DNA from: Acuticoccus yangtzensis
GTDB lineage: Bacteria; Pseudomonadota; Alphaproteobacteria; Rhizobiales; Amorphaceae
Direction: 5' to 3'
Assembly (NCBI RefSeq): GCF_001927245.1
Contig: NZ_MJUX01000001.1
Location: 620,001 to 684,000, forward strand
Length of the DNA: 64,000 nt
Numbering within the stretch: the first letter of the stretch is position 1; each line of letters starts with the position of its first letter. Shown here in pieces: positions 1-64,000 of the stretch. Made by a program: the position numbers and the translations under genes. The notes beneath the pieces were generated by a model. The model saw only the letters and a list, made by a program, of their open reading frames with translations. It searched no databases and was not told where the DNA came from.

Positions 1-18
1 GGACTCGGAGGAGGGTTG

Positions 19-381
19 ATGCTGCGGACCCATGACATCTTGAGCCCCACGCTCGAGTCGTCCGTCGCACGTTGGACCGCGGCCGGCTACACCCCAGCCG
101 AAGCGCGAACGATCGTGGCATTCGAGCGGGCCCGGATCGCGCCGGCCGGAGCAACAAAAAGCGACGCACCATCCACGGCCGCCACGCTCCTGTTCGACAT
201 GCCGGGCGGGAGCCTGTGCGGCGTGCTGGACGCCGGCCTCTTTCCGGATGCCGAGACGCGGCTTCAGGAAATGGCCCGGTCGGAGCCGCCTTGGAGCCGG
301 GTCAAGCCTCTCGCAGAAGACGCGTCCCACAATCCCGAGACCGTGGCTGAGACTGCGTGGCAAGTCTTATGCGCACCATGA
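19..381 (+). CDS. Hypothetical protein, 120 aa
   Basis: I do not recognise this protein. It is soluble-looking, with no signal peptide or membrane segment, and has a mixed Ala/Glu/Arg composition. ATG 19 is chosen because a GGAGG at 7-11 lies seven bases upstream; the in-frame TTG at 16 sits too close to it. Its TGA overlaps the ATG of the protease gene (ATGA at 378-381), so the two are probably translationally coupled. It may be a regulator or partner of the protease, but that is only inferred from the overlap. Confidence 0.6.
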   Translation: MLRTHDILSPTLESSVARWTAAGYTPAEARTIVAFERARIAPAGATKSDAPSTAATLLFDMPGGSLCGVLDAGLFPDAETRLQEMARSEPPWSRVKPLAEDASHNPETVAETAWQVLCAP

Positions 382-1895
382 ACCTCAACCCTATCTCGCG
401 GACGGCCCAGCGGCGCTTGGGTCGGATGATCGTCATCCTTGCCGCCTGGCTCAGCGTCGGGCCGGTCGACGCCGCGCCGTCTGCGGATGTCGTGAATGCC
501 GCGAAGCGTTCTGTCGGGCGCATCGAAGCGTCTGGATGCAGCGGCGATACACCAGCGCGCATCGGGACCGGGTTCGTCTGGCTCGACGGCAAAACGGTCC
601 TGACGGCTCGCCACGTCGTTGCAGGATGCAATCGCATCAAGGTCAGGTTCGAGGCGCTGAATCGCTCCTTTGACGCACAGCCCCTGCGCCAACTTGCCGA
701 GCAAGACCTCATCTCACTCCAGCTGCCAGTGCAAACGGGCCTTCCACCCCTTCCGGTGCAGGAAAGCGTCCCCTCGACCGACGATATTCTCGCTGCCATC
801 GGCTATGCACTCGGCGCCCCCACGCTCGACGACAAGCATCTTCGTGTGACCAGCGCCAATGACCGGGACGGGGCACGCCTGCGCGATCTCTTGAACGACT
901 CCGCCCGGAGGGAGCTGGCTCGCTCCGGCGAGCTCGATCCCGACACCCGCATCATCCGCCTCGACGGGAACCTTCTTCCGGGACACTCGGGCGGTCCGCT
1001 GATCGACAGTCGCGGGTCTGTGCGAGCGATCGGCTCCGGCGGTCTTCGGTCCGGTGCGGGCGGTGTTGTCTGGGCTGTCCTGGCTCGCTACGCGAAAGAT
1101 CTCGCCACCGCACCCATCGTTACGCATCCCCTCGCCCACCAAGCGACATCACTTGCCTTCGCCTACCAGACCGAGTTGCCGGACAGCCGCAACGCGCGGG
1201 TCGAATGCGGAGACGCAGTGCTCACGCCCGCCGGCCGCTTCACCCTGGCCGATGGCGGCTTGCTGACCGACGATGTGGCGGGCCTGCAGCAAATATTGAT
1301 GATGTGGCAAATCGGGCCGGACGAACTCGGGACCTACGCCTTCCAACGCTACGTCGATCAGGAGAGTGGCGCCTCCGTTGCCATCCCGGTCCGTGCGGGC
1401 GCGCTGCGCTCAAGCGGCGACACTTGCGTTGCGGACGGCATGGACCCGCTCACCTTCGTGATCCAGGGACGGCAATTGGATCAGGCCGCGTCGTTCCAGA
1501 GGACGCTCGATGTTCAGCAGAAGTCGGCCGAGTTCGAGGGCGCCATCAATTCACGCTTGCCGAACCGGCCCTTCATGATCGACCCGTCACTAACCTACGG
1601 AGCGCCACAAAATCGATGGGACGGGTTCGTCGTGCGGAGGAAGGGTTACGCCAACCAACGGCCGACCTTCAGTGGTGATCCGGAAGCGGACGTCGTCTTC
1701 CTCACGCACATGGCGCGGGGTGATCAGTATTTTGGCGTGGCGGCGATCATGCTGGATCTCGAGGTCCCGTACGCAGCCGCGCAGTCTTGCCACTTCGCGC
1801 CGCTGAGTGCGCAATGCCGTTCGGTCAAGGACCGCATGGCGCCGCGGCTGTCCTCCATCGTCGCGGTTCATCTCGCCACGTATCCGCCGCTTTGA
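378..1895 (+). CDS. Secreted trypsin-like serine protease, 505 aa
   Basis: Predicted exported serine endopeptidase of the trypsin-like fold. The N-terminus has Arg residues followed by a hydrophobic stretch (MIVILAAWLSVG) and an Ala-rich cleavage region, so a signal peptide is likely. The catalytic triad can be read: His in TARHVV, Asp in EQDLISL, and Ser in GHSGGPL. The second half (about residue 260 onward) has no domain I recognise and carries several Cys. ATG 378 gives a 4-base overlap with the upstream gene; ATG 369 and GTG 357 are alternatives in the same frame. Substrate unknown. Confidence 0.8.
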   Translation: MNLNPISRTAQRRLGRMIVILAAWLSVGPVDAAPSADVVNAAKRSVGRIEASGCSGDTPARIGTGFVWLDGKTVLTARHVVAGCNRIKVRFEALNRSFDAQPLRQLAEQDLISLQLPVQTGLPPLPVQESVPSTDDILAAIGYALGAPTLDDKHLRVTSANDRDGARLRDLLNDSARRELARSGELDPDTRIIRLDGNLLPGHSGGPLIDSRGSVRAIGSGGLRSGAGGVVWAVLARYAKDLATAPIVTHPLAHQATSLAFAYQTELPDSRNARVECGDAVLTPAGRFTLADGGLLTDDVAGLQQILMMWQIGPDELGTYAFQRYVDQESGASVAIPVRAGALRSSGDTCVADGMDPLTFVIQGRQLDQAASFQRTLDVQQKSAEFEGAINSRLPNRPFMIDPSLTYGAPQNRWDGFVVRRKGYANQRPTFSGDPEADVVFLTHMARGDQYFGVAAIMLDLEVPYAAAQSCHFAPLSAQCRSVKDRMAPRLSSIVAVHLATYPPL

Positions 1896-2307
1896 GCCGC
1901 ACGAGTTCAGACGGCCGCCGTGAGAAGAGCGTGCGGCGAGAGCGTCGGCGCCGTCGCGTCACATTGGCGCTCCTGCCGCCTCGGCGGGTGGGATGAAATG
2001 CTCACCAGGCTCACCCCTGGAAGGCAAAACTGAGCACGTTGCTGACCGACCGATCCGCGTGCCCGGCACGCGACCGAAGAGCGCGGCCGCCGAAAAACGC
2101 CGCGACGCCAGGGCATAACGCGCCGGGATGAGGCGTCGGCACTGCGGGCGATCCACCGGGCGCGCCGGCGCGAGGCCACCCTTCGACGGCGCGATATCGA
2201 CGGCGATCGGGCCTCGGCGCATCGGAAGCGGCATCTACAACAGTCGGGAACTCCAGGTGGAGTTCACGCGCTTCCCGTACACCTTTCTACAAGCCGGGTT
2301 GGTGTTC
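1896..2307. other. Intergenic region without a supported gene
   Basis: 412 bases between the protease and the DUF2231 gene. Short open frames exist on both strands, but they have Arg/Ala-rich shadow composition and no convincing ribosome binding site. No clear terminator hairpin with a T tract was seen. It probably contains the promoter of the downstream respiratory block. Confidence 0.4.
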
Positions 2308-2757
2308 ATGGCGTCGTCACACTCCTTACCGGTCGCGATCGGCGGCCCTCCGCTTTATGCCGGGGTCGTCCCATTCGCGACGGTCCCCTTCATCCTCGTT
2401 CTCGTCAGCGACATCGTCTACTGGCGCACCTCGAACCTGTTCTGGCAGCATGCCTCCGAGTGGCTCCTCCTCGCGGCATCCGTGATGGGCGGGATCGCGA
2501 TCGCCCTCTTCCTGCTCGAGGCGCTCTTCCGCCGCTCCATCCGCCCCTTGTTGCCGGGCTGGTCGGCGGCGGTCCTGTTCGGCGCGGCCTATGCGGTCGG
2601 TATCGTGAACAATTTCGTCCATGCGCGGGACGGGTGGACGGGCGTCGTCTTCCTGGGCCTCGGCCTGTCCATCGCGACCGTCGTCCTCCTCGTTCTCAGT
2701 GCGCTGGCACGGCGCGCTCCGGTCTACCGTCGTGAGTTGGGAGCCCTCCATGCGTAA
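2308..2757 (+). CDS. DUF2231-like integral membrane protein, 149 aa
   Basis: Four hydrophobic segments separated by short charged loops, with a His near the N-terminus, match the DUF2231 membrane family. The family often accompanies heme-copper oxidases or dehydrogenases. ATG 2308 is chosen because the upstream extension is Arg-rich and non-hydrophobic. The stop overlaps the start of the dehydrogenase gene by 8 bases, so the two are co-translated. Its role may be membrane anchoring or electron transfer for the dehydrogenase; this is inference from linkage. Confidence 0.7.
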   Translation: MASSHSLPVAIGGPPLYAGVVPFATVPFILVLVSDIVYWRTSNLFWQHASEWLLLAASVMGGIAIALFLLEALFRRSIRPLLPGWSAAVLFGAAYAVGIVNNFVHARDGWTGVVFLGLGLSIATVVLLVLSALARRAPVYRRELGALHA

Positions 2758-4363
2758 CGCCGCCACCTTTCGCCGTTCGACAGCATTGGTCGGCGGCTCG
2801 CTCGCGCTTCTCTTGCTCGCGGGCTGCAACGAAGGCGGATCGGATTTCGACATCTCCTCGCAGATCGGTCCGGACCCCGTCCTCCCCGCCCCGCAGGCCG
2901 CGCTCCTTCCGGATCTCAAGGTCGCCCCGGTCATCGGCTGGACCGAGGGGCAGACGCCTTCGGTGCCGGACGGCCTGACCGTCAGCGCCTATGCGAGCGA
3001 TCTTGCCCACCCGCGGACGGTCCACACGCTGCCCAATGGCGACGTTCTGGTGGTGCAGGGCCAGGGTCCGTCAGGAAAGCCGGTCGAGCGCCCGAAGGAT
3101 CTCATCCGCGGCTTCATCATGACGATCGCGCAGGGCGGCGGAGGCGAGCAGCGTGAGAGCAACCTCATCACGCTGCTGCAGGATACGGACCGAGACGGCG
3201 TGGTCGACAATCGCAGCGACCTTCTGACGGGCCTCGCCTCGCCGTTCGGCGTCGCGTGGATCGACGATACGCTCTATGTCGCGACCACCGAGGCGATCGT
3301 CGCCTATCCGTACCGCTTGGGTGAGACGGAAATCACCGCCGAACCCGAAGTGGTCACCCCGCTCCCCGGCGGGCCGATCAACCACCATTGGACCAAAGAT
3401 CTCGCCCTCTCACCCGACGGCGAGAGGCTCTACGTCTCCGTCGGATCGAACTCCAACATCGCCGAGCGCGGCATGGAGGCGGAGAAGGGGCGCGCCGCGA
3501 TCTGGGAGGTGGACCGGGCGACCGGGGCCTCGCGCGTATTCGCGTCGGGGCTAAGGAACCCCAATGGTCTGACCTTCCACCCCGAGACCGGCACGCTCTT
3601 TACCGTGGTCAACGAACGGGACGAGCTGGGGCCGAATCTGGTGCCCGACTATATGACGTCGGTGCAGGATGGCGGCTTCTATGGGTGGCCGTGGAGCTAC
3701 TATGGCGACCATGTCGACGATCGGGTTCACCCGCCGCGGCCGGACATGGTGGAGCGGGCGATCAAGCCGGACTACGCCCTGTCGAGCCATGTCGCAGCGC
3801 TGGGGATGACGTTTACCATGGGCTCGGCCATGCCGGACGCCTATGCGAACGGCGCCTTCGTCGGCGAGCACGGAAGTTGGAACCGAGGCAACTTCAACGG
3901 CTACAAGGTGATCTATATCCCGTTCGAGAACGGAACGCCTTCGGGGATGGCCGAGGATGTCGTGACCGGCTTCCTCGACGGGGACGACACCCGTGGCCGC
4001 CCGGTCGGCCTCGCGATCGACGGGACGGGCGCGCTGCTCGTTGCCGACGATGCGGGGAATACCGTGTGGCGCGTCGCAGCGGCCGACGGAAGTGTGACGC
4101 CGGAGCCGATCGGAACCGACCGCGTCGGCGCGGGGCCGGCCGATGCCGCGGCCGCGCCCGCAGCAGTTCCGGCGACGGAAGACACTGCGGCGACGGACGC
4201 AGGCACTAACCCGGCTGCCGCCGACAGCGAGGCCGCTGCCACGGCCGATCAGGAGGCTCCCGCTTCGCCCGCAGCGGCGGATGCGTCCACCGCGGCGGAC
4301 ACCGCGACCCCGCCGCAGACCGAGATCGCGCCGGCGACCCTCCCTGAAAGCGGCACCCAATAA
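2750..4363 (+). CDS. PQQ-dependent sugar/L-sorbosone dehydrogenase family lipoprotein, 537 aa
   Basis: Soluble-GDH-like six-bladed beta-propeller oxidoreductase, expected to oxidise a sugar or aldehyde in the periplasm. A lipoprotein signal ends in LLLAGC (Cys at about residue 25). Family motifs are visible: LRNPNGLTFHP, a GFYGWPWSYYG block, and GEHGSWNRGNF near residue 370. The last 90 residues are an Ala/Thr/Pro low-complexity tail absent from typical members. Its ATG lies within the end of the upstream DUF2231 gene. Electron acceptor and substrate are not shown by the sequence; the adjacent oxidase cluster suggests delivery to the respiratory chain. Confidence 0.78.
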   Translation: MRNAATFRRSTALVGGSLALLLLAGCNEGGSDFDISSQIGPDPVLPAPQAALLPDLKVAPVIGWTEGQTPSVPDGLTVSAYASDLAHPRTVHTLPNGDVLVVQGQGPSGKPVERPKDLIRGFIMTIAQGGGGEQRESNLITLLQDTDRDGVVDNRSDLLTGLASPFGVAWIDDTLYVATTEAIVAYPYRLGETEITAEPEVVTPLPGGPINHHWTKDLALSPDGERLYVSVGSNSNIAERGMEAEKGRAAIWEVDRATGASRVFASGLRNPNGLTFHPETGTLFTVVNERDELGPNLVPDYMTSVQDGGFYGWPWSYYGDHVDDRVHPPRPDMVERAIKPDYALSSHVAALGMTFTMGSAMPDAYANGAFVGEHGSWNRGNFNGYKVIYIPFENGTPSGMAEDVVTGFLDGDDTRGRPVGLAIDGTGALLVADDAGNTVWRVAAADGSVTPEPIGTDRVGAGPADAAAAPAAVPATEDTAATDAGTNPAAADSEAAATADQEAPASPAAADASTAADTATPPQTEIAPATLPESGTQ

Positions 4364-4372
4364 CCGCAATGA

Positions 4373-4395
4373 GGAGCCGCAGCCGCTGCGGCTCC
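4373..4395. terminator. Perfect hairpin after the dehydrogenase gene
   Basis: A 10-base perfect inverted repeat (GGAGCCGCAG / CTGCGGCTCC) with a 3-base loop starts 9 bases after the dehydrogenase stop. No T tract follows, so it is a terminator-like or RNA-protecting structure. The remaining sequence to 4584 shows no gene. Confidence 0.5.
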
Positions 4396-4584
4396 GCACC
4401 CGCATTCCGGCGCGTCAGCCCGAAAGCGGGCATGACGCGCCGCCGTGGCGCGGCGGTCTGCCGCGGTGATCCGCCGGGTGGGAACGAACGGTTTGCCATG
4501 CGGTTGCTTTTGGGGGCGGCCACGACTCTCGCGTCGTCGGCCGCTCCAGATTGAACAGTCGATCCAGCGGAGGGCGCCTCGCGG

Positions 4585-5292
4585 ATGAACGCCACGTATT
4601 GCGGACCGCCGCCTGCGCCAGACGCGGTCTGGACGACCTGGAATTTCGATCCGATCTTGATCGCGGCCCTTTTGACCCTCGGCGTCTTGGTGCGGCGGGA
4701 CGCGGCCGGCCTCGCCGCGGTGGTGGTCCTCGCGCTCGCGTTCGTGTCGCCGCTTTGTCCGCTTTCCTCGGCCCTCTTCTCAGCGCGTGCGGTTCACCAT
4801 GTGCTGCTGGTGGCGGTCGCAGCTCCCTTTCTGGCCTGTGCCTTCCCGGCCCGGCGCGCGGGTCGAAGCGCCGTCGCCTTCGCTGTGTCGTCTGTGGTGC
4901 TTTGGGCGTGGCATGTGCCGGGCGCCTATGACCTCGCGCTGTCCAATGTCGCCGTCTATTGGTTGATGCAGCTCACACTGATCGTCAGCGCCACCTGGTT
5001 CTGGCGCTGCGTCCTGGCCTGTGAGGCGTCGACGGTGGACAGCCTCGTTCTGATCGTCGCGGCCTTCGCGCAGATGGGGATGCTGGGGGCGATCCTCACC
5101 TTCGCTGCGGAGCCGCTCTACGCCGCCCACGTCGCCGCGCCGCTGGCGTTCAGGATTGCGCCGCGCGACGATCAGGCGCTCGGCGGGCTCATCATGTGGG
5201 TTCCGGCCGGGATCCCTTACGCCATCGCAGCGGCATACGTCGCGCGGCGCGGCTGGGCGCTGATTACCAATCGGAGTGCCCCGGCGTGCTAG
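4585..5292 (+). CDS. CtaG (caa3-type) cytochrome oxidase assembly factor family, 235 aa
   Basis: Polytopic membrane protein of the caa3_CtaG family, implicated in copper delivery to or assembly of heme-copper oxidases. Diagnostic stretches are WNFDP near residue 25, SPLCPLSSALFSARAVHH around 55-72, WAWHVPGAYDLAL near 110, and DDQALGGLIMWVPAG near 210, with paired His residues. The start follows a GGAGG-rich stretch (4568-4573). It overlaps the next gene by 7 bases. Location upstream of the oxidase genes fits a maturation role. Confidence 0.8.
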   Translation: MNATYCGPPPAPDAVWTTWNFDPILIAALLTLGVLVRRDAAGLAAVVVLALAFVSPLCPLSSALFSARAVHHVLLVAVAAPFLACAFPARRAGRSAVAFAVSSVVLWAWHVPGAYDLALSNVAVYWLMQLTLIVSATWFWRCVLACEASTVDSLVLIVAAFAQMGMLGAILTFAAEPLYAAHVAAPLAFRIAPRDDQALGGLIMWVPAGIPYAIAAAYVARRGWALITNRSAPAC

Positions 5293-5813
5293 ACGGCCCG
5301 ATCCTCTCGGCGCTCACCGCCGCGATCCCCCTCTTCAAGGCCGTCCATGTCGCCGCACTGCTCGTCTGGGCAGGCGGCCTCATCGCGCTTCCTCTGATGT
5401 TGTCGCGGCACGACCCCGCGGTCTCCGCGGAGGACTACGCCATCATCCGCCGCAGCACCCACCTCAGCTATACTCTCTTCGTGACGCCGGCCGCGGTGAT
5501 CGCCATCATCGCCGGAACCTGGCTGATCTTCCTGCGCGAGGTCTTCACCCCGTGGCTCTACGCCAAGCTCGCGTTCGTCGCGCTGCTGGTGGTGGTGCAC
5601 GCGTGGGTGGGGTTCATATTGGCGAAGGTGGCCGAGAAGCCGGGCGAGCATACCCCGCCGGCCCCTTGGCTGCCGATCATGGCCATCCTGCTGCCGGTGA
5701 TCGCAATTCTGGTCCTGGTCCTCGGCAAGCCGACCTTCGGTTGGCTCACCTTTCCCGAATGGCTCAGCGAGCCGCGCGGGCGTCAGCTTCTCTTCGACGT
5801 TCCCAGCCGATAG
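5286..5813 (+). CDS. CopD-family-like membrane protein, 175 aa
   Basis: Four hydrophobic helices with HVAALLVWAGG in the first and a later HAWVGF helix, as in CopD/DUF2269-type heme- or copper-associated membrane proteins. The GTG start at 5286 overlaps the stop of the CtaG-like gene; a longer form reads back into that gene in another frame and is unlikely. It probably takes part in oxidase assembly or cofactor handling. Its 3' end overlaps the convergent DUF2231 gene by 31 bases. Confidence 0.65.
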   Translation: MLDGPILSALTAAIPLFKAVHVAALLVWAGGLIALPLMLSRHDPAVSAEDYAIIRRSTHLSYTLFVTPAAVIAIIAGTWLIFLREVFTPWLYAKLAFVALLVVVHAWVGFILAKVAEKPGEHTPPAPWLPIMAILLPVIAILVLVLGKPTFGWLTFPEWLSEPRGRQLLFDVPSR

Positions 5814-6298
5814 TCGAACACGAGCTTGCCGCCATGCCATCCCGTAAACGCCACGACGCCAGTGCAAAGCGCCGACAGGAGGATGCCATAGGGCAGCACC
5901 GCCGCCTCGTAGCCGTAAAGCCTGTGCCCCCAATTGGCACCGAGCAATGCCAGCAGGGTGACCGCGATGATGAAGTGTGTCCATGCCGCTGCGCGGACGC
6001 GGATGCCCGCGACCAGCAGGAGCTCTGCCGTACCAGAGAAGCCCGCGAACATGCCGAACAAGAAGCCGGTTCCGGCCGCCCACAGTGCGGCGCGCGCCCA
6101 GAAGGCATCGCCCGTCCACCAATAGAGCGCGTCCGCCCCGAAGGTGCAGAAGGTGAGCGCGACCGGGAAGGCCACGCTCATCGCGTGGATGGGGTGGCCC
6201 ATCACCGCGATACGCGACTCGGTCTCCTCGAAGCCTGGAATCTCGGCGATGGGGTCCGTCAACTCCTCGCCTTCGTTCTTGATCGGTTCGGCCGTCAT
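5783..6298 (-). CDS. DUF2231 membrane protein, 171 aa
   Basis: Second DUF2231 protein in the block. The hydrophilic N-terminus (about 30 residues) is followed by MGHPIHAMSVAFPVA, the family's hallmark, and then three further membrane helices. It is divergent from the oxidase subunit II gene with only 21 bases between start codons, so the two probably share a very compact divergent promoter or the promoter lies inside a coding region. Function unknown; linkage suggests the respiratory complex. Confidence 0.75.
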   Translation of the reverse strand: MTAEPIKNEGEELTDPIAEIPGFEETESRIAVMGHPIHAMSVAFPVALTFCTFGADALYWWTGDAFWARAALWAAGTGFLFGMFAGFSGTAELLLVAGIRVRAAAWTHFIIAVTLLALLGANWGHRLYGYEAAVLPYGILLSALCTGVVAFTGWHGGKLVFDYRLGTSKRS

Positions 6299-6319
6299 CC
6301 TTCACCCCGCGTCCTCTTC

Positions 6320-6994
6320 ATGATGGCAACGCTGCTGGCGCTGAGCGGTTGCGGCGGTCCGCTGTCGATGCTCGACCCGGCGGGCCCCGCGGCACGCGAC
6401 ATCGCGACGCTCTGGTGGGTCATGCTGGTGGGCGCGCTGCTCATCTTCGTCTTCGTGCTGGCGCTCGTGGTGGCCGCGTTTCGCCGCCCGCGCACGGCGG
6501 CACCGACGCACTCCCCGCGCGACGAGGCGGCGCGTGAACGCCTGTTCGTCGTCACGCTCGGCATCGCTTTTCCCGTCGTCGTCCTGCTGGCGCTGCTGGC
6601 CTACGGCCTCGTCATCGGCGAGCGCCTGCTGCCGCGGGACGAGCCGTCGGTCGTGCGCGTCGATGCGCAAGCGCGCCGGTCGACGTGGGACTTCACCTAC
6701 CCGGGCCTCGGTCGCACTAGCCGCAACGTGCTGCACATCCCCGCCGGCCGCCCGGTCGATGTCGCGATCACCACGGCGGACGTGATCCACAGCTTCTGGG
6801 TGCCGCGCCTTGCCGGCAAGCTCGATGCGATCCCCGGCCACATCAACGTCCTGCGGATCGAGGCGGACCGGCCAGGCACATATTCCGGGCTGAGCGCCGA
6901 ATTTTCCGGGCCGGGCTACAGCCACTTCAAGTTCGAGGTGGTGGCACACGACCCCGCCGGATGGGCCGATTTCAGCGAGGACGGGACCGAATGA
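6320..6994 (+). CDS. Heme-copper oxidase subunit II without a CuA site, 224 aa
   Basis: Lipoprotein-like start (LALSGC, Cys 11), two transmembrane helices (about 30-53 and 76-100), then a cupredoxin domain. The fold motif DVIHSFWVPRLAGKLDAIPG is intact. Where CuA oxidases have C-x3-C-x3-H-x2-M, this protein reads Ser192, Ser196, Tyr200 and Phe203, as in bo3-type quinol oxidases (CyoA/QoxA). It is therefore more likely a quinol oxidase subunit than a cytochrome c oxidase subunit. Start: ATG 6320 or the adjacent ATG 6323. The TGA overlaps the subunit I start (ATGA). Confidence 0.85.
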   Translation: MMATLLALSGCGGPLSMLDPAGPAARDIATLWWVMLVGALLIFVFVLALVVAAFRRPRTAAPTHSPRDEAARERLFVVTLGIAFPVVVLLALLAYGLVIGERLLPRDEPSVVRVDAQARRSTWDFTYPGLGRTSRNVLHIPAGRPVDVAITTADVIHSFWVPRLAGKLDAIPGHINVLRIEADRPGTYSGLSAEFSGPGYSHFKFEVVAHDPAGWADFSEDGTE

Positions 6995-9474
6995 GAGCGC
7001 TCGAACGCCACCGCAAGCTGACCGCGATCTGGTCGTCCGAGCCGGGGTTTCGGGGCTGGTTCTCCACCGTGAACCATACGGACGTCGGCAAGCTGTTTCT
7101 CGTCACCGCCTTCGTGTTCTTTCTCATCGGCGGCATCCTGGCGATGTTGATCCGCGCGCAGCTCGCAACGCCGCACTCGGCGTTCGCCGGGCCGGAGATC
7201 TACAACCAGATCTTCACCATGCACGGGACCATCATGATGTTCCTGTTCGCGATCCCGACGTTCGAGGGGCTCGCGATCTACCTTCTTCCGAAGCTGCTCG
7301 GCACACGAGATCTCGCCTACCCGCGGCTGACCTCGTACGGCTACTGGTGTTACCTCTTCGGCGGCTCGATGCTGCTTGTCTCCATGGTGCTCGGCATCGC
7401 ACCGAACGGCGGCTGGTTCATGTATCCGCCGCTGACCGGCCCGATCTACTCGCCGGGCATCAACACCGACTTCTGGCTCATCGGCATCACGTTCGTCGAA
7501 ATCTCCGCCATGGCCGCAGCGGTCGAGCTGTGCGTGTCGATCCTCAAGTACCGCGCCCCCGGCATGTCGCTCGACAAGATGCCGATCTTCGCCTGGTATG
7601 CGCTCGTCACCGCGCTGATGATCCTGACCGGGTTCCCGCCGCTGATCCTGGGATCGATCCTTCTGGAGCTCGAACGGGCGTTCGGCCTGCCCTTCTTCCA
7701 GGCCGATCTCGGCGGCGACAGCCTCCTGTGGCAGCACCTCTTCTGGCTGTTCGGCCATCCGGAGGTCTACATCATCTTCCTTCCGGCAGCCGGCGTCATC
7801 TCGACCGTGCTGCCGGTGATGTGCCGCACGACACTGCTCGGTTACGGTTGGGTCGTCGCCGCGGCGGTGGCGCTGGCGTTCCTGTCGTTCGCCTTGTGGG
7901 TCCACCACATGTTCACGACGGGCATCCCACACATGTCGCTCGCCCTGTTTTCCGCAGCCTCGACGCTGGTGGCGGTACCGACGGGCGTTCAGATCTTCGC
8001 CTGGATCGGGACCCTGTGGAAGGGCCGTCCCGAGCTGCATCTGCCGATGCTGCACATCCTGGGCTTCTTCGTCACGTTCGTCATCGGCGGGCTGACGGGC
8101 GTGATGGTCGCCGTGGTTCCGTTCGACTGGCAGGTGCATGACACGGCCTTCGTGACCGCGCACCTCCACTATGTTCTCTTCGGCGGGTTCGTCTTCCCGA
8201 TCCTGGCCGGGATTTATTACTGGCTGCCGCAGGTCACCGGCCGAAAGCGCTTTTTCCGCCTCGGCGAAATCGCGTTCGCGCTCATCTTCATCGGCTTCCA
8301 CCTGACGTTCCTTGCGATGCACTGGGTGGGGCTGCTCGGCCAGCGCCGGCGCATCGACACATATTTGCCGGAGGACGGATGGACGACGGTCAACCTCGTC
8401 TCATCTGTGGGTTCCTTCATCATGGCGATGGGCATCGCCATCGTGATCCTGGACGTGGTGGTCCATGTGCTGACGGCGACGCGTGGACCGCGCAATCCCT
8501 GGGGCGCCGGAACGCTGGAATGGGCGATGATCATCCCGCCCCCCGCCTACAACTTCGCCAGTCTGCCTCACGTCGCCTCCCGCGATCCGCTCGCCGACGA
8601 CCCTGACCTGCCGCTGCGTCTGGCGCGGGGCGAGGGCTACCTCGGCGAACCGCGAGAAGGCCGGCGCGAGACGTTGATGGTGGATGTCTCGAGCGGGGCG
8701 CCCGAAGCCTTGGTCGTCTACCCGGCCAACACCCGCCTCCCGGTAGCGATGGCGGCGATGACGGGCCTCTTCTTTCTCTCACTTCTCCTGAAGTTCTATT
8801 GGGCCGTGCCGATCGCGCTCGCCGGCGTGGCAGCGCTCGCCTGGCGATGGGTCTGGCAGTTGGGCCGAAGCGTCGACGAAGCGCCCGCCCCGGTCGGCCA
8901 CGGGATCACCCTGCCGAGCGCGCTTGGCGCAGACCGCTCGCCGGGCTGGTGGGGAACCTCGTTCCTCTTGGTGGCCAACGGGACGTTTTTCGGCTCGCTC
9001 CTGTTCGGCTTCGCCTTCCTGTGGACCGTGGCGCCCGGTTGGCCACCTCCCGCTTTGTTCGAGGCTTCGCTCGGCGAAATCGCGGTCGGCGTCGCCGCTC
9101 TCGCCGTCACGGTCGCGGCCGTCGAGAGTGCCGTTCGAACCAATCGCGCCGGAGGCCGGCCGCTCGCGGCGCTCCTCGCCGGCTTGATCGCGGTCTTTTG
9201 CGTCGTCGCCGTCTGCGCCGTCATGATGGCGCGCATCCCGGCGCCGACCGAACACGCCTACTATGCGACGCTCCTGGTTTTGACCGGCTACGCTCTTTTC
9301 CACGCGCTGCTGACGGGGCTGATGTTCGCGTTCCTCATCGCCCGGGTCCGCGCAGGCTTCACGTCCCCCTCGCGGCGTGCCGAGTTCACGATCGTCAGTC
9401 TCTGGACGAAATACCTTGTCCTCACCGGCGCGCTCGTCTTGGCGGCCTGCCAACTGCCGGACCTTTTCACATGA
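6991..9474 (+). CDS. Fused heme-copper oxidase subunits I and III, 827 aa
   Basis: Terminal oxidase catalytic subunit. Residues about 1-530 are subunit I: His78 (low-spin heme), GHPEVY with His256, Glu258 and Tyr260, WVHHMF (His305/306, CuB), and AHLHYV (His391/393). Residues from about 590 are a subunit III-like domain (WWGTSFLLVANGTFFGSLL). At the K-channel position, normally PTG-x-K-IF, the protein has Gln334. The D-channel asparagine pair after DLAYPR is Thr-Ser. Subunit I-III fusions occur in several alphaproteobacterial alternative oxidases. ATG 6991 overlaps the subunit II stop. Confidence 0.88.
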   Translation: MRALERHRKLTAIWSSEPGFRGWFSTVNHTDVGKLFLVTAFVFFLIGGILAMLIRAQLATPHSAFAGPEIYNQIFTMHGTIMMFLFAIPTFEGLAIYLLPKLLGTRDLAYPRLTSYGYWCYLFGGSMLLVSMVLGIAPNGGWFMYPPLTGPIYSPGINTDFWLIGITFVEISAMAAAVELCVSILKYRAPGMSLDKMPIFAWYALVTALMILTGFPPLILGSILLELERAFGLPFFQADLGGDSLLWQHLFWLFGHPEVYIIFLPAAGVISTVLPVMCRTTLLGYGWVVAAAVALAFLSFALWVHHMFTTGIPHMSLALFSAASTLVAVPTGVQIFAWIGTLWKGRPELHLPMLHILGFFVTFVIGGLTGVMVAVVPFDWQVHDTAFVTAHLHYVLFGGFVFPILAGIYYWLPQVTGRKRFFRLGEIAFALIFIGFHLTFLAMHWVGLLGQRRRIDTYLPEDGWTTVNLVSSVGSFIMAMGIAIVILDVVVHVLTATRGPRNPWGAGTLEWAMIIPPPAYNFASLPHVASRDPLADDPDLPLRLARGEGYLGEPREGRRETLMVDVSSGAPEALVVYPANTRLPVAMAAMTGLFFLSLLLKFYWAVPIALAGVAALAWRWVWQLGRSVDEAPAPVGHGITLPSALGADRSPGWWGTSFLLVANGTFFGSLLFGFAFLWTVAPGWPPPALFEASLGEIAVGVAALAVTVAAVESAVRTNRAGGRPLAALLAGLIAVFCVVAVCAVMMARIPAPTEHAYYATLLVLTGYALFHALLTGLMFAFLIARVRAGFTSPSRRAEFTIVSLWTKYLVLTGALVLAACQLPDLFT

Positions 9475-9791
9475 CCGACGTCATGAGGATCGTGCTCTCC
9501 CCGCTGGTCTGGCTCGCCAGCTTCAGCGCGGTCTATGGCCTGAACGGCCTCTTGTGCGGTCACGGCCTCGTCGACGCGGCGGTGGGCTCCCTCTCGGTCC
9601 AGCGCGCGATCCTCGTCGGCGCTTATGGCCTCGCACTCGCATTGCAGGCGGCGATCCTCGTCGGCCTCCACATGCCGCGCTTCGCGTCGTCGTCCGGTTT
9701 CGTCCGGGGCGTCAGCGTCGCCACGGGCATGGCTGGTTTCGTCGCAGCGGCATGGTCCCTCATGCCGGTCCTGACCACGTCCTTATGCTAG
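9471..9791 (+). CDS. Small membrane protein of the oxidase operon, 106 aa
   Basis: Three hydrophobic helices, no recognised family. The ATG overlaps the stop of the fused oxidase gene (ATGA at 9471-9474), so it is translated with the complex. By position it could be a subunit IV-like or stabilising component. That is inference only. Confidence 0.6.
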   Translation: MTDVMRIVLSPLVWLASFSAVYGLNGLLCGHGLVDAAVGSLSVQRAILVGAYGLALALQAAILVGLHMPRFASSSGFVRGVSVATGMAGFVAAAWSLMPVLTTSLC

Positions 9792-9921
9792 AGCGTGCCG
9801 GACACACGCGCCGGGGCGGCGCGGGGCAGACCCAACGTCGTCAGGAGGAGCGCCGTGGGTTTGCCGGCGAGCCTATGGGTCTTGGCGAGTGACGTGCGAA
9901 TGTGGCATCAGCTAACCTGCC

Positions 9922-9960
9922 GGGTGGGTGGCCGAGTGGTTTAAGGCAGCGGTCTTGAAA
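9922..9960 (+). repeat. attL: 39-bp copy of the 5' half of tRNA-Ser(UGA)
   Basis: Thirty-nine bases identical to 28690-28728, running from base 1 of tRNA-Ser through the anticodon loop (ending CTTGAAA). After the core the two copies diverge. This is the left boundary of the integrated element; the right copy lies inside the intact tRNA. The sequence upstream of this copy (before 9922) should be the original chromosomal tRNA promoter. Confidence 0.9.
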
Positions 9961-10189
9961 GCCATGACTTCGGCTTATAAGTCAACGACTTAGGCTTTTG
10001 GGGGCTGCCAAACTTTATCTTTGCGTTTCAATGACTTGCGGGCACGTGCCAAACTTCTGGCATATGGACTCGCGCGAATTTCATGACGTGAGGCGCATTT
10101 TCAGGTGCCTGCCAATCAGCGCATATTGTCGGCTTAACGTGGCCGTACCTGTCGCGCCATGGTGATGCAGGCATTCGGGGCGAAAACCG
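9961..10189. other. Left-end att arm region with repeated TGCCAAAC sites
   Basis: No gene. TGCCAAACTT occurs at 10006-10015 and 10047-10056, and a degenerate TGCCAATC at 10110-10117. The same octamer occurs at the right end (28622, 28642). Near the boundary there are two direct GACTT(C/A)GGCTT copies and a TAAGTC/GACTTA palindrome (about 9977-9991). These look like integrase arm-type and excisionase sites. The function is inferred from position and repetition. Confidence 0.5.
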
Positions 10190-10927
10190 ATGAGTATTTC
10201 CGAGGTTGTCAGTTGGCTAGCGCCAGCCGCGAGCGGCTTACTTGGCGCATGGTTAGGTGCACGCGTAGTAAGCAGTCAAGCAAAGCTCTCAGAGATGGTT
10301 TGGATTGAAGGGCGCGTGCAGCAACTCAACGCTGGCAGAAGGTGTGCCCTAGACGTATTATTTGATCTTCGTATGCTTGGTCAGAGCTGGCTGATGCATG
10401 ATGATGCCGCAGTCGGAGAGGCTGTTGGCCGAATGCAGTTTTGGCGTGAGAGAATTAAAAATATAACGCATTTTCAAGAGGCTGTGGCAGTCGTGGTTCA
10501 AGATGTATATTGGGCTGATGGGGAGAGGAAATCAGTTTTAGAATGCTCGAATGCGCTATCTCGCTCCTTGATTAGATTGGTTCATGCCGTGGACTGTTTT
10601 GCGCCGACGGGTCCGGAGCAATCGTTCATTCTTCGATTTCGCAACAACGGCGCATTGCAGCGATGTGAGATATCCACATCGGACCACTCGCTTGATTTGA
10701 GAGGGTCTATTGAAATGCGTTCCCTCGAAAAGCGGGTTCAACATCTGCGAATTGCGATACACTCTTGTTTGGGCTGCATCGAGATGCATGAAAATAATTT
10801 GAATGGTATGTACAATACACGTGCAATCTCTGTATTCGGATATGCGCCGCAGCAGCAGTGGCGGCGAAAATTATGGCGCAACATCCCTCGCCCGTTTTCG
10901 AAACTTCATGGCAAATTTAAACGGTAA
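10190..10927 (+). CDS. Unknown membrane-anchored cargo protein, 245 aa
   Basis: No family recognised. One N-terminal hydrophobic segment (about 5-28: WLAPAASGLLGAWLGARVV) is followed by a soluble region with predicted helices and scattered Cys. It is visibly richer in A and T than its surroundings. It is the only plus-strand gene at the left end, next to attL, a common place for accessory or defence genes. A hairpin (10927-10950) follows directly. The start ATG 10190 is the first in the frame; the ribosome site is weak. Confidence 0.65.
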   Translation: MSISEVVSWLAPAASGLLGAWLGARVVSSQAKLSEMVWIEGRVQQLNAGRRCALDVLFDLRMLGQSWLMHDDAAVGEAVGRMQFWRERIKNITHFQEAVAVVVQDVYWADGERKSVLECSNALSRSLIRLVHAVDCFAPTGPEQSFILRFRNNGALQRCEISTSDHSLDLRGSIEMRSLEKRVQHLRIAIHSCLGCIEMHENNLNGMYNTRAISVFGYAPQQQWRRKLWRNIPRPFSKLHGKFKR

Positions 10928-10950
10928 GGCCCGACGTTTCCGCCGGGCCT
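10927..10950. terminator. Hairpin between convergent genes
   Basis: AGGCCCG / CGGGCCT, a 7-bp stem with a 10-base loop, directly at the end of the 245-aa gene and upstream of the end of the leftward operon. It probably ends the rightward gene and perhaps also the leftward one. No T tract. Confidence 0.5.
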
Positions 10951-10977
10951 CCATCCTGAAAATAATTGTGGGCTACA

Positions 10978-11277
10978 TCACGCGCGCCCGGCGGTCCGGC
11001 GCGCCCGTTCAGTCTCAACCTCGGCGAGAGCGACGTTCAGCATCCGATTGAGATGATGTTGCTTGATCAACATCCGCCGCGTATCTGCGCTGCAAGATGC
11101 CGGGCTGAATGCAGGGGTGCCACCCACCTCAGTGGCCAATTCCCGAATCATAACAGCCAACTCGTCATCGGTGACGTTGGCGATTTCCACCTCAGTGAGG
11201 CGGCGGAACCCGAACTCATCAACCGCTCGGTCCAACTTCGCTTCAAAGTACCGGTAGCGAAGAACCTCACCCATCAT
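10978..11277 (-). CDS. Hypothetical phage protein, 99 aa
   Basis: Small helical, charged protein without a recognised domain, last gene of the leftward structural operon. Its ATG overlaps the stop of the 70-aa gene (ATGA at 11274-11277). A copy of the AATAATT motif lies just beyond its stop. Confidence 0.6.
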   Translation of the reverse strand: MMGEVLRYRYFEAKLDRAVDEFGFRRLTEVEIANVTDDELAVMIRELATEVGGTPAFSPASCSADTRRMLIKQHHLNRMLNVALAEVETERARRTAGRA

Positions 11278-11486
11278 GCCGCCATCGGGAGAACGGGTGC
11301 GACTTCAACAGTTGCACCACCGACCCATGCCAGCACTTCCCCCGCGAATTCGGCGAGCGAGCACGGCATCTCGCCCTCAAACGACCAATCCGCAGGGTAA
11401 CCGGCGGCGGTGAGGACGGCATTGATAGATTCACGAAGGGTGTCGATCAGCGTAACGCTGATCGCATCGAACTGCGATTCAGTCAT
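11274..11486 (-). CDS. Hypothetical phage protein, 70 aa
   Basis: Small acidic protein (MTESQFDAISVTLIDTL...), no recognised family, coupled to the 99-aa gene downstream. A purine-rich GGAAA stretch precedes its start. It sits where tail-accessory or lysis genes of siphophages usually lie, but nothing in it supports either role. Confidence 0.55.
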   Translation of the reverse strand: MTESQFDAISVTLIDTLRESINAVLTAAGYPADWSFEGEMPCSLAEFAGEVLAWVGGATVEVAPVLPMAA

Positions 11487-11874
11487 TGTCAGAGATTTCC
11501 TATGGAGAGAAGCCGAATAACTTCGGCGTGGATGTGATACGACGACTCTAAGTCGACGTCAACTGTATTTTTCGCGTCCAGATTTAGCGAAATCTAGATT
11601 GTCTTGGAACTTTTTGGATTGGTGGTAAGTTGTCGCCACGTCGGAGGGGTCAGAGCCTCCGGTGTATGGAGAGAGGGCGCCCGGCTGGCATTACTGGCCG
11701 GGCGTTTTCGCTCCGGTAAGCACCACGAAGACTATAGATCGCATAACACGACCTCATAGGAAGATCGCTGGATGGCCTTCAGCACTCCAGGAGTGTGATG
11801 GGTGCGGCGAACGTTGGAGGCCGCTGTACGGCCTTCTAATGCATTTCTAGGCGGTGTGGTATTATAGTACCGCG
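11487..11874. other. Intergenic region, possible plus-strand small RNA
   Basis: 388 bases with no protein gene I can support. It holds an intrinsic terminator read on the plus strand (11678-11708), preceded by another stem GGAGG...CCTCC (about 11642-11660). Other hairpins are GCCGAA/TTCGGC near 11512-11528, AGATTT/AAATCT near 11580, and AGGCCG/CGGCCT near 11818-11834. A terminator antisense to the operon, with no plus-strand gene before it, suggests a short untranslated RNA. Confidence 0.45.
11678..11708 (+). terminator. Rho-independent terminator on the plus strand
   Basis: CGCCCGGC / GCCGGGCG (8-bp perfect stem, 11-base loop) followed by TTTT at 11705-11708. No plus-strand coding gene ends near it. 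Confidence 0.65.
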
Positions 11875-12009
11875 CTAGAGAACCAAAATGACAATCAAAA
11901 GGGTCGCAACTAACTCGGCGGCGGCCAACCCCAGGCAGGCGTACATCATCGCACGCGTCTCTTCCACGTCAGCGGCGATGGCGTCGAGGGTGATCGCTGC
12001 ATCAGCCAT
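11875..12009 (-). CDS. 44-aa single-span membrane protein, possible holin
   Basis: A short frame begins at the A of the tape-measure stop codon (TGATG overlap) with a GGAGG five bases upstream of the ATG. The product starts MADAAITLDAIAADVEETR and has one hydrophobic helix (ACLGLAAAELVATLLIVILVL) to the end. Size, topology and place after the tape measure are compatible with a small holin-like or tail-accessory membrane protein; the family cannot be assigned. Two upstream Shine-Dalgarno features and the overlap make it likely to be translated. Confidence 0.6.
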   Translation of the reverse strand: MADAAITLDAIAADVEETRAMMYACLGLAAAELVATLLIVILVL

Positions 12010-14657
12010 CACCGCCTCCGGTCCAGGATGCCGCCGCTTCGCATCTGTTGCATCATCTCGCTCACCACCAGACTGCGGACTTCGGACTTCACCGCTTCAC
12101 CCATGGCCTTCGCCGCCTTGGCGTCGGCGACGGGATCGCCGCTCGCCTTGCTTTCGACGTTGATCACCGGGGCGAAGTTGATTGTCTGACCGCCAACCGC
12201 ACCATTCATGATCGGGGCAGAACCTGCACCAACTGCACCACCGGCGCGGAATGCGGGGAGACGGTCAATGGCGCCACTGTTGATGGCTTCCAGAAGCGCG
12301 CGATGCTTGTTCGCCTGTTTTGCACGAATGACATGTTCGCCATTACTCAACCGGGCCAGGATGGAATCCGAGGTTCCCGAACCTGCACCACGGATTGCGC
12401 CACCAACGGCATAGCCTGGAACGTTGACGGGGCCACCATCCGCGAAACCGAACAAAGCGAAGAGGCCACCGAAGCCGCCGAGACCGCCAAAACCACCACC
12501 ACCGCCCTCGGGCGGCTTGAACATATTTGCGAACAATTGTTGTGTGCCGATATCAATCATCTGTTGGGCAAGTCGCAAAAGCGCGCTGCGCAAAGCCTCG
12601 GTGGCATCCTTTCCAGCGGCGAGGTCTTGCAGGAAACCGGAGAGGGCGCCAGTGACGGCTTGGCCAAGTTGCTGCTGAAGCTCGGCGAAAGCCTCTTTGT
12701 TGCGTTTGTCCTCTTCGGTCTTTTTGTCGAGGGCCTGCTTCTCAGCCTCAATGGCATCGACGTGCGCATATCGCTGTTCGATGAGCGACGCGATCTGCTG
12801 ACCTTCGGCGCTGGTGGCGTCAACACCAGCCGTCCGTTGGGCATTCGCGATTTCCTGGTTCATCGCTGACTGGCCAACCAATTCATTTTCATGCGTCAGG
12901 TCGGCGATGAGATTTTGGACGGCAAGACGTTGGCGTTCGACTGCCTGTGCCGCTGCATCCCGGCTGGCAGACGCATTCGTCTGCGTCGTGGAAGCTGGCA
13001 CCTCGAAGTGCATCGCATCCTTCTTCGAAGTCCAATCACCGCCCCAGGACAGGCCGTGCCGCTTCGCCATCTCCGAAACATTCGGCGGCATGTCGGTGAT
13101 GAGGTTCGGCCCCATGGGGTTCTGCGCTGGATTGATGTCGATGGCGTTGCCGTGGGCATGATTCGACAGCTTGTTTGTTCCAGCGATATTCCTGTAGTTG
13201 TAGCCGCCGAGACTTGCGATCTTGTAGCCCGTCGCCTCCAACTCATTGATAAACGCCTGGAATTTTTGAGCGCGCTCGGCGTTGACCGATGCGGCAAGTC
13301 CACTAGCCGTCGAGATACGCGCAAGGCTTTGCCCGCCATTGGTGCTTGTCGACAACGGGACTACCTGTCCCGCTGGCGGCGCCGCTGGACCATAGGTTTG
13401 ACCGCCATTCACGGTGATGTTGAGCGGACCGCCTGCACCAGCTTTAAGGCGCGAAAGTTCTGCATTCGCCTTTTCGAGTTCGGCCCTGAGTGCGGCGGCG
13501 GTCTCCTTGGCAACCCGAAGCCCGGTGATCCCCATCTCGCTTTCAGGGAGTGCGGCGTATTTGTCGGCCTCCGCCAATTCCCTGGTCAGCCGTTCAACTT
13601 CGGTCTGTTGTTTCGCAATTGCACTACCACGGGCTGCATCAGCGACCGGGCCAGGATTGATCGTCATGCCTTCAGGGACAGACATCAAACCGTTGTTCGC
13701 AGCCCAAACGTTGATGCGTTCCCAGAACGATGAGTTACCCAAGTCGTCGGCGAATTTGTCGAGTTTCGACAACGCCTGATCCATCGCATCCACGATGGCG
13801 AATGCCGCTGTTCCAGCCTCAATGAAGGCGGTCTTCATCCGGGTGTTGATCGTGGTGCTTACATCGGCGATGCGCTGATCCAGCACAATCGCTTTCCCGA
13901 TCAAGTCCTCATCGAGAACCGCACCAACCTCATGGGCGCGGCTGCGGAGATCCGACATTGCCCCGTTGGCTTGGTCGAGCAACACCACGAACTGTTCGCC
14001 GCCGGTCCCGCCGAACAACTCATCGCTGATACGGATTTGAGCGGCACGATCAAATTGTTTAAGCTTATCAATGATTTCGTCGAAGAACCGGACTGGATCT
14101 TTGATCTTCTCACCGACCTGTGTGGCGCTGTAACCGAGCCGTTCGAAGGCTTCTTGCGCTGACCCTTTACCGGTAACGGCAAATTCATCGGCACGAAGCT
14201 GAAGCTCTTTAAAACCATCAACCAGCGCATCTTGAGAGATGCGGAACTGGCGCGCCACATAGCCGAACTCCTGGAAGGTCGTCGGATCGAGGCCCGCAAC
14301 CTTGGCCTCCTTGTTCATCTCGGCGACGGCGCCCGTTGCCTCCTTGATGCGGTTCATGAATTCACCGACGCCAGCGGCGGCGAACGCCCCCGCAAATGCG
14401 CCACGCATCGCTGTGAGATTGCCGGTTAACGCACGGAGGTGACCACCACCATTCCGGGCGAGGTTGGCCAATGCACGCTCACCAGCGGCACCACCTTTGG
14501 CGAGTTCTTTACCAATCTCTGCACCGGCACGGTCCGATGCTTTTTCGATGCCCTTCATCGCTTTGTCTGCACGCTTCTCAGCGGCATCAAGTTTCTTTTC
14601 GAAGTCCTTCACACGGGCTTCGAGGCTTACAATCAATCGGGTATCATCATTGGCCAT
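12009..14657 (-). CDS. Phage tail tape measure protein with embedded M15 peptidase, 882 aa
   Basis: Tape measure proteins set tail length and often carry muralytic domains. The N-terminal 110 residues are a helical coiled-coil region; about 115-290 match tape-measure repeats (VAGLDPTTFQEFGYVARQF). Residues about 475-570 form a D-Ala-D-Ala/L-Ala-D-Glu peptidase domain of the M15 type: SNHAHGNAIDI supplies His and Asp ligands and DAMHFEV the catalytic end. A Gly-rich segment and FADGGPVNVPGYAVGG, common near tape-measure C-termini, follow. No copy of AATAATT lies in this gene. It starts 13 bases after the terminase stop. Confidence 0.88.
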   Translation of the reverse strand: MANDDTRLIVSLEARVKDFEKKLDAAEKRADKAMKGIEKASDRAGAEIGKELAKGGAAGERALANLARNGGGHLRALTGNLTAMRGAFAGAFAAAGVGEFMNRIKEATGAVAEMNKEAKVAGLDPTTFQEFGYVARQFRISQDALVDGFKELQLRADEFAVTGKGSAQEAFERLGYSATQVGEKIKDPVRFFDEIIDKLKQFDRAAQIRISDELFGGTGGEQFVVLLDQANGAMSDLRSRAHEVGAVLDEDLIGKAIVLDQRIADVSTTINTRMKTAFIEAGTAAFAIVDAMDQALSKLDKFADDLGNSSFWERINVWAANNGLMSVPEGMTINPGPVADAARGSAIAKQQTEVERLTRELAEADKYAALPESEMGITGLRVAKETAAALRAELEKANAELSRLKAGAGGPLNITVNGGQTYGPAAPPAGQVVPLSTSTNGGQSLARISTASGLAASVNAERAQKFQAFINELEATGYKIASLGGYNYRNIAGTNKLSNHAHGNAIDINPAQNPMGPNLITDMPPNVSEMAKRHGLSWGGDWTSKKDAMHFEVPASTTQTNASASRDAAAQAVERQRLAVQNLIADLTHENELVGQSAMNQEIANAQRTAGVDATSAEGQQIASLIEQRYAHVDAIEAEKQALDKKTEEDKRNKEAFAELQQQLGQAVTGALSGFLQDLAAGKDATEALRSALLRLAQQMIDIGTQQLFANMFKPPEGGGGGFGGLGGFGGLFALFGFADGGPVNVPGYAVGGAIRGAGSGTSDSILARLSNGEHVIRAKQANKHRALLEAINSGAIDRLPAFRAGGAVGAGSAPIMNGAVGGQTINFAPVINVESKASGDPVADAKAAKAMGEAVKSEVRSLVVSEMMQQMRSGGILDRRR

Positions 14658-14669
14658 GTATCTGATTCC

Positions 14670-16260
14670 TTAAATGAAATGGATCGTTGAAATAGTTGTA
14701 TCGGTGTAGGCTGCGGCACGGGAGACAGCCATCGCGGCGGCAACGGCGCCATCGATGCGGTCCTTCGACTTTGCTTTATGGAAAGACCGGTTCTCGGCTT
14801 TGTCGGTTTCCACGGCGATGTTGTTGAAGTTCCACCGGAGAACTTCGTGGCCTGCATGGTGGAACTTGCCGCCGAGAATTGCACGTTCAAGTTCTGCGAT
14901 GGCGGGTGACATCGAACGCCAGCCTTGGCGGAAGGCGATGACGGGAAGCCCATCATCTTCAAGCCGCTGCATCATGGCGGATGCGCCGTAGGGATCGAAG
15001 GCGATCTCTTCGACGCGATACGTCTTTGCGAGTTCACGGATGTAGGTTTCCACACGTGCATAATCGACGACGTTCCCCGGCGTCGCCTCGATCAACCCTT
15101 CATTGCACCAACGCGGATAGGGTACGCCATCGCGGGCGGCACGTGCCTCTAGGTTCTCCGCCGGAACGAAGAAACGCGGACGAACCACATAATTATTCTC
15201 AGGATCGCGCCACACCGCGACAACGGCTGTCAGATCGGTCGTGCTCGACAGATCCACAGCGACGAAACAGGGCGCATCACCCAACGCCTCAACGTCCACC
15301 TCACCGGCACACGCATCGTAGACGGCCATGTCGACGAACGGCGACGTGGAATGCTCCAGCCACATATTCAGGTGCAGTTGGCGAAATGAATCCCGTTTAC
15401 CAGGGTTTGTGCGCGCCTCGCGAGCCGCGATCCGCATTCCCTCAATGTCCGGGAAGCCGTGGATGAGGCCGGGGTTTGTGCGGTGCCAAACCGCTTCATC
15501 CTCCCACGACTCCGAAAGATCGGATTCAAACAAAATCGGTAACACGGATGGATCGTCGACTTCACCAGATGCGACTGCACGGGCGTATTGCATCGTTTCC
15601 CAGGCATGGTTGGTCTGGCCGCGCCCGGCGGTGGTGGCGATCACCATGAGGCTGTTGCGCGTTTTCACCAGCGATGTCTCCAGGACATCGAACAGGTCGC
15701 GCTTCGGCCATGCGTGGAGTTCGTCGACCAGCACGAACTGTGGTGTCCGCCCATGCTGTTTGCCAGCATCAGCCGCGATGGCCTGCATGCGGGTACGGTC
15801 CCGTAGATGCTCCAAATAATTTCGGGAATCCGTGACGCCGACGTGAGCGTTCAGCCGCTTATCGGCGAGGATGATGTTCCGGGCCTCCTCGAAGCCTACA
15901 CGGGCGGTGTTACGATCACTCGCGGCGAACTGAACTAACGACACGTTCTGGACCGATGGTATGGAGAAGCGCGAGGCCAGCGCCGAACGAAGTTTTCCGA
16001 TTACCGCGCGGTATCAGAAGGACCACTTTGCGAACGATGCGATCACCGTTCGGATGGCGCGGGCCGTAGATGCGGCGCACCACTCTCTCTTGCCAGGGCG
16101 CAAGATCGAACGCCTGACGCGGCAATGTCGACAATGGATGCCGCAGCGCCCGGAGCGCCCGGACGGCACGCTCACCGTGCCCCAACGGGTCCGGGATGTC
16201 GGACCCATCGAACACCCACGACGGGAAGGTGTCACAACCCGAGAGCGGCGAGATCTTCAT
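14670..16260 (-). pseudogene. Terminase large subunit broken by a frameshift
   Basis: HK97-type TerL, the packaging ATPase-nuclease, is split over two frames. The N-part (16260 to stop at 15916) carries the Walker A-like LLIPRGNRKTSFGAG. The C-part (frame open from 15944 to 14670) carries Walker B FVLVDELHAW and nuclease Asp residues (VDLSSTTDL, RIDGAVAAA). Homology passes from one frame to the other near 15940-15955; skipping one base there gives a continuous protein. I see no slippery heptamer. Either the prophage is inactivated, the base is a sequence error, or expression needs recoding. ATG 16260 overlaps the TerS end. Confidence 0.8.
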
Positions 16261-16600
16261 CTTGGTCTGACGGTTCTGTTCCGACGCGCGAACGTGAAGT
16301 CGGGGATAGACCAAGCTCACCGGCGAGTTGGCGCTGAAGAAGTTGGGCTTGGGAAAGGGTGCCGTTGCGCTGCTTGTCGCCGCGTCCAGACGAAATAATT
16401 TCGACATTGGCGCAGGCGACACAGTAGGAGGCGAGACAATCGAGGTCCGTTTCGGCGAGAACACGGCGCTCAACGAGGCGTTTAGATACACGTTTCCAGA
16501 CTGCCGCCGCCTCCGGGGCGAGCCATGCCGGGGCCTTCGGGGTGCGCGTCAGAAGGCCCGTCTCGGTCGGCTTCGGGGTAGGCTTACGACCGCGCGCCAT
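16232..16600 (-). CDS. Phage terminase small subunit, P27 family, 122 aa
   Basis: DNA-recognition subunit of the packaging motor. The N-terminus (ARGRKPTPKPTE) and the LAPEAAAVWKRV and DLDCLASYCVA blocks are typical of P27-type TerS. ATG 16600 overlaps the upstream stop (TAATG). Immediately followed by TerL, as usual, but both lie downstream of the connector genes instead of before the portal. Confidence 0.78.
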   Translation of the reverse strand: MARGRKPTPKPTETGLLTRTPKAPAWLAPEAAAVWKRVSKRLVERRVLAETDLDCLASYCVACANVEIISSGRGDKQRNGTLSQAQLLQRQLAGELGLSPTSRSRVGTEPSDQDEDLAALGL

Positions 16601-16917
16601 TACGTCCGCTCCCGGCAACGCAGTTCGAGACCGCGACGGCGTCCAAGCTCGACAGCCTCAATAATTTCGAATGTACGGCCATCCATCGCCACACGGTCCT
16701 CAAGGGACACATCCGGGCGCCAGCGGAGGCGGAATACAACTATACCTTCGGCGCCTTCGCCCTCGGCCCGGAGGAAGTCGCGCGTCGTGTTCGTAACGCG
16801 TTCGGCGTGCGTGGTGGCGTACTCGCTCCACGTCTCCACGGTTGCACCGATGCGGTCCTTGCTAAGGGTGCGACGGCTCAAAATAATTGTGCGATCCAGC
16901 TTCCCGGCGGTGATCAT
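16600..16917 (-). CDS. Phage head closure (head-tail adaptor) protein, 105 aa
   Basis: SPP1 gp16-like small adaptor that seals the connector after packaging. MITAGKLDRTIIL, then ETWSEYATTHAERV and the C-terminal RTFEIIEAVELGRR are family signatures. The start overlaps the upstream stop (ATGA). Two AATAATT motifs lie inside it, encoding Ile-Ile pairs. Confidence 0.78.
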   Translation of the reverse strand: MITAGKLDRTIILSRRTLSKDRIGATVETWSEYATTHAERVTNTTRDFLRAEGEGAEGIVVFRLRWRPDVSLEDRVAMDGRTFEIIEAVELGRRRGLELRCRERT

Positions 16918-17324
16918 GCGTAGGTCTCCACCAAGGCGGTGAAGCCCACGATGGCATGTGCAAGTTCGGGGTCTGCACCATCGCGCATTACGCGTGTTCC
17001 ATCCCACCGAATATCAACAAGATGATAGGCGGGGTCCGCGATGCTAATCTCTTCGACGGCTTGGCGGATGAGATCGGCGAGGTAACGGACGGTTGCTGTG
17101 CCTGGTTCACGTGCGAAAATAGCGATATCCACGGCCATTCGGGAGTGGCGACGTTCGAATGTGAGGCCCGCAGGAACCTCAATAATTGAGCCGATGCGGA
17201 TCGCGGGGATACCGTTGAGGGCACGCCCTTCGCCGATGTTATCGGCGGGAACAAGGGCGGTGATGTCCGGTGCATTGATGAGGGTGCTGTAAAGCTCCGC
17301 CTGAAGCTCCAGGGCGGCGCTCAT
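16914..17324 (-). CDS. DUF3168 tail completion protein, 136 aa
   Basis: Gp17-like tail terminator/completion protein. Typical features are LQAELYSTLINAPDITALV at the N-terminus, the R-P-like IPAIRIGS strand, and the RYLADLIRQAVEE helix. Overlaps both neighbours by 4 bases, as expected in a connector operon. Confidence 0.78.
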   Translation of the reverse strand: MSAALELQAELYSTLINAPDITALVPADNIGEGRALNGIPAIRIGSIIEVPAGLTFERRHSRMAVDIAIFAREPGTATVRYLADLIRQAVEEISIADPAYHLVDIRWDGTRVMRDGADPELAHAIVGFTALVETYA

Positions 17325-17704
17325 TGGTTGAAGCTCCGCTTCGCGGCGGCGCTGATTGCACGTTTGATACGGGCCTGAGCCTTCTTTTTGGCGAGGCGAT
17401 AGCCGGGCCAGAAGTATGGGTTCGCGTCTTCCCCGTTGTACTTCCTCCGCCCTCTCTCAACCCAATCAGCGTAGAACGCTTCCGCCTCAATCGAGACGCG
17501 GCGGCTACCGTCTTCGGTCGTCTCCGGGGTATGGACGGTGATGGAGTTGACGAGTTCGCCAGTGATTCTCGGTGCCAGCGCACGCTGGAGGTCGGCGATC
17601 TCATTCGCACCCTTGAGAAGGGCGGGTTCAATCGCGTCCTTCACATCGTCTGGAAGTTCGCGGAGCTTCTTCTTGAGCTTATCGAGGCCCTGAATCTTCG
17701 CCAT
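17321..17704 (-). CDS. HK97 gp10-family head-tail joining protein, 127 aa
   Basis: Starts MAKIQGLDKLKKKLRELPDD, the usual HK97-gp10 opening, with ALLKGANEIADLQRALAPRITGEL following. A basic C-terminal helix ends the protein. ATG 17704 comes directly after the TGA of the gp6-like gene. Predicted to act in neck assembly. Confidence 0.8.
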   Translation of the reverse strand: MAKIQGLDKLKKKLRELPDDVKDAIEPALLKGANEIADLQRALAPRITGELVNSITVHTPETTEDGSRRVSIEAEAFYADWVERGRRKYNGEDANPYFWPGYRLAKKKAQARIKRAISAAAKRSFNQ

Positions 17705-17705
17705 C

Positions 17706-17981
17706 TCAGAACGCCCACACACGGTACGGAGTGAGAAGCGGCGCCATCGCCTCAGTCGGTGCGAACGTACCCCCGCCCATATGATCATAGGCGTTTGCAA
17801 CACCTGTCAGGATTGCAAGCCTTAGATCTTCCGGGACGGGATCGAGGGTGAGGATCGCAGGATCGCCAGTGAAGTTGACGGCGATGGCGACGGCGCTCGC
17901 GATGAGCTTCGTAAGGAAGGCGTCATCAGCGTCGTGGTCAATTCGGAGGTGGGTTTTAGCATCTTCGAGGGTGACGAGCAT
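17706..17981 (-). CDS. Phage gp6-like head-tail connector, 91 aa
   Basis: LVTLEDAKTHLRIDHDADD and the following alpha-helical repeat are hallmarks of the HK97 gp6 connector that forms a ring under the portal. Length is normal for the family. 17982-18112 upstream is AT-rich and has no gene; it may hold a promoter for the connector-terminase part of the operon. Confidence 0.82.
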   Translation of the reverse strand: MLVTLEDAKTHLRIDHDADDAFLTKLIASAVAIAVNFTGDPAILTLDPVPEDLRLAILTGVANAYDHMGGGTFAPTEAMAPLLTPYRVWAF

Positions 17982-18112
17982 GGTCGGTAAATTCCTTGTT
18001 GAGAATGATTTGCAGGTAAAACATTATTTGCCGTGAAATTTGTACGAAGGGGGACGGGCGGTCCAGGTTAAGTCTATGAAAAGTCTCGGATATCCCCCCC
18101 GGCTAAAGATTG

Positions 18113-18523
18113 CTAATATGCAACCGCTGCTGCGGGGTGACACTGCTTCACAGTCTCCGAGAGTACATGAGCCCGCTTCGACCGCTTGGCCCGCTTGCGT
18201 TGGCTAGGCTTCGCCATTTGATCCGCGTAGCGCCCGAACATTGTGTTGTGGATGAAGACCGGATCGAAGCCCGCATTCTCACATACCGCACGAAAGTCTT
18301 TGCCCTTCGCCGTTAACCAATAAATGGCTTCCCCACGCCAATCCGGTCGCGATGCCGAGGCTGATGGTCCGTTGGGGTCGGCTAGACAATCGCTCGCCGC
18401 TTGGCTGAGAACTGTACGCCATAGCCGCATTCGGATGGCGTGTTGTCCGGGGTCATCAGTGTCATGCACGTGGGTTGCCATCCACTCTGCATGTTCCTCA
18501 TCGGTGTAACCTTTCGCGGTCAT
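18113..18523 (-). CDS. Hypothetical phage protein, 136 aa
   Basis: No recognised domain. It has an N-terminal acidic/His part, a WRGEAIYWLTAKG segment, and a basic tail (SQRKRAKRSKRA) that could bind nucleic acid. ATG 18523 overlaps the stop of the gpM-like gene (ATGA). In most siphophages the next tail genes (gpL, gpK) would stand here; it resembles neither. Confidence 0.6.
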   Translation of the reverse strand: MTAKGYTDEEHAEWMATHVHDTDDPGQHAIRMRLWRTVLSQAASDCLADPNGPSASASRPDWRGEAIYWLTAKGKDFRAVCENAGFDPVFIHNTMFGRYADQMAKPSQRKRAKRSKRAHVLSETVKQCHPAAAVAY

Positions 18524-18876
18524 TGGGCGAGGCTCCAATCCTCCACGAACTCGGCGGATACAGTCCGCCGCTTGTTCGGGTGCATTTGACGGTCCCAACG
18601 GCGACACACCCATTTCCGGGGTGTGGTCTCGTCGGGCAACGTCCAACGAAAGGGTTCGTAGCCGCCGCGTGCCGTGAAGAACGCTTCGATCTCATCGGCA
18701 TGGAGGGCGTGGACCTGTGACCATGTCGCCCTGAACTCACGTTTTATATGATTGAGGCCATCTGCGGTTGCCTGGGTGTAGCCGTCGCCAAACTCTGCAA
18801 TGAGAAGCTTTGGTTGTGTGTTGAGCGCCGATCCCTCAGAGGGCGGGACCGGCGGCGTAAATGTCGGGATGGGCAT
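18520..18876 (-). CDS. Minor tail protein, lambda gpM-like, 118 aa
   Basis: Phage_min_tail family. FGDGYTQATADGLNHIKREF and EPFRWTLPDE...WVC are recognisable. ATG 18876 is preceded by the motif AATTATT (minus strand) and lies six bases from the stop of the HNH-containing gene. An in-frame TTG at 18957 would give a longer product overlapping that gene and is less likely. It joins the tip to the tail tube in lambda; here no other tip gene follows. Confidence 0.75.
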   Translation of the reverse strand: MPIPTFTPPVPPSEGSALNTQPKLLIAEFGDGYTQATADGLNHIKREFRATWSQVHALHADEIEAFFTARGGYEPFRWTLPDETTPRKWVCRRWDRQMHPNKRRTVSAEFVEDWSLAQ

Positions 18877-18881
18877 AATAA

Positions 18882-19208
18882 TTATGAACTTTCGCGTGAC
18901 TGCTTCCAGGAGGAATGGCAGCGCCGACAAAGGGCCTGCCAGTTCGTGCGAAGCCAAAATAATTGTGTGTTGCCACGGTGCGGGACGATATGATCAACGA
19001 TGACCGCCGCTTCACCGCATCTCACACACAGTGGATTTTGTTCGAGGAACGCGCGACGGGCGCGTTCCCATTCCGAGTCGTAGCCGCGTTGGCGCGCTGT
19101 TCCACGTTCTTGGTCTCGGCGCTTCAGGTAGGCGCGGCGGTGTTCGCATGTCTCACCGGTGCGGAGAGTGCAACCGCAGGCCCGTAGCGAGGGCGGCTTA
19201 CGGGGCAT
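18882..19208 (-). CDS. Possible independently translated HNH endonuclease, 108 aa
   Basis: Alternative product within the 310-aa gene, same frame. ATG 19208 (MPRKPPSLRACGCTL) has GGAGG eight bases upstream, an excellent site in this genome. The length and N-terminus match stand-alone phage HNH proteins that assist packaging. Zinc-binding Cys pairs (CVRC, CRRC) and the H-N-H core are intact. Internal initiation would release it from the tail chaperone. Confidence 0.55.
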   Translation of the reverse strand: MPRKPPSLRACGCTLRTGETCEHRRAYLKRRDQERGTARQRGYDSEWERARRAFLEQNPLCVRCGEAAVIVDHIVPHRGNTQLFWLRTNWQALCRRCHSSWKQSRESS

Positions 19209-19814
19209 CGGTGATGCCTCCACCATTCCCGCCTGACGGAAGAAGCGGAGAGCAACGGCATCCATCGCTTCGGGCGTCTTCGCCGTTGCGGGACCGCTCG
19301 CCCTCTTCTTGTCCGATCCGAAAATGAGCTTCAGGAAGGACATGCGGCCATTGCGAGCCGCAATGATTTCGCCGGGCGTGCATGTAAGCGCTTCTGCGGG
19401 TGTATAGCCGAGCCAGCCCGTCGCAACCTCGAACAAGTCACGATAGACCTTGGCGAAGTCGTGAACCTTCTCGGGGTCAAACGGCTCGCCTTTTGAGGCG
19501 TCGGCGCCTTCCTCATCATCCTCGGGCGTGTCGAGCGAGGCCCCAACCAACCCATAGGTCAGTTCCATGACCGCACCGATCAGCGCCGCAGAGGGGAATG
19601 GCCGGAGCATCAGCTTGAACAGCGCTTCGATGGTCTCCGGGGTGGCGTCGACGGCGCACGCCTCCACAACTGCACGCATGGCGCTCACCTTCTCCTTGGC
19701 GACATCAATGAGAAGGTTCTGCATCCCGTAACGCTTGTTGAGGGTGATCGCCGCCCGAAGCGTTGGGATCAGGTTGAGCCTGACCCCGCCAACGGTGAGT
19801 TGAACGCCGTGCAT
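18882..19814 (-). CDS. Fusion of GTA gp10-like protein, tail assembly chaperone and HNH endonuclease, 310 aa
   Basis: Three phage proteins in one open frame. Residues 1-95 resemble GTA gp10-like tail proteins (VQLTVGGVRLNLIPTLRAA). About 125-170 match rcc01693-type tail assembly chaperones (VYRDLFEVATGWLGYTPAEALTCTPG, cited in parts). Residues 203-310 are a complete phage HNH endonuclease: paired Cys, ARQRGYDSEWERARRAFL, and VDHIVPHRGN. In most phages the HNH is separate and near the terminase. No stop or start boundary is lost between the parts, so it could make both a fusion and an independent HNH. Confidence 0.75.
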   Translation of the reverse strand: MHGVQLTVGGVRLNLIPTLRAAITLNKRYGMQNLLIDVAKEKVSAMRAVVEACAVDATPETIEALFKLMLRPFPSAALIGAVMELTYGLVGASLDTPEDDEEGADASKGEPFDPEKVHDFAKVYRDLFEVATGWLGYTPAEALTCTPGEIIAARNGRMSFLKLIFGSDKKRASGPATAKTPEAMDAVALRFFRQAGMVEASPMPRKPPSLRACGCTLRTGETCEHRRAYLKRRDQERGTARQRGYDSEWERARRAFLEQNPLCVRCGEAAVIVDHIVPHRGNTQLFWLRTNWQALCRRCHSSWKQSRESS

Positions 19815-19816
19815 GG

Positions 19817-20245
19817 TTAGGCCGCCGGGACTTTGACCGGGATGCCCTTCACGCGGGTGATGGTGACATCCAGCATCTCGGTATCCTCTTCACCGCCACC
19901 AGCGAGGGCGCACCGGGAAATAAAGCCGCGCCAGTAGATTTTGGTGTTGTTGGAGAGGGTGTAGAGGAAGTTGAACTCACCGCCGCTCGCATGTGCGGCC
20001 TCAAGTGCAGCCTGTCCGACATCGCCGGCGAGGTAGATGAACTTGCACTCCATCGAGCCGGGGTCATAGCTCGTCTCATAGGTGATGAGTTCGCCGGTAT
20101 TGATGTTAGCAACCTGGCTGGTCTTCCGCTCACCGCTGATGGCACCCATCTCGTTAAGGCCATCAATAACCTTGTAAGTATCGGTCAGGTGCGCCGCAGC
20201 GGCGGTGCCGATGCTCAACTTCGCGGTATTCACTTTGATCGTCAT
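19817..20245 (-). CDS. Major tail tube protein, 142 aa
   Basis: MTIKVNTAKLSIGTAA and the strand-rich body with EMLDVTITRVKGIPV at the end fit the siphophage tail tube family. Length is typical. It is followed by the chaperone fusion gene two bases downstream, the usual tube-chaperone arrangement. Confidence 0.78.
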   Translation of the reverse strand: MTIKVNTAKLSIGTAAAAHLTDTYKVIDGLNEMGAISGERKTSQVANINTGELITYETSYDPGSMECKFIYLAGDVGQAALEAAHASGGEFNFLYTLSNNTKIYWRGFISRCALAGGGEEDTEMLDVTITRVKGIPVKVPAA

Positions 20246-20292
20246 TCTGAAAATTCCTTGTTCTGAAGAGGGTTGGAGCCGAGAGGCCGCGC

Positions 20293-21849
20293 TTACGCGG
20301 CCTTGAGCTTCATGAAGGTGAGCGCATCGGGGTTGATGACCGCACCGCCAACACGGCGCCCGACGTAGATGCGGCTCATGTTGACGCCGAGAAGCGTCAC
20401 GTAATCCGGCATCAGGGTAAGGCCCTGCCGGTCGACGACGCGGTAGGTGGTTGCGAGATCGCCGAAGAGGGCGAAGATGCCCGCACCGACGTTGGGAAGG
20501 TCGTCGATGATGCGGACCGGATAGCCGAGAAGCTGGGCCGGGGTGCCAGCCGCCAGCGAGTCAGCCCAAGCGTCGGGGGCCATCGCAATCGCCATCTTGC
20601 GGAGGGTGGAACGGGTGCGGCGGTTCACATAAAACGCGGCGTTGGCGCCGGTATACGCCGCCGGGATGGAGTCGACGACATCGACGAAATCGTCGATTGA
20701 AAGCGTGGTGGCCGCCGTCTCATATTCAGCGATATCGGTATCACGGAGAAGGCCGAGGGGCTGGCCGACGCCCGTACCGTTCAGGTGCGCCAGGTTCTCC
20801 TTCTTAGCCGCAACGGACGCGAAATCGGAGGCGATGATGGCCTGGATGTCGATGTGCGAATCAGCAACAAGATCATTCGAGAACTTGATCCACTGGCCCA
20901 TGTTGAAGGTGTCGATTTTGATCTTGTCGAAGCCCATCGCGGTCTCCGGTCGCTGTTCATTTTCGCCAACCCACGACACATCGACCGTGCTGGTCTGGCG
21001 CGGCCATTCGACGGATGTGTTGCCGATGGTCATGGTCGAAGCGAACTGACGGAACGGGGATGCGTCGATCAGCATCCGCTGAACGGTGGCATTGAACTCG
21101 GTCGGCGCGACGGAAGCACCCTGATCGCCAAGCGTCAGGGCCTTCTGGTCACCGGCGACGAAGGCACGGAACGCCTTGCGCTCCATCGCGGCAGTGTCGT
21201 CGGCGGTCTTGGCCGTCACGATGCCGGGGCGGTTGATGCGGGTGGCGAGCTTGTCGTGCGCGGCCTGGAGGTCGGAATAATTCTTGGTGACGGTGGCGAG
21301 GTCGGCCTTGAGGGCGTCGACGGTCGCGGTGATGTCCGTGGTGTCCGCCACGTCGTCGGTAATAGTCTCATCCATGGGAAAGTGCCTTTCAATATCGGAT
21401 GCGGATTTAATGGAGGTGATCGCCGCGCCGGGGTTCGCCGGGACAGGCACAAGACTGATTTCCATGAGGTCGACGGTGCCGACTTCACGATGACCATTGG
21501 GGAGGCGCTTCACGCTGGAGAAGCGGCCACCAATCGAGAGAGCGAGGCCACCAGCCGCAGCGAGGGCGCGATACTGGCGAGCTTCGGGAATGGAGAGTTC
21601 AAGGCGCCCTTCGACTTCGAGGCCCTTGGCGGTCCAACGGACGCTGTGCCAGGTGCCGATAGGCTTGCCGTGATCATGTCCGGCGAGGATAGGAAGCGGC
21701 GCCTTGGCGGACGCAAATGCAGCACCGGGGATGCGGTCGCCTGCACGATCAGCTTTCCCGTCGGCAGGCCATGCGATACCAATAATGGTGCCGTCTTCCG
21801 TGAGCGACGTGGCGAAGCCCTTGGTGGCGCGTTCGATGAGGTCGCTCAT
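20293..21849 (-). CDS. Fused prohead protease and HK97 major capsid protein, 518 aa
   Basis: Residues about 1-150 are an HK97 prohead protease (S78 type): AGHDHGKPIG holds the catalytic His and LALSIGGRF the Ser. About 165-215 is a coiled-coil delta/scaffold region. From about 225 to the end is an HK97-fold capsid protein (LGDQGASVAPTEF..., GTPAQLLGYPV). The two are normally separate genes. An internal ATG (MDETITDD) follows an AAGG and could start a separate scaffold-capsid product. ATG 21849 overlaps the stop of the spike-base gene. Confidence 0.85.
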   Translation of the reverse strand: MSDLIERATKGFATSLTEDGTIIGIAWPADGKADRAGDRIPGAAFASAKAPLPILAGHDHGKPIGTWHSVRWTAKGLEVEGRLELSIPEARQYRALAAAGGLALSIGGRFSSVKRLPNGHREVGTVDLMEISLVPVPANPGAAITSIKSASDIERHFPMDETITDDVADTTDITATVDALKADLATVTKNYSDLQAAHDKLATRINRPGIVTAKTADDTAAMERKAFRAFVAGDQKALTLGDQGASVAPTEFNATVQRMLIDASPFRQFASTMTIGNTSVEWPRQTSTVDVSWVGENEQRPETAMGFDKIKIDTFNMGQWIKFSNDLVADSHIDIQAIIASDFASVAAKKENLAHLNGTGVGQPLGLLRDTDIAEYETAATTLSIDDFVDVVDSIPAAYTGANAAFYVNRRTRSTLRKMAIAMAPDAWADSLAAGTPAQLLGYPVRIIDDLPNVGAGIFALFGDLATTYRVVDRQGLTLMPDYVTLLGVNMSRIYVGRRVGGAVINPDALTFMKLKAA

Positions 21850-22091
21850 TACGGGTATCCCACCAGCCCGGTCGCTGTGGTCCCGGTGGCAAATACCTTC
21901 TTGAAAACGCCAGGGACGAATCCCGCCGGGACAGGAAGCGTGACTTCGGCGCCCTCGAAGGTGATGGCGCGCAGGTTGCCAGCGGCCTGCACAGAGATGC
22001 CGCGTACGACCTTCGGCAAATCGGCGGAATTATTCGGGGTGATCGTGAACGGCGCCGTTGAAAGGTTTGACCTAAGATGCTGAAAACTCAT
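21849..22091 (-). CDS. Capsid spike base protein, rcc01079 family, 80 aa
   Basis: Matches the small spike base protein of the Rhodobacter gene transfer agent: APFTITPNNSADLPKVVRG, VTLPVPAGFVPGVF and ATGTTATGLVGYP. In RcGTA the base anchors head spikes that bind the host capsule. Here it is in the head operon between portal and capsid. Its start lies five bases after the upstream stop, inside the palindrome AATAATTATT, with GAGGA upstream. I do not see the spike fibre partner. Confidence 0.75.
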   Translation of the reverse strand: MSFQHLRSNLSTAPFTITPNNSADLPKVVRGISVQAAGNLRAITFEGAEVTLPVPAGFVPGVFKKVFATGTTATGLVGYP

Positions 22092-22096
22092 AATAA

Positions 22097-22414
22097 TTAT
22101 TCCTCAGAAATATCGTCGTCGTTCAGACCCATGAGCGCCGCGAGGGTCACGAGTGCGATGAGGCGCGCCTTCTCCAACCCCATCGGGATCAGATACGTCT
22201 CGGCCAATTCAGCGGCGCGTTCGGGATCGCAACCACCGCCAATGAGCGACAATCTCAGGATCGTCTTGAGATGTGCGACCCGGTAATCCTGCGCATGGAG
22301 CGCCCTGATTAGATGCGGAACCCCGGCATCGGTTTGACGCTCAAGTTCCTCGATCAGCGGCAACGTGAGGGCGAAGGCCCGCTCGGCGTCACCCCAATAA
22401 AAATTATTGTTCAT
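22097..22414 (-). CDS. GTA gp10-like / tail chaperone-like protein, 105 aa
   Basis: NNNFYWGDAERAFALTLPLIEELER followed by a helical second half resembles GTA gp10-type proteins and the first domain of the 310-aa fusion, so the element has two related copies. The protein is complete at normal length. It overlaps the 90-aa gene by 11 bases. Its presence between portal and capsid is atypical. Confidence 0.6.
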   Translation of the reverse strand: MNNNFYWGDAERAFALTLPLIEELERQTDAGVPHLIRALHAQDYRVAHLKTILRLSLIGGGCDPERAAELAETYLIPMGLEKARLIALVTLAALMGLNDDDISEE

Positions 22415-22676
22415 CGGCCACTCGTTTCGGCGCCCGATGGATTGCCTCGGTGATCTGATAGCGCGTCATGGACGGTCCATGCTCAAACACGAACTTGCGC
22501 GCTTTTGTGTCTGCCTGCGCCTCTGTCATGCCTTCGTCGACAAAGTAGTCACGGACCGCGCCATAAAGGGCTTCTAAGTGCGCACCCTTGGGCTTGGCGC
22601 GGCGAGCGTGGGTCTCGCGCGCGACGCGGCGGACGAAATCTAGGGCGAAGTGCAACGGGTTGGTCTTCGGCTTCAT
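22404..22676 (-). CDS. Hypothetical phage protein, 90 aa
   Basis: Basic, helical small protein starting MKPKTNPLHFALDFVRR. ATG 22676 overlaps the portal stop (ATGA). A C-terminal TRYQITEAIHRAPKR segment may bind nucleic acid. No known family recognised; it is conserved in position as a portal-coupled protein only in this window. Confidence 0.55.
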   Translation of the reverse strand: MKPKTNPLHFALDFVRRVARETHARRAKPKGAHLEALYGAVRDYFVDEGMTEAQADTKARKFVFEHGPSMTRYQITEAIHRAPKRVADEQ

Positions 22677-23905
22677 TGGGTTTCCTCCTGCGGCTGTGCC
22701 GTGGCGGTCTGCGTGTAAGGGTTCGTGAGGGCATCCGCCTCCGGCGAGGGATGGAGCGGCATGTTCTCGATTGCGCGCACCTCGTTCGCCGTCAGCACGC
22801 CAGCGCTCCGGGCGATCTGGTAGGACTGCCAACGGGCCAGCGTGTCGGACTTCACGAACTCATCGGTCTCGAACTCGAAGAGGAAGGCGCCACGTTCTTC
22901 GGGCGTCAGGAGCACGCGGCGGTAAGCGCTGCACCATTCGCGCAGCCAGGGCGCCAGCGAGTAATCGAGGAAGGCGCGGTTCATCTCCGCCGCGTTGGAC
23001 CACGTCGCACGCCCCATCTCGAATGCGAGGTGCGGCGGAACATTGAAGTGGCGGCAGATGGCAACGTTCGCCTGGATCAGAAGCTTCTCAGCTTCGTTCT
23101 CGGCGAGGGGCTGTTGGATCGTCTGATACGTCGCACCGTTGTCGAGGACTGCGGTACGGCCTGCTTTTTCGCCGCTGAAGCCGTCGTTCCATGATGTGCG
23201 GATGCGGCCAAGGGAATCGTCGCCAAGGGCCTTCGGGAACTGAAGGACACCGCCAGGCCGCGAATTGTTGGCGAAGGTGGTGGAGACGGTGCGCGCCATG
23301 ACTATCGCCGTTGCGATGTCGTCCTTCGCGAGGTGGATGAGGGACACGCCCGTCACACCGTCATCCGCACGGACGCCGGAGGTGATGTGCAGAATGTCAG
23401 AATAATTTTCGAACCTGACGGCACCATTCGCGAGGGCGATGCGGTAACGCGGCTCACCGGTGAAATCGTCGGTCTCAACGGACACGGCGTGCGGGGCGAG
23501 ACGAATGAGTTCAACGGGGCGCCCGGCGAGGTCTCGGTTGACGTAGGCGAAGCCGTTGCCCGTAAGGATTGCATCGCGGGTGATGGTGGCTCGGAAGGCG
23601 GTGGCGCTCATCCATTCCGTGGCGTCTCGGTGTGCCAGGGCGTAGCCGGGGTGGTCGGTGGCGGGCTGTTTGGCGCCGTCGACACGCTCGTACAGTTTGC
23701 AGGGGATGGAGGTGCCGTTCGCAAGTAGGGCGAGGCAGATGGCGACGGTCGCGCATTTGGGCGCCGTTGCAGCGGTGACGTTGATGCCGGACGTGGTGTT
23801 AGGCGCAAGCAACCATTCCAGGCCGAACAAGCCCGTGGGCGGTGCGCTTTTCGTTTCGATCATGTCGACGGACGCAATGCCGTCGTCGTCCCGCTCAATG
23901 GTCAT
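22673..23905 (-). CDS. HK97-family phage portal protein, 410 aa
   Basis: Dodecameric DNA entry ring of the head. NGFAYVNRDLAGRPVELIRL, the DILHITSG strand, the FANNSRPGGVLQ block and RHFNVPPHLAFEMG are HK97 portal signatures; length is typical. ATG 23905 is preferred over an in-frame TTG at 23926. It is the first gene of the leftward structural operon, so the promoter should lie in 23906-24243. Confidence 0.85.
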   Translation of the reverse strand: MTIERDDDGIASVDMIETKSAPPTGLFGLEWLLAPNTTSGINVTAATAPKCATVAICLALLANGTSIPCKLYERVDGAKQPATDHPGYALAHRDATEWMSATAFRATITRDAILTGNGFAYVNRDLAGRPVELIRLAPHAVSVETDDFTGEPRYRIALANGAVRFENYSDILHITSGVRADDGVTGVSLIHLAKDDIATAIVMARTVSTTFANNSRPGGVLQFPKALGDDSLGRIRTSWNDGFSGEKAGRTAVLDNGATYQTIQQPLAENEAEKLLIQANVAICRHFNVPPHLAFEMGRATWSNAAEMNRAFLDYSLAPWLREWCSAYRRVLLTPEERGAFLFEFETDEFVKSDTLARWQSYQIARSAGVLTANEVRAIENMPLHPSPEADALTNPYTQTATAQPQEETQ

Positions 23906-24243
23906 AATAACGTCCAGGTCGTTCAAAAGATGTAAATAATTGAAGGGTCACCCTAGCCGCTGCCTCTTCACAGCGACGGCTAGGGTGACTTTGCGCAATC
24001 AGTCGAGGAAGGAAAAACTCGACTGTGCATATTATGACATAACTAAAGATCAACTAATAGTGGTCTGTATCGTTACAATGATGTAATTTATTGAATATTT
24101 GTGAGTCTTGATGCTGATCTTCATAATCCAGGCCTTGGGGAATTAGCCACCAAGGTGCGCATCGTCTTAAGCGCGATTAGAAGGCCGCTGGATGGCCTTG
24201 GATGTTCGCCGCTGTCATCACCTATCCCGGAGCGTGAAGGCCA
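23906..24243. promoter_or_regulatory. AT-rich control region before the structural operon
   Basis: 338 bases without a gene, clearly AT-richer than the flanks (about 24025-24130). It contains one AATAATT (23935), a 13-bp perfect stem GTCACCCTAGCCG/CGGCTAGGGTGAC (23947-23989), AGTCGAG/CTCGACT (24001-24024), and AAGGCC/GGCCTT (24181-24199). The first stems can be terminators or operator-like structures between the antirepressor and the late operon. A late promoter on the minus strand is expected here, but I could not fix its boxes. Confidence 0.55.
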
Positions 24244-24256
24244 TCAGGCGGCCTTC
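24236..24256. terminator. Hairpin across the antirepressor stop
   Basis: GAAGGCC / GGCCTTC, 7-bp stem and 7-base loop, covering the stop of the Bro-N gene. A closely similar hairpin is at 24181-24199 and another AGGCCG hairpin at about 11818-11834. No T tract. Confidence 0.45.
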
Positions 24257-24690
24257 CTACGCGGTCGTGATTCGCCGGGACTTGGATGATGGGGTGTAGC
24301 GTTTTGCTGGTTGCCTACGGCGGCACCAACAAATTTTCTGCGGGTGCTCCGCCTGACCCAGTTCTGGAATTCACGGGCCTCCGGCTTGTCGGAGCGCATG
24401 ATGAGCTTGTACAGGCCGCTTTCGCTGATCACAGTCGCGGTCGACATGCCTTTACCCCCGATCTGACCGGGGGTAAGGCGGCGCTGATCGGATCGCGGGA
24501 CGCTTGTGAGGTTCTTCGAGACGCCAGCGGCAAGGCCAAAACCGAGCACGCGGCAGACATCGGCGGCGACGAACCAGGGCTGGCCGTCGATCATGGTTGT
24601 GCGGAGGTGCATGCCATAGCACCTATCGCCAAAATGATCCATTGATCGGTAGATGTATTGTTGGGATCGAGGGCCGTCGGCTGACGCCAT
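24244..24690 (-). CDS. Bro-N domain antirepressor, 148 aa
   Basis: Phage antirepressor type: HLRTTMIDGQPWFVAADVCRVLGF at residues about 28-52, then SESGLYKLIMRSDKPEAREFQNWV, the classic Bro-N ending. The C-terminal DNA-binding or KilAC domain of larger members is missing. It probably modulates a repressor. I find no recognisable CI-type repressor elsewhere in the element. The start is uncertain (ATG 24690 or 24642). Confidence 0.78.
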   Translation of the reverse strand: MASADGPRSQQYIYRSMDHFGDRCYGMHLRTTMIDGQPWFVAADVCRVLGFGLAAGVSKNLTSVPRSDQRRLTPGQIGGKGMSTATVISESGLYKLIMRSDKPEAREFQNWVRRSTRRKFVGAAVGNQQNATPHHPSPGESRPRRKAA

Positions 24691-24738
24691 TCCGGGGATG
24701 GTGAGGGATGGAGGGTGCGAAGCACCCGACTTCGTCCA

Positions 24739-24892
24739 TTCCGGGATGTGGGTGTGTAGATGTCACGTTTTGGGGCTAACCCTTCCCCTATCTCTTTCAG
24801 AGATATTAAGGAAAAACCTTCTTAATATGAACTACGTTCATAGGGGAAAGGTTAGCCCCAAAACGTGACATCCCCTATCCACACCCCGGAGT
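24739..24892. repeat. Large inverted repeat with inner hairpin
   Basis: Core arms of 33 bases (24759-24791 and 24840-24872) match with one mismatch; weaker similarity extends them to about 50 bases each. The 48-base centre contains ATATTAAG / CTTAATAT and AAGG/CCTT. The right arm begins inside the end of the 401-aa gene. Possible roles are replication origin, double-strand or RNA regulatory structure, or remnant of a small inverted-repeat transposable element. No flanking direct duplication could be identified. Confidence 0.75.
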
Positions 24893-26080
24893 GGCCATCG
24901 CTTTCTCGCCTCCCTCCGCAACGAGGGCGACAAGGAAGTCCAAATCGCTGATCCCATACTCCCGGCGATCCATGACCGATGTTTCTTCTGAAGTGTCTGG
25001 GGCGCCCCAGGATTCGCGTTCCGCCTCTACCGCCACAACGATAGCCTCCGGCTCGACATGCGCTTCCTGAGCCTCCTGAGAGGCTTCCAGGGACATAATA
25101 ATTGCGGCCTTCGCTGCACGCTCTTTCTCCCGCTGCTTCCGTTTCCGCTCCGCAGGCGTCATGGCGATCTTCGGCCCAACCTTCGCCCGGCTCTTCCGTC
25201 CGACACGCTCGTAATGCCGCTGAGTTTTTTCGCGGTTCGCGGCCTTGCGAGCTTCGTCGAATGGGTATGCTGAACGGAACATCTCCACCGCCATTGCATC
25301 GAACGCATCGGCATTCTCGATCCATGCTTCAACGAAGGGATGGTCGTCGCCGACGTGCTCGATCAACTCGGCGCACTGTTTCATCAACGTCGTGCAGAGA
25401 CGGTCGTGGGTGACGGTATCATCACGCCATAGACGCGGATCGCCTGAGAGGTATCCAAGCCGAGGATCAAGGTTCGAAGGTGCCTTGCGCCTTGCATCGC
25501 GTGCGTCAAGTTCTTCCACGACGTGTTTGCGCGCAAGCTCACGGTTCATCGCGTTGTCGGCGAGACCGCCATCAGCCAGCGCATCCCGGATCATTTTCTC
25601 TTCAATAGCTGCACGCCGCTTCTTCGGGTCGTCACGCGCAAAAATCTGGTTCAACTGGAACTTGTCGTGAGCCCAGCCGAGTGCGCCCAGGTAGAAGTGA
25701 ATGATAGTGGAGCCCACGGACTTTCGCTCATAGGGGAGTCCCATGATGTCGAGGGTCTGTGTGACTCGGACGACACCGTTGCGCTGGGGGGTGTCATGCC
25801 ATTGGGCCATCTTGAATGGCTTCCGACGAATGACACCATGCTTCGTTTTGAGGTGCCACTTCATGCTTTCCTGAAGCATATCGAACACTTCGTCCGCTCG
25901 CTGCATCAGAGGCTTTCCAGCGTTCGAGGGGTGGCACATACGAATTGCATCCCTCTCCCGGCCGATCACTTCCTTCGGAAAGATCAGGCGAGGGCACAGA
26001 AGCCAATACGCCTCGTCCCGCGCAAATCGGACGCGATCAATTACGGATTTTCTCTTGAAATCATCTTCGGGCTGTGGCAT
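24875..26080 (-). CDS. Unknown 401-aa phage protein, possible replication protein
   Basis: Function not recognised. The N-terminus is basic (MPQPEDDFKRKSVIDRVRF), the middle has aromatic and His residues (THDRLCTTLMKQCAEL), and about 315-345 is a strongly charged coiled-coil (MTPAERKRKQREKERA). Its size, position at the head of the early leftward operon, and the large inverted repeat at its 3' end are like plasmid or satellite initiator proteins, but I see no diagnostic motif. ATG 26080 chosen; an upstream extension reads through a terminator hairpin and is rejected. Confidence 0.6.
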   Translation of the reverse strand: MPQPEDDFKRKSVIDRVRFARDEAYWLLCPRLIFPKEVIGRERDAIRMCHPSNAGKPLMQRADEVFDMLQESMKWHLKTKHGVIRRKPFKMAQWHDTPQRNGVVRVTQTLDIMGLPYERKSVGSTIIHFYLGALGWAHDKFQLNQIFARDDPKKRRAAIEEKMIRDALADGGLADNAMNRELARKHVVEELDARDARRKAPSNLDPRLGYLSGDPRLWRDDTVTHDRLCTTLMKQCAELIEHVGDDHPFVEAWIENADAFDAMAVEMFRSAYPFDEARKAANREKTQRHYERVGRKSRAKVGPKIAMTPAERKRKQREKERAAKAAIIMSLEASQEAQEAHVEPEAIVVAVEAERESWGAPDTSEETSVMDRREYGISDLDFLVALVAEGGEKAMATPGCG

Positions 26081-26107
26081 GGTGTTCTTATTCGATAATT
26101 GCCTTTT

Positions 26108-26145
26108 GCCCGGTCCACGGTCGCACGTGGCCGGGCTAATTTTTA
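26108..26145 (+). terminator. Strong hairpin with T tract on the plus strand
   Basis: GCCCGG-CCACG-type stem (26108-26136) followed by TAATTTTT. Reading direction is plus, yet both neighbouring genes run minus, so it would stop antisense transcripts or act in both directions between the 66-aa and 401-aa genes. Confidence 0.55.
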
Positions 26146-26168
26146 TCCGTGATACGATGGCGCCAGCC

Positions 26169-26369
26169 TTACGGCGCCAAGCTCGTTGGCGCTCCGTTAC
26201 CTGCGAGAATTTGTCTTGCGGTGGCGATGGCCTCCCGCTCAGCTTTGCGGCGAGCCCGCATGCGGCGCATCCCAATCGCTGATTGAGCGCGATTGCGCTC
26301 ATGGTAGGCAGGGTCGGCGCTGTGGTTTGCGCGGTAACGGCGTGAACGCTCGGTGCTTGAAAGAGCCAT
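26169..26369 (-). CDS. Small basic protein, 66 aa
   Basis: MALSSTERSRRYRANHSADP followed by GMRRMRARRKAEREAIATARQ. It is highly basic and helical, like small phage DNA-binding or HNH-accessory proteins. ATG 26369 has GGAG nine bases upstream. It is the first gene of the leftward early transcription unit, facing away from xis. Confidence 0.6.
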   Translation of the reverse strand: MALSSTERSRRYRANHSADPAYHERNRAQSAIGMRRMRARRKAEREAIATARQILAGNGAPTSLAP

Positions 26370-26638
26370 TGAAAAGTTCTCCAACGAATAAGCGCCTATT
26401 CTACAGCGATGTGGAGCGTTGCGCAACGGAAATCGCGCTGGCCTAGTTGACGGTAAGCCCCATCTCGACTATACGGGCGGGTTGGCTTTCAATTTTCGCT
26501 TTACAAATCCATTCCCGCCAGCCATACCAGCGCCGGGACATGATCACTCGCGCGACCTGGTTGGCGACGCGGCGACGCCCGCCGAACAACCCCAACACCG
26601 CCGAGAAGGGAACCGGGCGGGGAAAGCGATTTTCATGA
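26370..26638. promoter_or_regulatory. Divergent control region between early leftward genes and xis-int
   Basis: 269 bases with no gene. It should carry divergent promoters for the 66-aa gene and for xis-int. A T-rich stretch with TTTTCGCTTTACAAAT (about 26491-26510) is the only promoter-like part; no clear operator repeats seen. Confidence 0.4.
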
Positions 26639-26899
26639 GTGAGTGCAGAACCGTCTAGCTACCCGATCCGTCTTCTTCGCCGAGACCGTGCCGCAGCGTT
26701 CTGCGGTGTTTCCCCGACCACATTCGATACCTGGATCGCGCTCGGGCATATCCCCAGCGGGCATCGTGTCGGCGGCGTCGTTGTGTGGGATGTCCGCAAG
26801 CTAGATCTCGCCATTGACCGGCTCTTGTACGGCGTCGCCAGCAATGAGAACCTGGTAGACTCCGGTGCGAGCTTGGATGGCAGCGAATGGGACGCGTGA
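26639..26899 (+). CDS. AlpA/excisionase-like helix-turn-helix protein, 86 aa
   Basis: MerR/AlpA-type winged helix: RDRAAAFCGVSPTTFDTWIALGHIPSGHRVGG is the recognition motif (shown in family terms: AAAFCGVSPTTF then W). It would direct excision or activate int. GTG 26639 start; ribosome site GGGGAAAG is distant. It overlaps the integrase start by 13 bases, supporting a single xis-int unit. Confidence 0.7.
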   Translation: MSAEPSSYPIRLLRRDRAAAFCGVSPTTFDTWIALGHIPSGHRVGGVVVWDVRKLDLAIDRLLYGVASNENLVDSGASLDGSEWDA

Positions 26900-27924
26900 T
26901 CCTGAAGTACGTCGAGACGTTCACGGACCGTCTGGGACGAACGAAAACCTACTTCCGACACAAGGGGAAGCGGACACCGCTTCCCGCGTCCGACGATCCT
27001 GCGTTCGCGAGCGCATACAAGAAGTGTCTCGCCTCCATCGGTGGTCTCGCCACGACCAACACGAAGGGCGGGGCGGACACGCTCGGCTGGCTGGTCCGAG
27101 AGTATCAGGCGTCACCGGAGTTCAAGAAGCTCGGTGATCGCACAAAGAAGGACTACCTCGCCATCCTGTCCAGGATCGCCGAAGAGCACGGCGAGAAGGG
27201 ATGGCGCTCGCTGAACAAGTCGCGGGTGATGAAGCACATCCGCGATCCCTGGGCGGACAAGCCGCGCCGGGCGGATACGCGCGTTGCAGTCCTGTCGGCG
27301 GTGTACGGCTGGGCCATCGCGCGGGACATGACCACCGATAATCCATGCAAGGGTGTCCCGAAGCTCTATGAGAAGGGCGGGACGGACGGTTACCGCGCAT
27401 GGACGGCGGACGAGGTGACGCACTTCCTCGCGCAATGCGGCGACCGAGAGTTTACCGTGTTCTTGCTCGCCGTCTATACCGGTCAGCGCCCCGGCGATCT
27501 CCGTCGGCTGACGTGGTTCCAGTACGATGGCACGACGTTGAACGTCGGCCGTCAGAATAAAACCAAACAGGCCGTGCGCATCCCCGTTCATCCTGTCCTG
27601 AAGGCGCATCTCGATACTCTTCCGCGCGGTGAAGGGACGATCCTCCAGAACCGCTATGGGAAGGCGTATTCAGAAGACGCGCTCACCTCCATGTTCCGGT
27701 CGGCGCTCGTTCGGATGGAGATGCCGAAGGGGGCTGTCATGTACGGGCTACGCGCGACGCACGCCGATACGCTCGCGGAGGCGGGTGCTTCACCTCACCA
27801 GATTGCGGCGACGACGGGCCACAAGACGCTCGCGATGGTCCAGCACTACACCCGGAACGCTTCTCAGCATCGTCTTGCGACCGCGTCTGTTTCTCTGCTG
27901 CCAAACTTTCTAAAGGATCAGTAA
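26887..27924 (+). CDS. Tyrosine recombinase integrase, 345 aa
   Basis: Catalyses site-specific recombination at tRNA-Ser. The N-terminal DNA-binding region precedes a core with Arg in YTGQRPGDLRRL, YGLRATHADTLAEAG (Y-x-x-R instead of H-x-x-R), TGHKTLAMVQHY with His and the Tyr nucleophile. ATG 26887 overlaps xis. An arm-like TGCCAAACTT lies inside the end of the gene (27899-27908). It points towards the attR-bearing tRNA. Confidence 0.88.
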   Translation: MGRVILKYVETFTDRLGRTKTYFRHKGKRTPLPASDDPAFASAYKKCLASIGGLATTNTKGGADTLGWLVREYQASPEFKKLGDRTKKDYLAILSRIAEEHGEKGWRSLNKSRVMKHIRDPWADKPRRADTRVAVLSAVYGWAIARDMTTDNPCKGVPKLYEKGGTDGYRAWTADEVTHFLAQCGDREFTVFLLAVYTGQRPGDLRRLTWFQYDGTTLNVGRQNKTKQAVRIPVHPVLKAHLDTLPRGEGTILQNRYGKAYSEDALTSMFRSALVRMEMPKGAVMYGLRATHADTLAEAGASPHQIAATTGHKTLAMVQHYTRNASQHRLATASVSLLPNFLKDQ

Positions 27925-27934
27925 CGCACGAAGA

Positions 27935-28465
27935 TCAGCAGGGATTAATGTTAAAGGCATATGCTCGGGGATTTATGTTTCCCATCCAGTAGAACGTTGC
28001 AAGTGCATCAGCTTGCTCAGTGGGAAGTTCGTAAGATTCGCCCGTGAACTCAAGGGGGTTACAAGAGCCATCAGAACCAGCGCATAACATTATTGATGCA
28101 TAAACAGACGTGCCCCGGCTCAATAAAATTGGATTAGATCCCTTCGCAAGTGTCATATTGTAAGTGCCTTGCTCGACATACCAAGAGCCAATATTTTCAT
28201 GCTTCGAGCTCCCGGCCGGCACCCCATAAACTTCCAGATAGAAGTAACCTTGGCAATTGTTAGTTGCATAGAGTGAGGCTGTAGATCCATAGCTTCGGTC
28301 GTAGATGCAGTTGTTGCCCGATATCCGACCGCCAGTGTGTCTACAGGCCAGATTGTCGTACTCTTCGGCTCGATTGTCACTTTGCCCATTCGCGACTGTA
28401 AGGTGCGACCCGATTAGTAGCGAGGATATCACAATTAGTGCCGAGTACCGCATGAATTCAACCAT
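27935..28465 (-). CDS. Secreted Cys-rich protein, candidate cargo, 176 aa
   Basis: A signal peptide is visible (MRYSALIVISSLLIGSHLTVANG), so the mature protein is exported. It has six or more Cys (LACRHTGG, NNCIYDR, NNCQGYFY, MLCAGSDGSC), no known fold recognised, and is AT-richer than chromosomal genes. It converges with integrase (10-base gap). Starts are ATG 28465 or 28453. This is a typical position for a lysogenic conversion (moron) gene expressed independently of the lytic genes. Confidence 0.65.
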   Translation of the reverse strand: MVEFMRYSALIVISSLLIGSHLTVANGQSDNRAEEYDNLACRHTGGRISGNNCIYDRSYGSTASLYATNNCQGYFYLEVYGVPAGSSKHENIGSWYVEQGTYNMTLAKGSNPILLSRGTSVYASIMLCAGSDGSCNPLEFTGESYELPTEQADALATFYWMGNINPRAYAFNINPC

Positions 28466-28621
28466 AAATCTATCTACGAGAATCCAGTCTGGGTGACCGA
28501 AATGCCGATAAAAATACCACAATGATACCCAGATGCTAGTATAAGTAGTATGCGCTAGATCGCTTGGCAAGCTCGGATTTCGTGTTAGTAAGGCAACCGG
28601 CGATGAAACGAGAACGGGGAC

Positions 28622-28649
28622 TGCCAAACCCGCCCGGAAAGTGCCAAAC
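28622..28649. repeat. Right-end TGCCAAAC pair
   Basis: TGCCAAAC at 28622-28629 and 28642-28649, 20 bases (about two helical turns) apart, 41 bases from the tRNA. They mirror the sites at the left end and are plausible integrase arm sites. Confidence 0.5.
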
Positions 28650-28689
28650 CGGGACTGAGTGAGGCGAAAAAGACCAGCGTGTTCAATGT

Positions 28690-28779
28690 GGGTGGGTGGC
28701 CGAGTGGTTTAAGGCAGCGGTCTTGAAAACCGCCGTGCGTGCAAGCGTACCGTGGGTTCGAATCCCACCCCACCCGCCA
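28690..28779 (+). tRNA. tRNA-Ser(UGA)
   Basis: A 90-base type II tRNA: acceptor GGGTGGG/CCCACCC, anticodon stem GCGGT/ACCGC with loop CTTGAAA (anticodon TGA), long variable arm, T arm GTGGG-TTCGAAT-CCCAC, and encoded CCA. The first 39 bases duplicate attL, so the 5' half now belongs to the integrated element while the 3' half is chromosomal. It decodes UCA (and, by wobble, UCG) serine codons. Confidence 0.93.
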
Positions 28780-28939
28780 CTTACCCTCGCGAAAGCGTTC
28801 TCCCGATTTGGCTGCGGCTGAGAATTCCCGTTCTGGTCGAAGGTTCTGCGGGAAGGGCTGAGCACGGCCTCTGCGCGAGGAGGCTTGGAAGCGGTGTTTC
28901 AAGGCCGATTTTTCCAGGCCTAATGACTCCAGAGGTTCG

Positions 28940-29478
28940 GTGAATGGATTGCATGTCATTGATATGGCGGTCCGCTACTCGTCGGTGCTGTTCGCGGGCG
29001 CGCCGGTGATCTGGGTCTTCAACGCCCTGCTGGCGCTTGTCCGGGGGCAGGGCAGCATCCGACTCGCCAAGACGGTGGTCGGCGGCGGTGCAGTCCTTAT
29101 GCTGCCGCTGCGGGATTCGTGGTGGCCGAGGCCGTCGGTCTTGCCGCCGCGCTGCTGCCTGGCGTCTGGCTCGGCCTCTTCATGGAGGGTACCGAGGCCG
29201 TCGCCGTCGGCAGGGTGTACCTGACCACCGTCGGTCCCTTTTATGGATTCTTCGGCGCGGCCTTCGTCCTCTACTGCGCGGCGCAGGGAACCGGGCGCAT
29301 GATGCTCCCGGTCGCCGGTGCGCTCGCGCGCACCATCGTCGCAGCGACGGGCGGCGCACTCGCGGTCCACCTAGGCGGGACGTTCCTCGCCGCCGGGATC
29401 GGCATGATCGTCTTCGCCGCGTTCGGCCTCACCGGCCTGGTCCTTTCGGTCGGCTATGCCGCTTCGGCCAAGCGGTAG
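28940..29478 (+). pseudogene. MATE-family efflux transporter remnant
   Basis: Two frames carry consecutive parts of a MATE transporter: RYSSVLFAGAPVIWVFNALL (28967-29060) and then GVWLGLFMEGTEAVAVGRVY, VGPFYGFFGAAFVLYCAAQG to 29478. The first half of the protein is missing, and a frame change near 29100 plus an internal gap separates the parts. It lies just right of the tRNA, outside the element. No functional product expected. Confidence 0.75.
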
Positions 29479-30257
29479 CGAGCCGCCGGATGGTCGTGGG
29501 ACAGGTTCGGACCCAGGGCCGCCCGCGCGGCGAGAAAGGCGTCCCAATCGGCAATGTTGGGCAGCGAAGGGATGGTCACCGTCTCGCCCGCCTCGAAGCC
29601 GGCGAGTGCGGCCTCGACGAGGAGGCCGGGGTCCATCTTCATCGCGTCGGGGACGGCCGAGACGTCGGCCTTGGCGCGGTCGAACAGCTCGGTCTTCGTG
29701 AACCCGGGCAGGACGGCCTGCAGGCGCACTCCGGTCCCGGCCACCTCGGTCTGCAGCGCCTCGGTCAGAGCCAGAACATAGGCCTTGCCGGCCACGTAGA
29801 CCGCGTGAAACTGCTCCGGCGCCATCACCACCGCCGACGAGATGTTGGTGATGCCGCCACGCCCGCGTGCGGCGAAGGCCGCGGCAGCCGCCAGAGTCAG
29901 CTCCTGCAGTGCGACGACGTTGACCGCCATCAGCGGCGCGTAACGCTTAGCGTCGCCGCCGAGTGCCGGCCCGGCGACCCAGAGGCCGGCACAATTCACG
30001 ACACGGCCGATCCGCGGGTCCAAGTTGATCCGCTCCGCGACCCGCGCGACGTCACCGGCATCGGCAAGATCCGCGCGGCAGACCTCGACGGCGACGCCGT
30101 GTTGGTCCCGCAGTCGCGCCGCCACAGCGTCGAGCCGGTCCACGTCGCGCGCGACGATGACGAGGTCGTTCCCGCGTCGCGCGAGTTCCTGCGCGAACGC
30201 CTTACCGATGCCGGACGATGCGCCCGTCACGAGCGCGGTGCCATCGTTCGTGTTCAT
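29454..30257 (-). CDS. Short-chain dehydrogenase/reductase, 267 aa
   Basis: Classical SDR: ALVTGASSGIGKAFAQEL (NAD(P) binding), NCAGLWVAG, ISSAV with the catalytic Ser, and YVAGKAY with Tyr-x3-Lys. Substrate unknown. Overlaps the MATE remnant end by 25 bases on the opposite strand. The divergent gap to the AhpD-like gene (30258-30401) contains AT-rich TATATCTATGGATGGATAAT, a likely promoter/operator. Confidence 0.82.
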   Translation of the reverse strand: MNTNDGTALVTGASSGIGKAFAQELARRGNDLVIVARDVDRLDAVAARLRDQHGVAVEVCRADLADAGDVARVAERINLDPRIGRVVNCAGLWVAGPALGGDAKRYAPLMAVNVVALQELTLAAAAAFAARGRGGITNISSAVVMAPEQFHAVYVAGKAYVLALTEALQTEVAGTGVRLQAVLPGFTKTELFDRAKADVSAVPDAMKMDPGLLVEAALAGFEAGETVTIPSLPNIADWDAFLAARAALGPNLSHDHPAARYRLAEAA

Positions 30258-30401
30258 GGTGACTCCTTGAAGCCCGGATCATCCGGGAGAACCATGGCCG
30301 GAGCGTACATCCTGCATCGGGCGCCGATTACTATATCTATGGATGGATAATGCCATCGGGGATCTTCGGTTACCTTTGGGACAGAAGGAGATCCCATCGT
30401 G

Positions 30402-30767
30402 ATGCCGGATTGGAATACTGACCGCGACGAACTCAAGGCCGGCGTCGGCGCGTACGGGCGGCTGAGCCCCGAAACGGTGCGCAGCTACGTCGAGCTGTCC
30501 TCTGCCGGCGCGAAGAAGGACATCCTCGGCGCCAAGCCGCGCGAGCTGATCGCTCTGGAGGTCGCCGTTGCCCAGCGCTGTAACGGCTGCATCACGATCC
30601 ACACCGAGCAGGCGCTGAAGCACGAGGCGAGCGAGGAGGAGATCGCCGAGGCGCTTGGGGTCGCCGTCGCGCTTGGGGTCGCCGTCGCGCTCGATGCCGG
30701 CGCCTCGCTCGTCTACTCGACGCGGGTGATGGACACCGTCGCCGCCTACCACACGCTCGACGCATGA
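30402..30767 (+). CDS. Carboxymuconolactone decarboxylase/AhpD-like protein, 121 aa
   Basis: Small helical AhpD-like protein with the redox motif RCNGCITIH (C-x2-C-x3-H). LGAKPRELIALEVAVAQ is typical. An 18-base perfect tandem duplication (30651-30686) repeats Leu-Gly-Val-Ala-Val-Ala in the helix after the motif; most members have it once. The stop overlaps the start of the next, broken gene. ATG 30402 chosen; GTG 30399 precedes it directly. Confidence 0.78.
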   Translation: MPDWNTDRDELKAGVGAYGRLSPETVRSYVELSSAGAKKDILGAKPRELIALEVAVAQRCNGCITIHTEQALKHEASEEEIAEALGVAVALGVAVALDAGASLVYSTRVMDTVAAYHTLDA

Positions 30768-31212
30768 GCGCCCGGCCGATCCTCGTCGGCCGTATCGACC
30801 TTTCCTTCCACGATGCCTCGGCCCGCGAAGTCGAGGCGATCCTGGTGGACGAGGGTCATGCGGTCGAACGCTCCACCGCGCCGCACGAGGAGATGTTCGC
30901 GCGGCTCGGCCGCGGCGAGGTGGATGTCCTCGTCTCCGCCTGGCGCTCGGGCTTCCCGAGACGTTGGTCGAGCAGGCGGTCTACGAGAACGGCCTCCGGC
31001 GCGACGCCAACTACGACACGTATCAGGTGCTGCGGCGCGAGATGATGCTGCAGGTCACCGTCTCCATCGTCGAGAGCGGCGCGCCGATGGGCGGCGTCGG
31101 AGAGCCTGGGCTGCCCGGTGTGACGGGCGCGGTGGTCAACGCCGTCGCGGCGCTGCCCGGGGTCCGGGCGCGCAGCCTGCCGCTCGCCAACATGCAGCTT
31201 TCTGGCGCTTAA
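30764..31212 (+). pseudogene. Composite remnant: binding-protein N-terminus joined to XDH-type C-terminus
   Basis: 30764 to about 30950 resembles the start of a glycine-betaine-type periplasmic binding protein (VEAILVDEGHAVERSTAPHE). From about 30955, in another frame, the sequence is the end of a molybdenum hydroxylase large subunit: TYQVLRREMMLQVTVSIVES then GVGEPGLPGVTGAVVNAVAA. Both are fragments; a deletion probably fused them. The second may once have been the catalytic subunit partnered by the following cytochrome c. Confidence 0.65.
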
Positions 31213-31223
31213 GGGATAGACCC

Positions 31224-31664
31224 ATGACGAATGAACGGAACGGCGCGCGGCGGCGGTCGCGCGAAGGATGGCGTGCGGCCGCGTGTCTGGCCCCGGTCTT
31301 GGCGACAGTCCTCTCGGCCGGAGCGGCACATGCCGACGGCGATCCTGCAGCGGGCAAGCGCGTCTTCGCTCGCTGCCAGAGCTGCCACCAGGTGGGGGAG
31401 AAGGCCCGCAATCTCGTCGGCCCGGAGCTGAACGGCGTCATCGGCCGCACCAGCGGGACGGTCGCCGGTTATGCCTATTCGCCGGCCCTCAAGGATGCGG
31501 CGATCACGTGGGACCACGACACGATCGCTGCCTTCGTGGCGAAACCGCAGGCCGTCGCGAAGGGCACCCAGATGCCGCCGGTCCCGCCGCTGAAGCCGGA
31601 CGACGTCGACAACCTCATCGCCTACCTCGCGACGTTCGCCGCCGACGGCGGCGCGGCGCAGTGA
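31224..31664 (+). CDS. Class I c-type cytochrome, 146 aa
   Basis: Periplasmic mono-heme cytochrome. A signal peptide (cleavage near AAHADGD) precedes GKRVFARCQSCHQVG; Met ligand likely in GTQMPP. Length and PELNGVIGRTSG are typical of mitochondrial-like class I cytochromes. The upstream XDH-type remnant suggests it was the electron acceptor of a lost dehydrogenase; it may now serve others. Overlaps none, 11 bases after the remnant. Confidence 0.85.
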   Translation: MTNERNGARRRSREGWRAAACLAPVLATVLSAGAAHADGDPAAGKRVFARCQSCHQVGEKARNLVGPELNGVIGRTSGTVAGYAYSPALKDAAITWDHDTIAAFVAKPQAVAKGTQMPPVPPLKPDDVDNLIAYLATFAADGGAAQ

Positions 31665-31678
31665 CAAGAGAACCCGTC

Positions 31679-32632
31679 ATGCACCACCATCTCACGCGGC
31701 GCGGCTTCTGCCTGTGCTGCACCGCCGCCGCCGTCGCCGGCCGCGGCTGGCTCACGCCCGCCGAGGCGTGGGCGGAGGCGACCAGCATCGTCGACAGGAT
31801 GCGCTCCGCCGCCGCCGAAGCCGAAATCACCGTCCACCGGCTTCGCGGCAACGTCGCAGTGCTGGAAGGCTCCGGCGGAAACATCGCGGTTCTCACCGGG
31901 CCGGACGGCAAAGTGTTCGTCGACGCGGGCATTACGGCCACGCGGCCGCGCATCCAGGCGGCGGCGGACGGGCTCGGACCGGAGCCCATCACCCACCTCG
32001 TCAACACCCATTGGCACTTCGACCATGCCGACGGCAACGAGTGGCTCGCCGGAGAGGGCGCGGCGATCCTCGCCCACGCCAACACGGGCAAACACCTCGC
32101 CTCGGCCCAGCGGGTGGAGGACTGGAGCTTCGACTTCCCGCCCGCCCCGCCGGCCGCGATCCCTTCTGAAACCTTCACCGGCGACACCTCCCGCGCCCTG
32201 AACGGCACCATCCTGGCGCTGACGTCATACGCTCCGGCCCACACCGACAGCGATATCGCCGTGCGCTTCGTGGAGCCGGACATCCTTCACACCGGCGACA
32301 CCTACTGGAACGGCATCTACCCGTTCATCGACTATTCCACCGGCGGCAGCATCGACGGGATGATCGCCGCCGCCGATGCCAACCTCGCCGCCACGAGCGA
32401 GGCGACCATCGTCATCCCAGGCCACGGCAACCCGGTTTCCAACCGGGCCGAGCTCGCCGCCTTCCGCGAGATGCTGGTCGCCACGCGCGAGGCCGTCGCG
32501 GCGCTGAAGGCCGAGGGCCGCTCCCTTGCCGAGACCATCGCGGCGCGGCCGACCGCCCCCTTCGACGCGAAGTGGGGTCAGTTCGTCATCACCCCCGACT
32601 TCTACACGCGCCTCGTCTTCGAGGGCGTCTGA
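31679..32632 (+). CDS. Exported MBL-fold metallo-hydrolase, 317 aa
   Basis: Twin-arginine-like N-terminus (HLTRRGFCLCC followed by an Ala-rich stretch). The zinc-binding motif THWHFDHADG is intact; the later His/Asp ligands APAHTDSD and HTGDTYWN and GHGNPVS also. Probably periplasmic hydrolase of the quinoprotein-relay/MBL type. It precedes the nitrile hydratase-like genes by 18 bases to the next start and shares their transcription. Substrate unknown. Confidence 0.82.
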   Translation: MHHHLTRRGFCLCCTAAAVAGRGWLTPAEAWAEATSIVDRMRSAAAEAEITVHRLRGNVAVLEGSGGNIAVLTGPDGKVFVDAGITATRPRIQAAADGLGPEPITHLVNTHWHFDHADGNEWLAGEGAAILAHANTGKHLASAQRVEDWSFDFPPAPPAAIPSETFTGDTSRALNGTILALTSYAPAHTDSDIAVRFVEPDILHTGDTYWNGIYPFIDYSTGGSIDGMIAAADANLAATSEATIVIPGHGNPVSNRAELAAFREMLVATREAVAALKAEGRSLAETIAARPTAPFDAKWGQFVITPDFYTRLVFEGV

Positions 32633-32650
32633 GCCATGGAGGAACCCGAC

Positions 32651-32992
32651 ATGTCCGCCACTTCAACCGCCGGGAGGCTCCAGGGCGTCGTTTGGGCGCT
32701 GGATGAAGCCCCGGCGTTCGCGCCGGGCGACCCGGTGCGCATCCTGACGCGCACGCCGATCGGGCACTATCGCGTGCCGACATACCTGCGCGGCAAGTCC
32801 GGCACCGTCGAGGCGGTGATCGAGCCGGCCGGGCTCGACAATGAGCAGGAGGGGTTCGGCCGCAACGCCGGATCCAAGCGCCACTACTACCGCATCGCCA
32901 TCCCCCTCACCGAGATCTGGCCCGACTATGTCGGCTCGCCGCGCGACGGGCTCCGGATCGAAGTCTTCGAGACATGGCTGGAAAGGGTCTGA
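32651..32992 (+). CDS. Nitrile hydratase/thiocyanate hydrolase subunit, beta C-terminal half, 113 aa
   Basis: Corresponds to the C-terminal SH3-like part of nitrile hydratase beta: FAPGDPVRILTRTPIGHYRVP, YLRGKSGTVEAVI and HYYRIAIPLTEIWPDY. ATG 32651 is chosen because GGAGG lies eight bases upstream; an ATG at 32636 precedes that site. It is followed by the alpha subunit 2 bases later. In thiocyanate hydrolase and toyocamycin nitrile hydratase the beta protein is likewise split. Confidence 0.8.
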   Translation: MSATSTAGRLQGVVWALDEAPAFAPGDPVRILTRTPIGHYRVPTYLRGKSGTVEAVIEPAGLDNEQEGFGRNAGSKRHYYRIAIPLTEIWPDYVGSPRDGLRIEVFETWLERV

Positions 32993-32994
32993 GG

Positions 32995-33645
32995 ATGTCC
33001 GCCCACGAACATAACCACGAGCACGGCCACGACCATCCGCACGCCGAGATCACCGCCGAGGCGGCCGGATACTACGAGATCATGGAGACCGCCGTGCGCG
33101 AGCTCCTGGCCGAGAAGGGGCTGATCGGCCCGGCCGAGATCCGCAGGCAGATCGAGGTGCTGGATTCCCGGACGCCAGCGCTCGGCGCCAAGGTGGTGGC
33201 GCGCGCCTGGGTCGACCCTGGCTTCCGCGCGCGGCTCATCGCCGACGGACGTGCCGGGTGCGAAGAACTCGGCATCTCCTTCTACGACGACACGCAGCTC
33301 ATCGTGCTGGAGAACACGCAAGAGGTCCACAACCTCATCGTCTGCACGCTGTGCTCCTGCTACCCGCGCCCGGTGCTGGGCCTGCCGCCGGACTGGTACA
33401 AGGAAAAGCCCTACCGCGCCCGCGCCGTCATCGAGCCGCGCGCCGTGCTCGCCGAGTTCGGCACCACCATACCGGACGATGTGGAGATCCGCGTGTCGGA
33501 CTCCACCGCCATGGTCCGCTACCTCGTCCTGCCCCGTCGGCCGGAGGGCACCGAGGGGTGGAGCGAGGAGTCGCTCGCCGAACTCGTCACCCGCGACGCG
33601 ATGATCGGCGTCGTCCCCGCCACCCTGCCGGAGAGCGTGCAATGA
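32995..33645 (+). CDS. Cobalt-type nitrile hydratase/thiocyanate hydrolase alpha (catalytic) subunit, 216 aa
   Basis: The metal claw VCTLCSCYPRP has Thr in the second position, the signature of non-corrin cobalt enzymes (Ser in iron enzymes). A His-rich N-terminus (HEHNHEHGHDHPH, residues 4-16) could bind or deliver metal. The fold continues with WYKEKPYRARAVIEPRAVLAEFG. It hydrates a nitrile to amide or hydrolyses thiocyanate; sequence alone does not decide. ATG 32995 overlaps nothing and is close to a GGAAAGG. The stop overlaps the next start (ATGA). Confidence 0.85.
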   Translation: MSAHEHNHEHGHDHPHAEITAEAAGYYEIMETAVRELLAEKGLIGPAEIRRQIEVLDSRTPALGAKVVARAWVDPGFRARLIADGRAGCEELGISFYDDTQLIVLENTQEVHNLIVCTLCSCYPRPVLGLPPDWYKEKPYRARAVIEPRAVLAEFGTTIPDDVEIRVSDSTAMVRYLVLPRRPEGTEGWSEESLAELVTRDAMIGVVPATLPESVQ

Positions 33646-33980
33646 ACGACAGCGCCCACCTCGTGAAGAAGCTTCCCAACGATATCGGCGGCGTCGAGGC
33701 CGGCCCGATCGTCATGGCGGAGCACACGCTGCTGCCGTGGGAGAAGCGCTGTCACGCGCTCGCCGACTTGCTCGACTTCAAGAAGATCATCAACACCGAG
33801 GAGAAGCGCCGCGGCGTGGAGGCCCTCGGCGCGACGGTGATCGGCAGCCTTTCCTACTACGAGCGCTGGATCGTCGCCTTCGGCAACATCCTGTTCCAGA
33901 AGGGCATACTTACGCCGGAGGAACTCGCCCGCAAGATGGACGAGGTGGAGGCGCGGCACGCCGGAGCGGGCGAGGTGTGA
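33642..33980 (+). CDS. Nitrile hydratase/thiocyanate hydrolase subunit, beta N-terminal half, 112 aa
   Basis: Corresponds to the N-terminal helical half of nitrile hydratase beta: NDIGGVEAGPI, LPWEKRCHALADLLDF and YYERWIVAFGNILFQKG. Its place after alpha, with the C-terminal half before alpha, is a permuted order. Together the three genes should make a heterotrimeric unit. Stop overlaps the GTG of the channel gene. Confidence 0.8.
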   Translation: MNDSAHLVKKLPNDIGGVEAGPIVMAEHTLLPWEKRCHALADLLDFKKIINTEEKRRGVEALGATVIGSLSYYERWIVAFGNILFQKGILTPEELARKMDEVEARHAGAGEV

Positions 33981-34675
33981 CCCCCGCCTGCTTCTTCGAG
34001 AACGACCCGAGCCGCGCCCTGTGGCGGCGCGCGGGGGCGGAGGGCGTCGGCACCGCTCTCCTGCTGGCGGCGGCCGTCGGCGGAGGCCTCGCCGCCGAGC
34101 GAAGCGGGGCCGCACCCACCATCGCGGCGCTGATGATCGCGGCGTCCATCACGGGCGCGCTGGTCGGGCTCATCGTGGCGCTTGGGCCGGTCTCGGGCGG
34201 TCACTTCAACCCGCTCATCTCGGCGGTGCAGTGGCTGGCGGGCGAGCGCACCGGGCGCTGCGCGGCAGCCTACGTGGCGGCACAGGTGGTCGGTGGGCTC
34301 GTCGGCGCCGTGCTCGCCGGGGCGCTGGCGCCGTTCGCGACGGGACCGGCGACCGCGGGGTCCCTGCAGTTCGGCGCCAGTGAAGCGCTGGCGGCGTTCG
34401 CGCTGATGCTGGTCGTGTTCGCGGTTGCGCGCGGAGCGCCCCGCTCGGCCGGTCCGTTCGCCGTCGGGGCCTGGCTCTTCGCGGCGATCCTGGCCTTCCC
34501 GTCCGGATCGCTCGCCAACCCGGCCGTTGCCATCGCGGCCACGGTGGCGGCTGGCCCTCTGTCGCTCACGCCGGGCGCGGCCCTCGCTGCGGTCGCGGCA
34601 GAGGTGCTCGGCGGGCTCGCCGCGCTGGGCGTCATCGCGTCTCTGCGCGTGCGGCGCGCAATGGTGCGGCCATGA
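33977..34675 (+). CDS. Aquaporin/MIP-family channel, 232 aa
   Basis: Six hydrophobic helices with two half-helix motifs: GGHFNPLIS (NPL in place of NPA) and SLANPAVAIA. The Arg that normally follows the second NPA (selectivity filter) is Val. This should widen the pore and allow solutes other than water. GTG start overlaps the stop of the beta-half gene (GTGA). Location in the hydratase operon suggests import of substrate or export of product (ammonia, amide, cyanate-like solutes). Confidence 0.82.
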   Translation: MTPACFFENDPSRALWRRAGAEGVGTALLLAAAVGGGLAAERSGAAPTIAALMIAASITGALVGLIVALGPVSGGHFNPLISAVQWLAGERTGRCAAAYVAAQVVGGLVGAVLAGALAPFATGPATAGSLQFGASEALAAFALMLVVFAVARGAPRSAGPFAVGAWLFAAILAFPSGSLANPAVAIAATVAAGPLSLTPGAALAAVAAEVLGGLAALGVIASLRVRRAMVRP

Positions 34676-35085
34676 CGCTCCTGTGGTCGACGAGCGCGTT
34701 CGGGCAGCAGGAGACCGTCCGGCGCCTTCTCGCGGCTGTGGCGGCGCGAGGAATGACCGTGTTCGCCCGGTTCGACCACGCGGCTGCGGCCCGCACGGCG
34801 GGCCTCTCCTTGCGCCCGACTGAGGTTGTGGTGTTCGGCGACCCGCACGCGGGAACGCCGCTGATGCAAGCGGCACCGACCCTCGCGCTGGAGCTTCCGC
34901 TGCGCATTCTCGTTCTCGAGCGGGACGATGGGACGACGACGCTCGTCGCGGAGGATCCTGCCGCGGCTGCGGCCCGGCACGGCACGCCCACGGCGCTCGC
35001 CCCTGTGCTGGCGCGGATGACGACGGTGATCGAAGCCGTCATGGCGGATGCCGGCGAATCAGCGCGGCTCGATGGATCCAAGTAA
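34672..35085 (+). CDS. DUF302 protein, 137 aa
   Basis: DUF302 fold: EVVVFGDPHAGTPLMQAAPTLALELPLRIL is the diagnostic segment (given here in part: VVFGDPHAGTPLM). Reported family members bind small ligands or metals in some proteins, but the role is unknown. Overlaps the channel stop (ATGA), so it closes the operon. Intergenic 35086-35153 contains an AT-rich TATAGAT that may be the next promoter. Confidence 0.78.
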   Translation: MTLLWSTSAFGQQETVRRLLAAVAARGMTVFARFDHAAAARTAGLSLRPTEVVVFGDPHAGTPLMQAAPTLALELPLRILVLERDDGTTTLVAEDPAAAAARHGTPTALAPVLARMTTVIEAVMADAGESARLDGSK

Positions 35086-35153
35086 AATCAAAGTATAGAT
35101 TTCAAATCTTGTCGTGAGGCTCAATATTCGTCACACCCAAAGCGAGACGACAT

Positions 35154-36272
35154 ATGCTTCCGACATTTCGATCCACACCGTTCGCTCGCGACACGACCGT
35201 CCGATCGGTCACCGTCCGCGCCGTCTCCGTCCCGCTCCGCCGACCGGTAATTGCGGACATCGGCCGGTTCGACGAGTGGCCGCTGGTCCTCGTCGACGTC
35301 GAGACCGACGATGCCATCGGCAACGCTTACGTCGCCCCCTACCGCGGCCGGTCCGTTCCCGCCCTCGTCGCGACCATCCGCGATCTTGGCGAGGACGTGA
35401 CCGGCGCCCCGCTCGCCCCGGTCGACTTCGCCGCCCGGGCCGCGAAGGCGCTGAATGTCGCAGGAACGGCAGGCGTCACCATGGATGCCATCGCGGCACT
35501 CGACATGGCGCTGTGGGACGCGCGGGCCAAGGCTGCCGGGATGCCGCTGGCGGTCCTTCTCGGCGGGTCTGTCGGCCCGGTCCGCGCCTATAACTCCAAC
35601 GGCCTGTGGCGACACGAGGCGGCGACTTTGGGTGCGGAAGCGCGGGATCTCATGGCGGAAGGCGGCTTCGATACGCTCAAGCTGCGCCTTGGCAACGCGC
35701 GCCTCGCAGACGACCTCGCCGCCATCAACACCGTGCGCGAAGCGGTCGGCGATATCGACCTGATGGTCGACTTCAATCAGGCGCTCGGCCTGGGCGATGC
35801 CATCCGCCGCTGCCACGCCCTCGACGATCTCGGCCTCTATTGGTTCGAGGAGCCCATCGCCTACGACAACCTTGCCGGATACGCGCTGCTTGCTGCCAAG
35901 CTGCGAACACCGCTCCAGCTTGGCGAAAACTTCTACGGCCCGCGTGACCTCGCGACCGTCATCGCCGGCGGGGGCATCGCCTACGCGATGGGCGACCTCA
36001 TGCGCATCGGCGGCGTGACCGGCTGGCTGCGCACCGCCGCCGTTGCAGGTGCGGCCGGCGTGCAGTTCTCCAACCACCTCTATCCGGAAATCGCCGCGCA
36101 CCTCCTGCGCGTCACCCCTTCGTCCCACTGGCTCGAGTGGGTCGACTGGGCGCTTCCCATCCTCGCCGACCCGGTGCTGCCCGTGGACGGCCACCTCACC
36201 GCGCCGGACCGCCCCGGCATCGGCCTCGTCTGGGACGAGGCCGCGATCACTCGCCTCGCGGTCCGCGTCTGA
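35154..36272 (+). CDS. Mandelate racemase/enolase superfamily enzyme, 372 aa
   Basis: Acid/base enzyme of the MR subgroup. Metal ligands Asp, Glu and Glu are in MVDFNQ, YWFEEP and LGENFYG; the His/Asp dyad is in MGDLMRIGG and FSNHLYPE; the later Glu is in HWLEWVDW. The usual K-x-K is K-L-R (TLKLRLG), so the S-specific base is Arg. It may act as a racemase with altered chemistry or as an acid-sugar dehydratase. Context with benzoylformate decarboxylase- and aldehyde dehydrogenase-like genes argues for mandelate-like substrates. Confidence 0.8.
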   Translation: MLPTFRSTPFARDTTVRSVTVRAVSVPLRRPVIADIGRFDEWPLVLVDVETDDAIGNAYVAPYRGRSVPALVATIRDLGEDVTGAPLAPVDFAARAAKALNVAGTAGVTMDAIAALDMALWDARAKAAGMPLAVLLGGSVGPVRAYNSNGLWRHEAATLGAEARDLMAEGGFDTLKLRLGNARLADDLAAINTVREAVGDIDLMVDFNQALGLGDAIRRCHALDDLGLYWFEEPIAYDNLAGYALLAAKLRTPLQLGENFYGPRDLATVIAGGGIAYAMGDLMRIGGVTGWLRTAAVAGAAGVQFSNHLYPEIAAHLLRVTPSSHWLEWVDWALPILADPVLPVDGHLTAPDRPGIGLVWDEAAITRLAVRV

Positions 36273-36294
36273 CCGCACACCCAAGGACTTCGCC

Positions 36295-37701
36295 ATGGCC
36301 TACCAGACCATCAACCCCGCCACGGGGACGGTCGAGATGCGCTTCGACACCATCTCCGACGCCGCCCTCGACGACGCCCTCAACACCGCCCGCACCGCGT
36401 TCGAGAGCGACTGGCGCCGCCGTTCGATCGACGAGCGCGCGACGATCGTGCGCCGCGCTGCCGCGCTGATGCGCGAGGAGGCGCCCCGCCTCGCCGCGCT
36501 GGTGGTGCGCGAGATGGGCAAGCTTTTGGCGCAAGCGGAAGGAGAGGTCGCGCTGTCGGCCTCGATCCTCGACTACTACGCCGACCATGCCGCGCACTAC
36601 CTGAAGCCCGAGCGGATCGACGAGCACGAGGGGGCGAACGTCCACCGCCTGCCGATCGGCGTCATCCTCGGCGTCGAGCCGTGGAATTTTCCGTACTACC
36701 AGCTCGCCCGTGTCGCCGGCCCGCAGCTCATGGTCGGCAACGTGCTGATGGTGAAGCACGCCGGGTCGGTGCCACAGTGCGCCGCCGCGTTCGAGGACGT
36801 GATGCGCCGGGCCGGAGCGCCGGACGGCGTCTATACCAACATCTACGCCTCCACCGACCAGGTCGCCCGGCTGATCGAGGATCCGCGCATTGCGGGCGTG
36901 ACCGTCACCGGGTCGGAGCGCGCCGGGGCTGCCGTTGCCGCGCAGGCCGGAAAGAACCTCAAGAAGTCCGTGATGGAGTTGGGCGGCTCCGATCCGCTGA
37001 TCGTCCTGCCGGACGCCCCGTTCGGGGCGACGCTCGACAACATCATGTGGGGCCGGATGAACAACACCGGCCAGAGCTGCGTCGCCTCCAAGCGCATCAT
37101 CGTGGTGGGCGCGGAGCGGGCGGCCGCGTTCCTCGACGCAATTGTTAAGCGGATGGCCGCACTCGTCCCCGGCGACCCGATGGACGCCGCGACGACACTC
37201 GGCCCCCTCTCGTCCGAGGACGCGGTGGAGCACATCCTCGACCAGATCCGCCGTGCCGAGGCGGCCGGCGCGGTCGTCCGTCTCGGCGGCCACCGGCTCA
37301 ACCGGCCGGGCTTCTACGTGGAAGCGACGGTGCTGACCGACATCGACGAGTCTAATCCGATCTATCGCGAGGAGCTGTTCGGCCCGGTCATCTCCTTCTA
37401 CGCCGCGGCGGACGAGGCCGAGGCGCTGAAGATCGCCAACGCGGTCCCGTTCGGCCTCGGCGGCTCGGTCTTCACCGCGGATCTGGAACGGGGCGAACAG
37501 GTGGCGCTCGCCATCGAGAGCGGCATGGCCTTCGTCAACAACCCGACCTGGACGGCGCCCGAGCTGCCCTTCGGCGGGACCAAGAACTCCGGCTACGGTC
37601 GCGAGCTGTCGGAACTCGGCTTCGGCGAGTTCGTCAACGCCAAGCTGATCGCCGTCTCCCCAGTGGGCGCGCCGCCCCCCGGCGTGGCGCAGGCCGGTTG
37701 A
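36295..37701 (+). CDS. NAD(P)-dependent aldehyde dehydrogenase, 468 aa
   Basis: Full-length ALDH. VEPWNFPYYQLARVAGP, MELGGSDPLIV (Glu) and NTGQSCVASKRI (catalytic Cys) are intact. In the mandelate pathway this step oxidises benzaldehyde to benzoate (MdlD-like), and the next gene produces the aldehyde. Succinate-semialdehyde-type members look similar, so the substrate is inferred from context. Starts 22 bases after the racemase-like gene. Confidence 0.82.
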   Translation: MAYQTINPATGTVEMRFDTISDAALDDALNTARTAFESDWRRRSIDERATIVRRAAALMREEAPRLAALVVREMGKLLAQAEGEVALSASILDYYADHAAHYLKPERIDEHEGANVHRLPIGVILGVEPWNFPYYQLARVAGPQLMVGNVLMVKHAGSVPQCAAAFEDVMRRAGAPDGVYTNIYASTDQVARLIEDPRIAGVTVTGSERAGAAVAAQAGKNLKKSVMELGGSDPLIVLPDAPFGATLDNIMWGRMNNTGQSCVASKRIIVVGAERAAAFLDAIVKRMAALVPGDPMDAATTLGPLSSEDAVEHILDQIRRAEAAGAVVRLGGHRLNRPGFYVEATVLTDIDESNPIYREELFGPVISFYAAADEAEALKIANAVPFGLGGSVFTADLERGEQVALAIESGMAFVNNPTWTAPELPFGGTKNSGYGRELSELGFGEFVNAKLIAVSPVGAPPPGVAQAG

Positions 37702-37711
37702 GGGCGCAGCG

Positions 37712-39310
37712 ATGACCACCGTTCGCGAGGCCTTCTACACCGTCTGCCGCGAGCTCGGCATGACGACGATCTTCGGCAACCCGGGTTCGACCGAAGAGAC
37801 GATGTTGACCGACTTCCCGGCCGACTTCCGCTATGTGCTCGCACTGCAGGAGGCGCCGGCAGTCGCGATGGCGGACGCCTACGCGCAGGCGACCCGCCGC
37901 CCGGCGCTCGTCAACCTGCACACCGCCGCCGGCATGGGGAACGCGCTGGGTAACATCGAGTCCGCGTTCCTCAACAAGGTGCCGCTCGTCATCACCGCCG
38001 GTCAGCAGACCCGCGAGATGCTGCTCTTGGAGCCGTATCTTACCAACACCGCGCCGCACCTGATCGCGGCGCCGTTCGTGAAGTGGGCCTACGAGCCGGC
38101 GCGCGCGGCCGACGTGCCGGCCGCGCTCATGCGCGCCTTCGCCGCGGCGATCCAGCCGCCGGCCGGCCCGGTGTTCCTGTCGATCCCGATGGACGACTTC
38201 GAGGCCGACTGCGGGCGCCTGCCCGAAATCCGCACGGTGAGCCGGCGGCTGGGGACTGACAGCGATCTCCTCGCGCCCGTCGCCGAGGCGCTGGCGACGG
38301 CGAGGAACCCGGTGCTCATCATCGGCGGCGCGGTGGACCAGGGCGGCGGCTGGGACGATGCCGTCCGCCTCGCCGAGACGGCACACGCCCCGGTCCTCGC
38401 CGCGCCCTACGAGGGCCGCCCCGGCTTTCCCGAGACGCACCCGCTGTTCATGGGCTCCGCCATCGGCGCCATCGGTCCCCTCGCCGAGCAGCTCGCGCCC
38501 TACGACGTGGTCGTCGTCATCGGAGCGCCGGTGTTCCGGTACTATCCTTACGTCCCCGGCGCGTTTCTACCTGCTGGAACGCGCCTCTTTCACATCAGCG
38601 ACGACCCGGCCGAGACGGCGCGTGCGCCGGTGGGCACCGCCATCCTCGCAGACCCGGCGCGGGCCTGCGCCATCCTCGCCGCGGACCTCGCGCCGACGAC
38701 CCGCCCGCTCCCCGCGCCGCGTCCTGCCGCCCCCGCGCCGGAGGACTGCAACGGCGCGTTGACGCCCGACGCGCTCTACGACCGCATCGAGAAGGTGCGG
38801 CCGAGGGACTCGGTGATCGTGCAGGAATCGATGTCGAGCCTGAAGGCTCTGCGCCGGCGCATTCCCATCGAAACGCCGGGGTCGTTCTACTCGATGTCGA
38901 GCGGCGTGCTCGGCTACGGCCTGCCCGCCGCGGTTGGCGCGGCGCTCGCAGAGCGTGACAACGGCACCCGTCGCAAGGTGATCGCGATCATCGGCGACGG
39001 CGCCGCGAACTACGTCATCCAGGCCCTGTGGACGGCGCGGCAGCAGAAGCTCGACATCCTCTACGTCATCGTTCGCAACGGCGCCTACAACATCCTGAAG
39101 GCGTTCGCGAACCTGCTCGAGACGCCCGGCGTCCCCGGCCTGAACCTGCCGGACCTCGACTTCGTCTCTCTCGCCACCGGTTACGGCTGCGCGGCCGCCC
39201 GCGTGACGAAACCGGCCGACCTCGACGACGCGCTGGCGACCGCCATGGGCCGACCGGGACCGTTCGTCCTCGAGGTGGTCGTCGACGCCACGGTTCCCGC
39301 CCTGATCTGA
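37712..39310 (+). CDS. Benzoylformate decarboxylase-like ThDP enzyme, 532 aa
   Basis: Close to P. putida benzoylformate decarboxylase in sequence pattern: FGNPGSTEE (Ser26), QEAPAVA (Glu47), NLHTAAGMGNALG (His70), and the ThDP motif GDGAANYVIQALW. The second active-site His (His281, in FRYHQYDPG) is Tyr here (FRYYPYVPG), and the pocket residues after RNGAYN also differ. It is probably a 2-oxoacid decarboxylase with changed kinetics or substrate. Ten bases separate it from the dehydrogenase. Confidence 0.8.
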   Translation: MTTVREAFYTVCRELGMTTIFGNPGSTEETMLTDFPADFRYVLALQEAPAVAMADAYAQATRRPALVNLHTAAGMGNALGNIESAFLNKVPLVITAGQQTREMLLLEPYLTNTAPHLIAAPFVKWAYEPARAADVPAALMRAFAAAIQPPAGPVFLSIPMDDFEADCGRLPEIRTVSRRLGTDSDLLAPVAEALATARNPVLIIGGAVDQGGGWDDAVRLAETAHAPVLAAPYEGRPGFPETHPLFMGSAIGAIGPLAEQLAPYDVVVVIGAPVFRYYPYVPGAFLPAGTRLFHISDDPAETARAPVGTAILADPARACAILAADLAPTTRPLPAPRPAAPAPEDCNGALTPDALYDRIEKVRPRDSVIVQESMSSLKALRRRIPIETPGSFYSMSSGVLGYGLPAAVGAALAERDNGTRRKVIAIIGDGAANYVIQALWTARQQKLDILYVIVRNGAYNILKAFANLLETPGVPGLNLPDLDFVSLATGYGCAAARVTKPADLDDALATAMGRPGPFVLEVVVDATVPALI

Positions 39311-39361
39311 CCCGCTCGCGGGTCCTGCCGATATCCCCGAAACTCTTCAGGAAACGCATCC

Positions 39362-40036
39362 ATGCACATCGAACCCGGCGTCGTGACTGGCGCCAAGCTC
39401 ATCCTGTCCTGCGCCACCGCGGCTGTCGCCGGCGGCGCCCTCACCGCGGCGACCCTGCGCCAGATCCGCCACGAGGGCGCCGCCTCGCTCCTCGCGCGCA
39501 GCGTGGTGGCGACAATCGCGGTGTTCGCGTTCTTCGAGGTGCTGCCGCACTGGCCGGTCGGCGTGTCCGAGGTACACCTCATCCTCGGCTCCACGCTGTT
39601 CCTGATCCTCGGCCGCGCGCCGGCAGCGATCGGGCTGGCCGCCGGACTTCTCGTCCAGGGCCTCGTCTTCGCCCCGTTCGACCTGCCGCAATACGGCATG
39701 AACGTGACCACCCTTCTGTTGCCGCTGTTCGCAATGGCCGCGGTCGCGGATCGGATCATCCCGGCGAACACTCCTTACGCACAGCTGGAGTACCGCGACG
39801 TCCTCGCGCTCGCGCTCGTCTACCAGGGCGGTGTCGTCGCGTGGGTGGCGTTCTGGGCTCTCTACGGTCACGGCTTCACCGCCGATACGATGTTCGGCAT
39901 CGCTTCGTTCGGGACGGCGTACGTCGCCGTCGTTGCGCTGGAACCCCTCGTAGACCTCGCGGTCCTCTTTGCGGTCAAGGCGACGGCCGGACCACGCCGC
40001 AGCGGTATTGTCGCCCCGCGGGTCCTTGCTGCGTGA
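39362..40036 (+). CDS. CbiM-type cobalt (ECF) transporter permease, 224 aa
   Basis: MHIEPGVVTGAKLILSCATAA is the conserved N-terminus (His/Glu near the first residue bind metal) of CbiM-like permeases, with six or seven helices. CbiN/Q/O partners are not in the window. It follows the decarboxylase gene by 51 bases; the nitrile hydratase nearby uses cobalt, so it may supply this metal. No cobalamin riboswitch seen upstream. Confidence 0.75.
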   Translation: MHIEPGVVTGAKLILSCATAAVAGGALTAATLRQIRHEGAASLLARSVVATIAVFAFFEVLPHWPVGVSEVHLILGSTLFLILGRAPAAIGLAAGLLVQGLVFAPFDLPQYGMNVTTLLLPLFAMAAVADRIIPANTPYAQLEYRDVLALALVYQGGVVAWVAFWALYGHGFTADTMFGIASFGTAYVAVVALEPLVDLAVLFAVKATAGPRRSGIVAPRVLAA

Positions 40037-40043
40037 AGACATG

Positions 40044-40065
40044 CGGGACCCTTCGAAGGGTCCCG
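40044..40065. terminator. Hairpin after the cobalt permease gene
   Basis: CGGGACCCTT / AAGGGTCCCG, perfect 10-bp stem with a 2-base loop, 7 bases after the stop. No T tract. Confidence 0.55.
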
Positions 40066-40094
40066 AGCAACCCGTTCTTCGAGAAGAGACGACA

Positions 40095-40236
40095 ATGACC
40101 AACGTGGCCCTTGTGGCAGGCGTCGGCGGTATCATCGGCGACGCCTCTCCCCCGCCATATGCCCGGCGGATTGGTCTCGACCGCATGTCCCACGCTCGCC
40201 GACGACCCCGCCCGCCGCCACCGCTCACCCGCGTCG
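40095..40236 (+). pseudogene. Possible N-terminal remnant of an SDR
   Basis: ATG 40095 opens MTNVALVAGVGGIIGDA, the Rossmann start of NAD-dependent epimerase-type SDRs, then degenerates into Arg/Pro-rich sequence that runs into the convergent cheR end. Only about 17 residues are recognisable, so this is a weak call. Confidence 0.35.
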
Positions 40237-41094
40237 TCAGGCGCAGATGCGGTCCGACGGTGTCGCGCGGGTGCCGCTCACCGTACGGACGTAGACGTTG
40301 CGCCATTGGCCGTGACGGGCGAATTGCGCGGTCAGGCCCAGCGTCGTCTCGGGGCCGCCGAGGATCAGAAATCCGTCGCCCGGCATGATCTTGGCGATCC
40401 GCTCCAGCACATTCGTCTTCGTCGGCCGATCGAAATAGATCAGCACGTTGCGGCAGAAGACCACGTCGAACTGGCCCAGCCGGTCGAACGGGTCGAGCAG
40501 GTTTCGCGCCTCGAAGGTGACCCGTTTGCGGATCGCGGGGGAGATGACGTAGTGGTTGCGCTCGCCGCGGGTGAAGTAACGCGACAGGTAATGCTGCGGC
40601 ATCCCGCGCCCGACTTCGAATTGGGTATATTCACCGGCCCGCGCCCGCGCCAGCGCCGCCTGGCTGATGTCGGTGCCGAAGATCTCGAACGTCTGACGGC
40701 CGAACTTGGCCGCATTCTCCTCCAGAAGGATGGCGATCGAATAGGCCTCCTGCCCGGTCGAGGAGGCGGCGGACCAGATGCGGATCGGCCGCCCGCCGCG
40801 CGCGGCGATGAGCTGCGGCAACATGTGATTGATCAGCACCTCGAACGGCGCCTGATCGCGGAAGAAGAGGGATTCGTTGGTGGTCATTGCGTCGACCACC
40901 TCCTCGACCAGCTGGCGCCCTTTCGTCCCGCTGCGCATGGCAACGACGAGATCGGCGAGATCCTTCAGACCGTGTTGCTCGCAGATCGGCTTGAGCCGCG
41001 TCGTCACCAGATACTGCTTGTCGGCGCTGAGGGCGAGCCCGGACCGCTCTTTGAGGATCTTTCGCAGGTAGGCAAAGTCGTCGTCGCGGACCAT
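40237..41094 (-). CDS. cheR: CheR chemoreceptor methyltransferase, 285 aa
   Basis: SAM-dependent methylation of receptor glutamates. The N-terminal helical domain is followed by IRIWSAASSTGQEAYSIAI (SAM site) and DVVFCRNVLIYFD. Overlaps the cheB stop by one base (TGATG). Last gene of the chemotaxis block. Confidence 0.92.
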   Translation of the reverse strand: MVRDDDFAYLRKILKERSGLALSADKQYLVTTRLKPICEQHGLKDLADLVVAMRSGTKGRQLVEEVVDAMTTNESLFFRDQAPFEVLINHMLPQLIAARGGRPIRIWSAASSTGQEAYSIAILLEENAAKFGRQTFEIFGTDISQAALARARAGEYTQFEVGRGMPQHYLSRYFTRGERNHYVISPAIRKRVTFEARNLLDPFDRLGQFDVVFCRNVLIYFDRPTKTNVLERIAKIMPGDGFLILGGPETTLGLTAQFARHGQWRNVYVRTVSGTRATPSDRICA

Positions 41095-42320
41095 CAGAAG
41101 ACTCCCTTCATCGCGCTCTGGACCGCGGCACCCATGTCCGGCAGCGGCAGAACGCGATCCACCACACCGGCACCGACCGCGGCACCCGGCATGCCCCAGA
41201 CGACGCTCGTCGCCTTGTCCTGCGCGTAGATCGCGCCGCCCGCCGCTGAGATCACCTTCGCGCCCTGGCAGCCATCGTTTCCCATCCCGGTCAAAATGAC
41301 ACCGAACACGCCGCGGCCCCAGATTTCCGCCGCCGACACGAAGAGCACGTCGGCGGACGGGCGGCAGAAGTTCACCGGCTCGGTGTCGGTCAGTTTCAGC
41401 CGCTTGGTGCCGGCCGAGTTGCAGACGATCATGTGGTGGCCGCCGGGAGCGATGCGGATTTCGCCCGGCGTCAGCGGCTCGTCCGCGGTCGCCTCCTTGG
41501 CGGTCCAGGCGGTGGCACGGCTGAGGTGCTCGGCCAAGATCGGCGTGAATGCAGCCGGCATGTGTTGGACGATCAGCACAGGCACCGACACCGCGGCAGG
41601 CGGCACCGACGAGAAGAGCGTGATGAGCGCCTGCGGCCCGCCGGTGGAGGAGGCGACGACGAAGACTTGCGGCGGCGGGCGATGGATGCGCGGTGCACGC
41701 GGGGCAGCGAGACCCGCCCCCGCGACCGTCGCCGCCATCATCCCCCCGCCCGCCGTGGCCGGTGCGGCGCGCGCCGCCGTCCCGCTTTGCCGCGCCAGCG
41801 CGGGCGTCGTCAGCGCAGGGGCCGTCAGCGAAGGGGCCGTCGGCGGCGCGCCGTTCGGCGATGCGCCCGGCGCCTTGCCGCGGGTTCCGCCGCGAAAGCC
41901 GAACTGAGCGTCCAAAATGTCGATCACGGCCTGGGCGGCCGGGCGCAGCGCGAACGGCTCGTCCGATGCCGGCTTGCCGACGACGCCGATCGCCCCCTTC
42001 TCCATCGCCTCCGCGCGCATGCGCCCCAACTCCGCCTCCGGCGCCACCACGACGATGGGAAGGCGCGGATCCGCGCTCGCGATCTGCTTCAACAGGCCGA
42101 GCCCGCGAAGGCCCGGCAACTCCGTGTCGAGCACCAGGCAGTCGGGACGCGCCTCGTCGAAGGCGCGCTTCACGTCGGACGGCCCCACGGCATCGGGCGT
42201 CAACGCATAGTTGGAGTGGTTGAGCGCCCGCCGCAGCGCGGTCCGTAAGGCGGCCGAGTGGGCGAGCAGCTGGAGTCGCTTACGGTCCGACACCGGCGCG
42301 GCCCGAACCGCTGAGATCAT
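41094..42320 (-). CDS. cheB: CheB receptor methylesterase, 408 aa
   Basis: Receiver domain with phosphorylatable Asp65 (CLVLDTELPG), Ala/Pro/Thr-rich linker (about 140-205, unusually long), then the esterase with SSTGGPQAL (Ser), IVQHMP (His) and TGMGNDG (Asp). Hydrolyses receptor methyl esters and deamidates. ATG 42320 overlaps the cheW stop (ATGA); the longer frame upstream is shadow sequence. Confidence 0.92.
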   Translation of the reverse strand: MISAVRAAPVSDRKRLQLLAHSAALRTALRRALNHSNYALTPDAVGPSDVKRAFDEARPDCLVLDTELPGLRGLGLLKQIASADPRLPIVVVAPEAELGRMRAEAMEKGAIGVVGKPASDEPFALRPAAQAVIDILDAQFGFRGGTRGKAPGASPNGAPPTAPSLTAPALTTPALARQSGTAARAAPATAGGGMMAATVAGAGLAAPRAPRIHRPPPQVFVVASSTGGPQALITLFSSVPPAAVSVPVLIVQHMPAAFTPILAEHLSRATAWTAKEATADEPLTPGEIRIAPGGHHMIVCNSAGTKRLKLTDTEPVNFCRPSADVLFVSAAEIWGRGVFGVILTGMGNDGCQGAKVISAAGGAIYAQDKATSVVWGMPGAAVGAGVVDRVLPLPDMGAAVQSAMKGVF

Positions 42321-42784
42321 GCGGCAGCCAGTGAGGTCACACCGTCGAACAGGCGGTCCACCGCGACGATGAGAACGAGATGGCTCTCCGAGCGCTGCAC
42401 GCCGGTGACGATCTCGCGCCAGCGGCGATCGAGGTTCATCGGCGCCGGCTCGCGGTCGGCGGCGACGGAGGTCAGAACGTCCCCCATCTCGTCGACCGCG
42501 AGGCCGAAGAGCTCGCCCTGCCGCTCGATCCCGATGGCCATGGTGGGCGCCTTGGACGCGCGGGGGAAGCCCAGGATCTGCCGCGTATCCAGCGCGGTGA
42601 CGATCCGGCCGCGCAGATTGAGCACGCCGATGATGCCCGGCGGGGACTGCGGCACCGTGGTGATGCGCGACAGGAGAAAGACCTCGTGGACCGCCGAGAT
42701 GGGCAGCGCGAACCAGTGACCCGCCAGCCGGGCCGTGACGAATCCGTCGGCCTCGTCCAGAAGCGCATTGCGAGTCTTGGTCAC
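42317..42784 (-). CDS. cheW: CheW coupling protein, 155 aa
   Basis: Single CheW domain: LAGHWFALPISAVHEVF, PPGIIGVLNLRGRIV and the DEMGDVL segment. Links receptors to CheA. Overlaps both cheA and cheB by four bases, so the operon is tightly coupled. Confidence 0.9.
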   Translation of the reverse strand: MTKTRNALLDEADGFVTARLAGHWFALPISAVHEVFLLSRITTVPQSPPGIIGVLNLRGRIVTALDTRQILGFPRASKAPTMAIGIERQGELFGLAVDEMGDVLTSVAADREPAPMNLDRRWREIVTGVQRSESHLVLIVAVDRLFDGVTSLAAA

Positions 42785-45465
42785 GCCGCTTTCTCCCTCT
42801 GAGCGTCCGGCTTGGTGAATTCACGCAAGGAGTCGATGAGACCGTTGCGATCGAGCTTGGAGATGTAGTCCGAGAAGCCGCCTTCGCGGGCCTTGGCGAT
42901 CGCATCGTCGGTCAGCATGCCGGTGAGAGCGACCAGCGGCACGCTCTTCAGACGGTCGATCTTGCGCGCCGCGGCGGCGAACTCGAAGCCGTCCATCTCC
43001 GGCATGTCCACGTCGGTGACGATGACCTTCGGGTGCAGACCGGCCTGCAGCTTGTCGAGCGCCTGGGCGCCGGACGAGCAGACCACCGGCTCGAAGCCCG
43101 CCGCGCGCACCACCGGCGCCACGAGGTTGCGGAAGAAGGGCGAGTCGTCGACCAAGAGGATCTTGACCGTTTCGTCCACCTTCACGCGCTGGTGCGGGTC
43201 GAACCAGTGGTTGGAGGCGAGGCCCAGGAAGTAGCCGACGTCGATCACCTCGGCATGGGCGCCGCCGATGATGGCCGAGCCCAGGATGCCGGGCTGTTCG
43301 GACGGGATCTGCACGTCCACCACGTCATCGACGATGTCGACGATCTCGTCCACCAGGAGGCCCATCGACTTGCCGTCGTCCGACATGACGAGCAGCGGCT
43401 TGCGCTCCTTGGAGTCCGGATCGGGCGGGCCGCCGAACCACACGAGCGGGATGAGCTCGTTGTTGTACTGGATGTGCCATTGGCCCTCGGACTGGTCGGC
43501 ATCGGCCAGGCACACGTCCTCGAGGCGCGTGATGAGGCTGATGGGCAGCGCCTTGCGGTTCTGCGTGGCGGCGCGGAACATGAGAAGGAGCTGCTTGTCC
43601 TCGGCGGCGATGGCGTCTTCCTCCTCCTGCGCGGCGGCCGACATGCTGGCCTCCGACGGGGTGGCCGAGGCCGAACGCACGCCATTGGGATCGACGATCA
43701 TGATCACCCGTCCGTCGCCCAGGATGGTCGACCCGGAGAAGTGCTCGATGTTGCGCAGCGCGTGAGGCAGCGGCTTCACGACGATTTCCTCCGTCCGCAG
43801 CACCGAATCGACCAGCATGCCGAACCTCAGCCCGCGGGCGCGGATGACCATGACGAAGCCTTCGGTGCTTTCGTCGGCGGTCCGGGGCATGCCGTTCTCG
43901 TCCGTCGCGGTCGGAAGTTGCAGGACGGTTCTGAGGTCGACGATGGGGAGCAGCCGGTCGCGCGAGCGCAGCACCGGCGAGTCCTTGATGAGCTGGATCG
44001 AGTGGGCGCCGCCCGGCTCCACCTTCAGAAGCTCGTCCACCGACGTCTGCGGGATGGCGAAATCCTCGCCGTCCACGCCGACGATGAGCGCGCGCAAGAT
44101 GGCCAGCGTCAGCGGGATCTTGAGCGTGAAGACCGATCCCTGCCCCTGGACGGAGCGCACGTCGATCGAGCCGCCGATGCGTTCCACGTTCGACTGCACG
44201 ACGTCCATGCCGACGCCGCGGCCGGACACCGAGGTGACCTGGGCGGCGGTAGAGAATCCGGGCTCGAAGATGAACGAGAAGATCTGCTCGTTCGTCATCC
44301 GGTCGGCGTCTTCCTGCGTGGCGATACCGCGCTCGACCGCCTTCGCCTTGATGCGGTCGACGTTGAGGCCGCGCCCGTCGTCCCCGATCTCCACCAGGAT
44401 CTGGCCGCCTTCATGGTAGGCGTTCAGCTTGATGTGGCCCTTCTCCGGCTTGCCGGCGGCCAAGCGCTCTGAGGGGATCTCGAGGCCATGGTCCGCCGCA
44501 TTGCGGACCATGTGCATGAGCGGATCCTTGATGGATTCCAGCACCTGCCGGTCGAGCTCGGTCTGAGCGCCGTTCATCTCGAGTTCGATCGTCTTGCCGA
44601 GGTTGGCCGCGACGTCGCGCACGATGCGCGGCAACTTGCGCCAGGCGTTGCCGATCGGCTGCATGCGCGTCGACATGACGGCCTGCTGCAACTCGCCCGT
44701 GACGGTGGAGAGGCGCTGGAGCGCGAGCTTGTGGCTCGTGCGCTCTTCGTTGCGCATGATCTCGGTCAGCTCGTTGCGGGTCAGCACCAGCTCCGAGACG
44801 ACGGTCATCAGGTGCTCGAGCGTCTCGACGGAGACGCGGATGGAGCTCGATTCGGACTCGCCGCCCGACGCCTTCTCTTCCGGCTTGTCCGCCTTCGCGG
44901 CCGGCTTCGGGGCGGGTTTGGGCGCCGGCTTCGGGGCCGGTTTGGCTTCAGCCTTCGGCGCGGGTGCGGGCGCGGCAGCCGGCTCCGGAGCGGCCGGGGC
45001 CGGTGCGTCCGCCGCCGCCTCCTCCTCGACCGCGACCTCGGGCTGCGCATCGTCAGGGCCGTGCAGCACCTCGGCGGAGGCGTCGGACCCGGCCTGCTGA
45101 AGGGCCAGGATGATCGACTCGTCGTTGCCTTCCGGCTCGGTGCCGCCGGAGGACTCGATCGCCCCCAGCAGATATTTCAGCCGGTCGACGACGTGAAGCA
45201 TCGCGTCGATGGCGTCGTTCGTGACGGGCTCGCCATTGCGCAGGCGGTCCATCAAGGTCTCGGCGTGGTGCGCGAGGCCGGCCATGCGCGGCAGGCCGAG
45301 GAAGCCGCAAGTGCCCTTGATGGTGTGCATCAGGCGGAAGAGCTCGTTGAGCATCGACGCCGGTTCAGGCTCGTGCTCGAGCTCGACCAGCCTCACGTCC
45401 ACCTGTTCCAACGCCTCTTGCGTGTCGGTGATGAATTCGGCGAGGAGTTCGTCGATCCCGTCCAT
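42781..45465 (-). CDS. cheA: Hybrid CheA histidine kinase with C-terminal receiver, 894 aa
   Basis: Domains in order: HPt with His47 (LMHTIKGTCGFLG), an Ala/Pro/Lys linker (about 130-200) without a clear P2 domain, dimerisation, ATPase (HMVRNAADHGLE, GDDGRGLNVDRI, GRGVGMDVV), one CheW-like domain, a second CheW-like domain (about 625-755), and a receiver (KILLVDDSPFFRN, TDVDMPEMDGFE). The additional receiver is typical of alphaproteobacterial and FrzE-like kinases and may act as a phosphate sink or as the CheY equivalent. No separate cheY in the window. Confidence 0.92.
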   Translation of the reverse strand: MDGIDELLAEFITDTQEALEQVDVRLVELEHEPEPASMLNELFRLMHTIKGTCGFLGLPRMAGLAHHAETLMDRLRNGEPVTNDAIDAMLHVVDRLKYLLGAIESSGGTEPEGNDESIILALQQAGSDASAEVLHGPDDAQPEVAVEEEAAADAPAPAAPEPAAAPAPAPKAEAKPAPKPAPKPAPKPAAKADKPEEKASGGESESSSIRVSVETLEHLMTVVSELVLTRNELTEIMRNEERTSHKLALQRLSTVTGELQQAVMSTRMQPIGNAWRKLPRIVRDVAANLGKTIELEMNGAQTELDRQVLESIKDPLMHMVRNAADHGLEIPSERLAAGKPEKGHIKLNAYHEGGQILVEIGDDGRGLNVDRIKAKAVERGIATQEDADRMTNEQIFSFIFEPGFSTAAQVTSVSGRGVGMDVVQSNVERIGGSIDVRSVQGQGSVFTLKIPLTLAILRALIVGVDGEDFAIPQTSVDELLKVEPGGAHSIQLIKDSPVLRSRDRLLPIVDLRTVLQLPTATDENGMPRTADESTEGFVMVIRARGLRFGMLVDSVLRTEEIVVKPLPHALRNIEHFSGSTILGDGRVIMIVDPNGVRSASATPSEASMSAAAQEEEDAIAAEDKQLLLMFRAATQNRKALPISLITRLEDVCLADADQSEGQWHIQYNNELIPLVWFGGPPDPDSKERKPLLVMSDDGKSMGLLVDEIVDIVDDVVDVQIPSEQPGILGSAIIGGAHAEVIDVGYFLGLASNHWFDPHQRVKVDETVKILLVDDSPFFRNLVAPVVRAAGFEPVVCSSGAQALDKLQAGLHPKVIVTDVDMPEMDGFEFAAAARKIDRLKSVPLVALTGMLTDDAIAKAREGGFSDYISKLDRNGLIDSLREFTKPDAQREKAA

Positions 45466-45492
45466 GGATATTGGTCCTCTAAGGCGTCAGGT

Positions 45493-47154
45493 TCAGGCCG
45501 CGTCGGAGCGCATGGAGGCGATGAAGTTCGCCATGCGGGTGCGCAGTGTGTCGGCCTGCGTCGTCAGTTCGTCGGACGCAGCGACGATGTCATTCGCCCC
45601 CGTCCCCGTATCGTTGGCAGCCTTCGACACATCGATGATGATGGACGACACGTCTTGCGTGGAGACTGCCGCCTGTTGCACGGATTGGGCGATGGCCCCG
45701 GTGGCCGCGGACTGCTCCTCGATGGCCGATGCCACGCTGGAGGCCAGTTCGTTGGCCTTGGTGAAGCTCGTCTTCAGGCTTTGGATGGCGTGAACCACAC
45801 GGTCCACGTCCGCCTGAACGGCTTGGATCTGCGATGAGATTTCCTTCGTCGCGCTGCCGGTCTGCTCGGCGAGCGACTTCACTTCCATGGCGACGACGGC
45901 AAAGCCTTTGCCCGCGTCCCCGGCCCGTGCCGCCTCGATGGTGGCATTAAGGGCGAGAAGGTTGGTCTGACTGGCGATGTCCTCGATGAGGTCGACCACC
46001 TGGCCGATCTTCTTGGCCGAACCCGAAAGTCCTTCGACCACCTTGTTTGCGCTCTCGGCCTGGTTCAGGGCCTCCAGCGAAATCTGCGTCGACTGGTGGA
46101 CCTGGGCGCCGATCTCCTGGGCGGAGGCGGCGAGCTCTTCGGCGGCCGAGGCGACGGCCTGCACGTTGGAGCTCGTCTCCTCCGCGGCGTGCGAGACACG
46201 GTCCGATTGGGTGGTGGACTGCTTGGCGCTGTTGCGAAGCTGTCCGGCGCTCGACGAAAGTTGGCTCGCCGCCGCAGACAGGCTGCGCACCACCGAGTTG
46301 ACGTCCTGATCGAGCCGCGCGATCTGCCGCTCGATGGCCTCGCGCTGGTGCACGGCGCGGTCCTCGCGCTCTTTGCGGGCGGTCGCGCGCATCGTTTCGA
46401 CTTCGATGAGGTGCAGGCGCAGCGCCTCGGCGCTTTTGGCGAGGGAGCCGAGTTCGTCGTTACGCGCCGTGCCGTCGACCGGCGTATTGAGGGCGCCTTC
46501 TTCGAGCTCGCGCAGCCGGTCGCGAACGGACAGCAACGGACGAGAGATCTGCGTCGTCGCGGTCCACAGCGAGTAGCCGGTTCCGGCGAGAATACCGACG
46601 AGCGGCAGCCCGATGGTCCAAATCAGCGCCGAGGTGATCTCGCTGACGATGTAGGCGAGGTCTTCTTCGGCCATGGCGACGAGGCCGCCGGCGATTTCCT
46701 TGAGCACCTCGGACGCTGCGGCCATGGATTGGCGCGCGTTCTCGATCTGGTAGTTGCCGGTTGTGCCGGTCGTTTCGATGCTTTCGATCAGGGCGCGGCG
46801 CTCTGCAAGCACGGCTTCCACCGGCTGGCGCGCGTCGATGCCGAGATTGAAGCCCGCCAGGCGGGCGGCCATGCGCTCCAGGTCCTCTTCGACCTGGGCG
46901 ATCGCCCCGGAGAGCGGATCCATCCGCGGGTTCTTCCCCCGGCTGACGTCCTCATAGACGGCGGCGGCCGCCATGTTCAGGTATAAAAGATCGCTTTCGA
47001 AGTCGACGAGAAGCCGCTCAGCGTCGATGTCACCCGCCATATTGGCGACCGAGCCGCGAATGTTGAGCAAGTTGTAGGTTGCAAGGCCAGTCAGCATCAC
47101 GAGGCTTGCGCCCATGACGGCGACGATGGCGACTATGCGAAGCTTGACTGACAC
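45493..47154 (-). CDS. Methyl-accepting chemotaxis protein, 553 aa
   Basis: TM1 near 7-29, a helical periplasmic sensor (about 30-185) with no recognised ligand domain, TM2 near 190-212, HAMP, then the signalling domain with NLLALNATIEAARAGDAGKG at the hairpin tip. It lies immediately upstream of cheA and should be the operon's own receptor. C-terminus lacks a CheR-tethering pentapeptide. Confidence 0.9.
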   Translation of the reverse strand: MSVKLRIVAIVAVMGASLVMLTGLATYNLLNIRGSVANMAGDIDAERLLVDFESDLLYLNMAAAAVYEDVSRGKNPRMDPLSGAIAQVEEDLERMAARLAGFNLGIDARQPVEAVLAERRALIESIETTGTTGNYQIENARQSMAAASEVLKEIAGGLVAMAEEDLAYIVSEITSALIWTIGLPLVGILAGTGYSLWTATTQISRPLLSVRDRLRELEEGALNTPVDGTARNDELGSLAKSAEALRLHLIEVETMRATARKEREDRAVHQREAIERQIARLDQDVNSVVRSLSAAASQLSSSAGQLRNSAKQSTTQSDRVSHAAEETSSNVQAVASAAEELAASAQEIGAQVHQSTQISLEALNQAESANKVVEGLSGSAKKIGQVVDLIEDIASQTNLLALNATIEAARAGDAGKGFAVVAMEVKSLAEQTGSATKEISSQIQAVQADVDRVVHAIQSLKTSFTKANELASSVASAIEEQSAATGAIAQSVQQAAVSTQDVSSIIIDVSKAANDTGTGANDIVAASDELTTQADTLRTRMANFIASMRSDAA

Positions 47155-47199
47155 GAGAGGCCCTTTCTGCGGAAAGAACCGGGCGCGGGGCCCGGCCGG

Positions 47200-47742
47200 T
47201 TAGTGCTTGGACGGCGCGCCGGCGTAGGTGGCGGGCGTGTCGCGCGGGTCCTGCGGCACGGCGGAGTCGTGCGCGGCGGCGGCGACTTTGCGCATCGCGT
47301 CCGGTTCGGAGAGGTTGATGTAGTTGAGGCCGTCCACCAGCAGATCCTGGACGACGTCGGCGCCCATCCGCGCATTGACGGCGGCCTTCACCTCGGTGGC
47401 GAAGTTGCCCAGGTCGAGCCGTTGCAACTTCCCGAAATTGGTTTCCGCGTGGGAGTAGAGGTTGCGGAAGATCTCGTCCGTGAGGAACGGGTCCGGCGAG
47501 GAGGCGAGCGAGCGCAGCACCGCTGCGTCGGCGGTGTAGACCATGCGCACGACGACATAGCCCTCGACCTTGCCGCGCTCGACGACCGGAACGCTCATGG
47601 TCGGCAGCGACGTGTAGCGCAGGCCCTCCAGCTTGGGCTTCGCCTCCTCCTCGCCGGAATTGATGGCGAAGTTGGCCGCTGCATAACCGGCGCCGAGCGT
47701 GACGACGACGGCCCACATGCCGACCATCAGCGCCCCTCTCAT
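47200..47742 (-). CDS. Membrane-anchored protein of the flagellar/chemotaxis block, 180 aa
   Basis: One N-terminal membrane helix (MVGMWAVVVTLGAGYAAANFA) then a soluble domain (VPVVERGKVEGYVVVRMVYT) of unknown fold. Position among flagellar genes, size and topology recall FliL-like stator-associated proteins, but key features are not clear. Overlaps the 118-aa gene by four bases. Confidence 0.6.
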   Translation of the reverse strand: MRGALMVGMWAVVVTLGAGYAAANFAINSGEEEAKPKLEGLRYTSLPTMSVPVVERGKVEGYVVVRMVYTADAAVLRSLASSPDPFLTDEIFRNLYSHAETNFGKLQRLDLGNFATEVKAAVNARMGADVVQDLLVDGLNYINLSEPDAMRKVAAAAHDSAVPQDPRDTPATYAGAPSKH

Positions 47743-48095
47743 TGCAGGGCCTCGAGACCGGTGGTCATCGGCGCGCGCGGGCCGTAGGTGCCGTCCGATT
47801 CCTCGGCGAGCACGGCCTCGGTGACGATTTCGGAGATGATGCGGGCGGCTTCGAGACGGCGCAGGAGGAGCTTTTCTTCGACCGCCAATTTGGCACGAAG
47901 GCGGCGGACCTGCTCCAGGGTCTGCTCATCCTCGGCCGCGTGTCCCTTGCCGAGGCGCGACAGTTCAAGGAGCGCGCGGCCCTTGGCGTCGGCGAGCGCC
48001 TTGTCGTCGATCGACGCGGAAGCCTTCATCGCGGCGATGGAGGTGTCGATCAGACCTTCGAGGCGGTTGAAGGCGGTGGTGATACCGGTCGTCAT
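47739..48095 (-). CDS. Hypothetical flagellar-operon protein, 118 aa
   Basis: Predominantly helical and charged (EQTLEQVRRLRAKLAVEEKLLLRRLE), so probably coiled-coil, like flagellar chaperones. No family assigned. ATG 48095 overlaps the FlgJ-like stop (ATGA). Confidence 0.6.
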   Translation of the reverse strand: MTTGITTAFNRLEGLIDTSIAAMKASASIDDKALADAKGRALLELSRLGKGHAAEDEQTLEQVRRLRAKLAVEEKLLLRRLEAARIISEIVTEAVLAEESDGTYGPRAPMTTGLEALQ

Positions 48096-48478
48096 GACGC
48101 GGGTCCTTTTTGCTCGTCGAGCATGGAGTTGATGATGTCGGCGATGCCGATGCCGCCGGACGCGGCGACTTCCGAGGCCAGGTGCTGGGCGAATACGCCG
48201 CGCCAGAGCTTGCCGGCCTGGCCGCCCCAGACGATCGATTCGTCGTCGGGCAGCATGTGTTCGACGAAATCCGTCAACGCGACCGCCTCGAACTCGCGGC
48301 CGACGGACTTCGCTTCGAGCGCGCGGGCGGCGGCCGGCTTGGCGGCGCGGATCGCATGCGCGAAGTCGACATGGCCCGGCACGGCCCGGTCGGCGGTGCG
48401 CGCAGCCTCGCTCACCTGCGGCAACGGGGTCGCCGGCAGTTCGCTCTTCAATGCTGTGATCGGTGTTATCGACGTCAT
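48092..48478 (-). CDS. flgJ: FlgJ-like rod-binding protein (N-terminal domain only), 128 aa
   Basis: Contains the rod-binding core SVGREFEAVALTDFVEHML, WRGVFAQHLASEVAASGGIGIAD (shown in parts). No muramidase domain follows, as in most alphaproteobacteria. Acts in assembling the flagellar rod in the periplasm. 130 bases of intergenic sequence precede it. Confidence 0.78.
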   Translation of the reverse strand: MTSITPITALKSELPATPLPQVSEAARTADRAVPGHVDFAHAIRAAKPAAARALEAKSVGREFEAVALTDFVEHMLPDDESIVWGGQAGKLWRGVFAQHLASEVAASGGIGIADIINSMLDEQKGPAS

Positions 48479-48608
48479 CGGCAGATCGGCCTTTCAGCAT
48501 TCGACTGGACGTTAAGGGGGGACGCTGGCGACAGGCTTGCCGGGCGGGGCTGTTGCGCCGGATCGAGCCAGCCTGGGCGCATCGCGCGGGTGATGCGCGG
48601 GGACGTGT

Positions 48609-49004
48609 TCAGGGCGGCGGGCGGCGCGGTGAGCGCCCTGGCGTACTCACGAGTGTCTCGAGATATTTGCGTTCCGCCTTGCGCCGTTCCGCCGTGGCGG
48701 CGGCATCGGCGCGGTCGGCCAGAACCTCCGCCGCGTGCTCCTGGCGGCCGTGATTGTGGTTGCGCTCATCCGCCACCCGGCGCAGACGCTCCGTCGTGCG
48801 GCCGTTGCGCCGCAGCGTCTCGGCCATCGAGGATACCGCGAAGCCGTGCAGCGCATTGGTCTCGTTGAGTGCGCCGAGGATCTCGTCCGCCTGGGCGCGG
48901 CTTTCCTCGAACCGCGCCTTCGCGGCGATGCTCTCGGCCTTCGCCGCATCGGCCAGCGCCCGCTGGGCCCGCGCCAGCCGCTTCAGACGGTCCGCGCTCG
49001 TCAT
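48609..49004 (-). CDS. FliJ-like flagellar protein, 131 aa
   Basis: Almost wholly helical and charged, matching the coiled-coil chaperone profile of FliJ in size and position beside fliR and flhA. No diagnostic motif, so the name is by context. Start overlaps the fliR stop. Confidence 0.6.
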   Translation of the reverse strand: MTSADRLKRLARAQRALADAAKAESIAAKARFEESRAQADEILGALNETNALHGFAVSSMAETLRRNGRTTERLRRVADERNHNHGRQEHAAEVLADRADAAATAERRKAERKYLETLVSTPGRSPRRPPP

Positions 49005-49759
49005 AGCGCCCCCGTCAGCTGGCGGAAGGCGTCGGCGAAGGCGAGCATCATCTCGCGCACCGCCATCGCCATCATGATGAGCCCGCCTGCGGTCACGAAG
49101 GGCAGCGAGACGAAGAAGACCGGGATCGACGGCGATAGCTTGTTGGTGATGCCGACGGCGAAGTTGATCACCACCGAATAGATGAAGAAGGGCGCGGCCA
49201 GCCGAAGGGCCACCAGGAAAGCGGCGGCGATCTGGTCGGACACCGCCACCAGCGCCTCGCGCACGTCGAGCACCGCGCCCGGCGCCAGAACCGTGTAGGA
49301 GCCGACGAGGGCGCGCAGGATCTCGTAATGCAGATCGCCGACGAAGATGATCACGGTCGCCGTCGCCATGAAGAGCGTTGCCGCCGCCTGACCGGGTTCG
49401 CCGGCTTCCAGCGACAGGCCCGGCACGCCGCCGAGGCCGATCGCGTTGGCGATGGCGATGGACATGGTCTGAAAGGCCATCATCAGAAGGCGCGACAACA
49501 GGCCGATCATGAAACCGATCACCGACTCGGTGACGAGGACGGCGACGATCTCGCCCGGCGTCCCCTGCCCCACCGCGGCGACCGCCTGGTCGATCACCAT
49601 CGGCGACACGGCGAGCGCGATGCCGAGCGCGATGAAAAGCTTCACCTGCACCGCGATACGGATCGACGACAGCCCGGGAGCGATCAGGAAGACGCCGCCG
49701 ACGCGGGCGAAAATCACCGCGACGGCGAGCACCAGGGCGGCGGGGCCCTCGATCGTCAC
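49001..49759 (-). CDS. fliR: Flagellar export protein FliR, 252 aa
   Basis: Polytopic type III export gate component. [16 protein letters not shown] at the N-terminus and [21 protein letters not shown] at the end (given in parts) are FliR hallmarks. Overlaps flhA by four bases. No flhB in the window. Confidence 0.88.
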
Positions 49760-51864
49760 GAGATGGAGCCGATGGGCTTCACCGCCGTGCCGCGGGCGAT
49801 CTCGAGATGTGACAGGACCGGGATCGACGGGAACATCCGTTCGATGATCATGCGCACATAAGGCCGCGCGTCGGGTGCGGTGACGATGGCGAAGCGGGCA
49901 TGGATCGCCAGCATCTCGTTGATGACCTTGGAGGCCGCCTCGCCGAACTCCTCGACCAGGCGCGGATCCATGGCGAGCTCGATGACGTCGCCCTTGGCGT
50001 CGCGCTTCAGCCCCTGGTGGAAGGCGAGGTCCCAGCGGTTGCCGAGGCGCAGGACGTGTAGCGATCCCTTCTCGGCGAGGTCGCCGCAGATCTGCTGCGC
50101 CATGCGGATGCGCACGTGCTCGGCCACCGCCTCGGCGCGGCGGGCGTGCGGCGCCACCTCCGCCACCGCCTCCAGAATGAGGTTGAGGTTGCGGATGGAG
50201 ACCCGCTCGGCGAGCAGGAGCTTCAGCACCGCCTGAAGGCCTGAGTTGGAGATCTGCGCCGGGACGATCTCTTCGATCAGCCGCTTATATTCGGGGTCCA
50301 GCCGGTCGAGCAGGGCGCGCATGTCCTTGTACGAGAGGAGCTGCGCCAGGTTGTTGCGGGTGATCTCGACCAGATGGGTCAGCACCACGGACAGGTTGTC
50401 GATGGGAACGAACCCGTCCCGCTTCACGTCGGCCGCGAACGCCTCGTTGATCCACACCGACTTCATCCCGAAGGCGGGGTCGCGCGTTTCGTCGTGCGGC
50501 ACGTTGGGCGGCGGTGCCTCGGCGGTGACGATGAGATAGTCGCCGACGCGCAGCTCGTGACTGCCGACGCTGGTGCCGTGAATGTGGATCTCGTAGCCCT
50601 TGGAGTGCACGGTCAGGCTCTCGGTGACCTTGATCTCGGGGATCACGAAGCCGAACTCGCGGGCGAACTTGCGGCGGATCTTGGCGACGCGGTGGGCAAG
50701 CTCTGTGGGTGAACGCAGCACCGTGCGGGCGAGCTGCTTGCCGACGATGAGCTCGATCTCCGGAATGTCGAGCTCGGCCTTCACCGAGTCCTTCTGCAGC
50801 TTCGCCTCGTGCTCGGCGGCGCGCTCCTTGGCGGCGTTCTTGGCGTCCGCCTCCGCCTTCCTCTGCCGCGGAATGGTGTAGGCCACGAAGGCCAGGATGG
50901 CGCCCAAAACGAAGAAGGGGATCGTCGGCAGGCCCGGCATGATGGCGAACAGGATCATCAGGCCGGACGCCATGATGAGCGCCTTGGGATAGGCGCCGAG
51001 CTGGCCCAGCACCGCCTTGTCGGCCGATCCGCGCGTGCCGCCCTTGGAGACCAGAAGGCCCGCGGCCAGCGAAATGACGAGGGCCGGGATCTGCGCCACC
51101 AGACCGTCGCCGACCGAAAGGCGGGTGAAGACGTCGGCCGCACCGGCGAGCGGCATGTCGTAGCGCGTGGTGGCGATCACGATGCCGCCGAAAATATTGA
51201 CGGCGATGACGATGAGCGAGGCCACCGCCTCCCCGCGCACGAACTTCGAGGCACCGTCCATGGAACCGAAGAACGACGACTCTTCTTCCAATTCGCGACG
51301 GCGGCGCTGGGCTTCCTCGTCGTTGATGAGGCCGGACGACAGATCGGCGTCGATCGCCATCTGTTTGCCGGGAATGGCGTCTAGAGTGAACCTGGCACCG
51401 ACCTCGGCAATACGGGTGGCGCCCTTTGTAATGACGAGGAAGTTCACGATCACGAGGATCAGGAACACCACGATGCCGATGACGAAATCACCCGACATCA
51501 GGAAGTTCGAGAATCCGGCGATCACGTGTCCGGCGGCGGTGATGCCCTCATGACCATCGGACAGGATCAGGCGCGTTGTCGCGATTGTGATCGCAAGACG
51601 CATCATCGTCGCGATCAGGAGAATGGTCGGGAAGGACGAAAATTCCAGCGGCTTGTCGATCCACAGCGCGACCATGAGGATCAGCACCGCGAGGGCGATC
51701 GAGAAGGCCAGCGACACGTCGATCAGGAAGGTCGGGATCGGCAGGATCAAGACCGCCAGCATGCCGACGACGCCGATGGCGAACGCCATGTCGCGGAAGC
51801 CAGTGGGGAAGAGCCCGCCCGCAGGCGTGGCCATGGCCTTGGAATTTGCGGTTTGTATCGACAT
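49756..51864 (-). CDS. flhA: Flagellar export gate protein FlhA, 702 aa
   Basis: Eight N-terminal membrane helices ([20 protein letters not shown]...), the FHIPEP-like signature around [20 protein letters not shown], then the large cytoplasmic domain ending near [10 protein letters not shown]. It forms the export-gate ring and proton-coupled pump. ATG 51864 with GAGAGG upstream; a longer frame is Arg-rich shadow. It heads the minus-strand flagellar set in this window. Confidence 0.93.
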
Positions 51865-52145
51865 CAGCCTCTCGCCCTCATGGCGAAGCAGGGCGGCCCG
51901 GCGCGCACGCAAGGCGTCCCCAGCTTCGATTTGGCTGCAATGTCGCGAGTGACGCTGGGGCGAAGCTGTTTTGCCGTTGGCGGCCTCTATCCGTGCGCCA
52001 CGGCCGGCCAAACAGCGCAAGCGCGCGGCCGATTTCGGATCGCCAAGCCCGCGAGGGTTGAGAATCCGTGGCGAGAGCGCAACTTTAACCCGTCAGTAAT
52101 GCGAAAACGCCTCCACAACCGACCCCGTGTTCAGCCGATGGTGCA

Positions 52146-54473
52146 GTGCGCGTGATCATCAGACCGTTCAGCCTCAGGAAGGCGGCCAGACCCTTGGTCG
52201 ACGTGACCCGCCTTTATGACGGGACCGTGGGCCGCGGCGGCATGCTCATTCGCTTCGGTGTCGGCGTGGCTTTGATCTCGCCGCCGCTCCTGCTGCTCGT
52301 GCAGGCGACCTGCCTTGTTCCCGTACCGCATGGCGTCACGGCGATCGTCATCGCCGCGGGGCTTGGAACCCTCGTGTGGCTCCCCATCGTCAACCGGCGT
52401 CGCCTGCAGATGATCTCCGAGGCGGTGGACGCCACACACTGCTCGATCGTCGTCTACGATGCGAACGACAGGCTGATCCTCGCCAACCGGCGGTACAGGG
52501 ACGTGCTCGGCGTTCCCGCGGGCGCGATCGAGGCGGGGATGACCTACCGCACCCTCATCCGCCGATCGCTGGAAACCTACCTGCCGCCGGACGCGGTGGA
52601 GGACGAACTCGTCGAGCGCAACGCGATCCACGCGCGCGGCGACGGGCGCCCCTCGGACAGGCAATATCCCAACAACCGGTGGGAAAGAGTGACGAAGACG
52701 CGCCTTCCCAACGGCCTCAACGTCGGCATCGCAATCGACGTCTCGGAATATTATGCGCTGCGCGATCAGCTCGACACGGAGGCGCGGCGTTTCGCGGCAC
52801 TGGCGCGGGGGGCGCCGGTCGGCATCTGCCTGGTCGACGGGGCGGGCCAGCTCCAATTCGTCAACGACGCGCTCTTGACCATGATGGGCGCGGCGGACCG
52901 GCAGGCGCTCCTCGCCGCGAACGACCAGATGATGCTGCGGGACACCGCCGTGCGCGGGTTCGGCGCGCTCATCAGCGAGCTTCGCCAAACCGCTTCGGAC
53001 ACCGAAGTGCGGCTCGAGAAGGGCGGCGAGACCTACCACATGATGGTCCGCAAGGCCTATGCGCCGATCGCCGGAAGCCAGCCCGACGGTCCGGATGCTG
53101 CGGAGAATCTGCTGATTTTCGTCGACATCACCACCCGCAAGAAGGCCGAGGCGAAGGTGTCCTACCTCGCCCTTCACGACCCGCTGACCGGCGCGCTCAA
53201 CCGCGTCGCCTTCGCCGAGGACCTGGAGCGCGCGTCCGGCGGGGCGGACCTCCAGCATCCGGCCGCGCTGATCGCCATCGACCTCGACCGGTTCAAGCCG
53301 GTGAACGACGTGCACGGCCACGCGGTCGGGGACGTGCTTCTGTGCCGCGTGGTGGAGCGCATCGGCGAGGCGATCGCGGCCGACTGCCGGCTCTACCGCA
53401 TCGGCGGGGACGAGTTCGCCGTCCTGTGCCCTCCCCCGACCGGCGCCAACGCCATGGCCTTCGCGCGCGCCATCCTGGACCGCCTGACCGAGCCGTTCAC
53501 CGTCGAGGGGTACCGCATTCTCATCGGTGCGAGCGTGGGGGTCAGCTCGCTGCCCTCCGACACGGACAATCCGCAGACGCTGATCCACTATGCCGACCTG
53601 GCGCTGTATCAGGGCAAGAACCGCGGCGGCGGATCGGTCCATGCGTTCAGCCCGGCGGTGCTGTCGAGTGCCGATACGCGCCGGGTGATGGAGCTGGAGC
53701 TCGCCGAGGCGGTGGAGAACGGCGACATCGAGATCATGATGCAGCCGATCGTGGGGACGGAGCGCAAGGTCGCGGTCGCCGCCGAATGCCTGGCCCGCTG
53801 GACCAACCGGCGCACGGGCGAGGCCGTTCCGCCGTCGACGTTCATCCCCGTGGCGGAGGCCGCCAACCTCATCGTGCGGCTGGACGTTCTGATCCTCCAC
53901 AAGGCTCTCGCCACCTACGCCGCGCTCGCCGCCGCGGGAACGGCGCCGCAACGGCTGATGGTGAACGTTTCGGTGCGCACGCTGGAGGAGCCGGGTTTTG
54001 CCGGTGAGGTACGCACCGCGCTCGCCCGCAACGCGCTGCCCGGCAGTTCGATCGTTCTGGAGGTCACGGAAAACTTCCTCGTCGACGATGCGCACAAGCT
54101 CGGCGCGACGATGCAGCAGATCGCGGCGCTGGGGGTGCACTTTGCGCTGGACGATTTCGGCACCGGCTTCACCACCTTGCGGATGCTGGCCGATTTGCCG
54201 ATCACCTATCTGAAGATCGACCAGTCCTTCGTGCGCGACCTCGACGATCCGCATCGCCAGCGCCAGCACCGGGTGATCCGCGCGATCATCGACCTCGCGT
54301 CGCACCTCGAGCTGGACGTGATCGCCGAGGGGGTGGAAACCGAAGCCGCCTACGAGACGCTGCGCGGCCTCGGCTGCGGGTTGTTCCAGGGCTATCTGTT
54401 CGCGCGGCCGCTGCGGCCGGAGGCTTTCGCCAAGGGGACGTTGCCGCAGCGCAAGGGAAGCGCGGCCGCCTGA
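52146..54473 (+). CDS. GGDEF-EAL cyclic-di-GMP protein with PAS-like sensors, 775 aa
   Basis: A short N-terminal membrane region (two helices, about 35-85), two PAS-like parts (about 90-320), GGDEF with RIGGDEFAVL (active site intact), and EAL with IVGTERK...ECLARW (ECL for EAL, catalytic Glu kept), LEVTEN, LDDFGTGF, LKIDQSF and IAEGVET. It could make and degrade c-di-GMP. Divergent from flhA, so it may tune motility. GTG 52146 start; GTG 52152 also possible. Confidence 0.9.
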   Translation: MRVIIRPFSLRKAARPLVDVTRLYDGTVGRGGMLIRFGVGVALISPPLLLLVQATCLVPVPHGVTAIVIAAGLGTLVWLPIVNRRRLQMISEAVDATHCSIVVYDANDRLILANRRYRDVLGVPAGAIEAGMTYRTLIRRSLETYLPPDAVEDELVERNAIHARGDGRPSDRQYPNNRWERVTKTRLPNGLNVGIAIDVSEYYALRDQLDTEARRFAALARGAPVGICLVDGAGQLQFVNDALLTMMGAADRQALLAANDQMMLRDTAVRGFGALISELRQTASDTEVRLEKGGETYHMMVRKAYAPIAGSQPDGPDAAENLLIFVDITTRKKAEAKVSYLALHDPLTGALNRVAFAEDLERASGGADLQHPAALIAIDLDRFKPVNDVHGHAVGDVLLCRVVERIGEAIAADCRLYRIGGDEFAVLCPPPTGANAMAFARAILDRLTEPFTVEGYRILIGASVGVSSLPSDTDNPQTLIHYADLALYQGKNRGGGSVHAFSPAVLSSADTRRVMELELAEAVENGDIEIMMQPIVGTERKVAVAAECLARWTNRRTGEAVPPSTFIPVAEAANLIVRLDVLILHKALATYAALAAAGTAPQRLMVNVSVRTLEEPGFAGEVRTALARNALPGSSIVLEVTENFLVDDAHKLGATMQQIAALGVHFALDDFGTGFTTLRMLADLPITYLKIDQSFVRDLDDPHRQRQHRVIRAIIDLASHLELDVIAEGVETEAAYETLRGLGCGLFQGYLFARPLRPEAFAKGTLPQRKGSAAA

Positions 54474-54567
54474 GGCGCGCGGATGGGGGCGAACCAGAGG
54501 CATGGCTGCACCGCACTTGCAGGCGGCGTGGCGGGCCGCCATCGTGCGGGCCTCACGGAGGTGCCCC

Positions 54568-55284
54568 TTGAATATTGCGATGTGGTCCGGCCCGCGGAAC
54601 TTGTCGACCGCGATGATGTATGCCTTTGCCGCGCGCGGCGACTGCGCGGTGTGGGACGAGCCGTTCTACGGCGCCTACCTCGCCGCCACGGGGCTCGACC
54701 ATCCGATGGGCGACGCGATCATGGCCTCCACCGAGACGGACCCGGCGAAGGTGGCCGCCGCCTGCGCCGCACCGGCCGCTTCGGGCGCGCCGCACTTCTA
54801 CCAGAAGCACATGGCGCACCACATGATCGAGAGGTTCGACCTCGGCTTCATGGACGCGTTGACCCACGTCTTCCTGATCCGCCACCCCGCCCGCGTCCTG
54901 GCGAGCTACGACGTGAAGCGCGAGAACCCGACGCTCGCCGACATCGGCTATCCGCACCAGACGGAGCTTTACGACCGGGTGCGGGAGAGGACGGGGAGCG
55001 ATCCCGTGGTGATCGACAGCACGACGATCCGCGCCGATCCGGCCGGGGCGCTGGAACGGCTGTGCAGGGCGATCGGCCTTCCTTTCACCGATGCGATGCT
55101 GTCCTGGCCGGCGGGTGGGCATGCGGACGACGGGGTGTGGGCGGCGCACTGGTACGGCGCGGTGCACAGGAGCACCGGGTTCGCCGGCGCCGAGGGGCCG
55201 CTGCCGGAGGTGGCGCCCCACCTCGCCCCGGTGCTGGCCGAGGCGCTGCCCCATTATGAACGGCTGAAGGCGGTCGCCATCTGA
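54568..55284 (+). CDS. Sulfotransferase-family protein, 238 aa
   Basis: Opens NIAMWSGPRNLSTAMMYAF, the phosphate-binding loop of a prokaryotic sulfotransferase-like family, with DEPFYGAYLAATG and IRHPARVLASY. TTG 54568 is preferred because GGAGGT lies five bases upstream. Acceptor unknown. Not linked by overlap to neighbours. Confidence 0.75.
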   Translation: MNIAMWSGPRNLSTAMMYAFAARGDCAVWDEPFYGAYLAATGLDHPMGDAIMASTETDPAKVAAACAAPAASGAPHFYQKHMAHHMIERFDLGFMDALTHVFLIRHPARVLASYDVKRENPTLADIGYPHQTELYDRVRERTGSDPVVIDSTTIRADPAGALERLCRAIGLPFTDAMLSWPAGGHADDGVWAAHWYGAVHRSTGFAGAEGPLPEVAPHLAPVLAEALPHYERLKAVAI

Positions 55285-55336
55285 CCGCCGCGGGCGGGGG
55301 TCTACGCGCGGGTGCCGGCGGCGCGGTGCGTGCGGG

Positions 55337-55738
55337 TCAGTCCTTCTTTTCCGGGAAGGCGATCGGGCCGCCCTTCTTCTGCCAGCCGGAAAAGCCCTCC
55401 TTCAGGTGGGCGGCGTCGAACCCCATGTCCTGCAGCGTGGCGACGGTGAGGGCCGAGCGCCCGCCGGAGCCGCAATAGAAGACGAAGCGCTTGTCCTCGT
55501 CGAAGATCGCCTTGTGGTAGGGGCTGTCGCTGTCGACCCAGAATTCGGCCATGCCGCGCGGGCAGTGGAAGGCGCCGGGGATGAAGCCCAGGCGTTCCCT
55601 CTCGCGCGGGTCGCGCAGGTCGACGAGGACGACATCGGGGTCGTCCACCATGGCGATGGCGTCTTCCACCTCCACCTCGTCGATGCGCGCCCTGGCGGCG
55701 GCGACCATGTCGGCGGCGGATAGTTTGAGCTTGGGCAA
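55337..55738 (-). CDS. Rhodanese-domain protein, 133 aa
   Basis: Single rhodanese domain: VVLVDLRDPRERERLGFIPG and the active loop YCGSGGRSAL with catalytic Cys. Likely a sulfur-transfer or detoxification protein. Complete at the family length. Confidence 0.85.
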   Translation of the reverse strand: MPKLKLSAADMVAAARARIDEVEVEDAIAMVDDPDVVLVDLRDPRERERLGFIPGAFHCPRGMAEFWVDSDSPYHKAIFDEDKRFVFYCGSGGRSALTVATLQDMGFDAAHLKEGFSGWQKKGGPIAFPEKKD

Positions 55739-56152
55739 CGGCCCCTCCCCTCGTCCTGCGGGCGCGGCGCCCGGTTGGGGCGACTTTAGCCGATCCTGAA
55801 TTGCTGTCGCCCCCGTCGGCGCCCCGCTGTCATGCGAGCCACGGTCCGCCCGCGCCAGGACAGGCGGCGCCGAGGGGCGGGACAGGCGCCACCCGATGGA
55901 GACGGTGGCGGCGCCAGCAGGGCGGACGCTGCAGCGTTAAGCCGCGCGAGGGTGGAGGCGCCCGCCGCGCGAGGGTGGAAGGCGCCGGCCGCGCGAGGGC
56001 CAAAGGCGCCGGGCCCACGAGGGGCGGAGGCGCCGGCCGAGTGACGGCCGGAGGCGCCGGGCGCGCGAGGGGCGGAGGCGTCGGCCGAGTGACGGCCGGA
56101 GGCGCCAGGCGCGCGAGGGCGGAGGCGTCAGCCGATGGAGGGCACGCCGGCG
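55739..56152. repeat. GC-rich intergenic region with tandem repeats
   Basis: 414 bases. From about 55940 to 56140 it is built of GGAGGCG-type repeats; the clearest are two 48-base units (56026-56073 and 56074-56121) with few differences and a third partial copy at 56121. Open frames across it encode Ala/Arg/Gly or Pro repeats and are not credible genes. It lies between the convergent rhodanese and proline-racemase genes' outer ends. Confidence 0.7.
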
Positions 56153-57184
56153 TCAGCCGAGCGAGGGCCAGGTGTCGGCGAGGCGGTAGCCGCGTGGCCA
56201 AGGGTCGGCGGGGTCGAGGTAGAGCTGGCGGCTGTCGGTGATCCAGGCGCGGCCGGTGATGGTGGGGATGATCGCGGGCAGGTCGCCAACGGTGGTGGTC
56301 CCGGCGATCGAGCAGTGGAAGCGGCTTCCCAGGATGGAGACGCCGGTGAAGGCCTCGCCGGGCGCCAATTCGCCGCGCGCGTGCATGACCGCCATGCGGG
56401 CGGAGCAGCCGGTTCCGGTCGGCGAACGGTCGAGCTTGCCGGGTGCGATGGCGACGGTGTTGCGCCCGGACTTTACGCCGTCCTCCATGCTGACGGGCTT
56501 CGTGAACTGGCAGAAGGAGATGTGGCGCCAGTCCGGATTGTCAGGGTGGGTGAAGCCGAGCTGTTCGGTGGCGGCTTTCGTGAGGGCCATGCCGGTGCGG
56601 GCGAGGTCGGCGGCTTCGTCGGGCGTCATCGCAAAGCCGAGCGACGCGGCGTCGACGAGGACGAACGAGTCGCCGCCATAGGCGATGTCGACGGTGAGTG
56701 TGCCGTGCCCCACCACCTCCAGAGGCGCGGCGAGCCGGGCGGCGAAGGACGGATGGCCGGTGATGGTGATCGCCTCGGCCTTGCCATCCCGGCAGCGGGC
56801 GACGACCTCCACGAGGCCGCCCGGCGCCTCGATGGCGAAGCGCGTTTCCGGCTCTGTCATCGGGACGATGCCGGTGTCCAGCAGTACGGTGGCGACGCAG
56901 ATGGAGTTGGAGCCGGACATGGGCGGCGTGTGGACCGGCTCCATGATGATGAAGCCCATCGCGGCGCGGGGGTCCTTGGGCGGGACGAGCAGGTTGATGT
57001 GGCGGAAGACGCCGCCGCGTGGCTCGTTCAGGACGAAATCGCGGAGGGCTTCGTCGCGGGCGATGTGGCGCGACTGCTCCCACAGAGTGTCGCCGGGGGG
57101 CGGCGCGACGCCTCCGGTGATGACGTCGCCGACTTCTCCCTCTGCATGGCAGCCGATGATGTGGATGGTGGTGCGGGTGCGCAT
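56153..57184 (-). CDS. Proline racemase superfamily enzyme, 343 aa
   Basis: Family for hydroxyproline epimerases, proline racemases and trans-3-hydroxyproline dehydratases. The fold motifs are present ([26 protein letters not shown]). The first catalytic position is Ser90 (MSGSNS, not MCGH) and the second Thr256 (SPTGTGC, not SPCGTG), so neither of the usual Cys acids/bases is there. A dehydratase or novel epimerase activity is possible. ATG 57184 chosen; weak ribosome site. Confidence 0.75.
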
Positions 57185-57330
57185 GGTGCTTCGTAGCGGA
57201 AACAGTGCGCTTGGCAAGCTGTGCGAGGAAGACGAAGATATGTACTACAGACCTTGACGACCACAGAAATCTGCAGTACCTATTTTACCGGGCAAAGCGG
57301 AAGCCGATTCTCGGATTAATGGAGTTAACA

Positions 57331-57747
57331 ATGTCAAAATATGTATCGATTCAGCACTACCTTGAGAAGCGACCTCAAGATCGCGTACCTATGACCTTCG
57401 ATGAGATCGAAGAAGTCCTCGGCTTTCGCCTACCAGCGTCAGCACATAGGCACAGGGCATGGTGGAGCAACAACTCTAGTAACAGTGTGATGACCGATTG
57501 CTGGATGAAAGCCGGGTTCAAGACATCGGACGTAGATATGGAAAAGCGCAAGCTCGTTTTTCGGCGCTCAAAGCCTCTGCCGCCGGCGGAGCCCCCCGTT
57601 TCCGGTGGGACCCCACGCCATATCCCTGTCGCGCGGAAACGCCCCTCTCTTTTGGGTCGGCTGAAGGGATATATTTCGATTCAGAGCGGCACGGATATAA
57701 CAAAGCCAGCCGAGCCAGATTGGCCTGAGCCTGACGATCAGAACTAG
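57331..57747 (+). CDS. DUF7662-like protein upstream of a PIN toxin, 138 aa
   Basis: MTFDEIEEVLGFRLPASAHRHRAWWSNNSS is the recognisable core (FDEIE...LGF, RAWWSN), a small domain in many bacterial orphan proteins; the extra C-terminal 50 residues are basic. ATG 57331 has GGAG six bases upstream. Ends 15 bases before the PIN-domain gene, in the position of an antitoxin. It is AT-richer than neighbours. Confidence 0.65.
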   Translation: MSKYVSIQHYLEKRPQDRVPMTFDEIEEVLGFRLPASAHRHRAWWSNNSSNSVMTDCWMKAGFKTSDVDMEKRKLVFRRSKPLPPAEPPVSGGTPRHIPVARKRPSLLGRLKGYISIQSGTDITKPAEPDWPEPDDQN

Positions 57748-57762
57748 AGGAAGACGGAGCGC

Positions 57763-58170
57763 ATGCCCCTCCTCCTCGACACCTGCGCGGCGATTTGGAC
57801 CGCGGAGGACGAACTCGACGAAAATGCGGTCGATCTCATCGGCGATGCCGTCACCAAAGACGAGCTTATCCACGTGTCGGCAATTACCGCCTGGGAGATT
57901 GGCCTGCTCGTCGCACGTGGACGGATAACGTCATCCTTGCATCCGCTTGCGTGGTTCCGGCAATTCACGGCGGCGAGCGAAATCGCGGTCGTGGACCTGT
58001 CACCCGAGATCCTCGTGGCGTCCTCTTTTCTGCCGGATTGCCCGCTCAAGGACCCCGCTGACAGGATCATCGTCGCATCGGCACGGGAAAATGCGTTTAC
58101 GATTATGACGCGCGACAGGGCGATCCTGACCTACGCCGATGCAGGTCATGTCCGCGCCGTCAGGTGCTGA
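57763..58170 (+). CDS. PIN-domain (VapC-like) ribonuclease toxin, 135 aa
   Basis: PIN acidic residues are all present: LLLDTCAAIW, ITAWEIG, DPADRIIVASA and TRDRAIL. Likely RNA cleavage by two metal ions. The start has GGAAGACGGAG upstream. No VapB/AbrB or other standard antitoxin precedes it; the DUF7662-like gene does. Followed by a strong terminator. Confidence 0.8.
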   Translation: MPLLLDTCAAIWTAEDELDENAVDLIGDAVTKDELIHVSAITAWEIGLLVARGRITSSLHPLAWFRQFTAASEIAVVDLSPEILVASSFLPDCPLKDPADRIIVASARENAFTIMTRDRAILTYADAGHVRAVRC

Positions 58171-58184
58171 GGACACGATCAAAT

Positions 58185-58220
58185 CTCCCGGCGCTTCTCT
58201 ATTATGAGAAGCGCCGGGAG
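58185..58220. terminator. Bidirectional terminator between toxin and ppdK
   Basis: CTCCCGGCGCTTCTC / GAGAAGCGCCGGGAG, perfect 15-bp stem with a 6-base AT loop, between convergent genes. Confidence 0.75.
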
Positions 58221-58246
58221 TTGTAAGCTTGAACCTCTGCCCAGAC

Positions 58247-60904
58247 TTACCCCAGCGCCGCCTGCGCCGCCGCCAGCCGGGCGATCGGCACGCGGAAAGG
58301 AGAGCACGACACGTAGTCGAGGTTCACCGTCTCGCAGAACTTGATCGAGTTGGGGTCGCCGCCGTGCTCGCCGCAGATGCCGAGCTTGATGTCGGGGCGG
58401 ACCTGCCGGCCTTTCTCGGCGCCGATCTTGATCAGCTCGCCCACACCCTCGGTGTCCAGCGACACGAAGGGGTCGACGTCGATGATCGATTCCTTGAGGT
58501 AGGACCCCAGGAACACGCCCGCATCGTCACGCGAAATGCCGAAAGTCGTCTGCGTCAGATCGTTGGTGCCGAAGGAGAAGAACTCCGCCTCCTCGGCGAT
58601 CTTGTCGGCGTTGAGCGCGGCGCGCGGCAGCTCGACCATCGTCCCCACCTGATAGGTGAAGGTCTGGCCGGTCTCCTCGCTGACCGCGCGGGCCGTCGCG
58701 TCGATCCTCTTCTTGACGAACTCCAGCTCCGACTTGAGGCCCACCAGCGGCACCATCACCTCCGGCACCACCGGCGCACCGGTCTTCTGGGCGGCGGCGA
58801 TGGCGGCCTCGAAGATCGCGCGGGACTGCATCTCGGCGATCTCGGGATAGGTGATCGCGAGGCGCACGCCGCGGTGGCCCAGCATCGGGTTGAACTCGGC
58901 GAGCGCCGACGCACGGTTCTTCAGCTTCTCGGGGTCGGCACCCAGGGCCTTCGCGACCTCCTCGATCTCCTTGTCCGTGTGCGGAATGAACTCGTGCAGC
59001 GGCGGGTCGAGCAGGCGGATGGTGACCGGAAGGCCCGCCATCACCTCGAAGAGCTGGGTAAAGTCCTCGCGCTGCATGGGGAGGAGCTTGTCGAGCGCGG
59101 CGCGGCGGGAGGCGGTGTCGTCGGCCAGGATCATCTCGCGCATCGGCATGATGCGCTCCGGGTCGAAGAACATGTGCTCGGTGCGGCAGAGGCCAATGCC
59201 CTCCGCGCCGAACTCGCGCGCGGTCTTGGCGTCGTGCGGCGTGTCGGCGTTGGTGCGCACCTTCATGCGGCGCTTGGCGTCGGCCCAGCCCATCAGCCGC
59301 TCGAAGTCGCCGGAAAGCTCCGGCTTCAGCATCGGCACCTCACCGACGAACACCTCGCCGGTGCCGCCGTCGATGGTGATCTTGTCGCCCTTCTTCAGCG
59401 TCACGCCGCCGGCGGTGATGGTGCCCTTCGCGTAGTCGATCTTCACGCCGCCGGCGCCGGAGACGCAGGGCTTGCCCATGCCGCGGGCCACAACGGCCGC
59501 GTGGCTCGTCATGCCGCCGCGGGTGGTGAAGATGCCGTCGGCGGCGTGCATGCCGGCGATGTCCTCGGGGCTGGTCTCGATGCGGCAGAGGACGCACGGG
59601 CGGCCGGATGCGGCGAGCCGCTCGGCCTCGGCGGAGGTGAAGCACACTTCGCCCGACGCCGCGCCCGGCGATGCGGGCAGCGCCTTGGCGAATTGGTCCG
59701 GCTTGGCGCTGGGGTCGATCATCGGGTGGAGGAGCTGGTCGAGCGAGGCCGGCTCGATGCGCTTGATCGCCTCGGCCTCGGTGATGAGGCCCTCGTCCAC
59801 CATGTCGACGGCGATCTTCAGCGCGGCCTTGGCGGTGCGCTTGCCCGAGCGGGTCTGCAGCATCCACAGCTTGCCGCGCTCGATGGTGAATTCCAGGTCC
59901 TGCACGTCGCGGTAGTGGCGTTCCAGCGTGTCGCAGACGTCCTTGAACTGGGCGAAGGCGTCCGGCAGCGAGCGCTCCAAGGACGGCTTGTCGGAGCCGG
60001 CCTCGATGCGCGCGCGCTCGGTGATGTCCTGCGGGGTGCGGATGCCGGCGACGACGTCCTCGCCCTGGGCGTTGATGAGGAATTCGCCGTAGAGCTGGTT
60101 CTCGCCCGTCGACGGGTTGCGGGTGAAGGCGACGCCTGTGGCCGACGTCTCGCCCATGTTGCCGAACACCATGGCCTGGACGTTGACGGCGGTGCCCCAG
60201 CGCTCGGGGATCTGGTGCAGGCGGCGGTAGACGACGGCGCGCTCGGTCCGCCAGGAGCCGAACACCGCGCCTATCGCACCCCAGAGCTGATCTTTCGGGT
60301 CCTGCGGGAAGGGCTTGCCGGATTCGGCGAGGACGACGGCCTTGTAGTCCTCGATGAGAACCTTCCAGTCGTCGGCGGAGAGGTCGGTATCGAGGTCGAC
60401 GCCCCTCTCCTCCTTCATGGCCTCCAGCTTGTCCTCGAAGGACTTGTGCTCGACGCCCATCACGACGTCGCCGTACATCTGAATGAACCGGCGATAGCTG
60501 TCATAGGCGAACCGATCGTCACCGGCGTTCTCGGCCAGCGCGAGGACGGTCTCGTCGTTCAGCCCGAGGTTGAGGACGGTGTCCATCATGCCCGGCATGG
60601 AAATCCGCGCGCCGGAGCGCACGGAGACGAGCAGCGGCAGTTTCGGATCGCCGAAGGTGCGGCCCGTCGACGCTGCGATCTGGTCGAGGGCGGCGTTCAC
60701 CTCCGCTTCCAGCTCGGGCGGATAGCTCTGCTCGTGCTCGTAGAAGTAGGTGCAGACTTCGGTGGTGATGGTCATGCCCGGCGGAACGGGGAGCCCCAGG
60801 CTCGCCATTTCTGCAAGGTTTGCGCCCTTGCCGCCGAGAAGGTTGCGTTGGCTTGCGTCACCTTCGGCCGTTCCATCGCCGAATGTGTACACCCATTTGC
60901 CCAT
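58247..60904 (-). CDS. ppdK: Pyruvate phosphate dikinase, 885 aa
   Basis: Interconverts pyruvate, ATP and Pi with PEP, AMP and PPi. The N-terminal ATP-grasp domain (GGKGANLAEMASLGLPVPPG), the phospho-His domain (GGMTSHAAVVARG with catalytic His) and the C-terminal TIM barrel (GICGEHGGDP, Cys) are all present; length is usual. Start ATG 60904 lies in a 182-base divergent gap to the TPR gene. Confidence 0.94.
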   Translation of the reverse strand: MGKWVYTFGDGTAEGDASQRNLLGGKGANLAEMASLGLPVPPGMTITTEVCTYFYEHEQSYPPELEAEVNAALDQIAASTGRTFGDPKLPLLVSVRSGARISMPGMMDTVLNLGLNDETVLALAENAGDDRFAYDSYRRFIQMYGDVVMGVEHKSFEDKLEAMKEERGVDLDTDLSADDWKVLIEDYKAVVLAESGKPFPQDPKDQLWGAIGAVFGSWRTERAVVYRRLHQIPERWGTAVNVQAMVFGNMGETSATGVAFTRNPSTGENQLYGEFLINAQGEDVVAGIRTPQDITERARIEAGSDKPSLERSLPDAFAQFKDVCDTLERHYRDVQDLEFTIERGKLWMLQTRSGKRTAKAALKIAVDMVDEGLITEAEAIKRIEPASLDQLLHPMIDPSAKPDQFAKALPASPGAASGEVCFTSAEAERLAASGRPCVLCRIETSPEDIAGMHAADGIFTTRGGMTSHAAVVARGMGKPCVSGAGGVKIDYAKGTITAGGVTLKKGDKITIDGGTGEVFVGEVPMLKPELSGDFERLMGWADAKRRMKVRTNADTPHDAKTAREFGAEGIGLCRTEHMFFDPERIMPMREMILADDTASRRAALDKLLPMQREDFTQLFEVMAGLPVTIRLLDPPLHEFIPHTDKEIEEVAKALGADPEKLKNRASALAEFNPMLGHRGVRLAITYPEIAEMQSRAIFEAAIAAAQKTGAPVVPEVMVPLVGLKSELEFVKKRIDATARAVSEETGQTFTYQVGTMVELPRAALNADKIAEEAEFFSFGTNDLTQTTFGISRDDAGVFLGSYLKESIIDVDPFVSLDTEGVGELIKIGAEKGRQVRPDIKLGICGEHGGDPNSIKFCETVNLDYVSCSPFRVPIARLAAAQAALG

Positions 60905-61086
60905 TGGTCAGTTCCCCTACTACCGCGCGAAACGATATAATGAAGGATAGGGCATCTGGAAACGCCTTGATGGTGACAAGCCTTGCGCTTCCTGTTGCGA
61001 AGGTGGACGGTATCGCCTACGTCGCAATTCAGTTTTCGTGTACAAGTTGCGCGCCACCTGCGCATCTTCGTTAAGAGGGGTCTGCC

Positions 61087-62967
61087 TTGCCACTGTGCAC
61101 AAAAGGATCGATCCGCGTTCCGTTCGCTCTGGCCCTGTCCGGGTCGCTGGCGTTGGCCGGGTCGCTGGCTACAAGCCCGGCGAACGCGGTGCCCGGCGGC
61201 AATGAGCTGTCCGACATCGGTGTCGCGCTCGAACCTGTGGAACGGCTCGGCCTCGGCTCGCTGTCGGGCTATTATCTCGCCGCCCGCCACGCCCAGTTCA
61301 ATCAGGACATCGCGGCCGCTGCGGGCTTTTTCGCGGCGGCCTTGTCGAAGGACCAGAAGAACACCGATCTTCTGGATTCCTCCGTGGCGCTCAATGTCGC
61401 ATCCGGCAATTTTCCGCGCGCCTTCACCCTCGCCGAAGAGCTTCTGCGCAACGAGCCCGACGATTGGATGGCGCTGACGACGCTCGCCGTCGATCAGATC
61501 CGCAAGGGCGAGCGCAAGGCCGCGCTGGAGACCCTCGGCAACCTCGACGAGGTGGGAGGCCAGATCCAGGAACTGGTGTCCGCGCTCCTGCAGGCCTGGG
61601 TCAAGGCCGGCCAGGGCGATGCGGACGCGGCCATCGGTATCCTCGATTCGCTGGAAGGGCCGAGTTGGTACGAGCCGTTCACGCTCCTCCACAGCGGTCT
61701 CATCGCCGACCAGGCGGGAATGACCGAGCTCGCGGGGACGGCGCTCGGCACGTCCTATGAGCGCGATGCCGGCTCGCCGCGGGTGGTCGACGCCTATGCC
61801 CGCGCTCTCGCCCGCAAAGGCAAGAACGATCGTGCCGACGCCGTCCTCGGCGAGTTCGAAGCCCGGCTCGGCGGCAGCGACCAATATACCGCAGGCGTGC
61901 GCGCCGCGCTCCAGGCCGACACGGTCGAGCCGCTGATCACCTCTGCGACTGCGGGCGCGGCAGAAGCCCTCTACGGTCTCGGCACCGCCTATGCGCGGGA
62001 CGGCGGCAACGCACAGGCGGCGTCGCTCTTCCAGCTCGCGATCTACCTCGACCCCGAGAACTATTTCGCCGCGATGGCGCTGGGCCAGGTGATGGAATTC
62101 CTGCGCCAGCACGAGGCTGCGATCGAGATCTATCGTCAGATCCCCGAATCGAGCCCACTCGCGCGCACCGCACGTGTCCAGGAGGCGTTGAACCTCAACG
62201 CTCTGGAGCGCAACACCGAAGCGATCGCGCTTCTGGAAGAGGCCGTGGCCGCCGATCCGTCGGACGTGTCGACGATCATCGTCCTCGGCAACATCTTCCG
62301 CAGCATGGAAGATTTCGAGCGGTCGCGCGCCACCTACACCCAGGCGATCGAGACGCTGGGCACCGTGCCGCCCCCCTATTGGACGCTGTTCTATTATCGC
62401 GGCATCGCCCGCGAGCGGACCGACGACTGGGCCGGGGCAGAGCGCGACTTCCGCCTCGCCCTCACCTATCAGCCGAACAACGCGCACACCTTGAATTACC
62501 TCGGCTACTCGCTGATCGACCGGGGCGAGAAGCTCGACGAGGCGATCGACATGGTGCGCCGGGCCGTCGCCGCGGAGCCGTCCAACGGCTACATCGTCGA
62601 CAGTCTCGGCTGGGCCTATTACCGGCTCGGCCGCTATCAGGACGCGGTGAACGAGCTGGAGCGGGCGATCAGCCTGAAGCCGATCGACCCGGTGATCAAC
62701 GACCACCTGGGCGACGCCTATTGGCAGGTCGGCCGCAAGCGTGAAGCCTTGTTCCAATGGTCCCACGCGCAGGAGTTCGGGCCGGACGCGACGCTCGCCG
62801 CCGCCATCGCCACCAAGCTGGCGAACGGGCTGGAGGCGCCGGAGCCGGTGACCGAGCATACGGACGCCTCGCGCGCCACCGAGGAGGCACCGTCGACCAC
62901 GACCGCCGAAGCCGGCACCGCGGCCGGGGACGGAACAGAGCGGCCGTCCGGATCCACGACGCAGTAA
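61087..62967 (+). CDS. Exported tetratricopeptide repeat protein, 626 aa
   Basis: Signal peptide (basic start, then LALSGSLALAGSLATSPANA). At least ten TPR-like helix pairs follow (AALTTLAVDQIRKGERKAALETL; HTLNYLGYSLIDRGEKLDEA). The last 60 residues are a Thr/Glu/Ala tail. The start is TTG 61087 with AAGAGGGG 15-9 bases upstream. Family members act in envelope assembly; its partner is unknown. Followed by ispE, 10 bases later. Confidence 0.78.
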   Translation: MPLCTKGSIRVPFALALSGSLALAGSLATSPANAVPGGNELSDIGVALEPVERLGLGSLSGYYLAARHAQFNQDIAAAAGFFAAALSKDQKNTDLLDSSVALNVASGNFPRAFTLAEELLRNEPDDWMALTTLAVDQIRKGERKAALETLGNLDEVGGQIQELVSALLQAWVKAGQGDADAAIGILDSLEGPSWYEPFTLLHSGLIADQAGMTELAGTALGTSYERDAGSPRVVDAYARALARKGKNDRADAVLGEFEARLGGSDQYTAGVRAALQADTVEPLITSATAGAAEALYGLGTAYARDGGNAQAASLFQLAIYLDPENYFAAMALGQVMEFLRQHEAAIEIYRQIPESSPLARTARVQEALNLNALERNTEAIALLEEAVAADPSDVSTIIVLGNIFRSMEDFERSRATYTQAIETLGTVPPPYWTLFYYRGIARERTDDWAGAERDFRLALTYQPNNAHTLNYLGYSLIDRGEKLDEAIDMVRRAVAAEPSNGYIVDSLGWAYYRLGRYQDAVNELERAISLKPIDPVINDHLGDAYWQVGRKREALFQWSHAQEFGPDATLAAAIATKLANGLEAPEPVTEHTDASRATEEAPSTTTAEAGTAAGDGTERPSGSTTQ

Positions 62968-62977
62968 CGGCCGGGCG

Positions 62978-64000
62978 ATGAGCGGGACGACGACACGGGC
63001 GCGCACCGCCGGTCCGACGGCCGGCGCCGATGTGCCGCATGGAGACGTCCCGGAGCGCGATCCCGGTCGGGGCGCGTCGGCGGCTGTGGATCATACGGTG
63101 GGCAGTCTGGCGGCTGGCGGTCCGGGGGTTGGCGATTTGGGGCGTGGCAATGCGGAAGGCGGCGTGCCGGACGACGTCGGCACCGCGCTGCGTGACAGTA
63201 CCGCGCTGCGCCTCACCGTCCCCGCCAAGGTGAACCTGGCGCTCCACGTCCTCGGGCGCCGGACGGACGGCTACCACGAGCTGCAAAGCCTCGTCGCGTT
63301 CGCCGCCATCGACGACGGCGACGTGGTGGAGGTCGGCTTTGGCCCGCCCGCAGAGGAGGCGCCCGCCTTCACCGTCTCGGGCCGCTTCGGGAGCAGCGTC
63401 CCGGCTGGGCCGGAAAATCTCGCCGCCGCTGCCGCACGCCATTGTCCCCAAATTCGGGCGGTGCACCTCGTCAAGGGTCTGCCCGTCGCGGCGGGTATCG
63501 GCGGCGGATCGGCCGACGCGGCCGCCGTCTTGCGCGCAGCCGCGCATCGGTACCGCATCGACCCCGCATCCCTTGCCGCCGACGCCCTGTCGCTCGGCGC
63601 CGACGTACCCGTTTGCTTGGACGGGCGGCCCTGCTTGATGGAAGGGATCGGCGAGAAGCTGACGCCGGTCGACCTGCCGGCGATCCACGCCATCCTGATC
63701 AATCCCGGCCGGCCGCTCGCCACCGCCGACGTGTTCGGCAACCTCGCAACGCCGGACAATGCGCCCTTCATGCCTCCGTCCGTCGGCGGCTTGGAAGAGC
63801 TTTTCGCCTGGCTGCGGACGACCCGCAACGACCTCGAAGGCCCCGCTCACGCGGCCATGCCTGAGATCGGCACGCTGCTTCAGGCGCTGCGATCGACCGA
63901 CGGGTGCCGCATCGCCCGCATGTCCGGCTCAGGACCGACCGTGTTCGGCCTCTATGACGACGCGGCGAGCCGTGATGGCGCGTTGGACACGCTCCGTGCG
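62978..64000 (+). CDS. ispE: 4-diphosphocytidyl-2-C-methyl-D-erythritol kinase, partial (3' end outside window)
   Basis: GHMP kinase of the MEP isoprenoid pathway. LTVPAKVNLALHVLGRRTDGYHEL, the ATP loop PVAAGIGGGSADAAA and SGSGPTVFGLYDD are clear. The frame opens at ATG 62978, giving about 77 residues before the usual start of the fold; these are Gly/Ala/Arg-rich and probably either an extension or untranslated. A start nearer the kinase (GTG at about 63161) would give a normal N-terminus. Confidence 0.85.
   Translation, partial: MSGTTTRARTAGPTAGADVPHGDVPERDPGRGASAAVDHTVGSLAAGGPGVGDLGRGNAEGGVPDDVGTALRDSTALRLTVPAKVNLALHVLGRRTDGYHELQSLVAFAAIDDGDVVEVGFGPPAEEAPAFTVSGRFGSSVPAGPENLAAAAARHCPQIRAVHLVKGLPVAAGIGGGSADAAAVLRAAAHRYRIDPASLAADALSLGADVPVCLDGRPCLMEGIGEKLTPVDLPAIHAILINPGRPLATADVFGNLATPDNAPFMPPSVGGLEELFAWLRTTRNDLEGPAHAAMPEIGTLLQALRSTDGCRIARMSGSGPTVFGLYDDAASRDGALDTLRA

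Follow-up and report, generated by a model that had tools for sequence, protein, structure and literature searches.

A probable capsid-forming satellite with its own tail shaft genes, integrated in a tRNA-Ser gene of Acuticoccus yangtzensis

The window analysed here is a stretch of 64,000 nucleotides from Acuticoccus yangtzensis (contig NZ_MJUX01000001.1, positions 620,001 to 684,000), and it contains an element of 18.8 kb bounded by a direct repeat. The repeat is exact over 39 bp (9922-9960 and 28690-28728, both +) and extends to 42 bp with one mismatch; the repeated sequence makes up the 5' portion of a tRNA-Ser(TGA) gene, intact at 28690-28779, within which the second copy lies. The att repeats that an earlier note had proposed as the limits of these 18.8 kb are therefore real. 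In a genome of the same genus (G003), the 24 bp found to the left of att copy 1 continue directly into an intact tRNA-Ser gene, with 89% identity to the window over 9898-9963 and 94% over the tRNA. A fully collinear empty site was sought in the genus and none was found, the wider flanks of the element lying apart in G003. In 1-kb steps, the G+C content is 0.52-0.63 within the element and, with few exceptions, 0.64-0.76 beyond its ends. The sequence shows an integrase/att unit integrated in a tRNA gene.

The element encodes a tyrosine integrase of 345 aa (26887..27924, +; PF00589, E=2.6e-14) and, beside it, a small HTH protein (26639..26899, +). The latter had been described as AlpA-like; the HTH gene is there, but its AlpA/excisionase-like character rests on a weak match, below our cut-off (HTH_17, E=0.012), and the call is stronger in a relative, G083 (phrog_66 excisionase, E=9.9e-5). 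A Bro-N antirepressor-like regulator (24244..24690, -; PF02498, E=1.3e-18; phrog_130 anti-repressor) and an inverted repeat (24759..24872) with two 33-nt arms, 97% complementary and 48 nt apart, were also found. The predicted protein orf475 (24875..26302, -), 475 aa as listed and with a true start probably internal, has no Pfam or PHROGs match; among 150 genomes it has one weak relative, in the same-genus genome G005, and no homologue was confirmed in viral contigs. No significant family match was obtained for orf99 (10978..11277, -) and orf245 (10190..10927, +) in Pfam and PHROGs, nor for orf230 (27935..28627, -), a possible cargo gene.

Head, neck and packaging genes all lie on the - strand. 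They comprise a portal (22673..23926; PF04860, E=1.1e-75), a small protein with a weak resemblance to DUF6074 (22404..22676, start chosen within ORF 22404-22832; PF19551, E=0.015) and a prohead protease fused to an HK97-type major capsid protein (20293..21849; PF05065, E=1.2e-56, and PF04586, E=1.9e-9). A second group contains a gp6-like head-tail connector (17706..17981; PF05135, E=2.7e-11), an HK97-gp10-like tail completion or neck protein (17321..17803; PF04883, E=6.6e-13), a gp17-like tail terminator (16914..17324; PF11367, E=6.5e-13; phrog_176), a head closure protein (16600..17007; PF05521, E=4.5e-20) and the terminase genes. Of these, TerS belongs to the Terminase_4 family (16232..16618; PF05119, E=6.9e-12), and TerL is split by a frameshift into an N-terminal piece with its frame broken at the 3' end (15916..16491), matching the N-terminal region of the relatives' TerL, and a C-terminal piece (14670..15944; PF20441, E=1.2e-37, and PF03354, E=8.8e-9). 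Because the TerL frame is broken, the window copy may be inactive.

Tail genes, likewise on the - strand, begin after the portal with a protein of the GTA-gp10 type (22097..22414; Phage_TAC_11, PF11836, E=4.8e-15), probably a tail assembly chaperone, and an 80-aa protein matching phrog_12296, labelled tail fiber protein (21849..22091; E=4.4e-15). The tail tube, or major tail, protein (19817..20245) was recognised by phrog_158 (E=1.1e-9) and by our family model (E=4.1e-34). The next ORF (18882..19814) joins in one frame a probable tail assembly chaperone, its N-terminal part of about 200 aa, and an HNH endonuclease (phrog_7493, phrog_2115, phrog_2323, PF01844). The match to phrog_2115, a tail protein family, has E=8e-4; a structural model for the chaperone part shows weak similarity to predicted tail assembly proteins of phages, and no PDB fold match was obtained for it at E 0.001. 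A gpM-like minor tail protein (18520..18957; PF05939, E=2.3e-23) is followed by orf177 (18113..18646), without family match and with a relative at the same place in G005. The tape-measure protein (TMP) has 882 aa (12009..14657; phrog_10574, E=4.5e-110; PDB tape measure 8zdo). Pfam and PHROGs profiles bear out the integrase, head module, connectors, TerS-TerL, tube, TMP and gpM-like protein that had been read from the letters. The TerL frameshift, the GTA-gp10-type protein, the M15 domain described below and the chaperone in frame with HNH are features additional to that reading.

Residues 492-553 of the TMP form an M15 domain of the L-Ala-D-Glu peptidase type (PF13539, E=2.9e-17; PDB peptidase 2vo9), so that a peptidoglycan hydrolase domain is present in the element. 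We considered whether this domain marks the TMP as helper-derived and rejected the idea, since either end of the protein, N-terminal as well as C-terminal, has its best matches in satellites. Close similarity to phage TMPs is confined to the M15 stretch (67-74% in the five best matches), for which no match was found among 160 satellite loci. A second TMP of this design occurs in L004, a satellite-like contig with a different gene order.

In the same region no tail tip, receptor-binding or endolysin gene had been recognised. For the tip this holds: no tip-like gene was found in the 24 element ORFs scanned with Pfam, nor in the 21 scanned with PHROGs, apart from the 80-aa phrog_12296 protein; for the hydrolase it has to be qualified by the peptidase domain within the TMP. 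Neither a holin, nor another lysis gene, nor a primase was recognised by Pfam and PHROGs in the window ORFs searched. These absences rest on profile searches and on ORF size, in ORFs longer than about 75 aa, and a holin could hide below this length. The PF13550 profile gave no match in G558 despite a second prophage there, and is therefore not fully sensitive. Since no tip was found, the tail tip is probably borrowed from another phage.

Relatives of the element form a family found, by record title, almost entirely in Hyphomicrobiales and Rhodobacterales. Both ends were mapped for 28 elements, which have lengths of 16,718-18,768 bp (mean 17,497, SD 509) and occupy various tRNA genes in many genera. 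Our models matched portal, TerS and TerL in all 28, TMP, head closure protein and HK97-gp10-like protein in 27, tail terminator and integrase in 26, the Phage_TAC_11 protein in 24, the tube in seven and the gpM-like protein in six; tube, gpM and TMP occur together in a subgroup formed by the window element, G147, L275 and L290. In the TerL tree, the TMP-bearing label is clustered without forming one clade. The TerL proteins of G083 and G135 are identical to those in Methylopila jiangsuensis and Lutibaculum baratangense records. The gene order, with the portal first and TerS-TerL after the connectors, had been called abnormal; the order itself is as described, but it is the usual one in the family, and TerS-TerL after the connectors is also seen in the capsid-forming island of E. 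coli EDL933 discussed below.

The boundaries of the relatives were evaluated in two ways. In one att search 20 genomes were extended, chosen from 80 loci, and all gave an att pair; because 17 of the 20 were picked for an integrase near a tRNA gene, this is not a random sample. As a control, left and right ends of different elements were paired; 29 of these 380 mismatched pairs reached 18 bp (median 12), because the same tRNA genes recur, as against 20 of 20 own pairs. A search of 77 of 80 loci (three without a called portal were dropped) gave a repeat of at least 16 bp in six. Five of these are at tRNA genes; the sixth, L138, is not and was left out. Most other loci stop short of the element's right end.

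These data bear on whether the element is a decayed prophage, a deletion derivative that has lost former distal tail, lysis and replication genes. The frameshifted TerL and the shortness of the element would fit such a history. Against it, the same core content and a size of 17-18.8 kb recur at different tRNA genes in many genera, TerL is one ORF in most relatives, and the close relative in G005, which runs off its contig and was left out of the 28, keeps the same gene order with an intact TerL. It had been proposed that finding the same module within a normal complement of 35-50 kb in related genomes would make this simply a deletion derivative; all 28 mapped elements are instead of 16.7-18.8 kb. 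The conserved family largely refutes a one-off deletion, and we consider the decayed-prophage explanation improbable; the family may be live and the window copy, given the frameshift, one that died recently. Among the 80 IMG/VR loci retained, eight lie in records longer than 30 kb. Four of these records carry two portals belonging to one Pfam family, and so a second head module; the other four have a single portal, among them L227 and L236, whose TMP-bearing modules have unmapped ends. A gpJ-type profile matched in one of the eight.

The head, neck, tube, chaperones, gpM-like protein and TMP, all present in the window, could also belong to a very small autonomous temperate siphophage, with tip proteins too divergent to be recognised (for instance orf177, orf99, orf245 or the TMP C-terminus) and the M15 domain replacing the tip hydrolase. 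However, clustering of 26 elements revealed no shared unassigned gene of tip size. In the 25 TMP-bearing elements measured, 0.26-5.6 kb separate the TMP from the far att site, with a longest ORF of 68-575 aa (in L139 just 257 bp follow the TMP), and J-type proteins of alphaproteobacterial phages and prophages have frames of 738-1349 aa. The low detection of tube and gpM among the mapped relatives and the lack of a recognised lysis or primase gene also speak against autonomy, since an autonomous tailed phage has a complete tail with tip or receptor-binding proteins and lysis genes. Moreover, no close isolated phage appeared: the TerL of relative L115 has matches in 2,261 of 50,697 phage records, all below 60% identity (best listed 35%), and the window capsid protein in 379, likewise below 60%. 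We thus regard an autonomous phage as unlikely. The 18.2-kb sewage phage record MW091529, noticed for capsid similarity, was rejected as a relative, being a partial genome with another layout.

A phrog_32 distal-tail assembly protein, presumably gpI-like, occurs in one of the 28 elements and 12 of the 160 loci, and an AAA_25 helicase/primase-like gene shows the same counts. One of the proteins in the J-type and distal-tail scan, from L290, turned out to lie inside a TMP and was set aside. Non-core content was scanned in 140 ORFs, out of 257 candidates, from 25 relatives, using a crude gene caller that probably took some wrong frames. DUF927 was found in two of the 140; among the families listed, defence genes were single cases: MmeI-type and BglII restriction-modification, DNA methylases, AbiJ, Abi_alpha, SieB and a PtuA-like protein. 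The listing covers 25 of the 96 PHROGs families and 25 of the 39 Pfam ones, which leaves room for a lysis or tip gene of rare occurrence.

From gene content, the likely reading is that the window element is an integrated satellite similar to the capsid-forming phage-inducible chromosomal islands (cf-PICIs), with its own head, neck, packaging genes and tail shaft, which would build a chimeric tail with the tip of a helper. Upon helper phage infection or induction the element would excise and be replicated by helper or host enzymes, and its own HNH, TerS and TerL would fill its own heads; the uniform size of 17.5 kb suggests a fixed small head. The TMP of the element, loaded by chaperones and closed by a terminator that are likewise its own, would then be mounted on tip and baseplate proteins of the J/K/L class from the helper, which would also provide lysis. 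Most family members would need a helper tube too, and the window element would supply tube and gpM itself. Concerning a helper in the same genome, neither of the two J-bearing regions (C5 and C23) has a TMP related to that of the element by tblastn.

The tip might alternatively come from a domesticated gene transfer agent (GTA) of the host. GTAs are common in Rhodobacterales and Hyphomicrobiales, to which almost all hosts belong by title; the post-portal protein is of the GTA-gp10 family (PF11836), which also has a member in the GTA-like cluster of this genome, and that cluster has a J-type protein too. However, the TMPs of element and cluster are unrelated by tblastn, and phages infecting these hosts could provide a tip just as well; we judge a GTA tip improbable.

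If the satellite reading with a helper tip is correct, the element may tentatively be taken, with rather less confidence, to represent a class of satellites that own a tail shaft (tube, gpM, TMP, chaperones and terminator) and steal only the tip. The same satellite shaft could then be fitted with tips from different helpers, so that host range would be set anew with every cycle; the window, G147, L275 and L290 subgroup would contain the most self-sufficient tail-pirating satellites known to us. The data suggest that a large satellite family of alphaproteobacteria, uniform in size, has tail assembly factors as a core trait, and that some of its members would encode nearly the whole shaft and bridge satellites stealing whole tails and complete phages. 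It would become testable which minimal phage part must be stolen, here proposed to be the tip setting host range. Public databases may also hold complete satellites of 16-19 kb among their "incomplete prophages". The novelty lies in the breadth of the family, its tight size and the near-complete shaft of the window member; the principle of a satellite TMP in chimeric tails is already known, since PLE satellites were shown in 2026 to build such tails and putative TMP genes were mapped in some cf-PICIs (PMC12987554).

Among known systems, the island of E. coli EDL933 (NZ_CP008957 1680329-1694760) shares with the window element an integrase and a small HTH gene at one end, HK97-type protease, capsid, portal, head closure, connector, HNH, TerS and TerL, with TerS-TerL last, a small size and host genes on both flanks. 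By its layout we take it to be EcCIEDL933, a name that the record does not carry. The capsid, protease, portal and connectors of its own, the HNH-TerS-TerL set (with the TerL frame broken) and the integrase, att repeats and AlpA-type regulator (the last weak) place the window element close to cf-PICIs. It differs from the island in that the portal precedes the fused protease-capsid, HNH sits in front of the connectors rather than behind them, and no SSB or primase of the DUF927 type, present in the island, was recognised. It adds a tail terminator, HK97-gp10, two chaperone-like proteins, tube, gpM-like protein and TMP, while the island lists no tail gene.

With RcGTA-type agents the element shares the gp10-type protein family (PF11836). 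A GTA, however, is a non-mobile cluster without integrase and with its own tail tip; the window element has integrase, att sites and TerS-TerL, and no GTA tail-tip gene was recognised in it. The TMP of Sinorhizobium phage phi2LM21 is 48% identical over residues 104-292, but this is a 46.6-kb phage with J, fibres, a putative holin and a lambda-type head.

The Streptomyces satellites MulchRoom and MiniFlayer, as presented in the relevant passages of PMC10690885, also have their own capsid and packaging genes and no recognised primase; for MulchRoom a helper-encoded tail is inferred there, MiniFlayer has a tail fibre module, and no significant homology of the two to PICIs is reported. In the definition cited in the same paper, cf-PICIs have no tail genes of their own and only steal tails (PMC10690885); tube, chaperones, gpM-like protein and TMP are present in the window, and its gene content supports the earlier note in likening it to a capsid-forming satellite with tail genes beyond the textbook type. 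The PLEs of Vibrio cholerae (PLE11) share satellite TMP and tail assembly chaperone genes, and chimeric tails with satellite TMP were shown for them experimentally, the TMP being demonstrated in virions (PMC12987554). PLEs differ in that their capsid proteins and most of their tail components come from ICP1 (PMC12987554), whereas the window element encodes a whole head and a tube. A satellite TMP is also shared with the cf-PICIs in which putative tmp genes were mapped (PMC12987554, Extended Data Fig. 10b), and these may include the family of the window element.

The element at 9922-28728 is flanked by an exact 39-bp direct repeat corresponding to the 5' part of a tRNA-Ser(TGA) gene, the tRNA being intact at the right end, and close to it lie the integrase (26887-27924) and a small HTH protein. 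All structural genes are read leftward: portal, a small DUF6074-like protein, a GTA-gp10-type protein, an 80-aa protein, a fused prohead protease-major capsid protein and tail tube, and then a chaperone in frame with HNH, a gpM-like protein, orf177, gp6 connector, HK97-gp10, tail terminator, head closure protein, TerS, TerL and the tape-measure protein (TMP). The TMP contains an M15 peptidase domain, whose sequence matches include solved L-Ala-D-Glu peptidases, and to its left there are 2.1 kb with two called genes, orf99 and orf245. Among the window ORFs of at least about 75 aa (24 compared with Pfam and 21 with PHROGs) the searches gave no match to any tail-tip, receptor-binding, holin or primase family, with the exception of the 80-aa protein, which has the PHROG label 'tail fiber protein'.

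A strong inverted repeat (24759-24872; its two arms of 33 nt are 97% complementary and separated by 48 nt) lies between orf475 and a Bro-N gene and could be an operator, a terminator or an origin. Four copies of a 22-nt sequence (at 17984, 20246, 21886 and 24646; 73-100% identity) were also seen, two of them immediately preceding the start codons of gp6 and tube; perhaps this is just a common ribosome-binding region, or else a late control element. Outside the element, G+C falls locally to 0.58 at 57001-58000, possibly because of another insertion.

The same core gene order was found over 16 kb in G005, a genome of the same genus identified through the fused capsid protein (identity with the window 52% for the capsid and 77% for the C-terminal piece of TerL), and the same protein led to more distant relatives in G083 and G147, in each of which the bounding repeats lie at tRNA genes with 18.0 kb between them. 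A profile (A1) built from these three and the window was scanned over species genomes and IMG/VR, yielding 136 and 299 confirmed relatives respectively, of which the best 80 of each were kept. From the record names, we take the hosts of 78 of the 80 genome records (best 80 of 136) to be Rhodobacterales or Hyphomicrobiales; the remaining two are MAGs titled 'Proteobacteria bacterium' and 'Exiguobacterium profundum'. Among the loci listed, the usual order is integrase, portal, TAC11 (the GTA-gp10-type family), protease-capsid, chaperone, HNH, connectors, TerS, TerL and TMP. In each of the 20 genome loci that were extended, a biased rather than random choice from the 80, the two ends share a repeat of 18-33 bp and one of them lies at a tRNA gene. 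Together with five further loci, G083, G147 and the window, they form a set of 28 elements measuring 16,718-18,768 bp (mean 17,497, SD 509), that of the window being the longest.

TerL is mostly a single ORF in relatives (cluster median 538 aa over 137 loci; 542 aa in G005, 536 aa in G083, 541 aa in G147), while that of the window is broken into two ORFs that overlap and differ in frame (15916-16491 and 14670-15944). The window copy may therefore be dead, or there may be an assembly error at that point.

By family models, with the gpI-like and AAA_25 labels checked on examples, portal, TerS and TerL were each found in 28/28 elements, TMP, head closure protein and HK97-gp10 each in 27, tail terminator and integrase each in 26, TAC11 in 24, tube in 7, gpM in 6, and gpI-like and AAA_25 helicase/primase-like proteins in one each; by tblastn on 26 of these elements, all 26 have HNH and 20 have the chaperone. 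These counts place TMP and chaperones in the core, tube and gpM marking a subgroup; tube, gpM and TMP occur together in the window, G147, L275 and L290, and the only element lacking TMP is L186. On a TerL tree of 93 rows, made by a quick method and having long branches, the TMP bearers cluster (7 changes, where shuffled labels give 17.6) but are not one clade, and TMP-less elements lie near the base and within.

Several observations favour a satellite as the probable nature of these elements. In 25 elements the distance from TMP to the far att is 0.26-5.6 kb, and the longest ORF there is at most 575 aa, compared with J-type (tail-tip) frames of 738 aa (locus L010), 876 aa (phi2LM21) and 1294-1349 aa. 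In the extreme case, L139 (Xanthobacter sp. NM-59), the att follows the TMP gene after only 257 bp, and so this side of the TMP has no space for a gene of the distal tail. Among non-core ORFs (140 of 257 candidates scanned, from 25 relatives' elements) we found isolated examples of defence genes, namely restriction-modification, Abi, SieB and PtuA-type ones. Neither TerL of the relative L115 nor the window capsid has a match of at least 60% identity in phage records, so that no isolated phage is close.

Concerning other phage-like loci, the genome of the window holds at G000:C23:312001-332000 (L106) portal and capsid matches, a gp10-type protein (PF11836), a 186-aa TMP-like protein and a J-type protein (PF13550), a cluster that we take, from its layout, to resemble RcGTA. 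A second prophage-like region (G000:C5:1-16000, L105) has a J-type protein (PF13550) and a CHAP-domain endolysin/tail-lysozyme-like gene; no TMP related to that of the window was found in it. The satellite-like contig IMGVR_UViG_2791354961_000007 (L004) carries an integrase-like and a small HTH-like ORF (both by inspection), a primase (PriCT-2) and a TMP that precedes portal and capsid and whose M15 stretch shares 74% identity with that of the window; the arrangement is different and the TMP design is the same. The 58-kb record IMGVR_UViG_2582581307_000002 contains a family satellite together with a second prophage (L257, L005), and two portals also occur in three other records above 30 kb; such records may point to helper-satellite neighbours.

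What is shown for the family is its gene content, its boundaries, its size and its conservation. We infer that its members, like the PLE satellites of Vibrio cholerae, would insert their own TMP into chimeric tails, but on their own small heads; most would borrow tube and tip from a helper phage, and the subgroup of the window, having its own tube, gpM and TMP, would borrow only the tip. A phrog_32 tail assembly protein, present in 12 of 160 loci, would fit interference with tip assembly, and may equally be the leftover of a fuller tail.

In lambda, tail assembly starts with the formation of the tip from J, I, L and K; H (the TMP) joins next with G/GT and M after it, and only then does the tube grow. 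The window element has counterparts from H onwards, whereas no gene was recognised as equivalent to J, I, L or K. A further observation in favour of a satellite is that an island of E. coli EDL933, presumably the capsid-forming PICI (cf-PICI) EcCIEDL933, likewise has TerS-TerL last, after portal, connectors and HNH; it differs in that no tail gene is listed. The founding cf-PICI paper is reportedly Alqurainy 2023. No description of the present family, as alphaproteobacterial cf-PICIs or small TMP-bearing prophages, was recognised among the open-licence PMC papers listed. Our background on cf-PICIs comes from PMC10690885 and PMC11389934, and PMC12987554 mentions putative tmp genes in some of them. 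According to the same paper, PLE satellites place their own TMP and a hub protein into tails otherwise made by the helper, and also encode a chaperone (PMC12987554).
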